64,000 bases of DNA, taken from contig NC_080559.1 of assembly GCF_030253575.1 (NCBI RefSeq), positions 33,165,501 through 33,229,500 of the forward strand. The letters run 5' to 3'. Positions 1 to 64,000 of this stretch are shown here, piece by piece. Every line of letters begins with the position of its first letter. Positions within the stretch are counted from its first letter, which is position 1. The notes below the pieces were generated by a model. It saw only the letters and a list, made by a program, of their open reading frames with translations. It was not told the DNA's origin and did not search any database. Origin of the DNA: Rhododendron vialii. Its lineage: Eukaryota; Streptophyta; Magnoliopsida; Ericales; Ericaceae. Made by a program: the position numbers and the translations under genes.

Positions 1-411
1 TGCAGAATAAATTGTTCATATTCATACACATTGATCCAACTTATTGTACTCTTCCTTCCTTTTCTTTCAATCAACAAATTCGTTGTATCCTCTCATCTAT
101 TTGCTCTTAAAATATGTTAGTATACAATACACAATTCTAGCAAAATACATCTCATCCAGTGCTATGTAATTTGAGAGTTTACAAGTTCCACAGGACCACT
201 GGAAAAGACCAAAATGGGCCTTTAAACATCGATAAAAGTTGCACCTTCCATCACAGTTTTAGGCAGTGGTTTTCTGTTGCTGCACCACCAGCACAGATGC
301 TCTACCCTTGAGATCCGACGACGAAAGAATGTCTCCGATCACTCCCATCCCCGGCAACTCACTCCACCCTTTCAACCCTGACATCTGTGAAAACTCCACA
401 CCCCAATGTCT
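1..411 (-). pseudogene. CHX antiporter 3' end fragment with 3' flank
   Basis: Read on the minus strand, 411 down to 259 encodes the last ~50 residues of a CHX-type cation/H+ exchanger, ending QQQKTTA and a stop at 261-259. The rest is its 3' flank. It matches the 3' end of the fuller CHX pseudogene at 4166-4580. At about 411 the CHX sequence stops and PPR sequence of the opposite orientation begins, so this is a recombination scrap and cannot encode a transporter. Confidence 0.8.
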
Positions 412-1062
412 GTTGCTTCTGGGAAGAATGTTAATCTTTTCAAGGCAAAATGTCTGATTTTGCTATTGAAAATGGACTTAATCACAATGTTTTCCAAACT
501 TCATTGTTGGATTTTGATGTAAAGTTTGGGGACATGGAGAACAGCATTACTTGGAGTGCTATTATATAAGGTCATATTGATGGAGAGCAGATATAATATG
601 ACCATGGGCTAAGTTTTGAAGCCCTGCAATTTTGTCGTCAAATGGCAGAAGAAGGAATGGAGCCGAATAGTATGACCTTCTTGAGCTTATTAATTGCTTG
701 TAACCACTCTGGCCATTTAGGTGAAGGCTGTAGAGTCGTTTATGCCATGAAATGGAGATTCGGAATGGGAAGCTCAACGAGGATTTGTTGGGCCAATCAT
801 GGAATGCGCATTTGGTATGATTATGAAACTAGTGACTTTTCTATGTGGTAGGATTTTGGGAGCGCTATTGGCAGCTTGTAGAGTTCATGGGAACCAAAAA
901 ATGAGGGGAATATGTAGCAAAATGGCTCTTATATTTGGAACCCTAAAATGCTGGCTAGCTACTACACTTAGTAAAGTTTAAGCTGTTGTTGAAAGGTGGG
1001 ATAGAGTTGAAGAAGTACGGAGAGCAGCCGAGGTGGAGCTGCGTTGAAGCCTAATGATGAAT
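412..1062 (+). pseudogene. PPR-E protein gene fragment (copy 1)
   Basis: This is a degenerate piece of a plant pentatricopeptide-repeat gene of the PLS/E class, a family that binds organellar RNA. Recognisable parts are SALLDFxxKFGDME-like and ITWSAI segments, then MAEEGMEPNSMTFLSLL, a typical PPR helix-turn-helix, then an E-motif start (ILGALLAACRVHGNQK) and a late E part (ERWDRVEEVRRAAEVELR). The parts lie in different frames and stops interrupt them. The usual N-terminal PPR array is absent. The 5' edge is the CHX junction at about 411. Confidence 0.8.
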
Positions 1063-1837
1063 GCATGGGTTTGTTTCTGGAAATCTATTGCACCTTCAAA
1101 TTCTTGAAATCTATGAGCCACTAGATGTTATATGTAGCAATGAAATTACATCAACAGAAAAAACTGAATGCTCCCAACGTGCAGTTGAAATTTGCTTGAG
1201 GCGCCCTATAGAATGAGAGAAAATAGTATGCACCCGGGGCACGATTCAATTGCGCCTGAGGCACATTACAAAAGGATAGAAAATGTGAATGTGCCCGGGC
1301 ACAACTTAAATGTGCCTGAGGCACCTGTGAAGCAGCAAATATTTTTCATTTGTTTTTTTAACTGAGTTTGTCTAGTCTGAATTGGAGCGAGACTAAAAAA
1401 AGGTAATCCTTCAAACATTATAACAAAATTTCAAAGCATAAGAGAGGCACAAGAAGCCAGTATGAAGTGACTCCAAGGGTTGTTCGAGCATAAGAGAGGC
1501 ACAAGAAGCCAATATAGGAAGGGATTCCAAGAGTTCCATCCATGAAGATGTGGACTTGTTGAACAACTTGGATCGATCTCCAACTGAATTACTTCACCAA
1601 GGATCTCATATAGTAGATTGTAAAATTACGAATTGAGAGTGCGAGGATTGAGTGCACAAGTATAGTGTAAGAATTGAGAGCAGGAGGATTGATGATCCTC
1701 TTAATAGGGCAAGAGATAACCCTACAATTAACCAGTCGACAAACTACTAGTACTTCTCAATTAAAGAGATCTGCATATGTCAAGCCAACTAATTTGGTTC
1801 TAGACCTGAAGTAGCAGAAACATTTCAACTTTGTTTG
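1063..1837 (+). repeat. G2 block: GC-rich ~61-bp repeats plus AT-rich spacer
   Basis: About three degenerate repeats built on TGCGCCTGAGGCxCA occupy 1180-1335. An AT-rich stretch follows in which CTAAAAAAAGG (1393-1403) stands where the related G1 block has CTATAAAAGG. A short repeat, GCATAAGAGAGGCACAAGAAG, occurs twice near 1440 and 1490. No gene is seen. The block lies between the PPR fragment and the 3' side of the U2-like gene. Confidence 0.7.
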
Positions 1838-2032
1838 GTTGGGGTGCGCCAAGCCAAGGCAATAGTGCCATACCAAGGCAAAGCATTATAGGCTCCTGCA
1901 ACTACTGTAGTGGGCCCTCCCCTCAAAAAATTATTAACTTAATAAAAGTAAACCGATGGCCCACATATCAAATATTAAACTAATAAGAACAAATACTACA
2001 CTTGATCTTTGCCAGAAGGCCGAGAGAATTAT
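1838..2032 (-). ncRNA. U2 snRNA-like gene copy 1 (probable pseudogene)
   Basis: On the minus strand this reads as spliceosomal U2 snRNA. It has CTCGGCCTTCTGGC, then AAGATCAAGTGTAGTAT with the GTAGTA branch-site-recognition sequence, the TTTAATATTTGATATGTGGGC stem-loop II region, an Sm-like AATTTTTTGA, and the 3' end GGCGCACCCCAACCAAAC. A 3' box fits just beyond (CA-N5-AGTTGAA). Departures from the usual U2 include ATAATTCTC at the 5' end, GGCAAAGATC instead of GGCTAAGATC, and changes in the 3' half. The TATA (2055-2065, reads CTATAACATAG) and the USE (2096-2109, one base short) are also weakened, so a working gene is unlikely. Confidence 0.85.
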
Positions 2033-2465
2033 GTCCTTTCTTCTCTTGGATTGCCTATGTTATAGTCAAGTTTTTTCTCCTCATTTTTTTGCGTAGTTGA
2101 TGTGGAAACAAACCCCAAAGTAACAATCTGGGTTTTGCTGCTTTTGCACATATTCTGCTTGGTTTGTGCCGTCAAGTCGACTCGGTTGTTTGAAGCCTCT
2201 GAGCACCTAGTGAGTCCTTGTGTCCACCAATTACAATATAACTGCTGAATCTATTGAGTATCAGATTGCTTGGGATAAACACCCCCCCTAAATTAGCCCT
2301 CTAAATTTCCCAGTAATGAGTTCAATACATAGCTCTATATAGCTTAGAATGTGATTGACTTGGTTCTAGCTTCAGGAAGTCTTTGCTACCCCTCAAGTTC
2401 CCTTTGTTTTACTTTTTAGCCCTGTAATTCCTCTCTTCTTTCTATTTTGGTTTGGACCTTGTCTA
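2033..2465 (-). repeat. U2 5' flank module
   Basis: This conserved stretch accompanies every U2-like copy. It holds the decayed TATA and USE, then GGGTTTTGCTGCTTTTGCACAT and the run through GTGTCCACCAATTACA. It ends near TCTAGTACATGG, where the DNA switches to the SINE-bearing segment instead of the usual L module. Confidence 0.7.
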
Positions 2466-2755
2466 GTACATGGGACATCCGATTTTTAAGAAAATGATAA
2501 ATCTCTACAATAGAAGGAATATGTGGTCTTGATAGGAATTAACGTAGACGTTTCCAAATATATTGGGTTTCCTGTGTTCCAGAGTCTTCGACAATCATAT
2601 AGTACCATTCATTTTTATCTTTGGAAACTCGTATACACTAGATACCACATGCATCACAAAAGATGGAATTTTCAAACTTATGTTTGGACCTTTGAACTTG
2701 TGGGGGAGACTGAAAAGTGGAGGAAAATGTTATAGGAAAAAAGGGTAAACGTGAA
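2466..2755. other. Unassigned segment before the SINE
   Basis: This segment is shared with 39665-39944 and 43824-44114. Open frames of 60-100 codons exist on both strands, but I recognise no family and see no start or splice context that favours any of them. Confidence 0.5.
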
Positions 2756-2829
2756 GTTGCCTCCCATCTCAGTTGGTAGAGCAGGTAATGGACACTTAAT
2801 TTGGTGAGAGTTCAAACCCCACTCCCACA
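2756..2829 (+). repeat. tRNA-like SINE head
   Basis: The sequence is 74 nt with a box A-like CTCAGTTGGTAGAGC and a box B-like GAGTTCAAACCCC at tRNA spacing. CACTTAA around the anticodon position suggests a tRNA-Lys ancestor. The acceptor ends do not pair, so this is a tRNA-derived SINE head and not a tRNA gene. The body extends into AT-rich DNA and its end is unclear. Confidence 0.65.
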
Positions 2830-3146
2830 TTCCTTTCTCCTAGTAGAATTTTCTTAAATTGAAAATAGATGTATTCGCTTCGAACAAAGAAGGTTTGTTT
2901 TTTTTCTATAATAAATACATGTGCATGAAGTTTACTGCTTGGAATTTTTTGCTCAATACTTGAGTTTCAAGTCTCCATAGTCTGTTGGAGAGAGTTAAAC
3001 ATCTGCTTTAACGCTCATATCACATGGTAGTATCTTAGCTTCGGACTTGAAATAGATGCGCTGAAATTTCCTACAAATAGCTATGCAATGTTGTGACGTC
3101 TGGAAATTTAGTTTATGAAGAAAACTACTTGTGACGTAATATGGTG
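2830..3146. other. AT-rich spacer, nothing recognised
   Basis: No coding or RNA signal is visible. The stretch is shared with the two other SINE segments, near 40.0-40.3 kb and 44.2-44.5 kb. Confidence 0.5.
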
Positions 3147-3316
3147 TTTTTTTTTTTTTTTGTCATTCGTTTATTCCTAATCTACTATATTCTAGGGGGC
3201 TTGAGGAGAGGGATGGGTGCTCACCGCAAGAACCTCAGGAATTGAACCCTGCCCATGTGCGTCGGAGTATAAGGGAGACACCAACTGCACTCCACTCCAC
3301 TTGCAATGGGTGTCAT
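3147..3316 (-). repeat. tRNA-derived SINE with poly(A) tail
   Basis: On the minus strand the element starts near CACCCATTGCAAG, has GCAGTTGGTGTC as a box A-like site and a perfect box B (GGTTCAATTCC), and ends in a run of about 15 A (T on the plus strand at 3147-3161). This is the structure of a tRNA-derived SINE. A target-site duplication was not clear. Confidence 0.65.
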
Positions 3317-3654
3317 GTTCTTTTTCTTCTCCTTAATTAAAAACCAGTATTTTAACATACAAACAAGCCAAGGTTTGAACATGTTTTGAAACTCATTCGA
3401 GTCATGTTTGAGTTAATTAAATTCGACTTTCATTCAATTCAATTGTAAGTACCTTAAGACCAGCCCAGTTCTGCTAAGTTTTCTTTAAAAATAAGTAATT
3501 ATTTGTAATTTCTAAACTTAAAAATAATGTATTTGCTGAAACAATTTGTCAAAAAAAAAAAGAAAAAAGAAAAGGAGCAGTGTACCAGGGATGGAATTAA
3601 TTATGCATTATTAACAAACAAAAGTATTCGGTTATTCAAAAAAATCAATCCACT
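3317..3654. other. AT-rich spacer, nothing recognised
   Basis: AT-rich with short A runs around 3550. No gene or RNA signal is seen. Confidence 0.5.
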
Positions 3655-4022
3655 CTTGGCCGCATCGATTTTTGCTTGACCACTATGAATTACTCTTGGA
3701 CGCGTTTAGTTGCACTTGGCAGCATTGAATTGCTCTTGGCTGAATCGAATTGCACTTGGCTACTGTGAATTACTCATGTCTGCCTCGAATTGCACTTGGC
3801 CGCGTTTAAGTGCACTTGGCCGCATTGAATTGCACTAGGCCGCTTCGAATTGCATTTGGCCACATGGAATTGCACTTGGCCGCGTCGAATTGCACTTGGC
3901 CAAGTGCAATTCGACGCGGCCAAGTACAATTCCATGCGGCCAAGTGCAATTCAATATGGCCAAGTGCAATTCAATGCGACCAAGAGTAATTCGTAGCGGC
4001 CAAGTGTAATTCGATGCGGCCA
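3655..4022. repeat. ~20-bp minisatellite arranged as an inverted pair
   Basis: Degenerate units of about 20 bp (consensus near GAATTGCACTTGGCCGCGTC) run in one direction up to about 3900. They then run as the reverse complement (CGGCCAAGTGCAATTCGACG) to about 4022. The centre, GCACTTGGCCAAGTGC, is a perfect palindrome. The array could form a long hairpin or cruciform. Confidence 0.85.
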
Positions 4023-4424
4023 AAACTAATTTATCTATAGCTTATCTCACTTGTTGCGAATAGCCGCTCCCAAGAGAAGCCCTGAAGCCGGACCTGGTGT
4101 TCTTCTCCATGAATTTCTCAATTATCAGAGCAAAAACAAACATACAATTGCTTTCACAGATATTTATGCTGAATAAAAGGCTCATATTCATACACATTGA
4201 TCCAACTTATTGTACTCTTCCTTCCTTTTCTTTCAATCAAGACATTTGTTGTATCCTCTCATCTATTTGCCCTTAAAATATGTTAGTATACAATACGCAA
4301 TTCTAGCAAAATACATCTCATCCAGTGCTATGTAATTTGAGAGTTAACAAGTTCCACAGGACCACTGCAGAAGACCAAAATGGGCCTTTAAACATTGATA
4401 AAAGTTGCACCTTCCATCACAGTT
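4023..4424 (-). other. 3' flank of the CHX pseudogene
   Basis: This lies downstream of the CHX stop codon on the minus strand. From about 4166 it repeats positions 1-258, so a CHX 3' flank occurs twice within 4.2 kb. No further gene is seen. Confidence 0.6.
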
Positions 4425-7082
4425 TTAGGCAGTGGTTTTCTGTTGCTGCACCACCAGCACAGATGCTCTACCCTTGAGATCCGACGACGAAAGAATGTCT
4501 CCGATCACTCCCATCTCCGGCAACTCACTCCACCCTTTCAACCCCAACGTCTGTGGAAACTCCACACCCCAATGTCTCCCCACGATTATGAGGTCGAATT
4601 CGCCCACCATTTCCCCTACTATCAACTCAGTTTCCGCCCCATCTTTCACTACCTCCTCCACGTAGACCATTTCCCCCCCACCAACGTTCGTAAACTCGTT
4701 CAACACCTCAGAGTCTCGCTTTTTCCCTTCATCAGAAGCTTCACATACCATGGGTTTGAAATTAACCATGGATAGTCCGATGCCCGAGGTCCTACTCTTT
4801 GCCATCCGTTTGGCGTAAAACAAAGCCTCACGGTCATCGCTCCCCCTGAAAAAGATCACAGCCACACGTTGCTACCGCTGCTACGAGAGGCCCCCCTGAT
4901 GGCGACCACGATCAACTAGGATCCCAACAGAACAAGGAGTCATGTCAAGGATTTTACAATTAACTGACCTCAGCTCAAAATCTTCCGACTCAACCGTCCC
5001 ATCAACCGCCCATTTTCGGTGAAATGGGATTACTGTTAGGGAAGCAGTTTTGTTCAGAGCAAGAGTACATATATCTTCATGCATTAGTTTTCGCGGAGAA
5101 ATCGCCGTGAAGGCCAGTGCGCAAATGCTCCCTTTGTGCCTTCTCTCATGGTGACCGAAAGCGTAGACCACATCGCCGCAGTAGGGGCTTTCTTCGGGAT
5201 TTTGATGATTTTCGTGAGAGATGAAGAGGGGAAGAGCTCGACTGTGGAGCTCGATTAGGTGAAGGGCATAAACCATCATAGGGCTTTCTCTGGTCGGACA
5301 GGAGATGTCGATGAGGTTGAGGAATGCCAAGATGTTGTCTGGCCTGTGGATACACATGACTATACGTATCTCACCACCTTGTTTGGAATGCATGATGCTT
5401 CTTTTTTGGTAGCCTGCATATTTCTGTGATGGATCGTAGAGTTGTTTTACCAAGAGTGGAAGGACCACTGATGCCACTGCTGTGCTAGTCACAAGCAATG
5501 CAAATGTCTCCTCATTGAATGCCTGCAGTAGTACATATAAAAGGGAAACTTTGTTTAGAAGGCATCTTGCCATGGTTTTGAAGTATTTTGTGTCGTTGAG
5601 TTTCAACATTTGGGAAGCAATAACATCATGTTGCATCCACTATGGTTGCAACATGGAAAAATGTGCTGTGTTCACCCATGAAAAATATCACAAAAAAAAA
5701 ATCAAAACTTGCAGAATTGGGACACTTAAAACTGCCAGAAAATGCAGTTTGCGAGAGATTCATCAAGTTAGGGATGGATTCGGGATTCCGACCTAGGGGA
5801 GGCAAGCTCCTGTAATATTCCGACCTAGTGGGTGCGAGCTCCTGATTTTGTGGTTATTGGCGGTGGATCTATGGGGGGAGGGTCTCCCCCCAGATCCACC
5901 CCTGCAACCAATGTGAAAGTGCGGGCAACAATTCTGGACCATAGAGGTGCTATGTGCACTTATCTACATCTCTCCAATCCTGTATATCTAGAATTTATGA
6001 AAATAACAGCGTATGTAAGTAGGGTAACACAGTACATACAAACAGACTTTACTTACAGAAACTTCATACAGAATGATATGGCTCATTTACATGTACCTAT
6101 TGGACATGGAAAAAAGTCCCCATCTTAGTTTGCAAACATGCCAAATATACATCAAATAGTTTTTCTGGATACATAAATCTCTTGTCAGAAAAGGACTTTT
6201 TCATTTAAACAAACAACTAAAATGATGGGAGCATGTAAGTGGCCAATTCCTACAAATCAGTGAGATCTCGAACAAAGGGGAAATTCAATAACGGCGAGTT
6301 TAGTTACCTGATCATCTCTGAAGAAGCTGTAGAAGGACATTTGAACGATGCCTTTAGAGCTCATGATGAGGCCCAAGGCTAGAGCATCCTTGAAGGGCAC
6401 TCGGCAAATACATGCAGGTATGATACACGCAACAACCTTCGCCAAGAAAACCACAATGATGAGGACGACAATAGAAATCGCATACGGGTTAGACAGATTT
6501 ATGGCTTGCAGATTCACCCTCAATGAGATCAAGGTCATGAAAAGTGGTATAAACAGACCGGAAACAAAGGAATCGAGCTTATCAGCCAATGCGGACCCCA
6601 GTGGCGGTCCATCTGGTACAGCAAATCCGAGGATAAAAGGACCCAATATAGGAAATTCTCCAATCCAGTGAGTAAATGCACCAGCGAGTAAAATAAGCAG
6701 AATGACAGAGCAAATGTATGAGTCCTTGACAGGCCTTCCTTCTGGTGTCTGTTTGACGATCCATAGCATTGCAGGCCGAATGATGATAATGACAACAAGA
6801 ATGAAACAAATAATCAATCCGATGAGCTGAAGTGTGCTTGATAACGAATGGTCTTCCATGAAAGACCTAAGCGTATTCATTATGAATGCGAGAGTTATGT
6901 CTAGTATTTCACTGGAGAGAGATGAAGCTAGTGCTAACCGACCGAGCTCTGAATTGAGGATTTTGAGCTCTTTGAGAAGCATAGCCACGACAACAAATAG
7001 GCTCACGGATTGTAAACTGGAATCAAATACCAGACTAGCTGTTGAACCATCGTCCTTGTCTCTTATGAATTCTTTTAGGAGC
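4425..7082 (-). pseudogene. CHX (CPA2) cation/H+ exchanger pseudogene, 5' truncated
   Basis: CHX proteins are plant monovalent cation/H+ antiporters of endomembranes and the plasma membrane. Exon 1 (6308-7082) keeps the middle and late membrane helices, including LNSELGRLALASS, EFPILGPFILGFAVPDGPPLGSAL and ALALGLIMSSKGIVQ. A clean donor (CAG|GTAACT) lies at 6308/6307 and an acceptor (TGCAG|GC) at 5523/5522. Exon 2 (4425-5522) gives the cytosolic C-terminal half, with LYDPSQKYAGYQKRSI, the CIHRPDN segment and DLIIVGRHWGVE near the end. The first ~150-180 residues are missing; at ~7083 the coding sequence runs into the L module. Two in-frame stops lie at 4883-4881 and 4874-4872. It should not make a transporter. 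The second copy at 45.8-48.4 kb has the same defects. Confidence 0.9.
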
Positions 7083-7611
7083 AGGTTTTTGTGTTGGACT
7101 CTCAAGGGTATCCAATATCCCCTTGGTCCATGTTTTTTAGGTTTTTTTTTTCTCAATGAAAAGCAACTTATCAAAACAAACTTGTACTAAAGCTCATTGA
7201 ATGGACTCGTGTAGCGCGTCGATGATCAAAATCAAACACTCACACACGAATTGAGAGAAAACTTAACTATTATTAGATCATACACAATACCATTACAAAA
7301 AAAAAAAAAAAAGACTCTCCAAAGGAGCACTCCTTTGAGCTTGACTCCGTCTGGTTATCTCTCACCCTCACCACAAATCTCGCCTTGGGTGAATACTAAT
7401 GATGAAATGATTTTTGATTATTTAATGAAGTGTGGAGAGCCCAATGAACGAGTACCAAAGAACTAGGGATGTGTGCATCAAATGAAACTTAGAATATGTA
7501 AATGGGCGTGAAAACAAACTTTAGACTTTGTCGTTCCAATGATCTTTGAATCGGTCTACCTTCGACCGACTTTTCATAAATAAACTTTCATTATTTTAAA
7601 TGGTCGTTTCC
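7083..7611. repeat. L module and left shoulder of the foldback
   Basis: Starts with GGTTTTTGTGTTGGACTCTC, passes a variable A run (7296-7311), and includes CCACAAATCTCGCCTTGGGTG. The same module follows most U2 flanks (e.g. 14475 and 18030) but here abuts the CHX remnant directly, so the CHX gene was cut by recombination with array DNA. No gene is seen. Confidence 0.7.
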
Positions 7612-8230
7612 AACACATTTAATAAAATTACAACCTCATTTATCATTATATAATTGATCTTAATCCGATTTAAAATAAAAATGATACGAGCGTTTTATTG
7701 AAAGAATTTGTTTTTCAACCCATTGAGGGTAAAAATGTCATGTCTTTGGATGTATATTTTTTTTTTCATTGGAACCAATTTGGTAGGTAATTACATTGGA
7801 CAAGCCTTCTAACGGTTCTATCCACGAGCAAATTGGAGTTCGGGAGTGTCTGGGGCAAGTCCGCAAAGTTGGACTTCTTTGCAATGTTCAGGATGCGCCC
7901 GGAGCGCATTGTAATGCGCCTGGGCGCAAAGGAGTGCGCCTGGGCGCATTGTAATGCTGCATAACATGTTAAACTTTGAGGACTTGCCCCGGACACTCCC
8001 TAACTCTAATTTTTGCGTGGTTTGAACCGTTAGAAAGCTTGTCCGATTTACTTTCCAGCCAAAGTAGTTTGGATAAAAAATCATTTGTATATCTAATGAA
8101 GCGACCATTTTACCCTCAATGGGTCAAATTATAATTCGTTCTGGCAAAACGCATGTATGTTTCTCATTTTAAATTGGATCAAGACCCATTATATATCAAT
8201 AAATAGTGTTTTTAAAGTACTAAAAGATGA
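7612..8230. repeat. Foldback 1 (long inverted repeat)
   Basis: The left arm (7612-7872) and right arm (7972-8230) are reverse complements around a ~100-bp GC-rich loop. The inner ~75 bp match best (left GGGGCAAGTCCGCAAAGTT against right AACTTTG-GGACTTGCCCC). The outer ~180 bp are looser but still collinear (e.g. CATTTATCATTATATAATTG against the complement of TATATATCAATAAATAGTG). The loop carries GCGCATTGTAATGCGCCTGGGCGCA-type repeats. It codes for nothing recognisable. A transcript would form a hairpin of over 200 bp. Confidence 0.85.
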
Positions 8231-9047
8231 AGGGATCCAACGATAAATGGGAGTTGAACATATAGTTTCTCTTTCCCCACATTGAAACAAGCGACATTCT
8301 TTGTTGCGATTGGTATTTTTTTTGGAAGCATCAATCTGAATGATACATTGTTTGGCAACATCTATAAATGTTTTTTGAATCAGAATGATGGATTTCTATT
8401 TGAAATGTTGGTGCATTGGTATTGGCTGTTTTATGAAAAATTGAATGTCAATTTCAGTAGTTCATTACATCAAAAAAGAAAAACGTACTGAATGCTCCTA
8501 AGGCGCAATTCATATGCGCCCGAGGCGCATTATAAAAAGGGAAAAAATAGGATGTGCCCAGGGAGCAATTCAAATGCGCCTGAGACACATTACAAAAAAG
8601 AAGAAATTCTGGTTGCGCCCAGCCGGAGGTGTGACTTAAATGTGCCTTACGAAAAGAGTTCAAATTAATCAGGATGCATGCCCTTGGCGCCATTCAAATA
8701 CGCTCGAGGCGCATGTGATGCAATTTTTTTTGGACTAGTTCGTTTTACTCCCGGTTGGATGGAGACTATAAAAGGCCAGCCTTTAAACATTAATTATTGT
8801 AAGGATTTTTAAAGCAAAAGAGACGCCCAAGAAGCCAGTGCGATGGGTTTCCAAGAGTTCCATCTCTGAAGATTTCATTGAACAACTTAAATCGATCTCC
8901 AATCATATCACTTCACTGAGAATTTCATATGCAATATAAAATTACTCATCATCAAATTATTTCTCATCAATGTCGGCATTCTTTGTTGGTTATGCTTTCG
9001 TCACAAGAAAATCCGTTAACTAGCTAAAAGTCCTATTCAATTAAAAT
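8231..9047 (+). repeat. G1 block 1: spacer, GC-rich repeats, TATA and leader
   Basis: A 250-bp spacer is followed by about four ~61-bp repeats on GCAATTCAxATGCGCCTGAGGCGCATTACA (8500-8720). CTATAAAAGG follows at 8766-8775, then a conserved leader (CAAGAGTTCCATC...). This looks like an upstream repeat array with a TATA box pointing at the PPR fragment. The promoter role is inference. A 60-70-codon open frame in the spacer recurs in all copies but begins without ATG. Confidence 0.65.
8766..8775 (+). promoter_or_regulatory. TATA-box-like site of the G1 block
   Basis: CTATAAAAGG sits just after the GC-rich repeats. Equivalent sites lie at 24273, 27777, 37138, 50131, 57517 and 62058. Altered forms are CTATAAATAAAGG at 11679 and 53038, and CTATGAAAGG at 16158. 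The position is conserved; activity is not shown. Confidence 0.5.
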
Positions 9048-9646
9048 GCAAGTTGACAACAATATCTTAATTTCTTGGTACATTTCAAGACAGGATATTG
9101 TTGCAGTTGACTGCAAAGTTTGGGGACATGGAGAACAGCATGACATGGAGTGCTATTATATCAGAGAGCCAATATAATATGACCATGTGCTAGGTTTTGA
9201 AGCCTTGCAATTTTGTCCAAACGGCAGAAGAAGGAATGGAGCCGAATAGTATGACTTTCTTAAGCTTATTATTTGCTTGTAGCCACTTTGAAGGTTGTAG
9301 AGTTGTTTTTGTGATGAAATGGCCATCTGTAGAGTCGTTTATGCCATCAAATAGAGATTCGGAATGGGAAGCTGAACGAGGATTTGTTGGGCCGGTCATG
9401 GAATGGGCATTTGGTATGATTATGAAATTAGTGACTTTTACATATGGTAGGATTTTGGGAGTGCTATCGGCAGCCTGTTGAGTTCATGGGAACCAAAAAA
9501 TGAGGGGAATATGTAGCAAAATGGCTCTTATATTTGGAACCTAAAAATGGTGGCCAGCTATTACACTAAGTAAAGTTCAAGCTGTTGTTGAGAGGTGGGA
9601 TAGAGTTGAAGAAGTACGGAGAGTAGCCGAAGTGGAGCTACGTTGA
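9048..9646 (+). pseudogene. PPR-E gene fragment (copy 2), internally deleted
   Basis: Same fragment family as copy 1, with SRQDIV at the 5' part and EEGMEPNSMTFLSLLFACSH and the E-motif start GVLSAAC visible. Compared with its duplicate at 50411-51179 it lacks about 168 bp near 9112, which removes the segment encoding the KMSDFAI and SVFQTSLLDFYAKF part. An extra stretch after FEGCRVVF repeats nearby sequence. Several frame changes and stops. Confidence 0.75.
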
Positions 9647-10090
9647 AGCCTAATGATCAATCCATGGGTTTGATTCTAGAAATCAATCACACCTTCAAAT
9701 TCTTAAAATCTATGAGCCACTGGATGTTATATGTAGGAATGAAATTACATCAACAGAAAAAAACTGAATGCTCCCAACGTGCTGTTGAAATTCGCTTGCG
9801 AAGCCCTACAAAATGAGAGAAAATAGAATGCACCCGGGGCATGATTCAATTGCGCTTGAGGCACATTAAAAAAGGATAGAAAATGTGAATGCGCCCGGGC
9901 GCAAAGTAAATGCGTTTGAGGCACATGCGATGCAGCAAATATTTTTAATTTGTTTTTTTAACTGAGTTTTTCTAGTCCGAATTGGAGCGAGACTAAAAGA
10001 TGGCAATCCTTCAAACATTATAACGATTTTTAAATCATAAGAGAGGCACAAGAAGCCCATACGAAGTGACTCCAAGGGTTGTTCGAGCAT
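9647..10090 (+). repeat. G2 block 2, joined directly to an L module
   Basis: Three GC-rich ~61-bp repeats (9770-9925) and the TATA-less AT-rich part. It is cut at about 10090 after GTTGTTCGAGCATAAGAGTG, where an L module begins. No U2 copy is present in this unit. Confidence 0.65.
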
Positions 10091-10511
10091 AAGAGTGCTC
10101 ATTGAGTGGACTCGTGTAGCGTGCTGAGCATCAAAATCAAACACTCACACACGAATTGGGAGAAAACTTAACTATTATTGGATCATACATAATAACATTA
10201 CAAAAAAAAAAAAGACTCTCCAAAGGAGCACTCCTTTGAGCTCGACTCCGTCTGGTTATCTCTCACCCTCACCACAAATCTCGCCTAGGGTGAATCCTGA
10301 TGATGAAACGGTTTTTGATTATTTAATGAAGTGTGAAGAGCCCAATGAACAATTACCACAGAACTAGGGATATGTGCGTCAAATGGAACTTTGAATATGT
10401 AAATGGGCATGAAAACGAATTTTGGCCTTTGTTTCTCCAATGATCTTTGAATCGGTCTCCGTTCGACTGACTTTTCATAAATAAAATTTCATTATGTTAA
10501 TTGGTCATTTC
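10091..10511. repeat. L module (5' trimmed)
   Basis: Begins at CTCATTGAGTGGACTCGTG, so it lacks the first ~110 bp of the module, then runs to the foldback shoulder. No gene is seen. Confidence 0.65.
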
Positions 10512-11133
10512 TATTATTTTTTAATACTGTTACGACCTTATTTATCATTATATAATTGGTCTTAATCCAATATAAAATAAAAACAATACGAGCGTTCTAT
10601 TGAAAGATTTTTTTTCCGACCAATTGAGGGTAAAAATGTCATGTATTTTGATGTCAATTTTTTTTTTCATTAGAACCAATTTGGTAGGTAATTAGACTGG
10701 ACAAGCCTTCTAACGGTTCAATCCACGAGCAAATTGAAGTTCGGGAGTGTCTGGGGCAAGTCCGCAAAGTTGGACTTGTTTGCAACGTTCATGATGCGCC
10801 CGGGGCGCATTGTAATGCGCCTGGGCGCAAAGGAGTGCGCCTGAGGCGCATTGTAATGCTGCATAACATGTTAAACTTTGAGGACTTGCCCCGGACACTC
10901 CCTAACTCTAATTTTCGCGTGGTTCGAACCGTTAGAAAGCTTGTCCGATTTACTTTCCAGCCAAAGTAGTTTGGATAAAAAAAATCATTTGTATATCTAA
11001 TGAAGCGACCATTTTACCCTCGATGGGTCAAAATATAATTCGTTCTGGCAAAACGCATGTATGTTTCTCATTTGAAATTGGATCAAGACCCATTATATAT
11101 CAATAAATAGTGTTTTTAAAGTACTAAATGATG
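10512..11133. repeat. Foldback 2
   Basis: Left arm 10512-10771, right arm 10873-11133, with a GC-rich loop carrying CGCCCGGGGCGCATT and CGCCTGAGGCGCATT. The duplicate at 52047-52494 has lost the loop and the inner right arm. Confidence 0.85.
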
Positions 11134-11956
11134 GCGGGATCCAACGATAAATGGTAGTTGAACATATAGTTTCTCTTTCCCTGCATTGAAACAAGCGATA
11201 TTCTTGCTTGCGATTGGTATTTTTTTTTGGAAGCGTCAATCTGAATGATACATTGTTTGGCAACAACTATAAATGTGTTTTGAATCAGAATGATGGATTT
11301 CTATGTGAAATGTTGGTGCATTGGTATGCCTCTTGGCTGTTTTATGAAAAACTGAATGTCTATTTCAGTAGTTCATTACATCAAAAAAGAAAAACGCACT
11401 GAATGCTCCCATGGCGCAATTCATATGCACCTGAGGCGCATTATAGAAAGGGAAATTATAGGATGTGCCCAGGGAACAACTCAAATGCGCCTGAGACACA
11501 TTACAAAAAAGAAGAAATTTTGGTTGCGCCCAGCCAGAGGCCCGACTAAAATGTGCCTTACGAAAATTGTGCAAATTAATCAGGATGCACACTCCCTTGG
11601 CAATATTCATATGCCCCTGAGGCGCATGTGACGCAAATTATTTTTTACTGGTTCGTTTTAGTCCTGGTTGGCTAGAGACTATAAATAAAGGGCCAGCCTT
11701 TCAACGTTAATTAGTGTAAGGATTTTTCAAGCAAAAGAGATGCAGAAGAAGCTAGTGCAAAGGGTTTCCAAGAGTTCCATCCTTGAACATTTCATTGAAC
11801 AACTTAAATTGATCTCCAATCAAATCACTTCACTGAGAATTTCATATGGAATTTAAAATTACTCATCATCAAGTTATTTCTCTTCAATGGCGTCATTCTT
11901 TGTTGGTTATTCTTAGAAAATCAGTTAACTAGCTAAAAGGCCTATTCCATTAAAAT
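11134..11956 (+). repeat. G1 block 2
   Basis: Spacer, four ~61-bp GC-rich repeats (11410-11635), an extended TATA form CTATAAATAAAGG at 11679-11691, and the leader. No coding signal. Confidence 0.65.
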
Positions 11957-12772
11957 GCAAGTTGACAATACCTTGATTTCTTGGTACATTTCAAGACAGG
12001 ATATTGTGGAAGTTTACAATTGTTTTAACAAACTGCAAGGTGAAGTAAGGCCTAGCAGTGGGACATTGACCTTGACAATTGTTTTAACAAACTGCAAGGT
12101 GAAGTAAGGCCTAGCAGTGGGACATTGACCTTGGGTATCTCACCTTTTGGGAAGAATGTTAATCTTTTCCAAGGAAAAATGTCTGATTTTGCTATTGAAA
12201 ATGGGACTTCATCGCAGTGTTGTCCAAACTTCATTGTTGGATTTTTTTGCAAATTAAAGTTTGGGGAGATGGAGAATAGCATTACTTGGAGTGCTATTAT
12301 ATCAGGTCTTATTGATGGAGAGCTGTTATTATACGACCATGCCCTAGGTTTTGAAGCCTGCAATTTTGTCGTTAAACGGCAGAAGAAGGAATGGAGCCGA
12401 ATAGTATGACCTTCTTGAGCTTATTATCTGCTTGTAGCCACACTGGCCATCTAGGTGAAGGCTGTAGAGTCGTTTATGCCATGAAATGGAGATTCGGAAT
12501 GGGAAGCTCAACGAGGATTTGTTGGGCAATGGGCATTTAGTAAGATTTTGAAACTAGTGACTTTTCCAAATGGTAGGATTTTGGGAGCGCTATTGGCTGA
12601 CTGTAGAGTTCATGGGAACCAAAAAATGAGGGGAATATGTAGCAAAATGGCTCTTATATTTGGAACGTAAAAATGGTGGCTAGCTATTACACTCAGTAAA
12701 GTTCAAGCTGTTGCTGAGAGGTGGGATAGAGTTGAAGAAGTACGGAGAGTAGCCAAAGTGGAGCTGCATTGA
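11957..12772 (+). pseudogene. PPR-E gene fragment (copy 3) with a 59-bp tandem duplication
   Basis: Contains [32 protein letters not shown], the EEGMEPNS-type motif in a shifted frame, and an E-motif remnant. A 59-bp segment (ACAATTGTTTTAACAAACTG...) occurs twice in tandem at 12016-12133; both genomic copies of the block have it, so it predates the large duplication. It is broken by frame changes. Confidence 0.78.
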
Positions 12773-13215
12773 AGCCTAATGATCAATCCATGGGTTTGTT
12801 TCTATAAATCAATTGCACCTTCAAATTCTTGAAAACTATGAGCCTATTATATATATGTAGGAATGAAATTACATCAAAGAAAAAAAATGAATGCTCCCAA
12901 CGTATAGTTGAAATTCACTTGTGGCGCCCAACAAAATGAGAGAAAATTGAATGCGCCCGGGGCATGATTTAATTGCGCCTGAGGCACATTAAAAAAGGAT
13001 AGAAAATGTGAATGCGCCCGAGCACAACTTAAATGCGTCTGAGGCACATGCGATGCAGCAAATATTTTAAATTTGTTTTTTTAACTGAGTTTTTCTAGTC
13101 TGAATTGGAGCGAGACTAAAAGAAGGCAATCCTTCAGACATTATAACGATTTTTAAACCATAAGAGAGGCACAAGAAGCCCATACAAAGTGACTCCAAGG
13201 GTTGTTCTAGCATAA
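12773..13215 (+). repeat. G2 block 3
   Basis: Three GC-rich repeats (12890-13050), then the AT-rich part with the TATA site lost. Joined at 13215 to a trimmed L module, as in block 2. Confidence 0.65.
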
Positions 13216-13687
13216 GAGTGCTCATTGAGTGGACTCGTGTAGCGTGTCGAGGATCAAAATCAAACACTCGCACACGAATTGGGAGAAAACTTAACTATTA
13301 TTGGATCATACGCAATAACATTACAAAAAAAAGACTCTCCATAGAAGCACTCCTTTGAGCTCGACTCCGTCTGGTTATCTCCCTCCCTCACCACAAATCT
13401 CGCCTAGGGTGAATCCTGGTGATGAAACGGTTTTTGATTATTTAATGAAGTGTGGAGAGCCCAATGAACGAGTACCGTAGAACTAGGGATATGTGCGTCA
13501 AACGGAACTTAGAATATGTAAATGGGTGTGAAAACGAAATTTAGCCTTTGTTGCTCCAATGGTCTTTGAATCGGTCTCCCTTCGAGAAAATACTAGTACT
13601 AGTACTTCTCAATTACACAGATCTGCATATGTCAAAGCCAACTAATTTGGTTCTAGACCCGAAGGAGCAGAAACATTTGAACTTGGT
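13216..13687. repeat. L module fused to the U2 3' flank
   Basis: The L module runs to TCGGTCTCCCTTCGA at about 13585. It then jumps to GAAAATACTAGTACTAGTACTTC, the sequence normally found on the 3' side of the U2-like gene. The foldback expected here is absent, so this is a deletion or recombination joint. Confidence 0.65.
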
Positions 13688-13880
13688 TTGGTTGGGGTGC
13701 GCCAAGCCAAGGCAATAGTGCAACACCAAGCCAATGCATTAGAGGCCGCAGTAGCAAGCTACTGTAGTGGGCCCTCCCCTCAAAAAATTATGAATTTAAT
13801 AAATAGTGAACCGATAGCCCACATATTAGATATTAAACTACTAAGAACCGATACTACACTTGATCTTTGCCAGAAGGCTT
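13688..13880 (-). ncRNA. U2 snRNA-like gene copy 2 (5' end missing, pseudogene)
   Basis: On the minus strand it keeps AAGATCAAGTGTAGTATC, the stem-loop II region, the Sm-like AATTTTTTGAGG and the GGCGCACCCCAACC end, with the 3' box (CAAACCAAGTTCAA) at 13677-13690. The first ~12 nt of U2 (ATACCTTTCTCG) are absent. A TATA (13903-13913) remains. The USE is degraded (GTTTCCTATATCAAC, 13944-13958). Confidence 0.85.
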
Positions 13881-14996
13881 GTCTTCTTTTCTCTTAGGCT
13901 GCCTATTTTATAGTCAAGTTTTCTGTCCTCGTTTTTCTGCTTAGTTGATATAGGAAACAAACCCCAAAGTAACAAACTGGGTTTTGCTGCTTTTGCACAT
14001 ATTTTGGTTGGTTTGTGCAGCCGGTTCGACTCAGTTGTTTGAAGCCTCTGAGCACCTGGTGAGTCCTTGTGTCCACCTCCATCATTGGCTAAACAATCAT
14101 TTGGTTATCACATTTTGGGCTTTATTCTAACCAAAGCTATTGCATCGTTTGCCCAAATGATGTCCTCTCTGATCTCATCCGTATTCCGATCGAAGATGGA
14201 AGTTTCATTTACATTGTAACTGCTGAATCTATTGAGTTTGAGATTGCTTGGATTAAAAAAAAACCCCCTCTAAATTAGCCCGTCAGATATCTAAATTAGC
14301 CCTCTAAATTGCTCAATAATGAGTTCAATATGCAGCTCTGTATTGCTTAGAATGTGATTGAGTTCGTTCTAGCTTCAGGAAGTCTTTGCTACCCCTTGAG
14401 ATCCATTTGTTCTACTTTTTAGTCCTGTAATTCCTCTCTTCTTTCTGTTTGGTTTGGACCTTCTCTAGTACATGGTAGGTTTTTGTGTTGGACTCTCAAG
14501 GGTATCCAATATCCCCCTGGTCCATGTTTTTTAGTTTGTTTTTTCTCAATGAAAAGCAACTTACCAAAACAAACTTGTACTAAAGCTCATTGAGTGGACT
14601 CGTGTAGCGCGTCAAGGATCAAAGTCACACACGAATTGAGAGAAAACTTAACTATTATTGGATCATATGCAATAAAATTACAAAAAAAAAAAAGACGCTC
14701 CAGAGGATCACTACTTTGAGCTCAACTCCCTCTGGTTATGTCTCACCCTCACCACAAATCTCGTCTTGGGTGAATTCTGATGATGAAACGGTTTTTGATG
14801 ATTTAATGAAGCGTGGAGAGCCCAATAAACAAGTACCATAGAACTAGGTATGTGTGCGTCAAACGTAACTTAGAATGTTTAAATGGGCGTGCAAACGGAC
14901 ATTAGCCTTTGTCTCTCCAATGATCTTTGAATCGGTCTCCCTTCTACCAACTTTTCATAAATAATAAAATTTCATTATTTTAATTGGTCATTTCCA
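13881..14996. repeat. U2 5' flank plus L module, with an extra ~135-bp segment
   Basis: TATA/USE flank, then GTGTCCACC followed by a stretch at about 14082-14210 (TCATTGGCTAAACAATCATT...) not found in the other U2 flanks outside its duplicate at 55.4 kb. The usual flank and L module then run to the foldback shoulder. Confidence 0.65.
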
Positions 14997-15616
14997 TCGT
15001 CTTTTCATACAGCTAAAACCTTATTTATCATTATATAATTGGTCTTAATCCGATTTAAAATAAAAACGATACGAGCGTTTTATTGAAAGAATTTGTTTTT
15101 CGACCAATTGAGGGAAAAATGGTCATGTATTTTGATGTAAAAATTATATTTCATTGGAACCAATTAGGTAGGAAATTAGATTGGACAAGCCTTCTAACGG
15201 TTCAATCCACGACCAAATTGGAGTTCGGGAATGTCTGGGGCAAGTCCACAAAGTTAGAATTGTTTGCAAGGTTCAGGATGCGCCCGTGGCGCATTTTAAT
15301 GTGCCTGGGCGCAAAAGAGTGCGCCTGAGGCGCATTGTAATGCTGCATAACATGTTAAACTTTGCGGACTTGCCCCGGACGCTCTCAGACTCCAATTTTC
15401 GCGTGGTTTGAACCGTTAGAAAGCTTGTCCAATTTACTTTCTAGCCAAAGTAGTTTGGATAAAAAAACCATTTGTATATCTAATGAAGTGACCATTTTAC
15501 CCTCGATGGGTTAAAATAGGATTCGTTCCGACAAAATGCGTGTATGTTTCTCATTTTAAATTGGATCAAGACCCATAATATATAAATAAATAATGTTTTT
15601 AAAGTACTAAAAGATG
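14997..15616. repeat. Foldback 3
   Basis: Left arm 14997-15256, right arm 15357-15616, GC-rich loop between. The inner arms are close to reverse complements (CAAGTCC-CAAAGTT against AACTTTGCGGACTTG). Confidence 0.85.
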
Positions 15617-16262
15617 GCGGGATCAAACTATAAATGGGAGTTGAGCATATAGTTTCACTTTCCCCACATTGAACCATGCGATATTCTTGCTTGCGATTGG
15701 TATTTTTTTTGGAAGCATCAATCTGAACGATACATTGTTTGGCAACAACTATAAATGTGTTTTGAATCAGAATGATGGATTTCTATGTGAAATGTTGGTG
15801 CATTGGTATGCCTCTTGGCTGTTTTATGAAAAACTGGATGTCTTTTTCAGTAGTTAATTACATCAAAAAAGAAAAACGTATTGAATGCTCCCAAGGCGCA
15901 ATTCATATGCGCCTGAGGCGCATTACAGAAAGGGAAAAAATAGGATGTGCCCAGGGAGCAATTCAATTGCGCCTAAGACACATTACAAAAAAGAAGAAAT
16001 TCTGGGTGCGCCCAACCGAGCCGCGACTTAAATGTGCCTTACGAAAAGCATGCAAATTAATCAGGATGCAAGCCCTTGGCGCAAATCAAATATGCCCAAG
16101 GCGCATGTGATGCAAATTATCTTTGACTGGTTCGTTTTAGTCCTGGTTGGCTTGAGACTATGAAAGGCCAGCCTTTAAACATTAATTAGTGTAAGGATTT
16201 TTCAAGCACAAGAGACGCACAAGAAGCCTGTGCGAAGGGTTTCCAAGAGTTCCATCCATGAA
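15617..16262 (+). repeat. G1 block 3, cut short by element X
   Basis: Spacer, four GC-rich repeats (15885-16110), a damaged TATA (CTATGAAAGG, 16158-16167) and a leader that stops after GATTTCATTGAAC. Element X begins there in place of a PPR fragment. The close match to the second copy of block A ends within this block near 16046. Confidence 0.65.
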
Positions 16263-16698
16263 GATTTCATTGAACATAGACTTATGGTGTTAGATATTTG
16301 CCCATGAACTAGACAGTGGCATCTTTCTTGTTGTTCCTATTTTGGCTCCGGCGTTTACGAAATCTTGATTCTGTCCTTGCTGGTACCCGTATGCAAATAG
16401 AAAGATTCAAACTTGTCTTGTTTTCTTGCATTGTCCAAATGAATTAAAAACAAGGGAAGAAGAGAACTTTTATCGATGAGATATATAATAATAATAAGTG
16501 CAATAAAGAAGAAGAACTTACGTCGTGTGATTTTGAAAGAAGTTGGGTTTTGCCCAGAATTGAATGACAATTTTCTTCCTGCAAAATTTTCTGCTGCTGC
16601 AATAATCTTTCTCCATTGCATTGATTCTTCCTGGTTTTGGTCATCTAGGGAAGAAGAAGAAGAAAGAATTACACTTGGCCACAAATAATTCCTTATGG
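16263..16698 (-). other. Element X, copy 1 (unidentified, exon-like)
   Basis: One of four copies, each placed between a G1 leader (or single-copy DNA) and the minisatellite. On the minus strand there is an open stretch (DDQNQEESMQWRKIIAAAEN, then FAGRKLSFNSGQNPTSFKIT) followed by a donor-like CACGAC|GTAAG, a short AAT-rich stretch, and a second open stretch (DKFESFYLHTGTSKDRIKIS). This looks like two exons around a short intron, but I do not recognise the family. It could be a captured gene fragment or part of a transposon. Confidence 0.45.
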
Positions 16699-16706
16699 CT
16701 GCAAAT

Positions 16707-16908
16707 TAGGCATGTGCTAAAAACCCGGCCACCTGCGGACCCGGCCCGGCCCGAAGGGTCTCAGGCGGGGTCGAATAAGTGGTTTGGACTGGTGTGGGTT
16801 CAATTTCTGTTAAAAATCAGATTTCGGTTTGGATTACGGGCCTAAAATATTTGTTACTCGACATGTCGGGTTGGCTTCGGGGTCAAACCCGACCCGTGCA
16901 CACCCCTA
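16707..16908. mobile_element. hAT-like MITE, copy 1
   Basis: A ~200-bp non-coding element with imperfect terminal inverted repeats (left TAGGCATGTGCTAAAAACCCG; right end, complemented, TAGGGGTGTGCACGGGTCGGG). It is flanked by an 8-bp duplication (CTGCAAAT at 16699-16706, CCGCAAAT at 16909-16916). The related locus at 22406-22413 has a single CTGCAAAT and no element, a clear empty site. Eight-bp duplications and this end sequence fit hAT elements. Confidence 0.85.
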
Positions 16909-16916
16909 CCGCAAAT

Positions 16917-17472
16917 TATTGAAAGCGTGATTACTACGCACGATTCTATTGTGTTTTACATGCTTCTTGGCCATTTAGAATTACACTTGGCCGCAAACAA
17001 TAACTCTTGGCCGCGTCAAATTACTCGTGCCCGCACATGATTGAAAGCGTGATTACTACGCATGATTCTCTTGTATTTTACATGCTTCTTAGACACATTT
17101 AATTACACTTGGCCGCTTTGAATTACTCGTGGACGTTTTTAATTAAACTTGGCCGCGGGGAATTATATTCTCTTGTGTTTTACAAGCTTCTTGCCCACAT
17201 TGAATTACACTAGGCCACTTTGAATTACTCGTGACCGCTTCTAATCACACTTGGCCACGTTGAATTACATTCTCTTGTGTTTTACATGCTTTTTGGTCAT
17301 ATTGAATTACACTTGGTTGCTTCGAATTACTTGGGGACGCGTCGAATTATACTTGGCCTTGTCAAATTACACTCTCTTGTGTTTTATACATGCTTCTTGG
17401 CTGTGTCAAAGTACACTTGGCCACGTTGAATTAGACTTGGCCGTGTCAAATTATTTGTGGCCGCAAACATAT
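16917..17472. repeat. ~20-bp minisatellite with higher-order repeats
   Basis: Units near GAATTACACTTGGCCGCGTT are interspersed with a larger repeat (ATTCTCTTGTGTTTTACATG followed by CTTCTTGGCC) that returns every 100-130 bp. All run in one direction, unlike the inverted arrays at 3.7, 40.8 and 45.0 kb. Its translations are artefacts. Confidence 0.8.
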
Positions 17473-17599
17473 TTGTAATCGTGTTCATCAGTCACGCTTT
17501 TGTACTAAAACTCCCGCCACAAACTGGCCAACTTTTTTCAATTGAAACTCTCTCTCTCTCTGCCTTTCAAAAAAAACTCTCTCTCTTTTTCTCTCTCTC
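17473..17599. repeat. Minisatellite edge and CT microsatellite
   Basis: A conserved edge (CAAACTGGCCAACTTTTTTC) is followed by CT-rich simple repeats at about 17549-17607. Confidence 0.7.
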
Positions 17600-18582
17600 T
17601 CTCTCTCCTCGTTTTTCTGCTTAGTTGATGTGGGAAACAAACCCCAAAGTAACAAACTGGGTTTTGCTGCTTTTGCACATCTTTTGCTTGGTTTGTGCCG
17701 TCAGTTCGACTGGATTGTTTGAAGCTTCTAAGCACCTAGTGAGTCCTTGTGTCCACCAATTACAATGTAACTGTTGAGTCTATTGAGTATCAGATTAATT
17801 GCTTGGGATTAAAAAAAAAAAACCCCCTCTAAATTATCCATTAGATATCTAAATTAGCCCTCTAAATTGCCCAATAATGAGTTCAATACGTAGCTCTATA
17901 CAACTTAGAATGTAATTGAGTTGGTTCTAGTTTCAGGAAGTCTTTGCTACCCCTGGATTTCCCTTTGTTATGCTTTTTAGCCCTGTAATTCCTCTCTTTT
18001 ATTTGTTTTGGTTTGGACCTTGTCTTGTACATGGCAGGTTTTTGTGTTGGACACTCAAGGGTATCCAATATCTCCTTGGTCCATGTTTTTTAGTTTGTTT
18101 TTTTCTCAATGAAAAGCAACTTACCAAAACAAACTTGTACTAAAGCTTATTGAGTGGACTCATGTAGCGCGTCGAGGATCAAAACCAAACACTCACACAC
18201 TAATTGAGAGAAAACTTAACTATTATTGGATCATACGCAATAAAATTACAAAAAAAAGGACTCTCCAGAGGAGCACTCCTTTGAGCTCGACTCCCTCTGG
18301 TTATCTCTCACCCTCATCACAAATCTGGCCTTGGGTGAATCCTGATGATGAAACGGTTTTTGATTATTTAATGAAGAGTGTAGAGCCCAATCAACATTGT
18401 GGACACTCTTACAGAATGAACGAGTACCATAGAACTAGGGATGTGTGAGTCAAACGGAACTTAGAATGTGTAAATGGGCGTGAAAATGAACTTTAGCCTT
18501 TGTCGCTCCAATGATCTTTAAATCAGTCTCCCTTCAACCAACATTTCATAAATAAAATTTCATTATTTTAATTGGTCGTTTC
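17600..18582. repeat. U2 5' flank without its U2 gene, plus L module
   Basis: The CT repeat joins straight to CTCGTTTTTCTGCTTAG and an intact USE core (TTCCCACATCA on the minus strand, 17626-17636). The TATA and the U2 body are missing. The flank and L module then continue to the foldback shoulder; a 16-bp CTTACAGAATGAACGAG-type variant occurs near 18410. Confidence 0.7.
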
Positions 18583-18884
18583 AATCATCTTTTAATATAG
18601 TTAAATCCTTATTTATCATTATATAATTGGTCTTAATCTAATTTAAAATAAAAACGATACGAGCATTTTATTGAAAGAATTTGTTTTTTGACCGATTGAG
18701 GGTAAAATGGTCATGTATTTTGATGTAAAAATTATTTTTCATTGGAACCAATTTGGTTGGAAATTAGACTGGACAAGCCTTCTAACGGTTCAATCCACGA
18801 GCAAATTGGAGTTCGGGAGTGTCTGGGGCAAGTCCGCAAGTCCGCAAAGTTGGACTTGTTTGCAATGTTCAGGATGCGCCCGGC
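18583..18884. repeat. Half foldback (left arm only)
   Basis: The left arm runs to the loop start (GGATGCGCCCGG) and stops at 18884, where single-copy DNA begins. The loop-side arm has a small duplication (CAAGTCCGCAAGTCCGCAAAG). No right arm is present before 22.9 kb. Confidence 0.75.
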
Positions 18885-19933
18885 CATTCCACTTTGTAAC
18901 TCAGGGTTGATTACAGTTTTGGGATGCACATACACATGAGACACGACGAAAATTACAATACGAATTGTTGATAAGGCGGATGATTAGTTGTGCATGTACT
19001 TTGATTTTTATCATCATGTCCGAGGGAAGTGCAAATGAACTCTCATTTGGGAATCATAGCCAAACAAAGTTGGACCTTGTGTGGTTTGGGCGGAGGTTTT
19101 GTGTGACTCATGGAAATGAAGCTCGTTACCGCTAAACTTTATAAATTCCCTTCTATGATATAATAAGTATTTACTAGCTAGTCTATAACACATGTCAGAA
19201 GCTTTTAACAACAGCAGAGAAGAGTCTGTGCTTCATTGCTAGAACATAATTAACGTACCTTTGATTCCATTGATTGGACACAGTCTGGATTTCAAGCAGC
19301 AGTTCTTTTGCTAGGATAGCTACCACTACAACAATACTGCCTCACAAATTCACACCTAAAACAAACGATGCAGCTCAACGATCGAGTAAAACACTCCCAA
19401 TGTGAGCAGTAACGCACCAGTACTTAGCAGTTGTGAAGAACAAGAAAGTCAGCTCTTGAATCATATACTTTAGTCTTTTCTGGTGTTTAAAACTTGATAA
19501 AAGGCTGTTAACATGTGCAAACTTGAAAAGAGCTAAAAACCTAATATCGACTCTATGACACCTGAAAATAAAGCAACATGGCTGTTGCTTCAGATAAAGC
19601 ATACTCCATGCCCCAACAACACTCAAAAGTCAAAGCCCATAGCATATTATAAGCCTAATTCCGCTATCCCCTAAAGAGAAAAGAAAAAGACAAGCAGAAG
19701 AAAAACATAGACGCACATACACGCACAGAACGAGACTGTGGAATTGAAAAAAAGTTAATGCATGCTATCAATTGTTGTGTTGGGCCAGTTCATACGGAGC
19801 TTTGCCCTTGCTTTAATTGGGCCATTGCTAGTGGATGGCGGGATTGATTCCCCACATTAGTCGGTTCATTAGGGCCGGATACCGGGTAATAAAAATAACT
19901 ACTAAAAAAGGTAAAAGAAGTATTTGATCTCAC
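18885..19933. other. Single-copy DNA, nothing firmly identified
   Basis: This is not part of the array. It lies 3' of the CWF19-like pseudogene on its strand and may hold intron or later exon remnants, for example a donor-like joint at about 19259. I could not match any open stretch to a family. Confidence 0.5.
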
Positions 19934-21478
19934 CATAAGTTTTTCAGCTTCTTCATGCTTTCCATTCAATCGAAGTTGCAAGCTTTTGCGGCCAATTGGT
20001 AACTCAATCGCTCGTTAAAGTTGATCCAAAAAAAAAAATCCCTCGTTAACAACTGTAAAAGATGCACTAGGTGCTAACTCTAACTCTACTTTTCTCTCTG
20101 TTTGGAGAGCCAACAGAACCGCCAGGTTCATCATCCTTCTGACGAGTAACTTCATTCATAAAGCTTCCATCATTTGCAAACTCATTTAAGCTTGACAATG
20201 CACTAGAGATAAGGCCGAAATCCTTCTGCTTGCCCCAAGATAGAGAATCATGAAGTTTAGGCACTTTCATCTCCGAACGACAACAAGATATATCCCGCGC
20301 GCAGGCTTTGTATGTCAGTATTTTGGATATAAATTACAATATGCAAGTTAAAAAGAAGACAATATCATTGTACCCCCAAAAAGAAAAACAAAGAATATCA
20401 TCTTACTTGAAAAAATAACCAAGATTAGATGACTATGCTAAACAAAATGAGACACACTTGGCCAATGTATAAGCCAAAGTTTTTAGCAGTATAACTTCAT
20501 TAAGATCTAAGTACCTTGCCAGGTATCTTTTCATTGTGATTCTCTACAACTGTTTGGTGTTCCCTTGTTAAGCCCCTCTTTCTATTGTTTATGGCATGGA
20601 GGTGAGCACGAGATGAAGCAGCTGTATGAGATGCCACAGAAACGGCTAGCTGACCCATTGATCCCCATCGCTCTTCCACAACCTATACAATTTAAATGGA
20701 TGGCATAAAATTGGTAAATGCTTAGATATCCTAACTTTTAAGTCCAAAATATACAAGATCTTACCTCCTTAAAATTCCATCCTTCGCGGGCCACCTGCTC
20801 TTGAGAATGCTTCAAGGCTTTTAATCTCCAGCTGACACCCCCATCTCCAACAACAGAAGAAGACATATGTTGGTCACCCCCGCCTTTTTCCCGTCTTTAA
20901 CTTCTGGATAACCAGATCCATTATTCTCCAAATATGGATTCAATTCTCTGGGATGTTCACTCTTTATCTGCTCCAATAAGCAAAATTTGTGTAAGTCACA
21001 AAGAATCAGCGTGTGCTCTAGTATGGGAAGCAGCAGAAGACAAAAGAAAAGGCTGGTCTGAATAGGATAGAGTCATAGACGTCTCCGGGATGATCAAAGT
21101 AGCCCCCCTCACCTTCCTAACCAATGAGATCTGCAGCAAAATAAAACTCAAAGGCGAAGTAGACAAATTCTCCATCCTCCTAAAACATCAAAAGCTATGA
21201 TATTTTCTCCTCCATCCAGTTTCCAGTAGGATAGGTATGGCAATTCGCCGAAGGCATTCCTTCAAGTGCAATCATAGAGCAAAATTCTGGATGAACAAGG
21301 AGGCTTTACAACAAAGTTGATGGAGAGGGCATACCTCCTCAGCCTGAGGTTCCTCTAGTTGATTTGAAGTTGTTGCAGGTTCTTTCTCAATGTTGTCTTT
21401 CGGTCTAAGCATCCACTCTAATCCCATTTTCTTTCTCACATTATTGTACTTTCTACAATACGTATATGAAATTTGTGC
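19934..21478 (-). pseudogene. CWF19-like (CwfJ family) spliceosome-factor gene fragment
   Basis: Four exons read on the minus strand: 21335-21478 (RKKMGLEWMLRPKDNIEKE), 20765-20967 (HPRELNPYLENNGSGYPE, then VSWRLKALKHSQEQVAREG), 20515-20682 (VVEERWGSMGQLAVSVASHT) and 19934-20305 (KLHDSLSWGK, then LQLRLNGKHEEAEKLM). All inner borders have GT/AG signals. These segments match plant CWF19-like proteins, which are linked to late spliceosomes. Exon 2 is 203 nt and its halves are in different frames. In exon 4 the QLAAKA and LQLRLNGK parts are one base out of frame, and its start is garbled. Both the N-terminal and the CwfJ catalytic C-terminal parts are absent, so it is a broken fragment. Confidence 0.75.
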
Positions 21479-21739
21479 CTGTCAAGCAAAAACACAATGC
21501 GGAATAAGGAAATGGGACATCTTTAGTTCTTTTAGCTTTGTATCAGTTTTATCAACACTAACCTGACCCAGACACCAAACAGATATTTCCCTCCATTTTG
21601 TTCACTAAATCAAAGATCCACCAAGCTGTTAATCCAAACACCAAACAAAGGAAGCGAAGCCAACAATGCAATATTCATATCCTAGTACCCAGAGACGGAA
21701 TCAAAGGTTGCCACACACACACACACGAATTTTAATAGC
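21479..21739. other. Single-copy DNA between pseudogene and LINE scrap
   Basis: Probably intron of the CWF19-like fragment. It carries a short CA repeat (21713-21726). No other signal. Confidence 0.4.
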
Positions 21740-21965
21740 ATAGGTGGCGATTCCAATGGTCTTGTAGGAGTTAATAGGCAAGGGTATGAGAAAGTCTATG
21801 GTGGTTTTGGGTTTGGTGACCAGAATTAAGCTAGTAGAAGTATTTTGGACTACAGTGTTTTTGATCTTATAGTTGTGAACGCTTTTTCTAAGAAGAGAGA
21901 GGAACACCTAATTACCGTTAAGAGCGGGTCTAGTAGAAGTTAGATAGATTACTTTTTGTTAGAGA
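21740..21965 (+). mobile_element. RTE-type LINE endonuclease fragment
   Basis: One plus frame reads GGDSNGLVGVNRQGYEKVYG, GGFGFGDQN, a stop, SILDYSVFDLIVVNAFSKKR, EEHLITVKSGSSRS, a stop, and IDYFLL. This is the C-terminal half of the endonuclease domain of plant RTE-type LINEs. The two stops (TAA, TAG) replace expected E and Q codons. Both ends are truncated and no reverse transcriptase is present. Confidence 0.75.
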
Positions 21966-22023
21966 CACTCAACATTTATTATGCGAAGATTGCAAGATTA
22001 TTCCCGGAGAGTGTCTAGCTACT

Positions 22024-22390
22024 GCCACAACATAGACTTATGGTGTTAGATATTTGCCCACAAACTAGACGGTGGCATCTTTCTTCTTGTTCCTATTTTG
22101 GCCCCCGTGTTTACAAAATCTTGATTTTGTCCATGCTGGTACCCGTATGCAAACAGAAAGATTCAAACTTGTCTTGTTCTCTTGCATTGTCCAAATGAAT
22201 TAAAAACAAGGGAAGAAGAACTTACGTCGTGTGATTTTGAAAGAAGTTGGGTTTTGCCCAGAACTGAACGACAATTTTCTTCCTGCAAAATTTTTTGCTG
22301 CTGCAATAATCTTTCTCTGTTGCGTTGATTCATTCTGATTTTGGTCATCTAGGGAAGAAGAAGAAGATGAAAGAATAACACTGGGCCGCA
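22024..22390 (-). other. Element X, copy 2
   Basis: Starts with the same ACATAGACTTATGGTGTTAG edge as copy 1 but follows single-copy DNA. It lacks the AAT repeat and ~50 bp of the intron-like part. The donor-like CACGAC|GTAAG remains. Confidence 0.45.
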
Positions 22391-22925
22391 AACAATTACT
22401 TATGGCTGCAAATTATTGAAAGCGTGATTACTACGCATGATTCTATTGTGTTTTACATGCATCTTGGCCGCAGAGAATTACACTTAGCCGAAAACAATTA
22501 CTCTTGGCCGCGTCTAATTACTCATGGCTGCACATTATTGAAAGCGTGATTACTACGCATGATTCTCTTGTATTGTACATGCTTCTTAGCCGCGTTGAAT
22601 TACACTTGGCCTCTTCAAATTACTCGTGGATGTGTATAATTACACTTGGCCGTGTCGAATTACCTTCTCTTATGTTTTACAAGTTTCTTGGACGCTTTGA
22701 ATTATACTTGGCCGCTTTGAATTACTCATGACCGCTTCTAATTACACTTGGCTGCGTTGAATTACATTCTCTTGTGTTTTACATCCTTCTTGGCCGCATT
22801 GAATTATATTTGGCCGCTTCAAATTACTCATGGACGCATCGAATTACATTCTCTTGTGTTTTACATGCTTTTTGGCCACGTTGAATTACACTTGGTCGCT
22901 TCAAATTAATTACTTGTGGACACGC
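22391..22925. repeat. ~20-bp minisatellite, with empty MITE site
   Basis: Same units and higher-order pattern as 16917-17472. At 22406-22413 a single CTGCAAAT stands uninterrupted where the three related loci carry the hAT-like MITE. Confidence 0.8.
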
Positions 22926-23122
22926 CGAATGAACCTTGTGGACATGCTTACAGAATGAACGAGTACCATAGAACTAGCTAGGATGTGTGCGTCGAACGGA
23001 ACTTAGAATGTTGAAATGGGCGTGAAAACGAACTTTAGCCTTTGCCGCTCCAATGATCTTTGAATCGGTCTCCCTTCGACCGACTTTTCATAAATAAAAT
23101 TTTATTATTTTAATTTGTCGTT
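22926..23122. repeat. Left shoulder of foldback 5
   Basis: The minisatellite joins at about 22926 to CTTGTGGACATGCTTACAGA and the normal run-in to the foldback. The U2 flank and most of the L module are missing here. Confidence 0.6.
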
Positions 23123-23732
23123 TCCATCATCTTTTAGTATAGTTAAAACCTTATTTATCACTATATAATTGGTCTTGATCCTATTTAAAATAAAAATGAT
23201 ACGAGCGTTTTATTGAAAGAATTTGTTTTTCGACCAATTGAGGGTAAAATTTTTTTTGAAGAGAATTGAGGGTAAAATGGTCATGTAATTTGATGTAAAA
23301 ATTATTTTTCATTGTAACCAATTTGGTAGGAAATTAGATTTGACAAGCCTTCTAACGGTTCAATCCACGACCAAATTGGAGTTCGGGAGTGTTTGGGGCA
23401 AGTCTGCAAAGTTGGACTTGTTTGCAATGTTCAGGATGCGCCTGAGGCACAATTTTTGCTGCATAACATGTTAAACTTTGCGGACTTGCCCCGGACACTC
23501 CCGAACTCCAATTTTGGCTTGGTTTGAATCGTTAGAAAGCTTGTCCAATTTACTTTCTAGCCCATGTAGTTTGGATAAAAAATCATTTGTATATCTAATG
23601 AAGTGACTATTTTACCCTTGATGGGTAAAAATATGATTTGTTCCGGCAAAACGCGCGTCTGTTTCTCATTTTAAATTGGATCAAGACCCATTATATATCA
23701 ATAAATAGTGTTTTCAAAGTACTAAAAGATGG
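23123..23732. repeat. Foldback 5
   Basis: Left arm 23123-23411, right arm 23473-23732. The loop is shorter than in other copies (about 60 bp), and the left arm has a ~30-bp internal duplication around 23239-23280 (GAGGGTAAAATTTT repeated). Confidence 0.85.
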
Positions 23733-24548
23733 CGGGATCCAACCGTGAATGGGAGTTGAACATATAGTTCCCTTTCCCCACATTGAACCAAGCAATATTC
23801 TTGCTTGCAATTGGTATTTTTTTTGGAAGCATCAATCTGAATGATACATTGTTTGGGAACAACTATAAATGTGTTTTGAATCAGAATGATGGATTTCTAT
23901 GTGAAATGTTGGTGTATTGGTATGCCTCTTGGTTGTTTTATGAAAAACTGAATGTCTATTTCATTAGTTCATTACATCAAAAAAGAAAAACGTACTGAAA
24001 GCTCCCAAGGCGCAATTCATATGCGCCTGAGGCGCATTACAGAAAGGGACAAAATTGGATGTGCCTAGGGAGCAATTCAATTGCGCCTGGGACACATTAC
24101 AAAAAAGAAGAATTTCTGGGTGCGCCCAGCTGGGCCGTGACCTAAATGTGCCTTACGAAAAGAGTGCAAATTAATCAGGATGCACGCCCTTGGCGCAATT
24201 CAAATACGCCCGAGGCGCATGTGATGCAATTTTTTTTTTGATTGGTTCGTTTTAGTCTTGGTTGGCTGGAGACTATAAAAGGCCTGCCTTTAAACATTAA
24301 TTAGTGTAAGGATTTTTCAAGAAAAGGTGACGCACAAGAAGCCCGTGCGAAGGGTTTTCAAGAGTTCCATCCATGAAGATTTCATTGACCAACTTAAATC
24401 GATCTCCAATCAAATCACTTCACTGAGACATTCATACAGAATGTAAAATTACTCATCATCAAATTTCTCATCAATGGCGGCATTCTTTGTTGGTTATGCT
24501 TTCGTTACAAGAAAATCAGTTAACTAGCTAAAGGCCTATTCAATTAAA
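23733..24548 (+). repeat. G1 block 4
   Basis: Spacer, four GC-rich repeats (24005-24230), intact CTATAAAAGG at 24273-24282, and leader up to the PPR fragment. Confidence 0.65.
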
Positions 24549-25312
24549 ATGCAAGTTTTCATTATCTTGATTTCTTGGTACATTTCAAGACAGGATATTG
24601 TGGAAGTTGATAATTGTTTTAACAAACTGCAAGGTGAAGTAAGGCCTAGCAGTGGGACATTGACCTTGCGTATCTCAGCTTCTGGGAAGAATGTTAATCT
24701 TTTTCAAGGCAAAATGTCTGATTTTGCTATTGGAAATGGACTTCATCACAGTGTTTTCCAAACTTCATTGTTGGATTTTTATGCAAAGTTTGGGGACATG
24801 GAGAACAACATTACTTGGAGTGCTATTATATCAGGTCTTGTTGGTGGAGAGGTGATATAATATGACCATGGATAGGTTTTGAAGCCCTGCAATATTGTCG
24901 TCAAATGGCGGAAGAAGGAATGGAGCCGAATAGTATGACCTTTTTGAGCCTATTATCTGCTTGTAGCCACTCTTGCCATCTTGGTGAAGGCTGTAGAGTC
25001 AGTATTTTTGCCTTGAAATAGAGATTCGGAATGGGAAGCTCAACGAGGATTTGTTGGGCTGGTCGTGGAATGGGCATTTGGTATGATTCTGAAACTAGTG
25101 ACTTTTCCATGTGGTAGGATTTAAGGAGCGCTATTGGTAGCCTGTAGAGTTCATGGGAACCAAAAAATAGGAGAATATGTAGCAAAATGGCTCTTATATT
25201 TGGAACCTAAAAATGCTGGTGAGCTACTACACTTAGTAAAGTTCAAGCAGTTGCTGAAAGGTGGGATAGATTTGGAGAAGTACGGGGAGTAGCTGAGGTA
25301 GAGCTGCGTTGA
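24549..25312 (+). pseudogene. PPR-E gene fragment (copy 4)
   Basis: One of the longer readable copies. The frame from 24549 covers [64 protein letters not shown] and ITWSAIISGL before a stop. AEEGMEPNSMTFLSLLSACS and E-motif pieces (GEYVAKWLLYLEPKNAG) follow in other frames. It retains about one and a half PPR motifs plus E; the upstream PPR array is absent. Confidence 0.8.
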
Positions 25313-25522
25313 AGCCTAATGATCAATCCATGGGTTTTTTTTTTCTGGAAATCTCTCGCACCTTCAAATTCCTTAAATCTATGAGCCATGGGATGTTATA
25401 TGTTGGAATGAAATTACAATAGAAAAAAAAACTGAATACTCCCAACGTGCAGTTGAAATTTGCTAGAGGTGCCCTACAGAATGAGAGAAAATAGAATGCG
25501 CCTGAGGCACATTACAAAAGGA
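25313..25522 (+). repeat. G2 block 4 (short)
   Basis: Only one to two GC-rich repeats remain before the sequence jumps to the truncated U2-like copy at about 25522. Confidence 0.6.
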
Positions 25523-25625
25523 AAATTAATTTAATAAGGAATGAGCCGATGGCCCACATAGCAGATATTAAACTATTAAGAATAGATACTACACTTGATC
25601 TTAGCCAAAAGGCCGAGAAAGTTTG
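25523..25625 (-). pseudogene. U2 snRNA-like copy 3, 5' half only
   Basis: On the minus strand it starts ACAAACTTTCTCGGCCTTTTGG and continues CTAAGATCAAGTGTAGTATC through stem-loop II, then breaks before the Sm site. Unlike the full-length copies it keeps the normal GGCTAAGATC. With the 3' half lost it cannot form a U2 snRNP. The TATA remains (TATAAAATAA, about 25646-25656). The USE is poor (GTTTCCAACGATGAC). Confidence 0.82.
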
Positions 25626-26618
25626 TCTTATCTTCTCTTGGGCTGCTTATTTTATAGTCAAGTAATCCCTCCTCTTTTCTCTGCTTAGTCATCGTTGGAA
25701 ACAAACCCCAAAGTAACAAACCGGGTTTTGCTACTTTTGCACATTTCTGCTTGGTTTGTGCCTTCAGTTCGACTCGGTTGTTTGAAGCCTCTGAGCAACT
25801 AGTGAGTCCTTGTGTCCACCAATTACATTGTAACTGCTTAATTTATTGAGTATCCGATTGCTTGGGATAAAAAAAAAAAATACCCCTCTAAATTGCCCTA
25901 TAATGAGTTCAATACGCAACTGTGTATAGCTTAGATTGTGATTGAGTTGGTTCTAGCTTCACGAAGTCATTGCTACCCCTGGAGTTCCCTTTGTTACACT
26001 TTTTAGCCCTATAATTCCTCTCTTCTTTCTGTTTTGGTTTGGACCTTGTGTTGTACATGGCATTTTTTGTGGTTGACTCTCAAGGGTATCCAATATCCCC
26101 TTGGTCCAAGTTTTTTAGTTTGTTTTTTCTCAATGAAAAGCAACTTACCAAACAAACTTGTACTAAAGCTCATTGAGTGGACTCCTGTAGTGCGTCGAGG
26201 ATCAAAACCAAACACTCACACACGAATTGAGAGAAAACTTAACTATTATTGGATCAAATGCAATAATATTACAAAAAAGAAAAGAAAAAAAGAGATTCTC
26301 CAGAGGAGCACTCCTTTGAGCTCGATTCCCTTTGGTTATCTCTCACCCTCACCATAAATCTCGCCTTGGGTAAATCCTTATGATGAAACGGTTTTTAATT
26401 ATTTAATAAAGTGTGGAGAGCCCAATGAACCTTGTGGACACTCTTACAGAATGACCGAGTACCATAGAACTAGGGATGTGCGCGTCGAACGGAACTTAAA
26501 ATGTGTAAATGGGCGTGAAAACGAACTTTAGCCATTGTCGCTCCAATGATCTTTAAATTGGTCTCCCTTCGACCAACTTTTAAAAAATAAAATTTTATTA
26601 TTTTAATTGGTCATTTCG
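25626..26618. repeat. U2 5' flank plus L module
   Basis: TATA and degraded USE, the TTTGCACAT flank, then the L module (A-rich run at 26272-26291) and the foldback shoulder. No gene is seen. Confidence 0.65.
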
Positions 26619-27237
26619 ATCATCTTTTAATACAGTTAAAACCTTATTTATCATTATATAATTGGTCTTAATCTGATTTAAAATAAAAAGGATACTAGCG
26701 TTTTATTGAAAGAATTTGTTTTTCGACCAATTGAGGGTAAAATGGTCATGTGTTTTGAAGAAAAAATTATATTTCATTGGAACCAATTTGGTAGGAAATT
26801 AGATTGGACAAGCCTTCTAACGGTTCAATGCACGACCAAATTGGAGTTCGAGAGTGTTTGGGGTAAGTCCGCAAAGTTGGACTTGTTTGCAATGTTCAGG
26901 ATGCGCCCGGGGCGCATTGTAATGCGCCTGGACGCAAAAGAGTGCGCCAGAGGCGCAATTTTTGCTGCATAACATGTTAAACTTTGCGGACTTGCCCCGG
27001 ACACTCCCGAACTCCAATTTTTGCGTGGTTTGAACCGTTAGAAAGCTTGTCCAATTTACTTTCTAGCCCAAGTAGTTTGGATAAAAAATCATTTGTATAT
27101 CTAATGAAGTTACCATTTTACCCTCAATGGGTCAAAATATGATTCGTTCTGGCAAAACACGTTTTTGTTTCTCATTTTAAATTGGATCAAGATCCATTGT
27201 ATATCAATAAATAGTGTTTTTAAAGTACGAAAATATG
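26619..27237. repeat. Foldback 6
   Basis: Left arm 26619-26879, right arm 26977-27237. The inner arms match over ~73 bp with about nine mismatches by eye. The loop has CGCCCGGGGCGCATT and CGCCAGAGGCGCA. Confidence 0.85.
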
Positions 27238-27888
27238 GCCGGATCCCACCATAAATGGGGGTTGAACATATAGTTTCACTTTCCCCACATTGAACCAAGC
27301 GATATTCTTGCTTGCGATTGGTATTTTTTTTGGAAGCATCAATCTGAACGATACATTGTTTGGCAACAACTATAAATGTGTTGTGAATCAGAATGATGGA
27401 TTTCTATGTGAAATGTTGGTGCATTGGTATGCCACTTGGCTATTTTATGAAAAACGGAATGTCTATTTCAGTAGTTAGTTACATCAAAGAAGAAAAACGT
27501 ATTGAATGCTCCCAAGGCGCAATTAATATGCGCCTGAGGCGCATTTCAGAATGGGAAAAAATAGGATGTGCCCAGGGAGCAATTCAATTGCGCCTGAGAC
27601 ACATTACAAAAAAGAAGAAATTCTGGGTGCGCCCAGCCAGCCATGACTTAAATGTGCCTTACGAAAAGAGTGCAAATTAGTCAGGATGCAAGCCCTTGGT
27701 GCATTTCAAATACGCCCGAGGCGCATGTGATTAAATTTTTTTTTGACTGGTTCGTTTTAGTCCCGGTTGGTTGAGACTATAAAAGGCCAGCCTCTAAACA
27801 TTAATTAGTGTAGGATTTTTCAAGCAAAAGAGATGCACAAGAAGCCAGTGCGAAGGGTTTCCAAGAGTTCCATCCATGAAGATTTCAT
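27238..27888 (+). repeat. G1 block 5, cut short by element X
   Basis: Spacer, four GC-rich repeats (27505-27730), intact CTATAAAAGG at 27777-27786, and a leader ending at GATTTCATTGAAC where element X starts, exactly as at 16262. Confidence 0.65.
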
Positions 27889-28332
27889 TGAACATAGACT
27901 TATGGTGTTAGATATTTGCCCTTGAACTAGACGGTGGCATTTTTCTTGTTGTTCCTATTTCGGCTCCCGCGTTTACGAAATCTTGATTCTATCCTTGCTG
28001 GTACCCGTATGCAAACAAAAAATATTCAAACTTGTCTTGTTTTCTTGCTTTGTCAAAATGAATTACAAACATGGGAAGAAGAGAACTTTAATCGATGAGA
28101 TATATAATAATAATAATAATAATGTTAAGTGCAATAAAGAAGAACTTACGTCGTGTGATTTTGAAAGAAGAAGTTGGGTTTTGCCCAGAACTGAACGAAA
28201 ATTTTCTTCCTGCAAAATTTTCTGCTGCTGCAATAATCTTTCTCCGTTGTGTTGATTCTTCTTGGTTTTGGACATCTAGGGAAGAAGAAGAAGATGAAAG
28301 AATTACACTTGGCCGCAAACAATTCCTTATGG
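27889..28332 (-). other. Element X, copy 3
   Basis: Full-length copy with a (AAT)5-6 tract at about 28105-28122 in the intron-like part. The minus-strand open stretch (QEESTQRRKIIAAAENFAGR) and donor-like site are kept. Confidence 0.45.
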
Positions 28333-28371
28333 CCGCAAATTAGGCATGTGCTAAAAACCCGGCAACCCGCG

Positions 28372-28678
28372 TATAGAAATTCACAGAAAAGAAGGAAAAT
28401 CAAGAGAATCACAAAGTAACACAAGAACCCTAGAACTCATTCAAGAACCGAATCATATTTTCTCTCTCATCTGTTTTTCCCACTTAGTCTGTTACAAATG
28501 ACCACAGAAACAATATATACCACTCAAGTGGTTCTCCACCGACTTACAACTACCAATCACACTTAGCCAGCTAAGCTCAAATCAAATCTAACTAACTAAC
28601 AATCTAATTACTGTTACATCACTAATTACATCACTAAATTCAGTTACATACACGTGCAATTAGTGACCCTTGCTGACA
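28372..28678 (-). repeat. 3' LTR of the Copia element
   Basis: ~305 bp, starting TGTCAGCAAGGGTCACTA on the minus strand. It matches the other LTR at 33029-33328 at about 99%, apart from one small indel. Confidence 0.9.
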
Positions 28679-31600
28679 GCCCCTCGCAAACTCATAGGTG
28701 TGTCAACCACCATGAGTTTGCTCTTCAAGAACTGAAAACGATCAGCGGAGAGTGCCTTGGTAAAAATATCAGCAGTTTGAGCTTGTGACCCAATGTGTTG
28801 AATAGAAATCAGTTTGCTCAAAACCTTTTCTCTGATAAAGTGATAGTCGACTTCTACATGTTTAGTTCGAGCATGAAATATTGGATTTGAAGCTAATGCA
28901 ATTGCAGACTGATTGTCACACCAAATAATATGAGGCAGAGTTGAAGTGATACCCAAATCAAGAAGTAACTGGTGAATCCAAGTCACATCAGCTGCAGTGT
29001 GAGCAAGAGCTCGGTACTCAGCTTCAGTAGAAGAACGAGCTACGGTGGGTTGCTTTTTAGCACTCCAGGAAATCAGATTTGATCCTAAATAAACACAAAA
29101 TCCAGTTGTAGATCTTCTATCTGTGTCATCCCCTGCCCAATCGGCATCTGAGTAGGCTGTGAGATGCAAAGAACTAGGGACAAAATACAGTCCTTGATGA
29201 ATGCTTCCTTTCAAGTATCGAAGAATTCGTTTAACACCAATAAAATGACTAAGCCTAGGATCATGCATATGTTGACAAGCAACATTGACAGCAAATGCAA
29301 TCTCTGGCCTAGTCAATGTAAGATATTGTAAGGACCCTACAATCTTTCTGTACCAATGAGGATCTGGCATAGGCAAATCAGGATCAATCAAAGAAGGTTT
29401 GACAGAAGAAGGAGATGAGCTTGGTTTACAATCGTACATACCAGCTTTAACCAACAAGTCCTGAGCATATTTGGTTTGAGATAAAAGTAAGTTCTGACCA
29501 TGTTGAAACATCTCAATACCAAGAAAATAACTAAGAGTACCCAAATCTTTGAGCGCAAATCTTTGACTGAGAACACTGATAAGATCTTGAATATACGTAG
29601 CATCATCACCAGTTATTAAAATATCATCAACATAGACAAGAATGAGAGTAATACCATGAGCTGCTGTAGAAATAAAGAGAGATGAATCTGCTTTACTAGC
29701 ATGAAACCCTTGAGTGAGAAGAAAGCTAGAAAACATGGAGAACCAAGCTCTGGGGGGCTGCCTAAGCCCATACAATGCCTTATTCAATTTGCACACATAA
29801 TTTGGATGAGCAGAATCCTTGTACCCCAGAGGTTGTCTCATATAGACTTCTTCCTCAATAACACCATGCAAAAATGCATTAGACACATCCAGTTGACGAA
29901 TGGACCATTGGTTATGAACAGCTAATGAAAGAACAACCCTGATTGTAGGCTGTTTAATTACAGGACTAAAAGTTTCTGAAAAATCAATGCCTTCATACTG
30001 TTGATTCCCATTAGCAACAAGTCTGGCCTTGTACCTAGCCACACTGCCATCAGAATGCCTTTTGATTTTGTAAATCCATTGACATCCTATTATGTTTGCA
30101 TTCGATGGGGGGGAAACAAGAGTCCAAGTCCTTTGTTTCTTCAAAGCTGCATATTCCTCGGCCATAGCATGCTGCCAAACAGAGTGTTTGATAGCCTCGG
30201 AAAAATGTGTGGGCTCCTCATTTGGTTCAAAGACAGAACTAACATTGTGATCAGATACAGGTGTGTCTACTACAGCAAAACCATAATAAGATTGTGGTTT
30301 TGAAATGCCATTTTTAGATCGTGTCATCATTTGATGAGAAGGTGCAGAAGGTGCAGAAGGTTAAACTACAACAGAAGAGGATAAAGGAATAGTTGTAAAA
30401 GGATCAGAGGTGGAAGAAGAAGAAGAATTGGATTGATTAGAACAAGGAAAGGGATGTGAAATATCAGAAACAGGAGAATATGCAGGAACAGGAGAAGAAG
30501 AAACTTCAGGAACATGAGAACTATTAGAAACAAATTCAGAAGAAATAGGAACTGAGATGTGAATATCACTAAAATCAGTGAGAGAAATCTGGAAATTTGA
30601 AGGAGAGGGCTTAGGTGTGTTGATACAAGGTTGAGTGACAAGAGTAGAATAAGTAAACTCATTTTCAACAAACCTAACATGTCTTGAAGTATACACTTTA
30701 GACGTAACAGGATCAAGACATCTATAACCTTTTGTGGCAGGACAATAACCAAGAAAAATGCAATGAATAGATTTTGGAGTGAGTTTGTTTTGAGCATAAG
30801 GCTTAAGCCAAGGAAAACAACTACAACCAAAAGGTTTCAAGGCTGTATAATCAGGTGAGGATTTGAACAAAAGACAATATGGAACTTGAAACTGCAAGGC
30901 TGTATGTGGTAATCTATTAGCTAGGTACTGCAGTAGTTAGAGCCTCAAGCCAAAATTTATTAGGAAGATTAGATTGTAACAACAAAGCAATAGTTGTCTC
31001 AATGAGATGCCTATGTTTCCTTTCAACGACACCATTTTGTTCTGGTGTATGAGGACATGTTGTTTGATGAATAACACCATTGTGCAAGAACAAGGCTAGC
31101 AGAAAATGATTTACAAATTCTCCCCCATTATCACTTCTAACAGTTTTAATAGTGGTATGGAATTGAGTAGAAACATAAGCTTTGAAATGAGCTATGGTAT
31201 GTTTTACTTCAGACTTGTAATGAAGAGGAAATAACCAAGAATACCTTGTAAAATCATCAATCATGAGGAGATAATATCGAAAACCTTTATGAGAAGGAAT
31301 GGGGGATGGACCCCACACATCCATATGAACAAGCTCAAAAGGAAAAGAAGTTTGAGTCTGAGACAAAGAAAAGGGAAGCTTATGACTCTTAGCCATTTGA
31401 CAAGCAACACAATTTACATTTCCAGATTTTGAAATTGGTAAATGAAACTGCTTTATTAAAGACTGAAATAAAGGTGTACTTGGATGACCAAGTTTATTGT
31501 GCCAAAGCACGGTGGAATCAGTTGTAGTAAGAAAAGCTGTAGAAGAAGAACCAGTAGTGGAATGACCAGTGGGGATTGAACTTTTAAAGGAGTTCAGAAG

Positions 31601-33028
31601 AGGATACAGGCCCTTGCTGCAAGGCCCCTTGTAGAGAATTTGATGTGACTCCTTGTCCTGAATGACAAGGCCATTGGAATCAAAAATAAGTATACAGTTA
31701 TTGTCTTGTGAAAACTGATGAACGGAAAGAAGATTATGAGTAATGGCAGGTGTATGAAGAATGTGAGACAATCTAAACTGAGCTTGAGATGTAGATAACA
31801 CACCTGATCCAGTATGAGTAACCTGTAGATGAGAACCATTTCCAACTTGAACACCACCAAGCATAGAAGTGGTTTGAGGATATGCAATATTCTGTAAAGT
31901 GTTGGTGATGTGTGATGTTGCTCCACTGTCAAAATACCATGGATTGCCTGAAGAATCACCCGTGGAAAATCCCAATCCTTGGTGTCCAGAATTCATCATA
32001 GGGTCAGAAAAACCAGAAGGCATTGTAGATGAGCTAGCTGCATTAGCATCTGATGGAGAAAGAACTCCACCAGAGTAACCAGCAAAATTAGCCTGAGCAT
32101 AAGGTGGAGGACCAGCCTGAGCATAAGTAGGAGGACCAGACTGTGGATAGTTGCCAAAAGCACCAGGTGGAATAGAGAACTGGGGTGCTGAAGTATAAGC
32201 TCTTGATAACTGAAAAGAAGCAGGCCTGTTGTGTGAAGGCAGACCATTGGGACGAAATGTTGATGGATACTGTACAGAGTTCATGATGTTAAAGGGAGAG
32301 CCATGCCACTGTGACGACCAAGCAGAATTTGAGGAAAACGGAGACTGCCAAGGAAAATTTGATGGAAATGAGTAATCATTGGGAGCAACTTGCCCTTTAT
32401 AGTAGCAGTATTGTGTAATGTGATTTGTCTTTCCACAAATACCACAGGGATCCCTGGGAAATCTAGAACCTCTTCCCCCTCTGCCTCTATCAAAACTCCG
32501 TTGCTGAGGTTGAAAGAATTGTGATTGGGGGAAGAACTGTGACTGAGGAAATTGTGATGGTTGAGGAAATTGTGGTGGAGGTAAAAACTGAGAAGAAGAC
32601 ACAAATTGTGGTAAGGCTGGAGTACTAGAGGTAGATGCAGCAAGATTAGGAACTGAAGGTGATGACATAGGCGTTGGCATAGGGTTTGGATTTGTGACAA
32701 CCAAAGCAGAATTTGTGTCAACAGTTTCGGTAGAACCATCAGACATTTGAATATCCTCACCACTAAGCATAGTGACCAATTCATCAAAACTCAAAGCTGT
32801 ATTACCACTGGTTCTGATTCCCGTTTTAAAACCATTGAACACAGGAGGTAAACCATGTAAGGTGTGGAACACAAGATCCGCATCAGATAAAGGATTTCCA
32901 GCAGCAGCTAATTTTTGAGCATAAGTCTTAATGGTGTCAATATAAGATTCCATGGTGGAAGTTTTGGTAAGACTGTAGAGTTTGCTTCGTAACTCATGTA
33001 CATGGGCTCGTGACAGAGAATTATAACG
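28679..33028 (-). other. Internal coding region of the Copia element (gag-pol remnants)
   Basis: From high to low coordinates (minus strand): Gag remnant; zinc knuckle of the CX2CX4HX4C form near 32.43 kb; protease with DSGATSHIT near 31.93 kb; integrase with its zinc-binding region and GPSPIPSHKG / SDNGGEF near 31.1-31.4 kb; reverse transcriptase with LDVSNAFLHG and YVDDIL near 29.6-29.9 kb; and RNase H with SDADWAGD and STEAEYRAL near 29.0-29.2 kb. Copia elements express these as one polyprotein. Here the region is broken and is treated as a fossil. Confidence 0.92.
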
Positions 33029-33328
33029 AGAAATTCACAGAAAAGAAGGAAAATCAAGAGAATCACAAAGTAACACAAGAACCCTAGAACTCATTCAAGA
33101 ACCGAATCATATTTTCTCTCTCATCTGTTTTTCCCACTTAGTCACAAATGACCACAGAAACAATATATACCACTCAAGTGGTTCTCCACCGACTTACAAC
33201 TACCAATCACACTTAGCCAGCTAAGCTCAAATCAAATCTAACTAACTAACAATCTAATTACTGTTACATCACTAATTACGTCACTAAATTCAGTTACATA
33301 CACGTGCTATTAGTGACCCTTGCTGACA
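33029..33328 (-). repeat. 5' LTR of the Copia element
   Basis: ~300 bp, the partner of 28372-28678, next to the right half of the MITE. Confidence 0.9.
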
Positions 33329-33545
33329 CCGCAGACCCGACCCGACCCGACCCGACCCGACCCAAAGGGTCTCGGGCAGGGTCGAACATGTGGTTCGGAC
33401 GGGTACGGGTTCAATTTCTATTAAAAATCAGATTTCGGTTCGGGGTTCGGATTGGTGTGTTTCTTACCCGACCTGACCAATCCATAAAGATCTATTCAGT
33501 TTTTGGTCGGAGCCGACCTGACCCGTGCACACCCCTACTGCAAAT

Positions 33546-33838
33546 TATTGAAAACGTGATTACTACGCATGATTCTATTGTGTTTTACATGCTTCTTGGC
33601 CGCTTTGAATTACTCGTGGACGCGTCGAATTACATTCTCTTGTGTTTTACATGTTTTTTGGCCACGTTGAACTACAATTGGTCGCTTCGAATTACTTGGG
33701 GACGCGTCGAATTACACTTGGCCGCGTCAAATTACATTCTCTTGTGTTTTATACATGCTTCTTGGCCGCGTCAAAGTACACTTGGCCACGTTGAATTAGA
33801 CTTGGCCGCGTTTAATTACTCGTGGCCGCAAACATTTG
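33546..33838. repeat. ~20-bp minisatellite
   Basis: Units near GAATTACACTTGGCCGCGTC with the ATTCTCTTGTGTTTTA higher-order element. Its closest relative in order of units is 58335-58645. Confidence 0.8.
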
Positions 33839-34369
33839 TGTAATCATATTCATCAGTCACGCTTTTGTACAAAAACTCCCAGCCACAAACTGGCCAACTT
33901 TTTTCAATTGAAACTCTCTTTGCCTTTCAGAAAAACTCTCGGTCTCTCTCTCTCTCTCTCACACACACACATTTGTAAGGTTTGAAGTGTGTTTTGTGGA
34001 TTGTGAAATTCCTTCTCCACGTGTTTTCTTTTCTTTTCTGTTTTTTATGCGAAGATATGGAAGTTTAATCTAGGAATCTGTTGGATTGAACTCCATTATC
34101 AAATAAACGAGAAGAGAATGTATTGTACTATGCGTTTACTTAATTTTCTTCCTCAATGAATATATTTTTATGGTACGTACGGATGTTGTTTTCTACTACT
34201 CCTAGCTTATTGGAATTATTAGGTTAGACGGAGGCGTTTGGAACTCCAATATTGGACATGGGGACCCTACTGCTGGCTTAGGAGCACAGCAGGATCTGTT
34301 CCCTCGAAATAGGTTTCATTTTGAAATCTGAAAATTTAAATCCAAACTGTTTATATAGGAAATCATGAG
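33839..34369. other. CT/CA microsatellite and unassigned segment
   Basis: The conserved minisatellite edge is followed by CT then CA repeats (about 33939-33970) and ~400 bp found only here and at 58.8-59.2 kb. Within it, 34223-34306 is open in one plus frame (DGGVWNSNIGHGDPTAGLGA) with AG before and GT after, so it could be an exon remnant. I do not recognise it. Confidence 0.45.
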
Positions 34370-35010
34370 AGAAAATAAGATGCGCCCGGGGCACATTACA
34401 AGAATAGAGAAAATGTGGATGCGCCTGGGGCGCTTTTGAATTTTTTCTGAGGCTCATGTGATGCAACAAATATTCTTGATTTGTGTTTTACTGAGCTTTT
34501 CTAGTCCGAATTGGTAGGAGACTAAAAAAAGGCAATTCTTTAAAAATTATAAGGATTGTTAAAGCATAAGAGAGGCACAAGAAGCCCGAACGAAGTGATT
34601 CCAAGAGTTGTTCAAGCATAAGAGAAGCACAAGAAGCCAGTATATATAGGAAGGGATTCCAAGAGTTCCATCCATGAAGATGTGGACTTATTGAACAACT
34701 TGGATCGATCTCCAACCGAAAGTAACCGAATTACTTCACCAAGGATCTCATATAGTAGATTGTAAAATTACAAATTGAGAGTGTGAGGATTGAGTGCGCA
34801 AGTACAGTGTAAGAATTGAGAGCGGGAGCGTAAGACATTAATTTGAAGGAGTTAATTAAAACTAGATCAACTGATTGATGATCCGCTTTAATAGGGAAAG
34901 AGACTAACCCTGTAATTAAACAGAGAAAGAGAAAATACTAGTACTTCTAATCTACACAGATCTGCATATATCAAGCCAACAAATTTAGTAGCAGAAACAT
35001 TTGAACTTGG
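34370..35010 (+). repeat. G2 block 5 with long AT-rich spacer
   Basis: Two GC-rich repeats (34380-34460), the TATA-less AT-rich part (CTAAAAAAAGG near 34522), paired GCATAAGAGA-GCACAAGAAG repeats, then a spacer leading to the U2 3' box at about 35000-35014. No PPR fragment precedes it. Confidence 0.65.
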
Positions 35011-35213
35011 TTTGGTTGGGGTGCGCCAAGCCAAGGCTATTTGCAACACCAAGGCAACGCATTAGAGGCCACAGTAGCAAGCTACTGTAGTGGGCCCTCC
35101 CCTCAAAAAATTATTAATTTAATAAAGAGTGAATCGATTGCCCACATATCAGATATTTAACTAATAAGTATAGATACTACACTTGATCTTTGCCAAAAGG
35201 CCGAGAAAGGAAT
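35011..35213 (-). ncRNA. U2 snRNA-like gene copy 4 (promoter best preserved)
   Basis: On the minus strand: ATTCCTTTCTCGGCCTTTTGG, CAAAGATCAAGTGTAGTATC, the ATATCTGATATGTGGGC stem-loop, Sm-like AATTTTTTGAGG, and an end at GGCGCACCCCAACCAAA followed by a 3' box (CAAACCAAGTTCAA). The GTAGTA branch-site pairing element is intact. Differences from usual U2 include ATTCC for ATACC, GGCAAAG for GGCTAAG and CTATACTTATTAGTTAAA for CTGTTCTTATCAGTTTAA. It may be transcribed but is probably a variant or pseudogene. Confidence 0.87.
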
Positions 35214-36107
35214 GTCTTCTCTTCTCTTGGGTTGCCTATTTTATAGTCAAGTTTTCTCTCCTCGTTTTTCTGCTTAGTTGATGTGGGAAACAAACCCCAA
35301 AGTAACAAACTGGGTTTTGCTGCTTTTGCACATATTCTGCTTGGTTTGTGCCATCAGTTCCACTTGGTTGTTTGAAGCCTCTGAGTACCTAGTGAGTCCC
35401 CCCCCCCTAAATTAGGCCATTAGATATCTAAGTTAGCCCTTTAAATTGCCCAATAATGAGATCAATACGCAACTCTGTATAGCTTAGAATGTGATTGAGT
35501 TGGTTCTAGCTTCAGAAAGTCTTTGCTACCCCTAGAGTTCCCTTTATTCTGCTTTTTAGCCCTGTAATTCCTCTCTTCTTTGTTTTGGTTTGGACCTTGT
35601 CTTGTACATGAGTATCCAATATCCCCTTGGTCCATGTTTTTTAGTTTGTTTTTTCTCTCAATGAAAAGCAACTTACCAAAACAAACTTGTACTAAAGCTT
35701 ATTGAGTGGACTCGTGTAGCGTGTGGAGGATCAAAACCAAACACTCACACACGAATTGAGAGAAAACTTAACTATTATTGGATCATATGCAATAACATTT
35801 CAAAAGAAAAAGACTCTCCAGAGGAGCAATCCTTTGAGCTCGACTCCCTCTGGTTATCTCTCATCCTCACCACAAATCTCACCTTGGGTGAATCCTGATG
35901 ATGAAACGGTTTTTGATTATTTAATGAAGTGTGGAGTGCCCAATGAACGTGTACCGTAGAACTAGGGATGTGTGCGTCAAAGGGATCTTAAAATGTGTAA
36001 ATGGTCGTGAAAACGAACTTTAGCCTTTGTTGCTCCAATGATCTTTGAATCGGTCTCCCTTCGACTGACTTTTCATAAATAAAATTTTATTATTAATTGG
36101 TCATTTC
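35214..36107. repeat. U2 5' flank plus L module
   Basis: Flank as elsewhere with a C run at about 35399-35407. The start of the L module is trimmed (TTGTACATG joins AGTATCCAATATCC at about 35609) relative to its duplicate at 60.45 kb. No gene is seen. Confidence 0.65.
35236..35289 (-). promoter_or_regulatory. Plant snRNA promoter: USE and TATA of U2 copy 4
   Basis: The TATA (TATAAAAT, 35238-35245) lies 24 nt upstream of the U2 5' end. The upstream sequence element core TTCCCACATCA (35279-35289; consensus RTCCCACATCG) lies 33 bp further. That spacing matches plant snRNA genes read by RNA polymerase II, as U2 is. Confidence 0.8.
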
Positions 36108-36681
36108 CATCATCTTTTAATACAGTTAAAACTTTATTTATCATTATATAATTGGTCTTAATCCTATTTAAAAAAAAACTATACGAGCATTTTATTGAAA
36201 GAATTTATTTTTCTACCAATTGAGGGTAAAACGGTTATGTATTTAGATTGGACAAGACTTCTAATGGTTCAATCCACGACCAAATTGGAGTTCGGAGTGT
36301 TTGGGGCAAGTCTGCAAAGTTGGACTTGTTTGCAATGTTCATGATGAGCCCGGAGCGCATTGTAATGCGCCTGGGCGCCAAGGAGTGCACCTGAGGCTCA
36401 TTGTAATGCTGGATAACATGTTAAACTTTCCGGACTTGGCCTGGACACTCCCGAACTCCAATTTTCACATGGTTTAAACCGTTAGAAAGCTTGTCCAATT
36501 TACTTTCTAGCCCAAGTATTTTGGATAAAAAATCATTTGTATATCTAATGAAGTGAGCATTTTACCCTGGATGGGTCAAAATATGATTCGTTCCGGTAAA
36601 ATGCCTGTATGTTACTCATTTTAAATTGGATCAAGACCCATTATTTATCAATAAATAGTATTTTTAAAGTACTAAAAGATG
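36108..36681. repeat. Foldback 7
   Basis: Left arm 36108-36326, right arm 36423-36681. The left arm lacks ~45 bp around 36243, where the coding for the AATTTGGTAGG part should be. The inner arms still pair. Confidence 0.82.
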
Positions 36682-37416
36682 ATGGGATCCAACCATAGAT
36701 GGGAGTTGAACATATAGTTTCTCTTTCCCCACATTGAACCAATTGATATTCTTGCTTGCGATTGGTATTTTTTTTGGAAGCATCAATCTGAATGATACAT
36801 TGTTTGGCAACAACTATAAATGTGTTTTGAATCAGAATGATGAATTTCAGTTGTTCATTACATCAAAAAAGAAAAACGTACTGAATATGCTCCCAAGGCG
36901 CATTACAGAAACTTAAAAAATAGGATGTGCCTAGGGAGCAATTCAATTGCGCCTGAGACACATTACAAAAAAGAAGAAATTCTGGGTGCGCCAAGCCAGG
37001 GCGCGACTTAAATGTGCCTTACAAAAAGAGTGCAAATTAATCAGGATGCACGCTCTTGGCGCAATTCAAATATGCCCGAGGCGCATGTGATGCAAATGTT
37101 TTTGGACTGGTTCGTTTTAGCCCGGGTCGGCTGGAGACTATAAAAGGCCTGCCTTTAAACATTAATTAGTGTAAGAATTTTTCAAGCAAAAGAGACACAC
37201 AAGAAGCCAGGGCAAAGGGTTTCCAAGAGTTCCATCCATGAAGATTTCATTGAGCAACTTAAATCGATCTCCAATCAAATCACTTCACCGAGAATTTCAT
37301 TTGGAATGTAAAATTACTCATCATCAAATTATTTCTCATCAATGGCGGCATTCTTTGTTGGTTACGCTTTCGTTACAAAAAATTAGTTAACTAGCTAAAA
37401 GGCCTATTCATTTAAA
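36682..37416 (+). repeat. G1 block 6
   Basis: The spacer lacks ~65 bp (near 36843) and the first GC-rich repeat is shortened. Three to four repeats follow (36890-37090), then intact CTATAAAAGG at 37138-37147 and the leader. Confidence 0.65.
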
Positions 37417-38172
37417 ATGCAAGTTGACAATATCTTGATTTCTTGGTACATTTCAAGACAAGGTATTGTGGAAGTTGACAATTGTTTTAACAAACTGCAA
37501 GGTGAAGTAAGGCCTAGCAGTGGTACATTGACCTTGCGTATCTTAGCTTCTGGGAAGAATGTTAATTTTTTCCAAGGCAAAATGTCTGATTTTTCTATTG
37601 AAATGGGACTTCATCATAGTGTTTTCCAAACTTCATTGTTGTATTTTTATGCAAATTAAAGTTTGGGGACATTACTTGGAGTGCTATTATATCAGGTCTT
37701 ATTGATGGGGAGCTGATATAATATGACCATGGGCTAGGTTTCAAAGCCCTGCAATTTTGTCATCAAATGGCGGAAGAAGGAATGGAGCCGAATAGTATGA
37801 CCTTCTTGAGCTTATTATCTGCTTGTAGCCACTTTGGTCATCTAGGTGAAGGCTGTAGAGTCGTTTATTCCATGAAATGGAGATTCAGAATGGGAAGCTC
37901 AATGAGGATTTGTTGGGCCAATCATGGAATGGGCATTTGGTATGATTCTGAAACTAGTGACTTTTCTATGTGGTAGGATTTTGGGAGCGCTATTGGCAGC
38001 TTGTAGAGTTCATGGGAACAAAAAGGTGAGGGGAATATGTAGCAAAATGGCTCTTATATATGGAACCTAAAAATGTTGGCTAGCAACTACCCTAAGTAAA
38101 GTTTAAGCTGTTGTTGAAAGGTGGGATAGAGTTGAAGAAGTACTGAGAGCAGCTGAGGTGGAGCTGCGTTGA
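37417..38172 (+). pseudogene. PPR-E gene fragment (copy 5)
   Basis: ISWYISRQGIVEVDNCFNKL to [15 protein letters not shown] is readable from 37417. Then AEEGMEPNSMTFLSLLSACS with HFGHLGEGCRVVYSMKWRF (37767-37976), then GALLAACRVHGNKK and RVEEVLRAAEVELR-like pieces. Stops and frame changes separate them. This copy starts the 4.2-kb unit that repeats at 41.8 kb. Confidence 0.8.
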
Positions 38173-38997
38173 AGCCTATTGATCAATCCATGGGTTTGTT
38201 TCTGGAAATCAATCACACCTTCAAATTCTTGAAATCTATGAGCCACTGGATGTTATATGTAGGAATGAAATTACATCAACAGAAAAAACTGAATGCTCCC
38301 AACGTGCAGTTGAAATTCGGTTGAGGCGTCCTACAGAATGAGAGAAAATAGAAAATGCCCGGGGCGTGATTCAATTGCGCCTGAGGCACATTACAAAAGG
38401 ATAGAAAATGTGAATGCGCCTAGGCACAACTTAAATGCGCCTGAGGCATATGTGAAGCAGCAAATATTTTTAAATTGTTTTTTTAATTGAGGTTTTCTAG
38501 TCTGAATTGGAGCAAGACTAAAAAAAGGCAATCCTTCAAACTTTATAACGATTTTTAAAGCATAAGAGAGGCACAAGAAGCCCATACGAAGTGACTCCAA
38601 GGGTTGTTCGAGCATAAAAGAAGCACAAGAAGCGAGTATAGGAAGGGATTCCAAGAGTTCCATCCATGAAGATGTGGACTTATTGAACAAATTGGATCGA
38701 TCTCCAGCCGAATTACTTCACCAAGGATCTCATATAGTAGATTGTAAAATTTCGAATTGAGAGTGCGAGGATTGAGTGCGCAAGTACAGTTTAAGAATTG
38801 AGAGAGGGAGCGTAAGACATTAATTTGAAGGAGTTAAAACTAGATCAGCTGATTGATGATCCGCTTAGTAGGGCAAGAGACTAACCTGTAATTAAACAGT
38901 CAACATAATACTAGTACTTCTCAATTACACAAATCTGCATATGTCAAGCTAACTAATTTGGTTCTAGACCTGAAGTAGCTGAAACATTTGAACTTGG
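38173..38997 (+). repeat. G2 block 6 with AT-rich spacer
   Basis: Three GC-rich repeats (38295-38460), TATA-less AT-rich part, paired GCACAAGAAG repeats (38570, 38622), then a spacer up to the U2 3' box at 38987-39001. Confidence 0.65.
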
Positions 38998-39200
38998 TTT
39001 GGTTGGGGTGCGCTAAGCCAAGGAAATAGTGCAACACCAATGCAACGTATTAGAGGCCGTAGTAGCAAGCTACTGTAGTGAGCCCTCCCCTCAAAAAATA
39101 TTAATTTAATAAAGAGTGAACCAATGGCCCACATATCAGATATTAAACTAATAAGAGCAGATACTACACTTGATCTTTGCCTGAAGGCCGAGAAAGGTAT
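38998..39200 (-). ncRNA. U2 snRNA-like gene copy 5 (canonical 5' end)
   Basis: The only copy whose minus strand starts exactly ATACCTTTCTCGGCC. It keeps AAGATCAAGTGTAGTATCTG, TTTAATATCTGATATGTGGG, an Sm-like ATTTTTTGAGG and an end AGCGCACCCCAACC with a 3' box. Changes: CTTCAGGCAAAG for CTTTTGGCTAAG in stem I, and several in the 3' domain. The TATA (39223-39233) is perfect. The USE (39266-39276, TTCCCACACCA) has one change from the ATCA form. Confidence 0.87.
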
Positions 39201-39664
39201 GTTCTCACTTCTCTTGAGCTGCCTATTTTATAGTCAAGTTTTCTCTCCTCGTTTTTCGGCTTAGTTGGTGTGGGAAACAAACCCCAAAGTAACAAATTGG
39301 GTTTTGCTGCTTTTGCACATATTCTGCTTGGTTTGTGCCGTCAATTTGACTCGGTTGTTTGAAGCCTTTGAGCACCTAGTGAGTCTTTGTGTCCACCAAT
39401 TACATTGTAGCTGTTGAATCTATTGAGTATCAGATTACTTGGGCCCCCCCCCCCCCCGCCCAATTAGCCCTTTAGATATCTAAATTAGCCCTCTAAATTG
39501 CCCAATAATGAGTTCAATAGCTCTGTATAGCTTAGAATGTGATTGACTTGGTTCTAGCTTCAGGAAGTCTTTGCTACCCCTCAAGTTCCCTTTGTTCTGC
39601 TTTTTAGCCTTGTAATTCCGCTTTTCTTTCTGTTTTGGTTTGGACCTTGTCTAGTACATGGTAC
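39201..39664. repeat. U2 5' flank module
   Basis: Flank as in copy 1, with a run of about 16 C at 39443-39458 (a slippage-prone tract), ending at CTAGTACATGG where the SINE segment starts. Confidence 0.65.
39223..39276 (-). promoter_or_regulatory. snRNA promoter of U2 copy 5
   Basis: TATAAAAT about 24 nt upstream of the U2 5' end and a USE-like TTCCCACACCA some 33 bp beyond, in polymerase II spacing. Confidence 0.72.
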
Positions 39665-39944
39665 ATCCGGTTTTGAAGAAAACGATGAATCTCTACAATA
39701 GAAGAAATATGTGGTCTTGATAGGAATTAACGTACACGTTTCCAAATATATTGGGGTTCCTGTGTTCCAGAGTCTTCGACAATCGTATAGTACCATTCAT
39801 TTTTATCTTTGGAAACTCGTATATACTAGATACCACATGCATCACAAAAGATGGAATTTTCAAACTTATGTTTGGACCTTTGAACTTGTGGGGAAGACTG
39901 AAAAGTGGATGAGAAATGTAATAGGCAAAAAGGGTAGGCGTGAA
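39665..39944. other. Unassigned segment before the SINE
   Basis: About 95% like 2466-2755. No family recognised. Confidence 0.45.
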
Positions 39945-40018
39945 GTTGCCTCCCATCTCAGTTGGTAGAGCAAGCAATGGACACTTAATTTGGTGAGAGT
40001 TCAAACCCCAACCCTACA
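39945..40018 (+). repeat. tRNA-like SINE head (copy 2)
   Basis: Again 74 nt, with GTTGGTAGAGC and AGTTCAAACCCC. The anticodon arm differs (AAGCAATGG), as expected for a non-functional copy. Confidence 0.62.
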
Positions 40019-40333
40019 TTCCTTTCTCCTAGTAGGATTTTCTTAAATTGAAAATAGAAGTATTCGATTTGAACAAAGGACTATTTTTTTTTCATAATAA
40101 ATACATGCGCCTGAAGTTAACTGCTTGGAATTTTTTGCTTAAAACTCGAGTTTCAAGTCTCCATAATCTGTTGGGGAGAGTTAAACATCTGCTTTAATGC
40201 TCAAATCACATGGTAATATCTTAGCTTCGGACTTGAAATAGATGCATTGGAATTTCCTACAAATAGCTATGCAATGTTAAGACATCTGGAAATTTAGTTT
40301 ATGAAGAAAACTACTTGTGACGTAATAGGGGTG
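40019..40333. other. AT-rich spacer
   Basis: Nothing recognised; shared with the other SINE segments. Confidence 0.45.
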
Positions 40334-40488
40334 TTTTTTTTTTTGTCATTCTTTATTCCTAATCTACTATATCCTAGGGGACTTGAGTAGAGGGATGGGT
40401 GCTTACCACAGGAATCGAACCCTGCCCATGTGTGTCGGAGTATAAGGGAGACACCAACTGCACTCCACTCCACTTGCAATGGGTGTCA
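40334..40488 (-). repeat. tRNA-derived SINE with poly(A) tail (copy 2)
   Basis: Shorter version of the 3147-3316 element. The A run is ~11, and the CAAGAACCTCAG stretch is missing next to the box B complement (GGAATCGAACCC on the plus strand). Confidence 0.62.
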
Positions 40489-40824
40489 TGTTCTTTTTCT
40501 TCTCCTAAATTAAAAACAAGTCTTTTAACGTATAAACAAGCCAAGGTTTGAACATGTTTTGAAACTCATTTCGAGTCATGTTTGAGTAAATTAAATTTGA
40601 CTTTCATTCAATTCAAATGTAAGTACCTTAAGACTAGCCTCATTCTGCTAAGTTTTCTTTAAAAAATAAGTAATTATTTGTAATTTTTAAACTTAAAAAT
40701 AATGTATTTGCTAAAACAATTTGTCAACAAAGAAAAAGAAAAAAGAAAAGGAGCAGTCTACCAGGGATGGAATTAATTATGCATTATTTGCAAACAAAAG
40801 TATTCGGTTATTCGAGAAAAATCA
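40489..40824. other. AT-rich spacer
   Basis: Nothing recognised. Confidence 0.45.
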
Positions 40825-41220
40825 ATATACTCTTGGCCGCGTCGAATTTCCCTTGACTGCTACAAATTACTCTTGGACGTGTTGAATTGCACTTGGCCGC
40901 ATCGAATTGCACTTGGCTGCTGCGAATTACTCATGTCCGCCTCAAATTGTACTTGGCCGCTACGAATTCCTCTTAGCCGCGTCGAATTGCACTAGGCCGC
41001 TTTGAATTGCACTTGGCCGCATTTATTGCACATGGCCGCGTCGAATTGCACATGGCTGAGTTTAATTGCACTTGGCCGCATCTAATTGCCCTGCAAAGTG
41101 CAACTAGAAGCGGCCAAGAGTAATTTGAAGCGGCCAAGTGCAATTCGACGCGGCTAAGAGTAATTCGTAGCGGCCAAGTGCAATTAGATGCGGCCAAGTG
41201 TAATTCGACGCGGCCAATTA
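40825..41220. repeat. Inverted minisatellite (copy 2)
   Basis: Units GAATTGCACTTGGCCGCxTC run forward to about 41090, then in reverse complement (GCGGCCAAGTGCAATTCGA) to 41220. The unit order differs from 3655-4022 and the centre is CCCTGCAAAGTGCAACTAG, not a perfect palindrome. Confidence 0.83.
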
Positions 41221-41769
41221 ATTTATCTATAGCTTATCTCCCTTGTTGCGAATAGCCGCCCCCAAGAGAAGCCTTGAAGCCGGACCTGGTGTTCTTCTCC
41301 ATGAATTTCTCAATTATCAGAGAAAAAACAAACATACAATTGCTTTCACAGATATTTATGCAGAATAAATTGTTCATATTCATACACATTGATCCAACTT
41401 ATTGTACTCTTCCTTCCTTTTCTTTCAATCAACAAATTCGTTGTATCCTCTCATCTATTTGCTCTTAAAATATGTTAGTATACAATACACAATTCTAGCA
41501 AAATACATCTCATCCAGTGCTATGTAATTTGAGAGTTTACAAGTTCCACAGGACCACTGGAAAAGACCAAAATGGGCCTTTAAACATCGATAAAAGTTGC
41601 ACCTTCCATCACAGTTTTAGGCAGTGGTTTTCTGTTGCTGCACCACCAGCACAGATGCTCTACCCTTGAGATCCGACGACGAAAGAATGTCTCCGATCAC
41701 TCCCATCTCCGGCAACTCACTCCACCCTTTCAACCCTGACATCTGTGAAAACTCCACACCCCAGTGTCT
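41221..41769 (-). pseudogene. CHX 3' end fragment with 3' flank (copy 2)
   Basis: Equivalent to the fragment at 1-411, here with its full 3' flank visible. The stop lies near 41617-41619 and the coding sequence breaks at about 41769 into PPR sequence. Confidence 0.8.
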
Positions 41770-42404
41770 GTTGCTTCTGGGAAGAATGTTAATCTTTTCA
41801 AGGCAAAATGTCTGATTTTGCTATTGAAAATGGACTTAATCACAATGTTTTCCAAACTTCATTGTTGGATTTTGATGTAAAGTTTGGGGACATGGAGAAC
41901 AGCATTACTTGGAGTGCTATTATATAAGGTCATATTGATGGAGAGCAGATATAATATGACCATGGGCTAAGTTTTGAAGCCCTGCAATTTTGTCGTCAAA
42001 TGGCAGAAGAAGGAATGGAGCCGAATAGTATGACCTTCTTGAGCTTATTAATTGCTTGTAACCACTCTGGCCATTTAGGTGAAGGCTGTAGAGTCGTTTA
42101 TGCCATGAAATGGAGATTCGGAATGGGAAGCTCAACGAGGATTTGTTGGGCCAATCATGGAATGCGCATTTGGTATGATTATGAAACTAGTGACTTTTCT
42201 ATGTGGTAGGATTTTGGGAGCGCTATTGGCAGCTTGTAGAGTTCATGGGAACCAAAAAATGAAGGGAATATGTAGCAAAATGGCTCTTATATTTGGAACC
42301 CTAAAATGCTGGCTAGCTACTACACTTAGTAAAGTTTAAGCTGTTGTTGAAAGGTGGGATAGAGTTGAAGAAGTACGGAGAGCAGCCGAGGTGGAGCTGC
42401 GTTG
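41770..42404 (+). pseudogene. PPR-E gene fragment (copy 6)
   Basis: Duplicate of copy 1 with very few differences (e.g. GAAGGGAATATG for GAGGGGAATATG). Same CHX junction at its 5' edge and same breaks. Confidence 0.8.
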
Positions 42405-43194
42405 AAGCCTAATGATGAATGCATGGGTTTGTTTCTGGAAATCTATTGCACCTTCAAATTCTTGAAATCTATGAGCCACTAGATGTTATATGTAGCAATG
42501 AAATTACATCAACAGAAAAAACTGAATGCTCCCAACGTGCAATTGAAATTCGCTTGAGGCGCCCTATAGAATGAGAGAAAATAGTATGCACCCGGGGCAC
42601 GATTCAATTGCGCCTGAGGCACATTACAAAAGGATAGAAAATGCGAATGTGCCCGGGCACAACTTAAATGTGCCTGAGGCACCTGTGAAGCAGCAAATAT
42701 TTTTCATTTGTTTTTTTAACTGAGTTTGTCTAGTCTGAATTGGAGCGAGACTAAAAAAAGGTAATCCTTCAAACATTATAACAAATTTTCAAAGCATAAG
42801 AGAGGCACAAGAAGCCAGTATGAAGTGACTCCAAGAGTTGTTCGAGCATAAGAGAGGCACAAGAAGCCAATATAGGAAGGGATTCCAAGAGTTCCATCCA
42901 TGAAGATGTGGACTTGTTGAACAACTTGGATCGATCTCCAACCGAATTACTTCACCAAGGATCTCATATAGTAGATTGTAAAATTACGAATTGAGAGTGC
43001 GAGGATTGAGTGCACAAGTATAGTGTAAGAATTGAGAGCAGGAGGATTGATGATCCTCTTAATAGGGAAAGAGATAACCCTACAATTAAACAGTCGACAA
43101 ACTACTAGTACTTCTCAATTAAAGAGATCTGCATATGTCAAGCCAACTAATTTGGTTCTAGACCTGAAGTAGTAGAAACATTTCAACTTTGTTT
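42405..43194 (+). repeat. G2 block 7 with AT-rich spacer
   Basis: Counterpart of 1063-1837; the GC-rich repeats lie at 42525-42680. Confidence 0.65.
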
Positions 43195-43390
43195 GTTTGG
43201 GGTGCGCCAAGCCAAGGCAATAGTGTCATACCAAGGCAAAGCATTATAGGCTCCTGCAACTACTGTAGTGGGCCCTCCCCTCAAAAAATTATTAACTTAA
43301 TAAAAGTAAACCGATGGCCCACATATCAAATATTAAACTAATAAGAACAAATACTACACTTGATCTTTGCCAGAAGGCCGAGAGAATTAT
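43195..43390 (-). ncRNA. U2 snRNA-like gene copy 6 (probable pseudogene)
   Basis: Duplicate of copy 1: same ATAATTCTCTCGG 5' end and GGCAAAGATC. Here the USE core is intact (TTCCCACATCA, 43456-43466), while the TATA is the altered CTATAACATAG (43413-43423). Confidence 0.85.
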
Positions 43391-43823
43391 GTCCTTTCTT
43401 CTCTTGGATTGCCTATGTTATAGTCAAGTTTTTTCTCCTCATTTTTTTGCGTAGTTGATGTGGGAAACAAACCCCAAAGTAACAATCTGGGTTTTGCTAC
43501 TTTTGCACATATTCTGCTTGGTTTGTGCCGTCAAGTCGACTCGGTTGTTTGAAGCCTCTGAGCACCTAGTGAGTCCTTGTGTCCACCAATTACAATATAA
43601 CTGCTGAATCTATTGAGTATCAGATTGCTTGGGATAAACACCCCCCCTAAATTAGCCCTCTAAATTTCCCAGTAATGAGTTCAATACATAGCTCTATATA
43701 GCTTAGAATGTGATTGACTTGGTTCTAGCTTCAGGAAGTCTTTGCTACCCCTCAAGTTCCCTTTGTTTTACTTTTTAGCCCTGTAATTCCTCTCTTCTTT
43801 CTGTTTTGGTTTGGACCTTGTCT
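43391..43823. repeat. U2 5' flank module
   Basis: Counterpart of 2033-2465; it carries the USE and ends at the SINE segment. Confidence 0.65.
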
Positions 43824-44114
43824 AGTACATGGGACATCCGATTTTTAAGAAAATGATAAATCTCTACAATAGAAGGAATATGTGGTCTTGATAGGAATTA
43901 ACGTAGACGTTTCCAAATATATTGGGTTTCCTGTGTTTCAGAGTCTTCGACAATCGTATAGTACCATTCATTTTTATCTTTGGAAACTCGTATACACTAG
44001 ATACCACATGCATCACAAAAGATGGAATTTTCAAACTTATGTTTGGACCTTTGAACTTGTGGGGGAGACTGAAAAGTGGAGGAAAATGTTATAGGAAAAA
44101 AGGGTAAACGTGAA
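43824..44114. other. Unassigned segment before the SINE
   Basis: Counterpart of 2466-2755. Confidence 0.45.
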
Positions 44115-44188
44115 GTTGCCTCCCATCTCAGTTGGTAGAGCAGGTAATGGACACTTAATTTGGTGAGAGTTCAAACCCCACTCCCACA
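44115..44188 (+). repeat. tRNA-like SINE head (copy 3)
   Basis: Identical to the 74-nt head at 2756-2829 as far as I can see. Confidence 0.65.
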
Positions 44189-44505
44189 TTCCTTTCTCCT
44201 AGTAGAATTTTCTTAAATTGAAAATAGATGTATTCGCTTCGAACAAAGAAGGTTTGTTTTTTTTCTATAATAAATACATGTGCATGAAGTTTACTGCTTG
44301 GAATTTTTTGCTCAATACTTGAGTTTCAAGTCTCCATAGTCTGTTGGAGAGAGTTAAACATCTGCTTTAACGCTCATATCACATGGTAATATCTTAGCTT
44401 CGGACTTGAAATAGATGCGCTGAAATTTCCTACAAATAGCTATGCAATGTTGTGACGTCTGGAAATTTAGTTTATGAAGAAAACTACTTGTGACGTAATA
44501 TGGTG
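44189..44505. other. AT-rich spacer
   Basis: Nothing recognised. Confidence 0.45.
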
Positions 44506-44680
44506 TTTTTTTTTTTTTTTTTTGTCATTCGTTTATTCCTAATCTACTATATTCTAGGGGGCTTGAGGAGAGGGATGGGTGCTCACCGCAAGAACCTCAG
44601 GAATTGAACCCTGCCCATGTGCGTCGGAGTATAAGGGAGACACCAACTGCACTCCACTCCACTTGCAATGGGTGTCATGT
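44506..44680 (-). repeat. tRNA-derived SINE with poly(A) tail (copy 3)
   Basis: As 3147-3316 but with an A run of about 18 instead of 15. Confidence 0.65.
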
Positions 44681-45014
44681 TCTTTTTCTTCTCCTTAATT
44701 AAAAACCAGTATTTTAACATACAAACAAGCCAAGGTTTGAACATGTTTTGAAACTCATTTCGAGTCATGTTTGAGTTAATTAAATTCGACTTTCATTCAA
44801 TTCAATTGTAAGTACCTTAAGACCAGCCCAGTTCTGCTAAGTTTTCTTTAAAAATAAGTAATTATTTGTAATTTCTAAACTTAAAAATAATGTATTTGCT
44901 GAAACAATTTGTCAAAAAAAAAAAGAAAAAAGAAAAGGAGCAGTGTACCAGGGATGGAATTAATTATGCATTATTAACAAACAAAAGTATTCGGTTATTC
45001 AAAAAAAATCAATC
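44681..45014. other. AT-rich spacer
   Basis: Nothing recognised. Confidence 0.45.
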
Positions 45015-45386
45015 CACTCTTGGCCGCATCGATTTTTGCTTGACCCCTACGAATTACTCTTGGACGCGTTTAGTTGCACTTGGCAGCATTGAATTGCTCT
45101 TGGCTGAATCGAATTGCACTTGGCTACTGTGAATTACTCATGTCTGCCTCGAATTGCACTTGGCCGCGTTTAAGTGCACTTGGCCGCATTGAATTGCACT
45201 AGGCCGCTTCGAATTGCATTTGGCCACATGGAATTGCACTTGGCCGCGTCGAATTGCACTTGGCCAAGTGCAATTCGACGCGGCCAAGTACAATTCCATG
45301 CGGCCAAGTGCAATTCAATATGGCCAAGTGCAATTCAATGCGACCAAGAGTAATTCGTAGCGGCCAAGTGTAATTCGATGCGGCCA
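45015..45386. repeat. Inverted minisatellite (copy 3)
   Basis: Near-identical to 3655-4022, with the same perfect central palindrome GCACTTGGCCAAGTGC. Confidence 0.85.
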
Positions 45387-45788
45387 AAACTAATTTATCT
45401 ATAGCTTATCTCACTTGTTGCGAATAGCCGCCCCCAAGAGAAGCCCTGAAGCCGGACCTGGTGTTCTTCTCCATGAATTTCTCAATTATCAGAGAAAAAA
45501 CAAACATACAATTGCTTTCACAGATATTTATGCTGAATAAAAGGCTCATATTCATACACATTGATCCAACTTATTGTACTCTTCCTTCCTTTTCTTTCAA
45601 TCAAGACATTTGTTGTATCCTCTCATCTATTTGCACTTAAAATATGTTAGTATACAATACACAATTCTAGCAAAATACATCTCATCCAGTGCTATGTAAT
45701 TTGAGAGTTAACAAGTTCCACAGGACCACTGCAGAAGACCAAAATGGGCCTTTAAACATTGATAAAAGTTGCACCTTCCATCGCAGTT
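45387..45788 (-). other. 3' flank of CHX pseudogene 2
   Basis: Counterpart of 4023-4424. No gene. Confidence 0.6.
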
Positions 45789-48446
45789 TTAGGCAGTGGT
45801 TTTCTGTTGCTGCACCACCAGCACAGATGCTCTACCCTTGAGATCCGACGACGAAAGAATGTCTCCGATCACTCCCATCTCCGGCAACTCACTCCACCCT
45901 TTCAACCCCAACGTCTGTGGAAACTCCACACCCCAATGTCTCCCCACGATTATAAGGTCGAATTCGCCCACCATTTCCCCTACTATCAACTCAGTTTCCG
46001 CCCCATCTTTCACTACCTCCTCCACGTAGACCATTTCCCCCCCACCAACGTTCGTAAACTCGTTCAACACCTCAGAGTCTCGCTTTTTCCCTTCATCAGA
46101 AGCTTCACATACCATGGGTTTGAAATTAACCATGGATAGTCCGATGCCCGAGGTCCTACTCTTTGCCATCCGTTTGGCGTAAAACAAAGCCTCACGGTCA
46201 TCGCTCCCCCTGAAAAAGATCACAGCCACACGTTGCTACCGCTGCTACGAGAGGCCCCCCTGATGGCGACCACGATCAACTAGGATCCCAACAGAACAAG
46301 GAGTCATGTCAAGGATTTTACAATTAACTGACCTCAGCTCAAAATCTTCCGACTCAACCGTCCCATCAACCGCCCATTTTCGGTGAAATGGGATTACTGT
46401 TAGGGAAGCAGTTTTGTTCAGAGCAAGAGTACATATATCTTCATGCATTAGTTTTCGCGGAGAAATTGCCGTGAAGGCCAGTGCGCAAATGCTCCCTTTG
46501 TGCCTTCTCTCATGGTGACCGAAAGCGTAGACCACATCGCCGCAGTAGGGGCTTTCTTCGGGATTTTGATGATTTTCGTGAGAGATGAAGAGGGGAAGAG
46601 CTCGACCGTGGAGCTCGATTAGGTGAAGGGCATAAACCATCATAGGGCTTTCTCTGGTCGGACAGGAGATGTCGATGAGGTTGAGGAATGCCAAGATGTT
46701 GTCTGGCCTGTGGATACACATGACTATACGTATCTCACCACCTTGTTTGGAATGCATGATGCTTCTTTTTTGGTAGCCTGCATATTTCTGTGATGGATCG
46801 TAGAGTTGTTTTACCAAGAGTGGAAGGACCACTGATGCCACTGCTGTGCTAGTCACAAGCAATGCAAATGTCTCCTCATTGAATGCCTGCAGTAGTACAT
46901 ATAAAAGGGAAACTTTGTTTAGAAGGCATCTTGCCATGGTTTTGAAGTATTTTGTGTCGTTGAGTTTCAACATTTGGGAAGCAATAACATCATGTTGCAT
47001 CCACTATGGTTGCAACATGGAAAAATGTGCTGTGTTCACCCATGAAAAATATCACAAAAAAAAAATCAAAACTTGCAGAATTGGGACACTTAAAACTGCC
47101 AGAAAATGCAGTTTGCGAGAGATTCATCAAGTTAGGGATGGATTCGGGATTCCGACCTAGGGGAGGCAAGCTCCTGTAATATTCCGACCTAGTGGGTGCG
47201 AGCTCCTGATTTTGTGGTTATTGGCGGTGGATCTATGGGGGGAGGGTCTCCCCCCAGATCCACCCCTGCAACCAATGTGAAAGTGCGGGCAACAATTCTG
47301 GACCATAGAGGTGCTATGTGCACTTATCTACATCTCTCCAATCCTGTATATCTAGAATTTATGAAAATAACAGCGTATGTAAGTAGGGTAACACAGTACA
47401 TACAAACAGACTTTACTTACAGAAACTTCATACAGAATGATATGGCTCATTTACATGTACCTATTGGACATGGAAAAAAGTCCCCATCTTAGTTTGCAAA
47501 CATGCCAAATATACATCAAATAGTTTTTCTGGATACATAAATCTCTTGTCAGAAAAGGACTTTTTCATTTAAACAAACAACTAAAATGATGGGAGCATGT
47601 AAGTGGCCAATTCCTACAAATCAGTGAGATCTCGAACAAAGGGGAAATTCAATAACGGCGAGTTTAGTTACCTGATCATCTCTGAAGAAGCTGTAGAAGG
47701 ACATTTGAACGATGCCTTTAGAGCTCATGATGAGGCCCAAGGCTAGAGCATCCTTGAAGGGCACTCGGCAAATACATGCAGGTATGATACACGCAACAAC
47801 CTTCGCCAAGAAAACCACAATGATGAGGACGACAATAGAAATCGCATACGGGTTAGACAGATTTATGGCTTGCAGATTCACCCTCAATGAGATCAAGGTC
47901 ATGAAAAGTGGTATAAACAGACCGGAAACAAAGGAATCGAGCTTATCAGCCAATGCGGACCCCAGTGGCGGTCCATCTGGTGCAGCAAATCCGATGATAA
48001 AAGGACCCAATATAGGAAATTCTCCAATCCAGTGAGTAAATGCACCAGCGAGTAAAATAAGCAGAATGACAGAGCAAATGTATGAGTCCTTGACAGGCCT
48101 TCCTTCTGGTGTCTGTTTGACGATCCATAGCATTGCAGGCCGAATGATGATAATGACAACAAGAATGAAACAAATAATCAATCCGATGAGCTGAAGTGTG
48201 CTTGATAACGAATGGTCTTCCATGAAAGACCTAAGCGTATTCATTATGAATGCGAGAGTTATGTCTAGTATTTCACTGGAGAGAGATGAAGCTAGTGCTA
48301 ACCGACCGAGCTCTGAATTGAGGATTTTGAGCTCTTTGAGAAGCATAGCCACGACAACAAATAGGCTCACGGATTGTAAACTGGAATCAAATACCAGACT
48401 AGCTGTTGAACCATCGTCCTTGTCTCTTATGAATTCTTTTAGGAGC
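45789..48446 (-). pseudogene. CHX (CPA2) cation/H+ exchanger pseudogene, copy 2
   Basis: Exon 1 at 47672-48446, exon 2 at 45789-46886, with the same donor and acceptor as copy 1. It differs from copy 1 by a few residues: FIIGFAAPDG for FILGFAVPDG in a membrane segment and a G for S in the C-terminal half. FIIGFAAPDG is closer to what I expect for the family, so copy 1 has probably drifted further. It has the same missing N-terminal part, replaced by L-module sequence at about 48447. Its two in-frame stops (46247-46245 and 46238-46236) are also shared with copy 1, so both defects predate the duplication. Confidence 0.9.
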
Positions 48447-48976
48447 AGGTTTTTGTGTTGGACTCTCAAGGGTATCCAATATCCCCTTGGTCCATGTTTT
48501 TTAGGTTTTTTTTTTCTCAATGAAAAGCAACTTATCAAAACAAACTTGTACTAAAGCTCATTGAATGGACTCGTGTAGCGCGTCGATGATCAAAATCAAA
48601 CACTCACACACGAATTGAGAGAAAACTTAACTATTATTAGATCATACACAATACCATTACAAAAAAAAAAAAAAAAAGACTCTCCAAAGGAGCACTCCTT
48701 TGAGCTTGACTCCGTCTGGTTATCTCTCACCCTCACCACAAATCTCGCCTTGGGTGAATACTAATGATGAAATGATTTTTGATTATTTAATGAAGTGTGG
48801 AGAGCCCAATGAACGAGTACCAAAGAACTAGGGATGTGTGCATCAAATGAAACTTAGAATATGTAAATGGGCGTGAAAACAAACTTTAGACTTTGTCGTT
48901 CCAATGATCTTTGAATCGGTCTACCTTCGACCGAGTTTTCATAAATAAACTTTCATTATTTTAAATGGTCGTTTCC
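48447..48976. repeat. L module and foldback shoulder
   Basis: Counterpart of 7083-7611, with an A run of about 18 at 48660. Confidence 0.65.
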
Positions 48977-49595
48977 AACACATTTAATAAAATTACAACC
49001 TCATTTATCATTATATAATTGATCTTAATCCGATTTAAAATAAAAATGATACGAGCGTTTTATTGAAAGAATTTGTTTTTCAACCCATTGAGGGTAAAAA
49101 TGTCATGTATTTGGATGTATATATTTTTTTTCATTGGAACCAATTTGGTAGGTAATTACATTGGACAAGCCTTCTAACGGTTCTATCCACGAGCAAATTG
49201 GAGTTCGGGAGTGTTTGGGGCAAGTCCGCAAAGTTGGACTTGTTTGCAATGTTCAGGATGCGCCCGGAGCGCATTGTAATGCGTCTGGGCGCAAAGGAGT
49301 GCGCCTGGGCGCATTGTAATGCTGCATAACATGTTAAACTTTGAGGACTTGCCCCGGACACTCCCTAACTCTAATTTTTGCGTGGTTTGAACCGTTAGAA
49401 AGCTTGTCCGATTTACTTTCCAGCCAAAGTAGTTTGGATAAAAAATCATTTGTATATCTAATGAAGCGACCATTTTACCCTCAATGGGTCAAATTATAAT
49501 TCGTTCTGGCAAAACGCATGTATGTTTCTCATTTTAAATTGGATCAAGACCCATTATATATCAATAAATAGTGTTTTTAAAGTACTAAAAGATGA
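48977..49595. repeat. Foldback 8
   Basis: Counterpart of foldback 1. Left arm 48977-49237, right arm 49337-49595, GC-rich loop between. Confidence 0.85.
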
Positions 49596-50410
49596 AGGGA
49601 TCCAACGATAAATGGGAGTTGAACATATAGTTTCTCTTTCCCCACATTGAAACAAGCGACATTCTTTGTTGCGATTGGTATTTTTTTTGGAAGCATCAAT
49701 CTGAATGATACATTGTTTGGCAACATCTATAAATGTTTTTTGAATCAGAATGATGGATTTCTATTTGAAATGTTGGTGCATTGGTATTGGCTGTTTTATG
49801 AAAAATTGAATGTCAATTTCAGTAGTTCATTACATCAAAAAAGAAAAACGTACTGAATGCTCCTAAGGCGCAATTCATATGCGCCCGAGGCGCATTATAA
49901 AAAGGGAAAAAATAGGATGTGCCCAGGGAGCAATTCAAATGCGCCTGAGACACATTACAAAAAAGAAGAAATTCTGGTTGCGCCCAGCCGGAGGTGTGAC
50001 TTAAATGTGCCTTACGAAAAGAGTTCAAATTAATCAGGATGCACGCCCTTGGCGCCATTCAAATACGCTCGAGGCGCATGTGATGCAATTTTTTTTGGAC
50101 TAGTTCGTTTTACTCCCGGTTGGATGGAGACTATAAAAGGCCAGCCTTTAAACATTAATTATTGTAAGGATTTTTAAAGCAAAAGAGACGCCCAAGAAGC
50201 CAGTGCGATGGGTTTCCAAGAGTTCCATCTCTGAAGATTTCATTGAACAACTTAAATCGATCTCCAATCATATCACTTCACTGAGAATTTCATATGCAAT
50301 ATAAAATTACTCATCATCAAATTATTTCTCATCAATGTCGGCATTCTTTGTTGGTTATGCTTTCGTTACAAGAAAATCCGTTAACTAGCTAAAAGTCCTA
50401 TTCAATTAAA
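49596..50410 (+). repeat. G1 block 7
   Basis: Counterpart of G1 block 1; GC-rich repeats at 49865-50085, CTATAAAAGG at 50131-50140. Confidence 0.65.
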
Positions 50411-51179
50411 ATGCAAGTTGACAACAATATCTTAATTTCTTGGTACATTTCAAGACAGGATATTGTTGCAGTTGACAATTGTTTTCAAACTGCAAGGTGA
50501 AATAAGGCGTAGCAGTGGGACACTGACCTTGCGTATCTAAGCGTCTGGGAAGAGTGTGAATCTTTTTCAAGGCAAAATGTCTGATTTTGCAATGGAAATT
50601 GGACTTCATCACAGTGTTTTCCAAACCTCATTGTTGGATTTTTATGCAAAGTTTGGGGACATGGAGAACAGCATGACATGGAGTGCTATTATATTAGAGA
50701 GCCAATATAATATGACCATGTGCTAGGTTTTGAAGCCTTGCAATTTTGTCCAAACGGCAGAAGAAGGAATGGAGCCGAATAGTATGACTTTCTTAAGCTT
50801 ATTATTTGCTTGTAGCCACTTTGAAGGTTGTAGAGTTGTTTTTGTGATGAAATGGCCATCTGTAGAGTCGTTTATGCCATCAAATGGAGATTCGGAATGG
50901 GAAGCTGAACGAGGATTTGTTGGGCCGGTCATGGAATGGGCATTTGGTATGATTATGAAATTAGTGACTTTTACATATGGTAGGATTTTGGGAGTGCTAT
51001 CGGCAGCCTGTTGAGTTCATGGGAACCAAAAAATGAGGGGAATATGTAGCAAAATGGCTCTTATATTTGGAACCTAAAAATGGTGGCCAGCTATTACACT
51101 AAGTAAAGTTCAAGCTGTTGTTGAGAGGTGGGATAGAGTTGAAGAAGTACGGAGAGTAGCCGAAGTGGAGCTACGTTGA
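50411..51179 (+). pseudogene. PPR-E gene fragment (copy 7)
   Basis: Counterpart of copy 2 but keeps the ~168 bp missing there (50475-50645), including KMSDFAMEIGLHHSVFQTSL and the LLDFYAKFGDMEN part. It still has stops and frame changes. Confidence 0.78.
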
Positions 51180-51630
51180 AGCCTAATGATCAATCCATGG
51201 GTTTGATTCTAGAAATCAATCACACCTTCAAATTCTTAAAATCTATGAGCCACTGGATGTTATATGTAGGAATGAAATTACATCAACAGAAAAAAACTGA
51301 ATGCTCCCAACGTGCTGTTGAAATTCGCTTGCGAAGCCCTACAAAATGAGAGAAAATAGAATGCACCCGGGGCATGATTCAATTGCGCTTGAGGCACATT
51401 AAAAAAGGATAGAAAATGTGAATGCGCCCGGGCGCAAAGTAAATGCGTCTGAGGCACATGCGATGCAGCAAATATTTTTAATTTGTTTTTTTAACTGAGT
51501 TTTTCTAGTCCGAATTGGAGCGAGACTAAAAGATGGCAATCCTTCAAACATTATAACGATTTTTAAATCATAAGAGAGGCACAAGAAGCCCATACGAAGT
51601 GACTCCAAGGGTTGTTCGAGCATAAGAGTG
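51180..51630 (+). repeat. G2 block 8
   Basis: Counterpart of 9647-10090. Directly followed by a trimmed L module, no U2. Confidence 0.65.
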
Positions 51631-52046
51631 CTCATTGAGTGGACTCGTGTAGCGTGCTGAGCATCAAAATCAAACACTCACACACGAATTGGGAGAAAAC
51701 TTAACTATTATTGGATCATACATAATAACATTACAAAAAAAAAAAAAGACTCTCCAAAGGAGCACTCCTTTGAGCTCGACTCCGTCTGGTTATCTCTCAC
51801 CCTCACCACAAATCTCGCCTAGGGTGAATCCTGATGATGTAACGGTTTTTGATTATTTAATGAAGTGTGAAGAGCCCAATGAACAATTACCATAGAACTA
51901 GGGATATGTGCGTCAAACGGAACTTTGAATATGTAAATGGGCATGAAAACGAATTTTGGCCTTTGTTTCTCCAATGATCTTTGAATCGGTCTCCGTTCGA
52001 CTGACTTTTCATAAATAAAATTTCATTATGTTAATTGGTCGTTTCT
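51631..52046. repeat. L module (5' trimmed)
   Basis: Counterpart of 10091-10511. Confidence 0.6.
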
Positions 52047-52494
52047 ATTATTTTTTAATACTGTTACGACCTTATTTATCATTATATAATTGGTCTTAAT
52101 CCAATATAAAATAAAAACAATACGAGCGTTCTATTGAAAGATTTTTTTTCCGACCAATTGAGGGTAAAAATGTCATGTATTTTGATGTCAATTTTTTTTT
52201 TCATTGGAACCAATTTGGTAGGTAATTAGACTGGACAAGCCTTCTAACGGTTCAATCCACGAGCAAATTGAAGTTCGGGAGTGTCTGGGGCAAGTCCGCA
52301 AAGTTCCGATTTACTTTCCAGCCAAAGTAGTTTGGATAAAAAAAATCATTTGTATATCTAATGAAGCGACCATTTTACCCTCGATGGGTCAAAATATAAT
52401 TCGTTTTGGCAAAACGCATGTATGTTTCTCATTTTAAATTGGATCAAGACCCATTATATATCAATAAATAGTGTTTTTAAAGTACTAAATGATG
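52047..52494. repeat. Foldback 9, apex deleted
   Basis: The left arm (52047-52305) joins at GTCCGCAAAGTT directly to CCGATTTACTTTCC, the outer right arm (to 52494). The loop and inner right arm (172 bp, kept in foldback 2) are gone, so only the outer, weaker arms could pair, around an unpaired ~75-nt left inner arm. Confidence 0.8.
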
Positions 52495-53315
52495 GCGGGA
52501 TCCAACGATAAATGGTAGTTGAACATATAGTTTCTCTTTCCCCGCATTGAAACAAGCGATATTCTTGCTTGCGATTGGTATTTTTTTTTGGAAGCACCAA
52601 TCTGAATGATACATTGTTTGGCAACAACTATAAATGTGTTTTGAATCAGAATGATGGATTTCTATGTGAAATGTTGGTGCATTGGTATGCCTCTTGGCTG
52701 TTTTATGAAAAACTGAATGTCTATTTCAGTAGTTCATTATATCAAAAAAGAAAAACGCACTGAATGCTCCCATGGCGCAATTCATATGCGCCTGAGGCGC
52801 ATTACAGAAAGGGAAATTATAGGATGTGCCCAGGGAACAACTCAAATGCGCCTGAGACACATTACAAAAAAGAAGAAATTTTGGTTGCGCCCAGCCAGAG
52901 GCCTGACTAAAATGTGCCTTACGAAAATTGTGCAAATTAATCAGGATGCACTCCCTTGGCAATATTCATATGCCCCCGAGGCGCATGTGACGCAAATTAT
53001 TTTTTACTGGTTCGTTTTAGTCCTGGTTGGCTAGAGACTATAAATAAAGGGCCAGCCTTTCAACGTTAATTAGTGTAAGGATTTTTCAAGCAAAAGAGAT
53101 GCAGAAGAAGCTAGTGCAAAGGGTTTCCAAGAGTTCCATCCTTGAACATTTCATTGAACAACTTAAATTGATCTCCAATCAAATCACTTCACTGAGAATT
53201 TCATATGGAATTTAAAATTACTCATCATCAAGTTATTTCTCTTCAATGGCGTCATTCTTTGTTGGTTATGCTTAGAAAATCAGTTAACTAGCTAAAAGGC
53301 CTATTCCATTAAAAT
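52495..53315 (+). repeat. G1 block 8
   Basis: Counterpart of G1 block 2, with CTATAAATAAAGG at 53038-53050. Confidence 0.65.
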
Positions 53316-54131
53316 GCAAGTTGACAATACCTTGATTTCTTGGTACATTTCAAGACAGGATATTGTGGAAGTTTACAATTGTTTTAACAAACTGCAAGGT
53401 GAAGTAAGGCCTAGCAGTGGGACATTGACCTTGACAATTGTTTTAACAAACTGCAAGGTGAAGTAAGGCCTAGCAGTGGGACATTGACCTTGGGTATCTC
53501 ACCTTTTGGGAAGAATGTTAATCTTTTCCAAGGCAAAATGTCTGATTTTGCTATTGAAAATGGGACTTCATCGCAGTGTTGTCCAAACTTCATTGTTGGA
53601 TTTTTTTGCAAATTAAAGTTTGGGGAGATGGAGAATAGCATTACTTGGAGTGCTATTATATCAGGTCTTATTGATGGAGAGCTGTTATTATACGACCATG
53701 CCCTAGGTTTTGAAGCCTGCAATTTTGTCGTTAAACGGCAGAAGAAGGAATGGAGCCGAATAGTATGACCTTCTTGAGCTTATTATCTGCTTGTAGCCAC
53801 TCTGGCCATCTAGGTGAAGGCTGTAGAGTCGTTTATGCCATGAAATGGAGATTCGGAATGGGAAGCTCAACGAGGATTTGTTGGGCAATGGGCATTTAGT
53901 AAGATTCTGAAACTAGTGACTTTTCCAAATGGTAGGATTTTGGGAGCGCTATTGGCTGACTGTAGAGTTCATGGGAACCAAAAAATGAGGGGAATATGTA
54001 GCAAAATGGCTCTTATATTTGGAACGTAAAAATGGTGGCTAGCTATTACACTCAGTAAAGTTCAAGCTGTTGCTGAGAGGTGGGATAGAGTTGAAGAAGT
54101 ACGGAGAGTAGCCAAAGTGGAGCTGCATTGA
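53316..54131 (+). pseudogene. PPR-E gene fragment (copy 8)
   Basis: Counterpart of copy 3, including the 59-bp tandem duplication at 53375-53492. Confidence 0.78.
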
Positions 54132-54580
54132 AGCCTAATGATCAATCCATGGGTTTGTTTCTATAAATCAATTGCACCTTCAAATTCTTGAAAACTATGA
54201 GCCTATTATATATATGTAGGAATGAAATTACATCAAAGAAAAAAAATGAATGCTCCCAACGTATAGTTGAAATTCACTTGTGGCGCCCAACAAAATGAGA
54301 GAAAATTGAATGCGCCCGGGGCATGATTTAATTGCGCCTGAGGCACATTAAAAAAGGATAGAAAATGTGAATGCGCCCGAGCACAACTTAAATGCGTCTG
54401 AGGCACATGCGATGCAGCAAATATTTTAAATTTGTTTTTTTAACTGAGTTTTTCTAGTCTGAATTGGAGCGAGACTAAAAGAAGGCAATCCTTCAGACAT
54501 TATAACGATTTTTAAACCATAAGAGAGGCACAAGAAGCCCATACAAAGTGACTCCAAGGGTTGTTCTAGCATAAGAGTGC
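54132..54580 (+). repeat. G2 block 9
   Basis: Counterpart of 12773-13215. Confidence 0.6.
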
Positions 54581-55046
54581 TCATTGAGTGGACTCGTGTA
54601 GCGTGTCGAGGATCAAAATCAAACACTCGCACACGAATTGGGAGAAAACTTAACTATTATTGGATCATACGCAATAACATTACAAAAAAAAGACTCTCCA
54701 TAGAAGCACTCCTTTGAGCTCGACTCCGTCTGGTTATCTCCCTCCCTCACCACAAATCTCGCCTAGGGTGAATCCTGGTGATGAAACGGTTTTTGATTAT
54801 TTAATGAAGTGTGGAGAGCCCAATGAACGAGTACCGTAGAACTAGGGATATGTGCGTCAAACGGAACTTAGAATATGTAAATGGGTGTGAAAACGAAATT
54901 TAGCCTTTGTTGCTCCAATGGTCTTTGAATCGGTCTCCCTTCGAGAAAATACTAGTACTAGTACTTCTCAATTACACAGATCTGCATATGTCAAAGCCAA
55001 CTAATTTGGTTCTAGACCCGAAGGAGCAGAAACATTTGAACTTGGT
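54581..55046. repeat. L module fused to the U2 3' flank
   Basis: Counterpart of 13216-13687, with the same joint at TCTCCCTTCGAGAAAATAC near 54945. Confidence 0.62.
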
Positions 55047-55239
55047 TTGGTTGGGGTGCGCCAAGCCAAGGCAATAGTGCAACACCAAGCCAATGCATTA
55101 GAGGCCGCAGTAGCAAGCTACTGTAGTGGGCCCTCCCCTCAAAAAATTATGAATTTAATAAATAGTGAACCGATAGCCCACATATTAGATATTAAACTAC
55201 TAAGAACCGATACTACACTTGATCTTTGCCAGAAGGCTT
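55047..55239 (-). ncRNA. U2 snRNA-like gene copy 7 (5' end missing, pseudogene)
   Basis: Counterpart of copy 2: GTAGTA and the 3' end are kept, the first ~12 nt are missing. TATA at 55262-55272, degraded USE at 55303-55317. Confidence 0.85.
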
Positions 55240-56355
55240 GTCTTCTTTTCTCTTAGGCTGCCTATTTTATAGTCAAGTTTTCTGTCCTCGTTTTTCTGCT
55301 TAGTTGATATAGGAAACAAACCCCAAAGTAACAAACTGGGTTTTGCTGCTTTTGCACATATTTTGGTTGGTTTGTGCAGCCGGTTCGACTCAGTTGTTTG
55401 AAGCCTCTGAGCACCTGGTGAGTCCTTGTGTCCACCTCCATCATTGGCTAAACAATCATTTGGTTATCACATTTTGGGCTTTATTCTAACCAAAGCTATT
55501 GCATCGTTTGCCCAAATGATGTCCTCTCTGATCTCATCCGTATTCCGATCGAAGATGGAAGTTTCATTTACATTGTAACTGCTGAATCTATTGAGTTTGA
55601 GATTGCTTGGATTAAAAAAAAAACCCCTCTAAATTAGCCCGTCAGATATCTAAATTAGCCCTCTAAATTGCTCAATAATGAGTTCAATATGCAGCTCTGT
55701 ATTGCTTAGAATGTGATTGAGTTCGTTCTAGCTTCAGGAAGTCTTTGCTACCCCTTGAGATCCATTTGTTCTACTTTTTAGTCCTGTAATTCCTCTCTTC
55801 TTTCTGTTTGGTTTGGACCTTCTCTAGTACATGGTAGGTTTTTGTGTTGGACTCTCAAGGGTATCCAATATCCCCCTGGTCCATGTTTTTTAGTTTGTTT
55901 TTTCTCAATGAAAAGCAACTTACCAAAACAAACTTGTACTAAAGCTCATTGAGTGGACTCGTGTAGCGCGTCAAGGATCAAAGTCACACACGAATTGAGA
56001 GAAAACTTAACTATTATTGGATCATACGCAATAAAATTACAAAAAAAAAAAAGACGCTCCAGAGGATCACTACTTTGAGCTCAACTCCCTCTGGTTATGT
56101 CTCACCCTCACCACAAATCTCGTCTTGGGTGAATTCTGATGATGAAACGGTTTTTGATTATTTAATGAAGCGTGGAGAGCCCAATAAACAAGTACCATAG
56201 AACTAGGTATGTGTGCGTCAAACGTAACTTAGAATGTTTAAATGGGCGTGCAAACGGACATTAGCCTTTGTCTCTCCAATGATCTTTGAATCGGTCTCCC
56301 TTCGACCGACTTTTCATAAATAATAAAATTTCATTATTTTAATTGGTCATTTCCA
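55240..56355. repeat. U2 5' flank plus L module
   Basis: Counterpart of 13881-14996, including the ~135-bp extra segment near 55441-55570. Confidence 0.62.
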
Positions 56356-56974
56356 TCGTCTTTTCATACAGTTAAAACCTTATTTATCATTATATAATTT
56401 GTCTTAATCCGATTTAAAATAAAAACGATACGAGCGTTTTATTGAAAGAATTTGTTTTTCGACCAATTGAGGGAAAATGGTCATGTATTTTGATGTAAAA
56501 ATTATATTTCATTGGAACCAATTAGGTAGGAAATTAGATTGGACAAGCCTTCTAACGGTTCAATCCAAGACCAAATTGGAGTTCGGGAATGTCTGGGGCA
56601 AGTCCACAAAGTTAGAATTGTTTGCAAGGTTCAGGATGCGCCCGTGGCGCATTTTAATGTGCCTGGGCGCAAAGGAGTACGCCTGAGGCGCATTGTAATG
56701 CTGCATAACATGTTAAACTTTGCGGACTTGCCCCGGACGCTCTCAGACTCCAATTTTCGCGTGGTTTGAACCGTTAGAAAGCTTGTCCAATTTACTTTCT
56801 AGCCAAAGTAGTTTGGATAAAAAAACCATTTGTATATCTAATGAAGTGACCATTTTACCCTCGATGGGTTAAAATAGGATTCGTTCCGACAAAATGCGTG
56901 TATGTTTCTCATTTTAAATTGGATCAAGACCCATAATATATAAATAAATAATGTTTTTAAAGTACTAAAAGATG
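56356..56974. repeat. Foldback 10
   Basis: Counterpart of foldback 3: left arm 56356-56614, right arm 56715-56974. Confidence 0.85.
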
Positions 56975-57635
56975 GCGGGATCAAACTATAAATGGGAGTT
57001 GAGCATATAGTTTCACTTTCCCCACATTGAACCATGCGATATTCTTGGTTGCGATTGGTATTTTTTTTGGAAGCATCAATCTGAACGATACATTGTTTGG
57101 CAACAACTATAAATGTGTTTTGAATCAGAATGATGGATTTCTATGTGAAATGTTGGTGCATTGGTATGCCTCTTGGCTGTTTTATGAAAAACTGGATGTC
57201 TTTTTCAGTAGTTAATTACATCAAAAAAGAAAAACGTATTGAATGCTCCCAAGGCGCAATTCATATGCGCCTGAGGCGCATTACAGAAAGGGAAAAAATA
57301 GGATGTGCCCAGGGAGCAATTCAATTGCGCCCGAGACACATTACAAAAAAAAAGAAATTCTGGGTGCGCCCAACCGAGCCGCGACTTAAATGTGCCTTAC
57401 GAAAATAGTGCAAATTAATCAGGATGCACGCCTTTGGCTCAATTCAAATACGCCCGAGGCGCATGTGATACATTTTTTTTTTTCGACTGGTTCGTTTAGT
57501 TCTAGTTGGCTGTAGACTATAAAAGGCCTGCCTTTAAACATTAATTAGTGTAAGGATTTTTCAAATAAAGGTGACGCACGCACAAGAAGCCAGTGCGAAG
57601 GGTTTCCAAGAGTTCCATCGATGAAGATTTCATTG
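56975..57635 (+). repeat. G1 block 9, cut short by element X; crossover zone
   Basis: The first half follows G1 block 3. From about 57405 the sequence is no longer its close duplicate and resembles the G1 blocks near 24.2 and 27.7 kb (for example CTATAAAAGG-CCTGCC at 57517-57526, against the damaged CTATGAAAGG at 16158). The leader ends where element X starts. Confidence 0.65.
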
Positions 57636-57842
57636 AACATAGACTTATGGTGTTAGATATTTGCTCTCGAACTAGACGGTGGCATCTTTCTTGTTGTTCC
57701 TATTTCGGCTCCCGCATTACGAAATCTTGATTCTGTCCTTGCTAGTACCCGTATGCAAACAAAAAGATTCAAACTTGTCTTGTTTTCTTGATTTGTCCAA
57801 ATGAATTACAAACAAGGGAAGAAGAGAACTTTAATCGATGAG

Positions 57843-57887
<45 letters not shown>

Positions 57888-58098
57888 TTAAGTGCAATAA
57901 AGAAGAAGAACTTACGTCGTGTGATTTTGAAAGAAAAAGTTGGGTTTTGCCAAGAACTGAACGAAAATTTTCTTCCTGCAAAATTTTCTGCTGCTGCAAT
58001 AATCTTTCTCTGTTGCGTTGATTCTTCTTGGTTTTGGTCATCTAGGGAAGAAGAAGAAGATGAAAGAATTACACTTGGCTGCAAACAATTCCTTATGG
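57636..58098 (-). other. Element X, copy 4
   Basis: Full-length copy with the longest AAT tract in the window ((AAT)~14, 57843-57887), so this microsatellite is length-variable between paralogues (0 to ~14 units). The donor-like site is kept. Confidence 0.45.
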
Positions 58099-58106
58099 CC
58101 GCAAAT

Positions 58107-58326
58107 TAGGCATGTGCTAAAAACCCGTCAACCCGCGGACCCGACCCGACCGAAAGGGTCTCGGGTGGGGTCGAACATGTGGTTCGGACGGGTGCAGGTT
58201 TAATTTCTGTTAAAAATTAGATTTCGGTTCGAAGTTCGGATTGGTGTATTTCTTACCCGACCTGACCAATCCATAAAGATCTATTCGGTTTTTGGTTGGA
58301 CCCGACCCGACCTGTGCACACCCCTA
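58107..58326. mobile_element. hAT-like MITE, copy 3 (without Copia)
   Basis: Same ends as copy 1 (TAGGCATGTGC ... GTGCACACCCCTA), flanked by CCGCAAAT (58099-58106) and CCACAAAT (58327-58334). Its internal sequence (CCCGACCTGACCAATCCATA) matches the split copy at 33.3-33.5 kb, so it shows what that one looked like before the Copia insertion. Confidence 0.85.
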
Positions 58327-58334
58327 CCACAAAT

Positions 58335-58645
58335 TATTGAAAGCGTGATTACTACGCACGATTCTATTGTGTTTTACATGCTTCTTGGCCGCTTTGAATT
58401 ACTCGTGGATGCGTCAAATTACACTTGACCGCGTCGAATTACATTCTCTTGTGTTTTACATGCTTTTTGGCCACGTTGAACTACACTTGGTAGATTCGAA
58501 TTACTTGAGGACGCGTCGAATTACACTTGGCCGCATCAAATTACATTCTCTTTTTTATACATGCTTCTTGGCCGCGTAGAAGTACACTTGGCCACGTTGA
58601 ATTAGACTTGGCCGCGTCGGATTACTCGTGGCCGCAAACATTTTT
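58335..58645. repeat. ~20-bp minisatellite
   Basis: Unit order follows 33546-33838. Confidence 0.8.
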
Positions 58646-59224
58646 GTAATCGCATTCATCAGTCACGCTTTCGTACTAAAACTCCCAGCCACAAACTGGC
58701 CAACTTTTTTCAATTGAAACTCTCTTTTGTGGCCAACTTTTTTCAATTGAAACTCTCTCTCTCTCTCTCTCTCTGCCTTTAAAAAAAAAAACTCTCTCTT
58801 TCTCTCACACACACACACTTGTAAGGTTTGAAGTGTGTTGTGTGGATTGTGAAATTCCTTCTCCACGTGTTACTTTTCTTTTCTGTTTTTTTTGTGAAGA
58901 TATGGAAGTTTAATCTAGGAATCTGTTGGATTGAACTCCATTATCAAATAAACGAGAAGAGAATGTATTGTACTATGCGTTTACTTAATTTTCTTCCTCA
59001 ATGAATATATTTTTATGGTACGTACGGATGTTGTTTTCTACTACTCCTAGCTTATTGGAATTATTAGGTTAGACGGAGGCGTTTGGAACTCCAATATTGG
59101 ACATGGGGACCCTACTGCTGGCTTAGGAGCACAGCAGGATCTGTTCCCTCGAAATAGGTTTCATTTTGAAATCTGAAAATTTAAATCCAAACTGTTTATA
59201 TAGGAAATCATGAGATAAAATAAG
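58646..59224. other. CT/CA microsatellite and unassigned segment
   Basis: Edge repeat duplicated (GGCCAACTTTTTTCAATTGA occurs twice, 58699 and 58731), CT/CA repeats (58751-58818), then the counterpart of 33970-34369. Confidence 0.5.
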
Positions 59225-59854
59225 ATGCGCCCGGGGCACATTACAAGAATAGAGAAAATGTGGATGCGCCTGGGGCGCTTTCGAATTTTTCTTGAGGCTC
59301 ATGTGATGCAGCAAATATTCTTGATTTGTGTTTTACTGAGCTTTTCTAGTCCGAATTGGTAGGAGACTAAAAAAAGGCAATTCTTTAAAAATTATAAGGA
59401 TTGTTAAAGCATAAGAGAGGCACAAGAAGCCCGAACGAAGTGATTCCAAGAGTTGTTCAAGCATAAGAGAGGCACAAGAAGCCAGTATATATTGGAAGGG
59501 ATTCCAAGAGTTCCATCCATGAAGATGTGGACTTATTGAACAACTTGGATTGATCTCCAACCGAAAGTAACCGAATTACTTCACCAAGGATCTCATATAG
59601 TAGATTGTAAAATTACAAATTGAGAGTGTGAGTATTGAGTGCCAAGTACAGTGTAAGAATTGAGAGCGGGAGCATAAGACATTAATTTGAAGGAGTTAAT
59701 TAAAACTAGATCAACTGATTGATGATCCACTTTAATAGGGAAAGAGACTAACCCTGTAATTAAACAGAGAAAGAGAAAATACTAGTACTTCTCAATTACA
59801 CAGATCTGCATATATCAAGCCAACTAATTTGGCAGCAGAAACATTTGAACTTGG
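59225..59854 (+). repeat. G2 block 10 with AT-rich spacer
   Basis: Counterpart of 34370-35010. Confidence 0.62.
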
Positions 59855-60057
59855 TTTGGTTGGGGTGCGCCAAGCCAAGGCTATTTGCAACACCAAGGCA
59901 ACGCATTAGAGGCCGCAGTAGCAAGCTACTGTAGTGGGCTCTCCCCTCAAAAAATTATTAATTTAATAAAGAGTGAATCGATGACCCACATATCAGATAT
60001 TAAACTAATAAGAATAGACACTACACTTGATCTTTGCCAAAAGGCCGAGAAAGGAAT
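59855..60057 (-). ncRNA. U2 snRNA-like gene copy 8
   Basis: Counterpart of copy 4: ATTCCTTTCTCGGCCTTTTGG, CAAAGATCAAGTGTAGTGTC (one change in the branch-site region: GTAGTG), Sm-like AATTTTTTGAG, 3' box kept. TATA perfect (60080-60090). USE core has one change (TTCCTACATCA, about 60123-60133). Confidence 0.85.
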
Positions 60058-60942
60058 GTCTTCTCTTCTCTTGGGTTGCCTATTTTATAGTCAAGTTTTC
60101 TCTCCTCTTTTTTCTGCTTAGTTGATGTAGGAAACAAACCCCAAAGTAACAAATTGGGTTTTGCTGCTTTTGCACATATTCTGCTTGGTTTGTGCCATCA
60201 GTTCCACGTGGTTGTTTGAAGCCTCTGAGTACCTAGTGAGTCCCCCCCCCCCCCTAAATTCGGCCATTAGATATCAAAATTAGCCCTTTAAATTGCCCAA
60301 TAATGAGATCAATACGCAGCTCTGTATAGCTTAGAATGTGATTGAGTTGGTTCTAGCTTCAGAAAGTCTTTGCTACCCCTAGAGTTCCCTTTATTATGCT
60401 TTTTAGCCCGGTAATTTCTCTCTTCTTTGTTTTGGTTTGGACCTTGTCTTGTACATGGCAGGTTTTTGAGTTGGACTCTCAAGGGTATTCAATATCCCCT
60501 TGGTCCATGTTTTTTAGTTTGTGTTTTTTTTTCAATGAAAAGCAACTTACCAAAACAATATGTACTAAAGCTTATTGAGTGGACTCGTGTAGCGTGTCGA
60601 CGATCAAAACCAAACACTCACACACGAATTGAGAGAAAACTTAACTATTATTGGATCATACGCAATAACATTACAAAAAAAAAAAGACTCTCCAGAGGAG
60701 CAATCCTTTGAGCTCAACTCCCTCTGGTTATCTCTCATCCTCACCACAAATCTCGCCTTGGGTGAATCCTGATGATGAAACAGTTTTTGATTATTTAATG
60801 AAGTGTGCGTCAAACGGAACTTAGAATGTGTAAATGGGCGTGAAAACGAACTTTAGCCTTTGTTGCTCCAATGATCTTTGAATCGGTCTCCCTTCGACTT
60901 ACTTTTCATAAATAAAATTTTATTATTTATTGATCATTTCCA
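60058..60942. repeat. U2 5' flank plus L module
   Basis: Includes a C run (60243-60254) and the complete L-module start. About 50 bp are missing near 60807 (GAAGTGTG joins CGTCAAACGG) compared with 35.94 kb. Confidence 0.62.
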
Positions 60943-61515
60943 TCATCTTTTAATACAGTTAAAACCTTATTTATCATTATATAATTGGTCTTAATCCTAT
61001 TTAAAAAAAATTATACGAGCATTTTATTGAAAGAATTTATTTTTCTACCAATTGAGGGTAAAACGGTTATGTATTTAGATTGGACAAGACTCCTAACGGT
61101 TCAATCCACGACCAAATTGGAGTTCGGGAGTGTCTGGGGCAAGTCCGCAAAGTTGGACTAGTTTGCAATGTTCATGATGAGTCCGGAATGCATTGTAATG
61201 CGCCTGGGCGCAAAGGAGTGCACCTGAGGCTCATTGTAATGCTGAATAACATGTTAAACTTTTCGGACTTGGCCTGGACACTCCCGAACTCCAATTTTCA
61301 CATGGTTTAAACTGTTAGAAAGCTTGTCCAATTTACTTTCTAGCCCAAGTAGTTTGGATAAAAAATCATTTGTATATATAATAAAGTTACCATTATACCC
61401 TCGATGGGTCAAAATATGATTCGTTCTGGCAAAACGCGTTTTTTTTCTTCTTATTTTGAATTGGATCAAGACCCATTATATTTCAATAAATAGTGTTTTT
61501 AAAGTACTAAAATAT
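60943..61515. repeat. Foldback 11 (hybrid)
   Basis: The left arm (to ~61152) and inner right arm (from ~61257, CGGACTTGGCCTGGACACTC) follow foldback 7. The outer right arm (AAGTTACCATTATACCCTC...) follows foldback 6. From about 61.5 kb the flank follows 23.7 kb. A recombination joint lies inside the hairpin. Confidence 0.8.
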
Positions 61516-62333
61516 GGCGGGATCCAACCATAAATGGGAGTTGAACTTATAGTTTCACTTTCTCCACATTGAATCAAGCGATATTCTTGCTTGCGATTGG
61601 TATTTTTTTTGGAAGCATCAATCTGAATGATACATTGTTTGGCAACAACTATAAATGTGTTTTGAATCAGAATGATGGATTTCTATGTGAAATGTTGGTG
61701 TATTGGTATGCCTCTTGGTTGTTTTATGAAAAACTGAATGTCTATTTCATTAGTTCATTACATCAAAAAAGAAAAACGTACTGAAAGCTCCCAAGGCCCA
61801 ATTCATATGCGCCTGAGGCGCATTACAGAAAGGGACAAATTGGATGTGCCCAGGGAGCAATTCAATTGCGCCTGGGACACATTACAAAAAAGAAGAAATT
61901 CTGGGTGCGCCTAGTTGGGCCGTGACTTAAATGTGCCTTACGAAAAGAGTGCAAATTAATCAGTATGCACGCCCTTGGCGCAATTCAAATACGCCCGAGG
62001 CGCATGTGATGCAATTTTCTTTTTGATTGGTTCATTTTAGTCCTGGTTGGCTGGAGACTATAAAAGGCCTGCCTTTAAACATTAATTAGTGTAAGGATTT
62101 TTCAAGAAAAGGTGACGCACAAGAAGCCCGTGTGAAGGGTTTCCAAGAGTTCCATCCATGAAGTTTTCATTGAACAACTTAAATCGATCTCCAATCAAAT
62201 CACTTCACTGAGACATTCATACAGAATGTAAAATTACTCATCATCAAATTTCTCATCAATGGCGGCATTCTTTGTTGGTTATGCTTTCGTTACAAGAAAA
62301 TCAGTTAACTAGCTAAAGGCCTATTCAATTAAA
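61516..62333 (+). repeat. G1 block 10
   Basis: Counterpart of G1 block 4, with CTATAAAAGG at 62058-62067. Confidence 0.65.
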
Positions 62334-63094
62334 ATGCAAGTTGACAATATCTTGATTTCTTGGTACATTTCAAGACAGGATATTGGGGAAGTTGATAATT
62401 GTTTTAACAAACTGCAAGGTGAAGTAAGGCCTAGCAGTGGGACATTGACCTTGCGTATCTTAGCTTCTGGGAAGAATGTTAATCTTTTTCAAGGCAAAAT
62501 GTCTGATTTTGCTATTGGAAATGGACTTCATCACAGTGTTTTCCAAACTTCATTGTTGGATTTTTATGCAAAGTTTGGGGACATGGAGAACAGCATTACT
62601 TGGAGTGCTATTATATCAGGTCTTGTTGGTGGAGAGCTGATATAATATGACCATGGGCTAGGTTTTGAAGCCCTGCAATATTGTCGTCAAATGGCGGAAG
62701 AAGGAATGGAGCCGAATAGTATGACCTTTTTGAGTTTATTATTTGCTTGTAGCCACTCTTGCCATCTTGGTGAAGGCTGTAGAGTCATTTTTGCCATGAA
62801 ATAGAGATTCGGAATGGGAAGCTCAACGACGATTTGTTGGGCTGGTCATGGAATGGGCATTTGGTATGATTCTGAAACTAGTAACTTTTCCATGTGGTAG
62901 GATTTTAGGAGCGCTATTGGTAGCCTGTAGAGTTCATGGGAACCAAAAAATGAGGGGAATATGTAGCAAAATGACTCTTATATTTGGAACCTAAAAATGC
63001 TGGTGAGCTACTACACTTAGTAAAGTTCAAGCAATTGCTGAAAGGTGGGATAGAGTTGGAGAAGTACGGGGAGTAGCTGAGGTAGAGCTACGTT
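62334..63094 (+). pseudogene. PPR-E gene fragment (copy 9)
   Basis: Counterpart of copy 4 and equally readable: ISWYISRQDIGEVDNCFNKL to ITWSAIISGLVGGEL in one frame (62334-62645), then EEGMEPNSMTFLSLLFACSH, RNGKLNDDLLGWSWNGHLV and E-motif pieces in other frames. Confidence 0.8.
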
Positions 63095-63306
63095 GAAGCC
63101 TAATGATCAATCCATGGGTTTTTTTTTCTGGAAATCTCTCGCACCTTCAAATTCTTGAAATCTATGAGCCATGGGATGTTATATGTTGGAATGAAATTAC
63201 AACAGAAAAAAAATTGAATGCTCCCAACGTGCAGTTGAAATTCGCTAGAGGTGCCCTACAGAATGAGAGAAAATAGAATGCGACTGAGGCACATTACAAA
63301 AGGAAA
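63095..63306 (+). repeat. G2 block 11 (short)
   Basis: Counterpart of 25313-25522. Confidence 0.6.
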
Positions 63307-63408
63307 ATTAATTTAATAAGGAATGAGCTGATGGCTCACATAGCAGATATTAAACTATTAAGAACAAATACTACACTTGATCTTAGCCAAAAGGCCGAGA
63401 AAGTTTGT
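63307..63408 (-). pseudogene. U2 snRNA-like copy 9, 5' half only
   Basis: Counterpart of copy 3: CTTTCTCGGCCTTTTGGCTA, AGATCAAGTGTAGTATTTG, then stem-loop II and a break before the Sm site. TATA at 63429-63439; poor USE (63470-63484). Confidence 0.82.
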
Positions 63409-64000
63409 CTTCTCTTCTCTTGGGCTGCCTATTTTATAGTCAAGTAATCCCTCCTCTTTTCTATGCTTAGTCATTGTTGGAAACAAACCCCAAAGTAACA
63501 AACCGGGTTTTTCTACTTTTGCACATATTCTGCTTGGTTTGTGCCTTCAGTTCGACTCGGTTGTTTGAAGCCTCTGAGCACCTAGTGAGTCCTTGTGTCC
63601 ACCAATTACATTGTAACTTCTTAATCTATTGAGTATCCGATTGCTTGGGATAAAAAAAAAAGATACCCCTCTAAATTAGCCCTCTAAATTGCCCTATAAT
63701 GAGTTCAATACGCAACTGTGTATAGCTTAGATTGTGATTGAGTTGGTTCTAGCTTCAGGAAGTCATTGCTACCCCTGGAGTTCCCTTTGTTACACTTTTT
63801 AGCCCTGTAATTCCTCTCTTCTTTCTGTTTTGGTTTGGACCTTGTGTTGTACATGGCATTTTTTTTGGTTGACTCTCAAGGGTATCCAATATCCCCTTGG
63901 TCCAAGTTTTTTAGTTTGTTTTTTTCTCAATGAAAAGCAACTTACCAAACAAACTTGTACTAAAGCTCATTGAGTGGACTCATGTAGTGCGTCGATGATC
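63409..64000. repeat. U2 5' flank plus start of L module (runs off the window)
   Basis: Counterpart of 25626-26210. The array continues past the window end. Confidence 0.62.

Follow-up and report, generated by a model that had tools for sequence, protein, structure and literature searches.

Do the nine U2 snRNA-like copies found in a 64,000-nt stretch of Rhododendron vialii DNA (hereafter the window) constitute working U2 genes, or are they remnants carried along by the repeat unit in which they lie? The initial annotation placed nine U2-like copies on the minus strand and proposed a covariance-model search as a check. An Rfam cmscan search of the window with the U2 family (RF00004; gathering cut-off, 46 bits) yields nine matches, all on the minus strand, with scores of 93.9–131.5 bits and E-values of 1.7e-26 to 1.7e-17. 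By this measure, 9/9 copies descend from U2. Seven copies reach both U2 ends, and the remaining two are 5' halves.

Nine U2 copies in a tandem repeat unit

The nine copies are located as follows.

1839..2032, minus strand: U2 copy A, 104.5 bits; both ends kept, U23A, SL III damaged, TATA element TATAACA
13692..13880, minus strand: U2 copy C, 104.2 bits; U23A, ~10 nt of stem I gone
25525..25624, minus strand: U2 copy E, 99.0 bits over 25464–25624; 5' part alone
35016..35213, minus strand: U2 copy F, 115.2 bits; both ends kept, U23A
39003..39200, minus strand: U2 copy G, 131.5 bits, the top score in the window; U23A
43197..43390, minus strand: U2 copy H, 103.5 bits; near-identical duplicate of copy A
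55051..55239, minus strand: U2 copy J, 104.2 bits; duplicate of copy C
59860..60057, minus strand: U2 copy K, 127.3 bits; both ends kept, U23A and A39G (GTAGTG)
63307..63406, minus strand: U2 copy L, 93.9 bits over 63273–63406; 5' part alone

Copies E and L, whose matches start at 25464 and 63273, align to the other copies over the first ~100 nt only, and their matches beyond that point consist of other sequence over which the model was stretched. The 3' half of copy E was lost by a deletion that fused U2 to the preceding module (junction 25496/25525), and copy L exhibits the same deletion junction. Copies J and C show 0 differences in the stretches compared.

The U2 copies are arranged in a head-to-tail array with a unit of ~4.0 kb, which extends over ~142 kb as judged by unit-module matches. 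U2 is retained in 9/12 unit copies of the window and is missing from the other three, in agreement with its earlier description as a standing part of the unit. Most unit pairs are ~81–92% identical. The following features define the unit and its variants.

34381..38375, plus strand: reference unit F, 3995 bp; spacer, U2 with promoter, foldback module and PPR-like module
35214..35393, minus strand: promoter flank of copy F, 180 bp; USE 9/11 at -76, TATA at -32
36236..36848, plus strand: foldback module, partly self-complementary
9851..10097, plus strand: unit B; U2 deleted, reference position 244 jumps to 1317
51384..51630, plus strand: unit I, duplicate of unit B; U2 deleted, same jump from 244 to 1317
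17602..17746, plus strand: unit D; U2 region reduced to the distal promoter flank (reference 875–1019)
1..16497, plus strand: block A–C, duplicated at 41359–57858 with 98.6–99.5% identity over three long pieces
41359..57858, plus strand: block H–J, second copy of block A–C

The 180-bp flank of copy F provided a genome probe free of U2 sequence. Foldbacks had been assigned to the unit, and reverse-strand matches to the foldback module at ~63–79% identity bear this out. The PPR remnants that had also been proposed fare less well: Pfam PPR matches occur in two of three candidate ORFs, below the curated cut-off (best, 18.8 bits versus 25), and the third ORF has none. An ARAGORN search gave 0 matches, as did a comparison of U2 core patterns with viral_contigs.

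Promoters, lesions and constraint of the window copies

Promoters were scored by an 11-base USE and by the Pol II rule for USE–TATA spacing. The USE–TATA distance is 33 nt in 9/9 copies, but the USE scores reach only 6–9 of 11, and the TATA element reads TATAAAA in seven copies and is altered to TATAACA in two. The 3' box (CA-N3-10-AGTNNAA) is found in 7/9 copies. The USE of copy F (9/11) was matched by shuffled upstream sequence in 23/5000 trials, a figure that applies to F, the one copy so tested. As controls, an ordinary U2 gene on contig C12 has a USE of 10/11 and a spacing of 32 nt, and L001 has a USE of 9/11 and a spacing of 22 nt; the strict 3' box pattern was not found in the stretch of the C12 gene that was searched. 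The plant USE is printed as RTCCACATCG, and CAANTC at -6 to -1 is described as a further element of plant U2 genes (PMC545797). CAANTC is present at this position in 0/9 window copies; the C12 gene contains CAATTC, and L001 has no such element. Inspection of the upstream lines by eye located CAANTC in 3/6 U2 copies outside the unit, and because just these three have the element and L001 is without it, its absence is weak evidence.

Since the promoter, and in 7/9 copies the 3' box, travels with the U2 body, the copies are DNA-level duplicates. An origin as retroposed U2 pseudogenes was rejected for this reason.

The near-invariant 5' domain expected of a functional U2 is observed in none of the nine copies, each of which contains 5–8 substitutions in 67 nt versus one in the C12 gene. 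U23A, at a position of U2/U6 helix Ib, is common to 7/9 copies, and two of these seven (C at 13692 and J at 55051) also lack ~10 nt of stem I. The 3' domain is missing in 2/9 copies, the alignment of the nine contains no insertions, and the lesions differ from copy to copy. GTAGTA is kept in eight copies and changed to GTAGTG in copy K, as had been noted. The core AAGATCAAGTGTAGT is identical in 9/9 copies, and a flank run of 21 is likewise unchanged; the conserved body run was rejected as a sign of constraint because the flank run is the longer.

Constraint was assessed in five lineages, a set that leaves out the truncated copies E and L and the near-identical copies H and J. Variable columns are as frequent in the body (39/182) as in the flank (37/179; p=0.90), and purifying selection is not detected in this comparison. 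Over the ten pairs, body divergence is 0.0998 (nt 1–109) and 0.0992 (3' domain), and flank divergence is 0.0941 (-180 to -1) and 0.0757 (3' flank). As a counter-point, the longer flank from -230 to -1 diverges more (0.143) than the U2 body.

The description of the copies as U2 genes is therefore not the best reading, given the undetected body constraint, the altered 5' domains and the missing CAANTC. With a probability of about 0.85, the nine window copies are duplicated, not retroposed, U2 pseudogenes produced by amplification of a ~4 kb block. Loss of function, the order of events and the duplication mechanism are parts of the pseudogene reading that we infer.

Alternatively, some copies (F, G and K) could give rise to variant U2 transcripts whose role is residual or altered. 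All three retain a USE of 8–9/11, TATAAAA, the 33-nt spacing and the 3' box, and, among five 3' domains folded, that of F is more stable than its shuffled versions (z = -2.13). This explanation is nonetheless improbable, as body constraint is not detected, U23A is present and CAANTC is missing; moreover, the 3' domains of G (z = 0.37), C (0.21) and A (0.56) fold no better than shuffles, and that of K only slightly better (-1.02).

Relatives of the unit elsewhere in the genome

Related units occur on at least 9 of the 13 contigs of the 533 Mb genome. This spread over at least nine contigs had not been foreseen in the initial annotation. The ordinary U2 gene on C12 adjoins a U1 gene, contains a USE, TATA and CAATTC, and is near-canonical. 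Five other U2 copies outside the unit (C4, C8 and C13) score 123.4–129.4 bits, overlapping the best window scores (131.5 and 127.3), so that score alone is no mark of a dead copy. Many passengers of this kind can enter Rfam counts of plant U2 genes: window copies with no detected constraint score well above the cut-off, and two of them as high as some copies outside the unit.

Divergence was analysed in a 33-copy set, obtained from the 42 U2-model matches listed by leaving out nine (E, L, one N-run match and six non-unit copies: one on C4, two on C8, one on C12 and two on C13). In a grouping of 33 rows, a split with a support of 100/99 sets off one side that holds all 15 U23A copies, which form one clade. 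In a promoter-only search, 24 of 40 copies carry U23A (40 scored of 92 candidates). The U23A copies found in this way, truncated ones included, display a body/promoter divergence ratio of 1.42, and their body varies more often than the promoter (46/67 versus 89/180 columns, p=0.009).

Some unit-borne copies elsewhere, for example on C10, have a near-canonical 5' domain. Between clusters other than that of the window, U2 nt 1–67 diverge by 0.082 versus 0.185 for -100 to -1 and 0.228 for -180 to -100 in the 33-copy set, a result biased by the choice of copies by U2 score. A promoter-picked set of 12 copies (from the 40 scored of 92 candidates) gives a ratio of 0.69, with 17/67 versus 61/177 variable columns (p=0.22). 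Selection in the other clusters was accordingly dropped as a firm claim. Tentatively, and with the odds against it, a variant U2 (U18C, C51U) may have spread in a low-copy repeat over many chromosomes, with some clusters (such as C10 and C9) still a working U2 source and other arrays, including that of the window, dying and mostly marked by U23A. Part of the splicing RNA would then come from repeat arrays.

Origin of the array and comparison with known systems

According to the proposed pseudogene history, a U2 gene, along with its Pol II promoter and 3' box, would have become included in a ~4 kb block, which was then multiplied by duplication, in tandem and onto other chromosomes as multi-unit pieces. 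One ancestral copy, in the branch leading to most window copies, would have gained U23A, which would abolish a U2/U6 helix Ib pair. This branch presumably went on duplicating with its U2 free of selection, and copies would have shed 3' halves, stem I or the entire U2 gene. RNA would be supplied by ordinary U2 genes elsewhere and perhaps also by better-kept unit-borne copies in other clusters. In yeast, helix Ia changes have milder effects when they fall on U2 than when they fall on U6, and the helix Ib mutations U2 C22A and C22G are tolerated except in combination with other mutations (PMC4081067); by analogy, U23A by itself need not be lethal.

At 1.57 Mb on C12, unit copies are accompanied by the adjoining 4-kb insert of unit D, in pieces 87–94% identical, which points to block duplication. 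This shared neighbouring sequence also argues against a mobile, U2-carrying element whose copies insert one at a time, an unlikely explanation despite the related units on at least 9/13 contigs and the foldback modules. The window cluster is moreover head-to-tail, and among the nine window ORFs scanned, a copia insertion holds the sole reverse transcriptase and integrase.

An assembly artefact in part of the array, with blocks A–C and H–J being two haplotypes placed end to end, is equally unlikely. Their 98.6–99.5% identity over 16.5 kb is within the heterozygosity range, but units D to G separate the two blocks, and the F–G block recurs left of the window (L028 1969–10000 versus window 33349–41358, 98.8%) at a nearly equal offset of ~41.4 kb. 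Haplotypes cannot account for most of the array, since none of the other long unit pairs listed (at least 300 bp, LTRs excluded) exceeds 95.7% identity.

The human RNU2 macrosatellite, like the window array, is built from a tandem unit of several kb that combines U2 with its Pol II promoter, but its 6.1 kb units form a nearly perfect array (PMC3795722). Most Rhododendron units, in contrast, are ~81–92% identical; they contain decayed U2, and the family is found at many loci. A working U2 macrosatellite of the RNU2 kind, homogenised by concerted evolution, would fit a tandem unit that holds U2 and its promoter but is very improbable given this unit divergence, the copy-specific lesions and the loss of U2 from 3/12 units.

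Arabidopsis has 18 U2 homologues, 17 of them likely active, and the active ones are >92% identical (PMC545797). They share the USE, TATA, 3' box and U2 body with the window copies, and include one tandem duplication; the portion of that account considered here describes no U2-bearing repeat unit (PMC545797). Apart from this duplication (U2-10) and a U2–U5 cluster, Arabidopsis agrees with the scattered arrangement of plant U2 genes stated earlier (PMC545797). Among the matches listed from the open-licence literature, no U2-bearing repeat unit in plants was found. In this plant, the gene for a core spliceosomal RNA has been carried along and amplified within dispersed tandem blocks, and branches of the family that look alive would stand next to dead ones, offering a natural series for timing the loss of U2 function.

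Broken U2 copies are also known from oomycetes and wasps, in which Utopia retrotransposons break U2 arrays; broken U2 genes can outnumber intact ones there, as in Phytophthora infestans with 41 broken versus 7 intact (PMC4640811). Utopia breaks U2 by insertion at one site (PMC4640811), whereas the window copies are broken by substitution and deletion. A Utopia-type insertion was rejected for the window, because a shared deletion has fused each of copies E and L to the adjacent module within its own unit.

U2 copies and their unit array

The initial annotation had described a U2-bearing tandem array; the array is real, regular and well described, but its U2 copies are most likely duplicated pseudogenes of a multi-locus repeat family, as judged from their sequences. 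The Rfam U2 covariance model yields nine matches above the 46-bit cut-off, not short fragments alone, and bears out the positions of the nine minus-strand copies that had been annotated from the sequence.

U2 copies matched by the Rfam U2 model (window position, strand)
1839, minus: copy A
13692, minus: copy C; ~10 nt of stem I absent
25464, minus: copy E; alignable only over the first ~100 nt
35016, minus: copy F
39003, minus: copy G
43197, minus: copy H
55051, minus: copy J; ~10 nt of stem I absent
59860, minus: copy K
63273, minus: copy L; alignable only over the first ~100 nt

As annotated, eight of the nine copies contain GTAGTA, and copy K contains GTAGTG. The TATA element and 3' box assigned to the copies are found in most of them, but TATA is altered in two of nine and the 3' box has no match in two of nine.

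The array layout comes from comparing the window with itself and from locating matches to a 3995-bp reference unit (34381-38375). The ~4.0-kb unit comprises a spacer, U2 with its promoter, a foldback module and a PPR-like module with sub-threshold Pfam matches only. Units run head-to-tail, with every kept match to the reference unit in the window on one strand. Twelve unit copies are present (A to L; the window end interrupts L), and U2 is found in nine of them (both ends in seven, the 5' half alone in two). In units B and I, U2 was lost through an identical jump, with reference position 244 followed directly by 1317; unit D retains only the distal promoter flank of the U2 region.

Other features of the array
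415-1250: tail of a preceding unit, besides the twelve
4425-7186 and 45789-48550, minus: inserted cation/H+ exchanger (CHX) gene, broken into three reading-frame pieces
18884-22953: ~4-kb insert of unit D, shared with a cluster on contig C12 (1.57 Mb), pieces 87-94% identical
28375-33328, minus: Copia-type LTR retrotransposon inserted within the array (RVT_2, rve and gag domains)
3655-4023, 16909-17453, 22394-22908, 33572-33829, 40832-41217, 45019-45387 and 58361-58636: seven sites of 20-bp minisatellite arrays of the CTTGGCCGCGTCGAATTACA type, some with inverted parts

The ~300-bp LTRs of the Copia insertion are 98.0% identical. The CHX domains exceed Pfam cut-offs in a scan of the first copy (4425-7186), and the gene was copied along with its block.

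Duplication of the unit

Over long pieces, unit pairs A/H, B/I and C/J share 98.6-99.5% identity, their members being offset by ~41.4 kb, and the F-G block recurs left of the window (98.8%) at a nearly equal offset (~41.4 kb). Identity is 95.7% for F/K, 95.3% for E/L and mostly ~81-92% for the remaining pairs. Multi-unit block duplication, for example by unequal crossing-over, would be the simplest account of the array. At C12 (1.57 Mb), unit copies with pieces 84-94% identical to the window adjoin the 4-kb insert of unit D, and one cluster edge runs through a U2 close to its 5' end, beyond which the upstream sequence is AT-rich and unrelated. Because of this arrangement, the one locus favours spread by block duplication over copy-by-copy transposition.

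State of the U2 bodies

Relative to the canonical U2 sequence in L001, a contig binned as a cyanobacterium, each of the nine copies has 5-8 substitutions within its first 67 nt. C51U occurs in all nine and converts a stem IIa C-G pair to U-G. U23A occurs in seven of nine. Judged by position, U23 belongs to the GCU facing the AGC triad of U6 in helix Ib, and its partner is presumably U6 A59. The numbering at U23 matches yeast usage in PMC4081067.

Pairwise comparison of the five independent lineages with both ends (A, C, F, G and K) gives a body divergence of 0.0998 (nt 1-109) and 0.0992 (3' domain), versus 0.0941 (-180 to -1), 0.143 (-230 to -1) and 0.0757 (3' flank) in the flanks. Variable columns are about equally frequent in the body (39/182) and 5' flank (37/179; Fisher p=0.90). 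Active Arabidopsis U2 genes are >92% identical to one another, according to PMC545797. The same paper places a CAANTC element at -6 to -1. This element was found at -6 to -1 in none of the nine window copies, which counts for little since it is likewise missing from L001 and, by reading of the upstream lines, from three of six copies outside the repeat family.

U2 across the genome

The window (C3:33165501-33229500) belongs to a 532.6-Mb genome of 13 contigs, in which the U2 model matches at least 46 places. A 48-nt core with ≤3 mismatches finds 47 places, none exact (reversed control, 0). Of the 47, 38 have U at position 51. This base by itself is not diagnostic of the family, as it also occurs in two copies outside it (L013 on C8 and one of those in L019 on C13). 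Flank comparison places the unit on C1, C3 (several sites), C5, C6 (two sites), C9, C10, C11, C12 (1.57 Mb) and C13 (7.8 Mb); at C4, C8 (two), C12 (3.58 Mb) and C13 (21.55 Mb), the match is confined to 189-417 bp around U2. In the window's own cluster, foldback-module matches extend from 33148621 to 33290493 (~142 kb), and a 180-bp promoter probe from copy F detects 19 copies, nine within the window.

U2 loci outside the repeat family (positions within stretches L018, L019 and L001)
L018 3457-5156 (C12, 3.58 Mb): U1 (141.3 bits) and U2 genes, ~1.3 kb apart
L019 2397-5208 (C13): pair of U2 copies at 2.4-kb spacing; one of them lacks 10 nt
L019 7435-7532 (C13): snoR109 match in the same stretch
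L001 1701-1838: plant-like U2 promoter and 5' domain, contig in a metagenome bin of Trichormus

The C12 (3.58 Mb) U2 gene scores 166.7 bits, has one change in 67 nt, and possesses a USE (10/11), TATA and CAATTC; a strict 3' box was not found in the stretch searched. The L001 contig is probably a contaminant from the Trichormus host plant.

When 33 unit-borne copies are placed in a tree, the 15 with U23A group together (support 100/99): all seven such copies of the window, four neighbours (L028, L029), three of C13's four copies and a single C1 copy. Among 40 copies chosen by promoter alone, 24 have U23A, with a body/promoter divergence ratio of 1.42, truncated ones included. For the 12 promoter-chosen copies without U23A outside the window's cluster, the ratio is 0.69 (variable columns, 17/67 in the body vs 61/177 in the promoter; p=0.22). 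The contrast is stronger in the set chosen by the U2 model, which is biased toward well-kept U2: between clusters it diverges by 0.082 in U2 vs 0.185-0.228 in the upstream flank. One unit-borne copy on C10 has U18C and C51U as its only changes. Given these two comparisons and the near-canonical C10 copy, unit-borne U2 outside the window's cluster may possibly still work.
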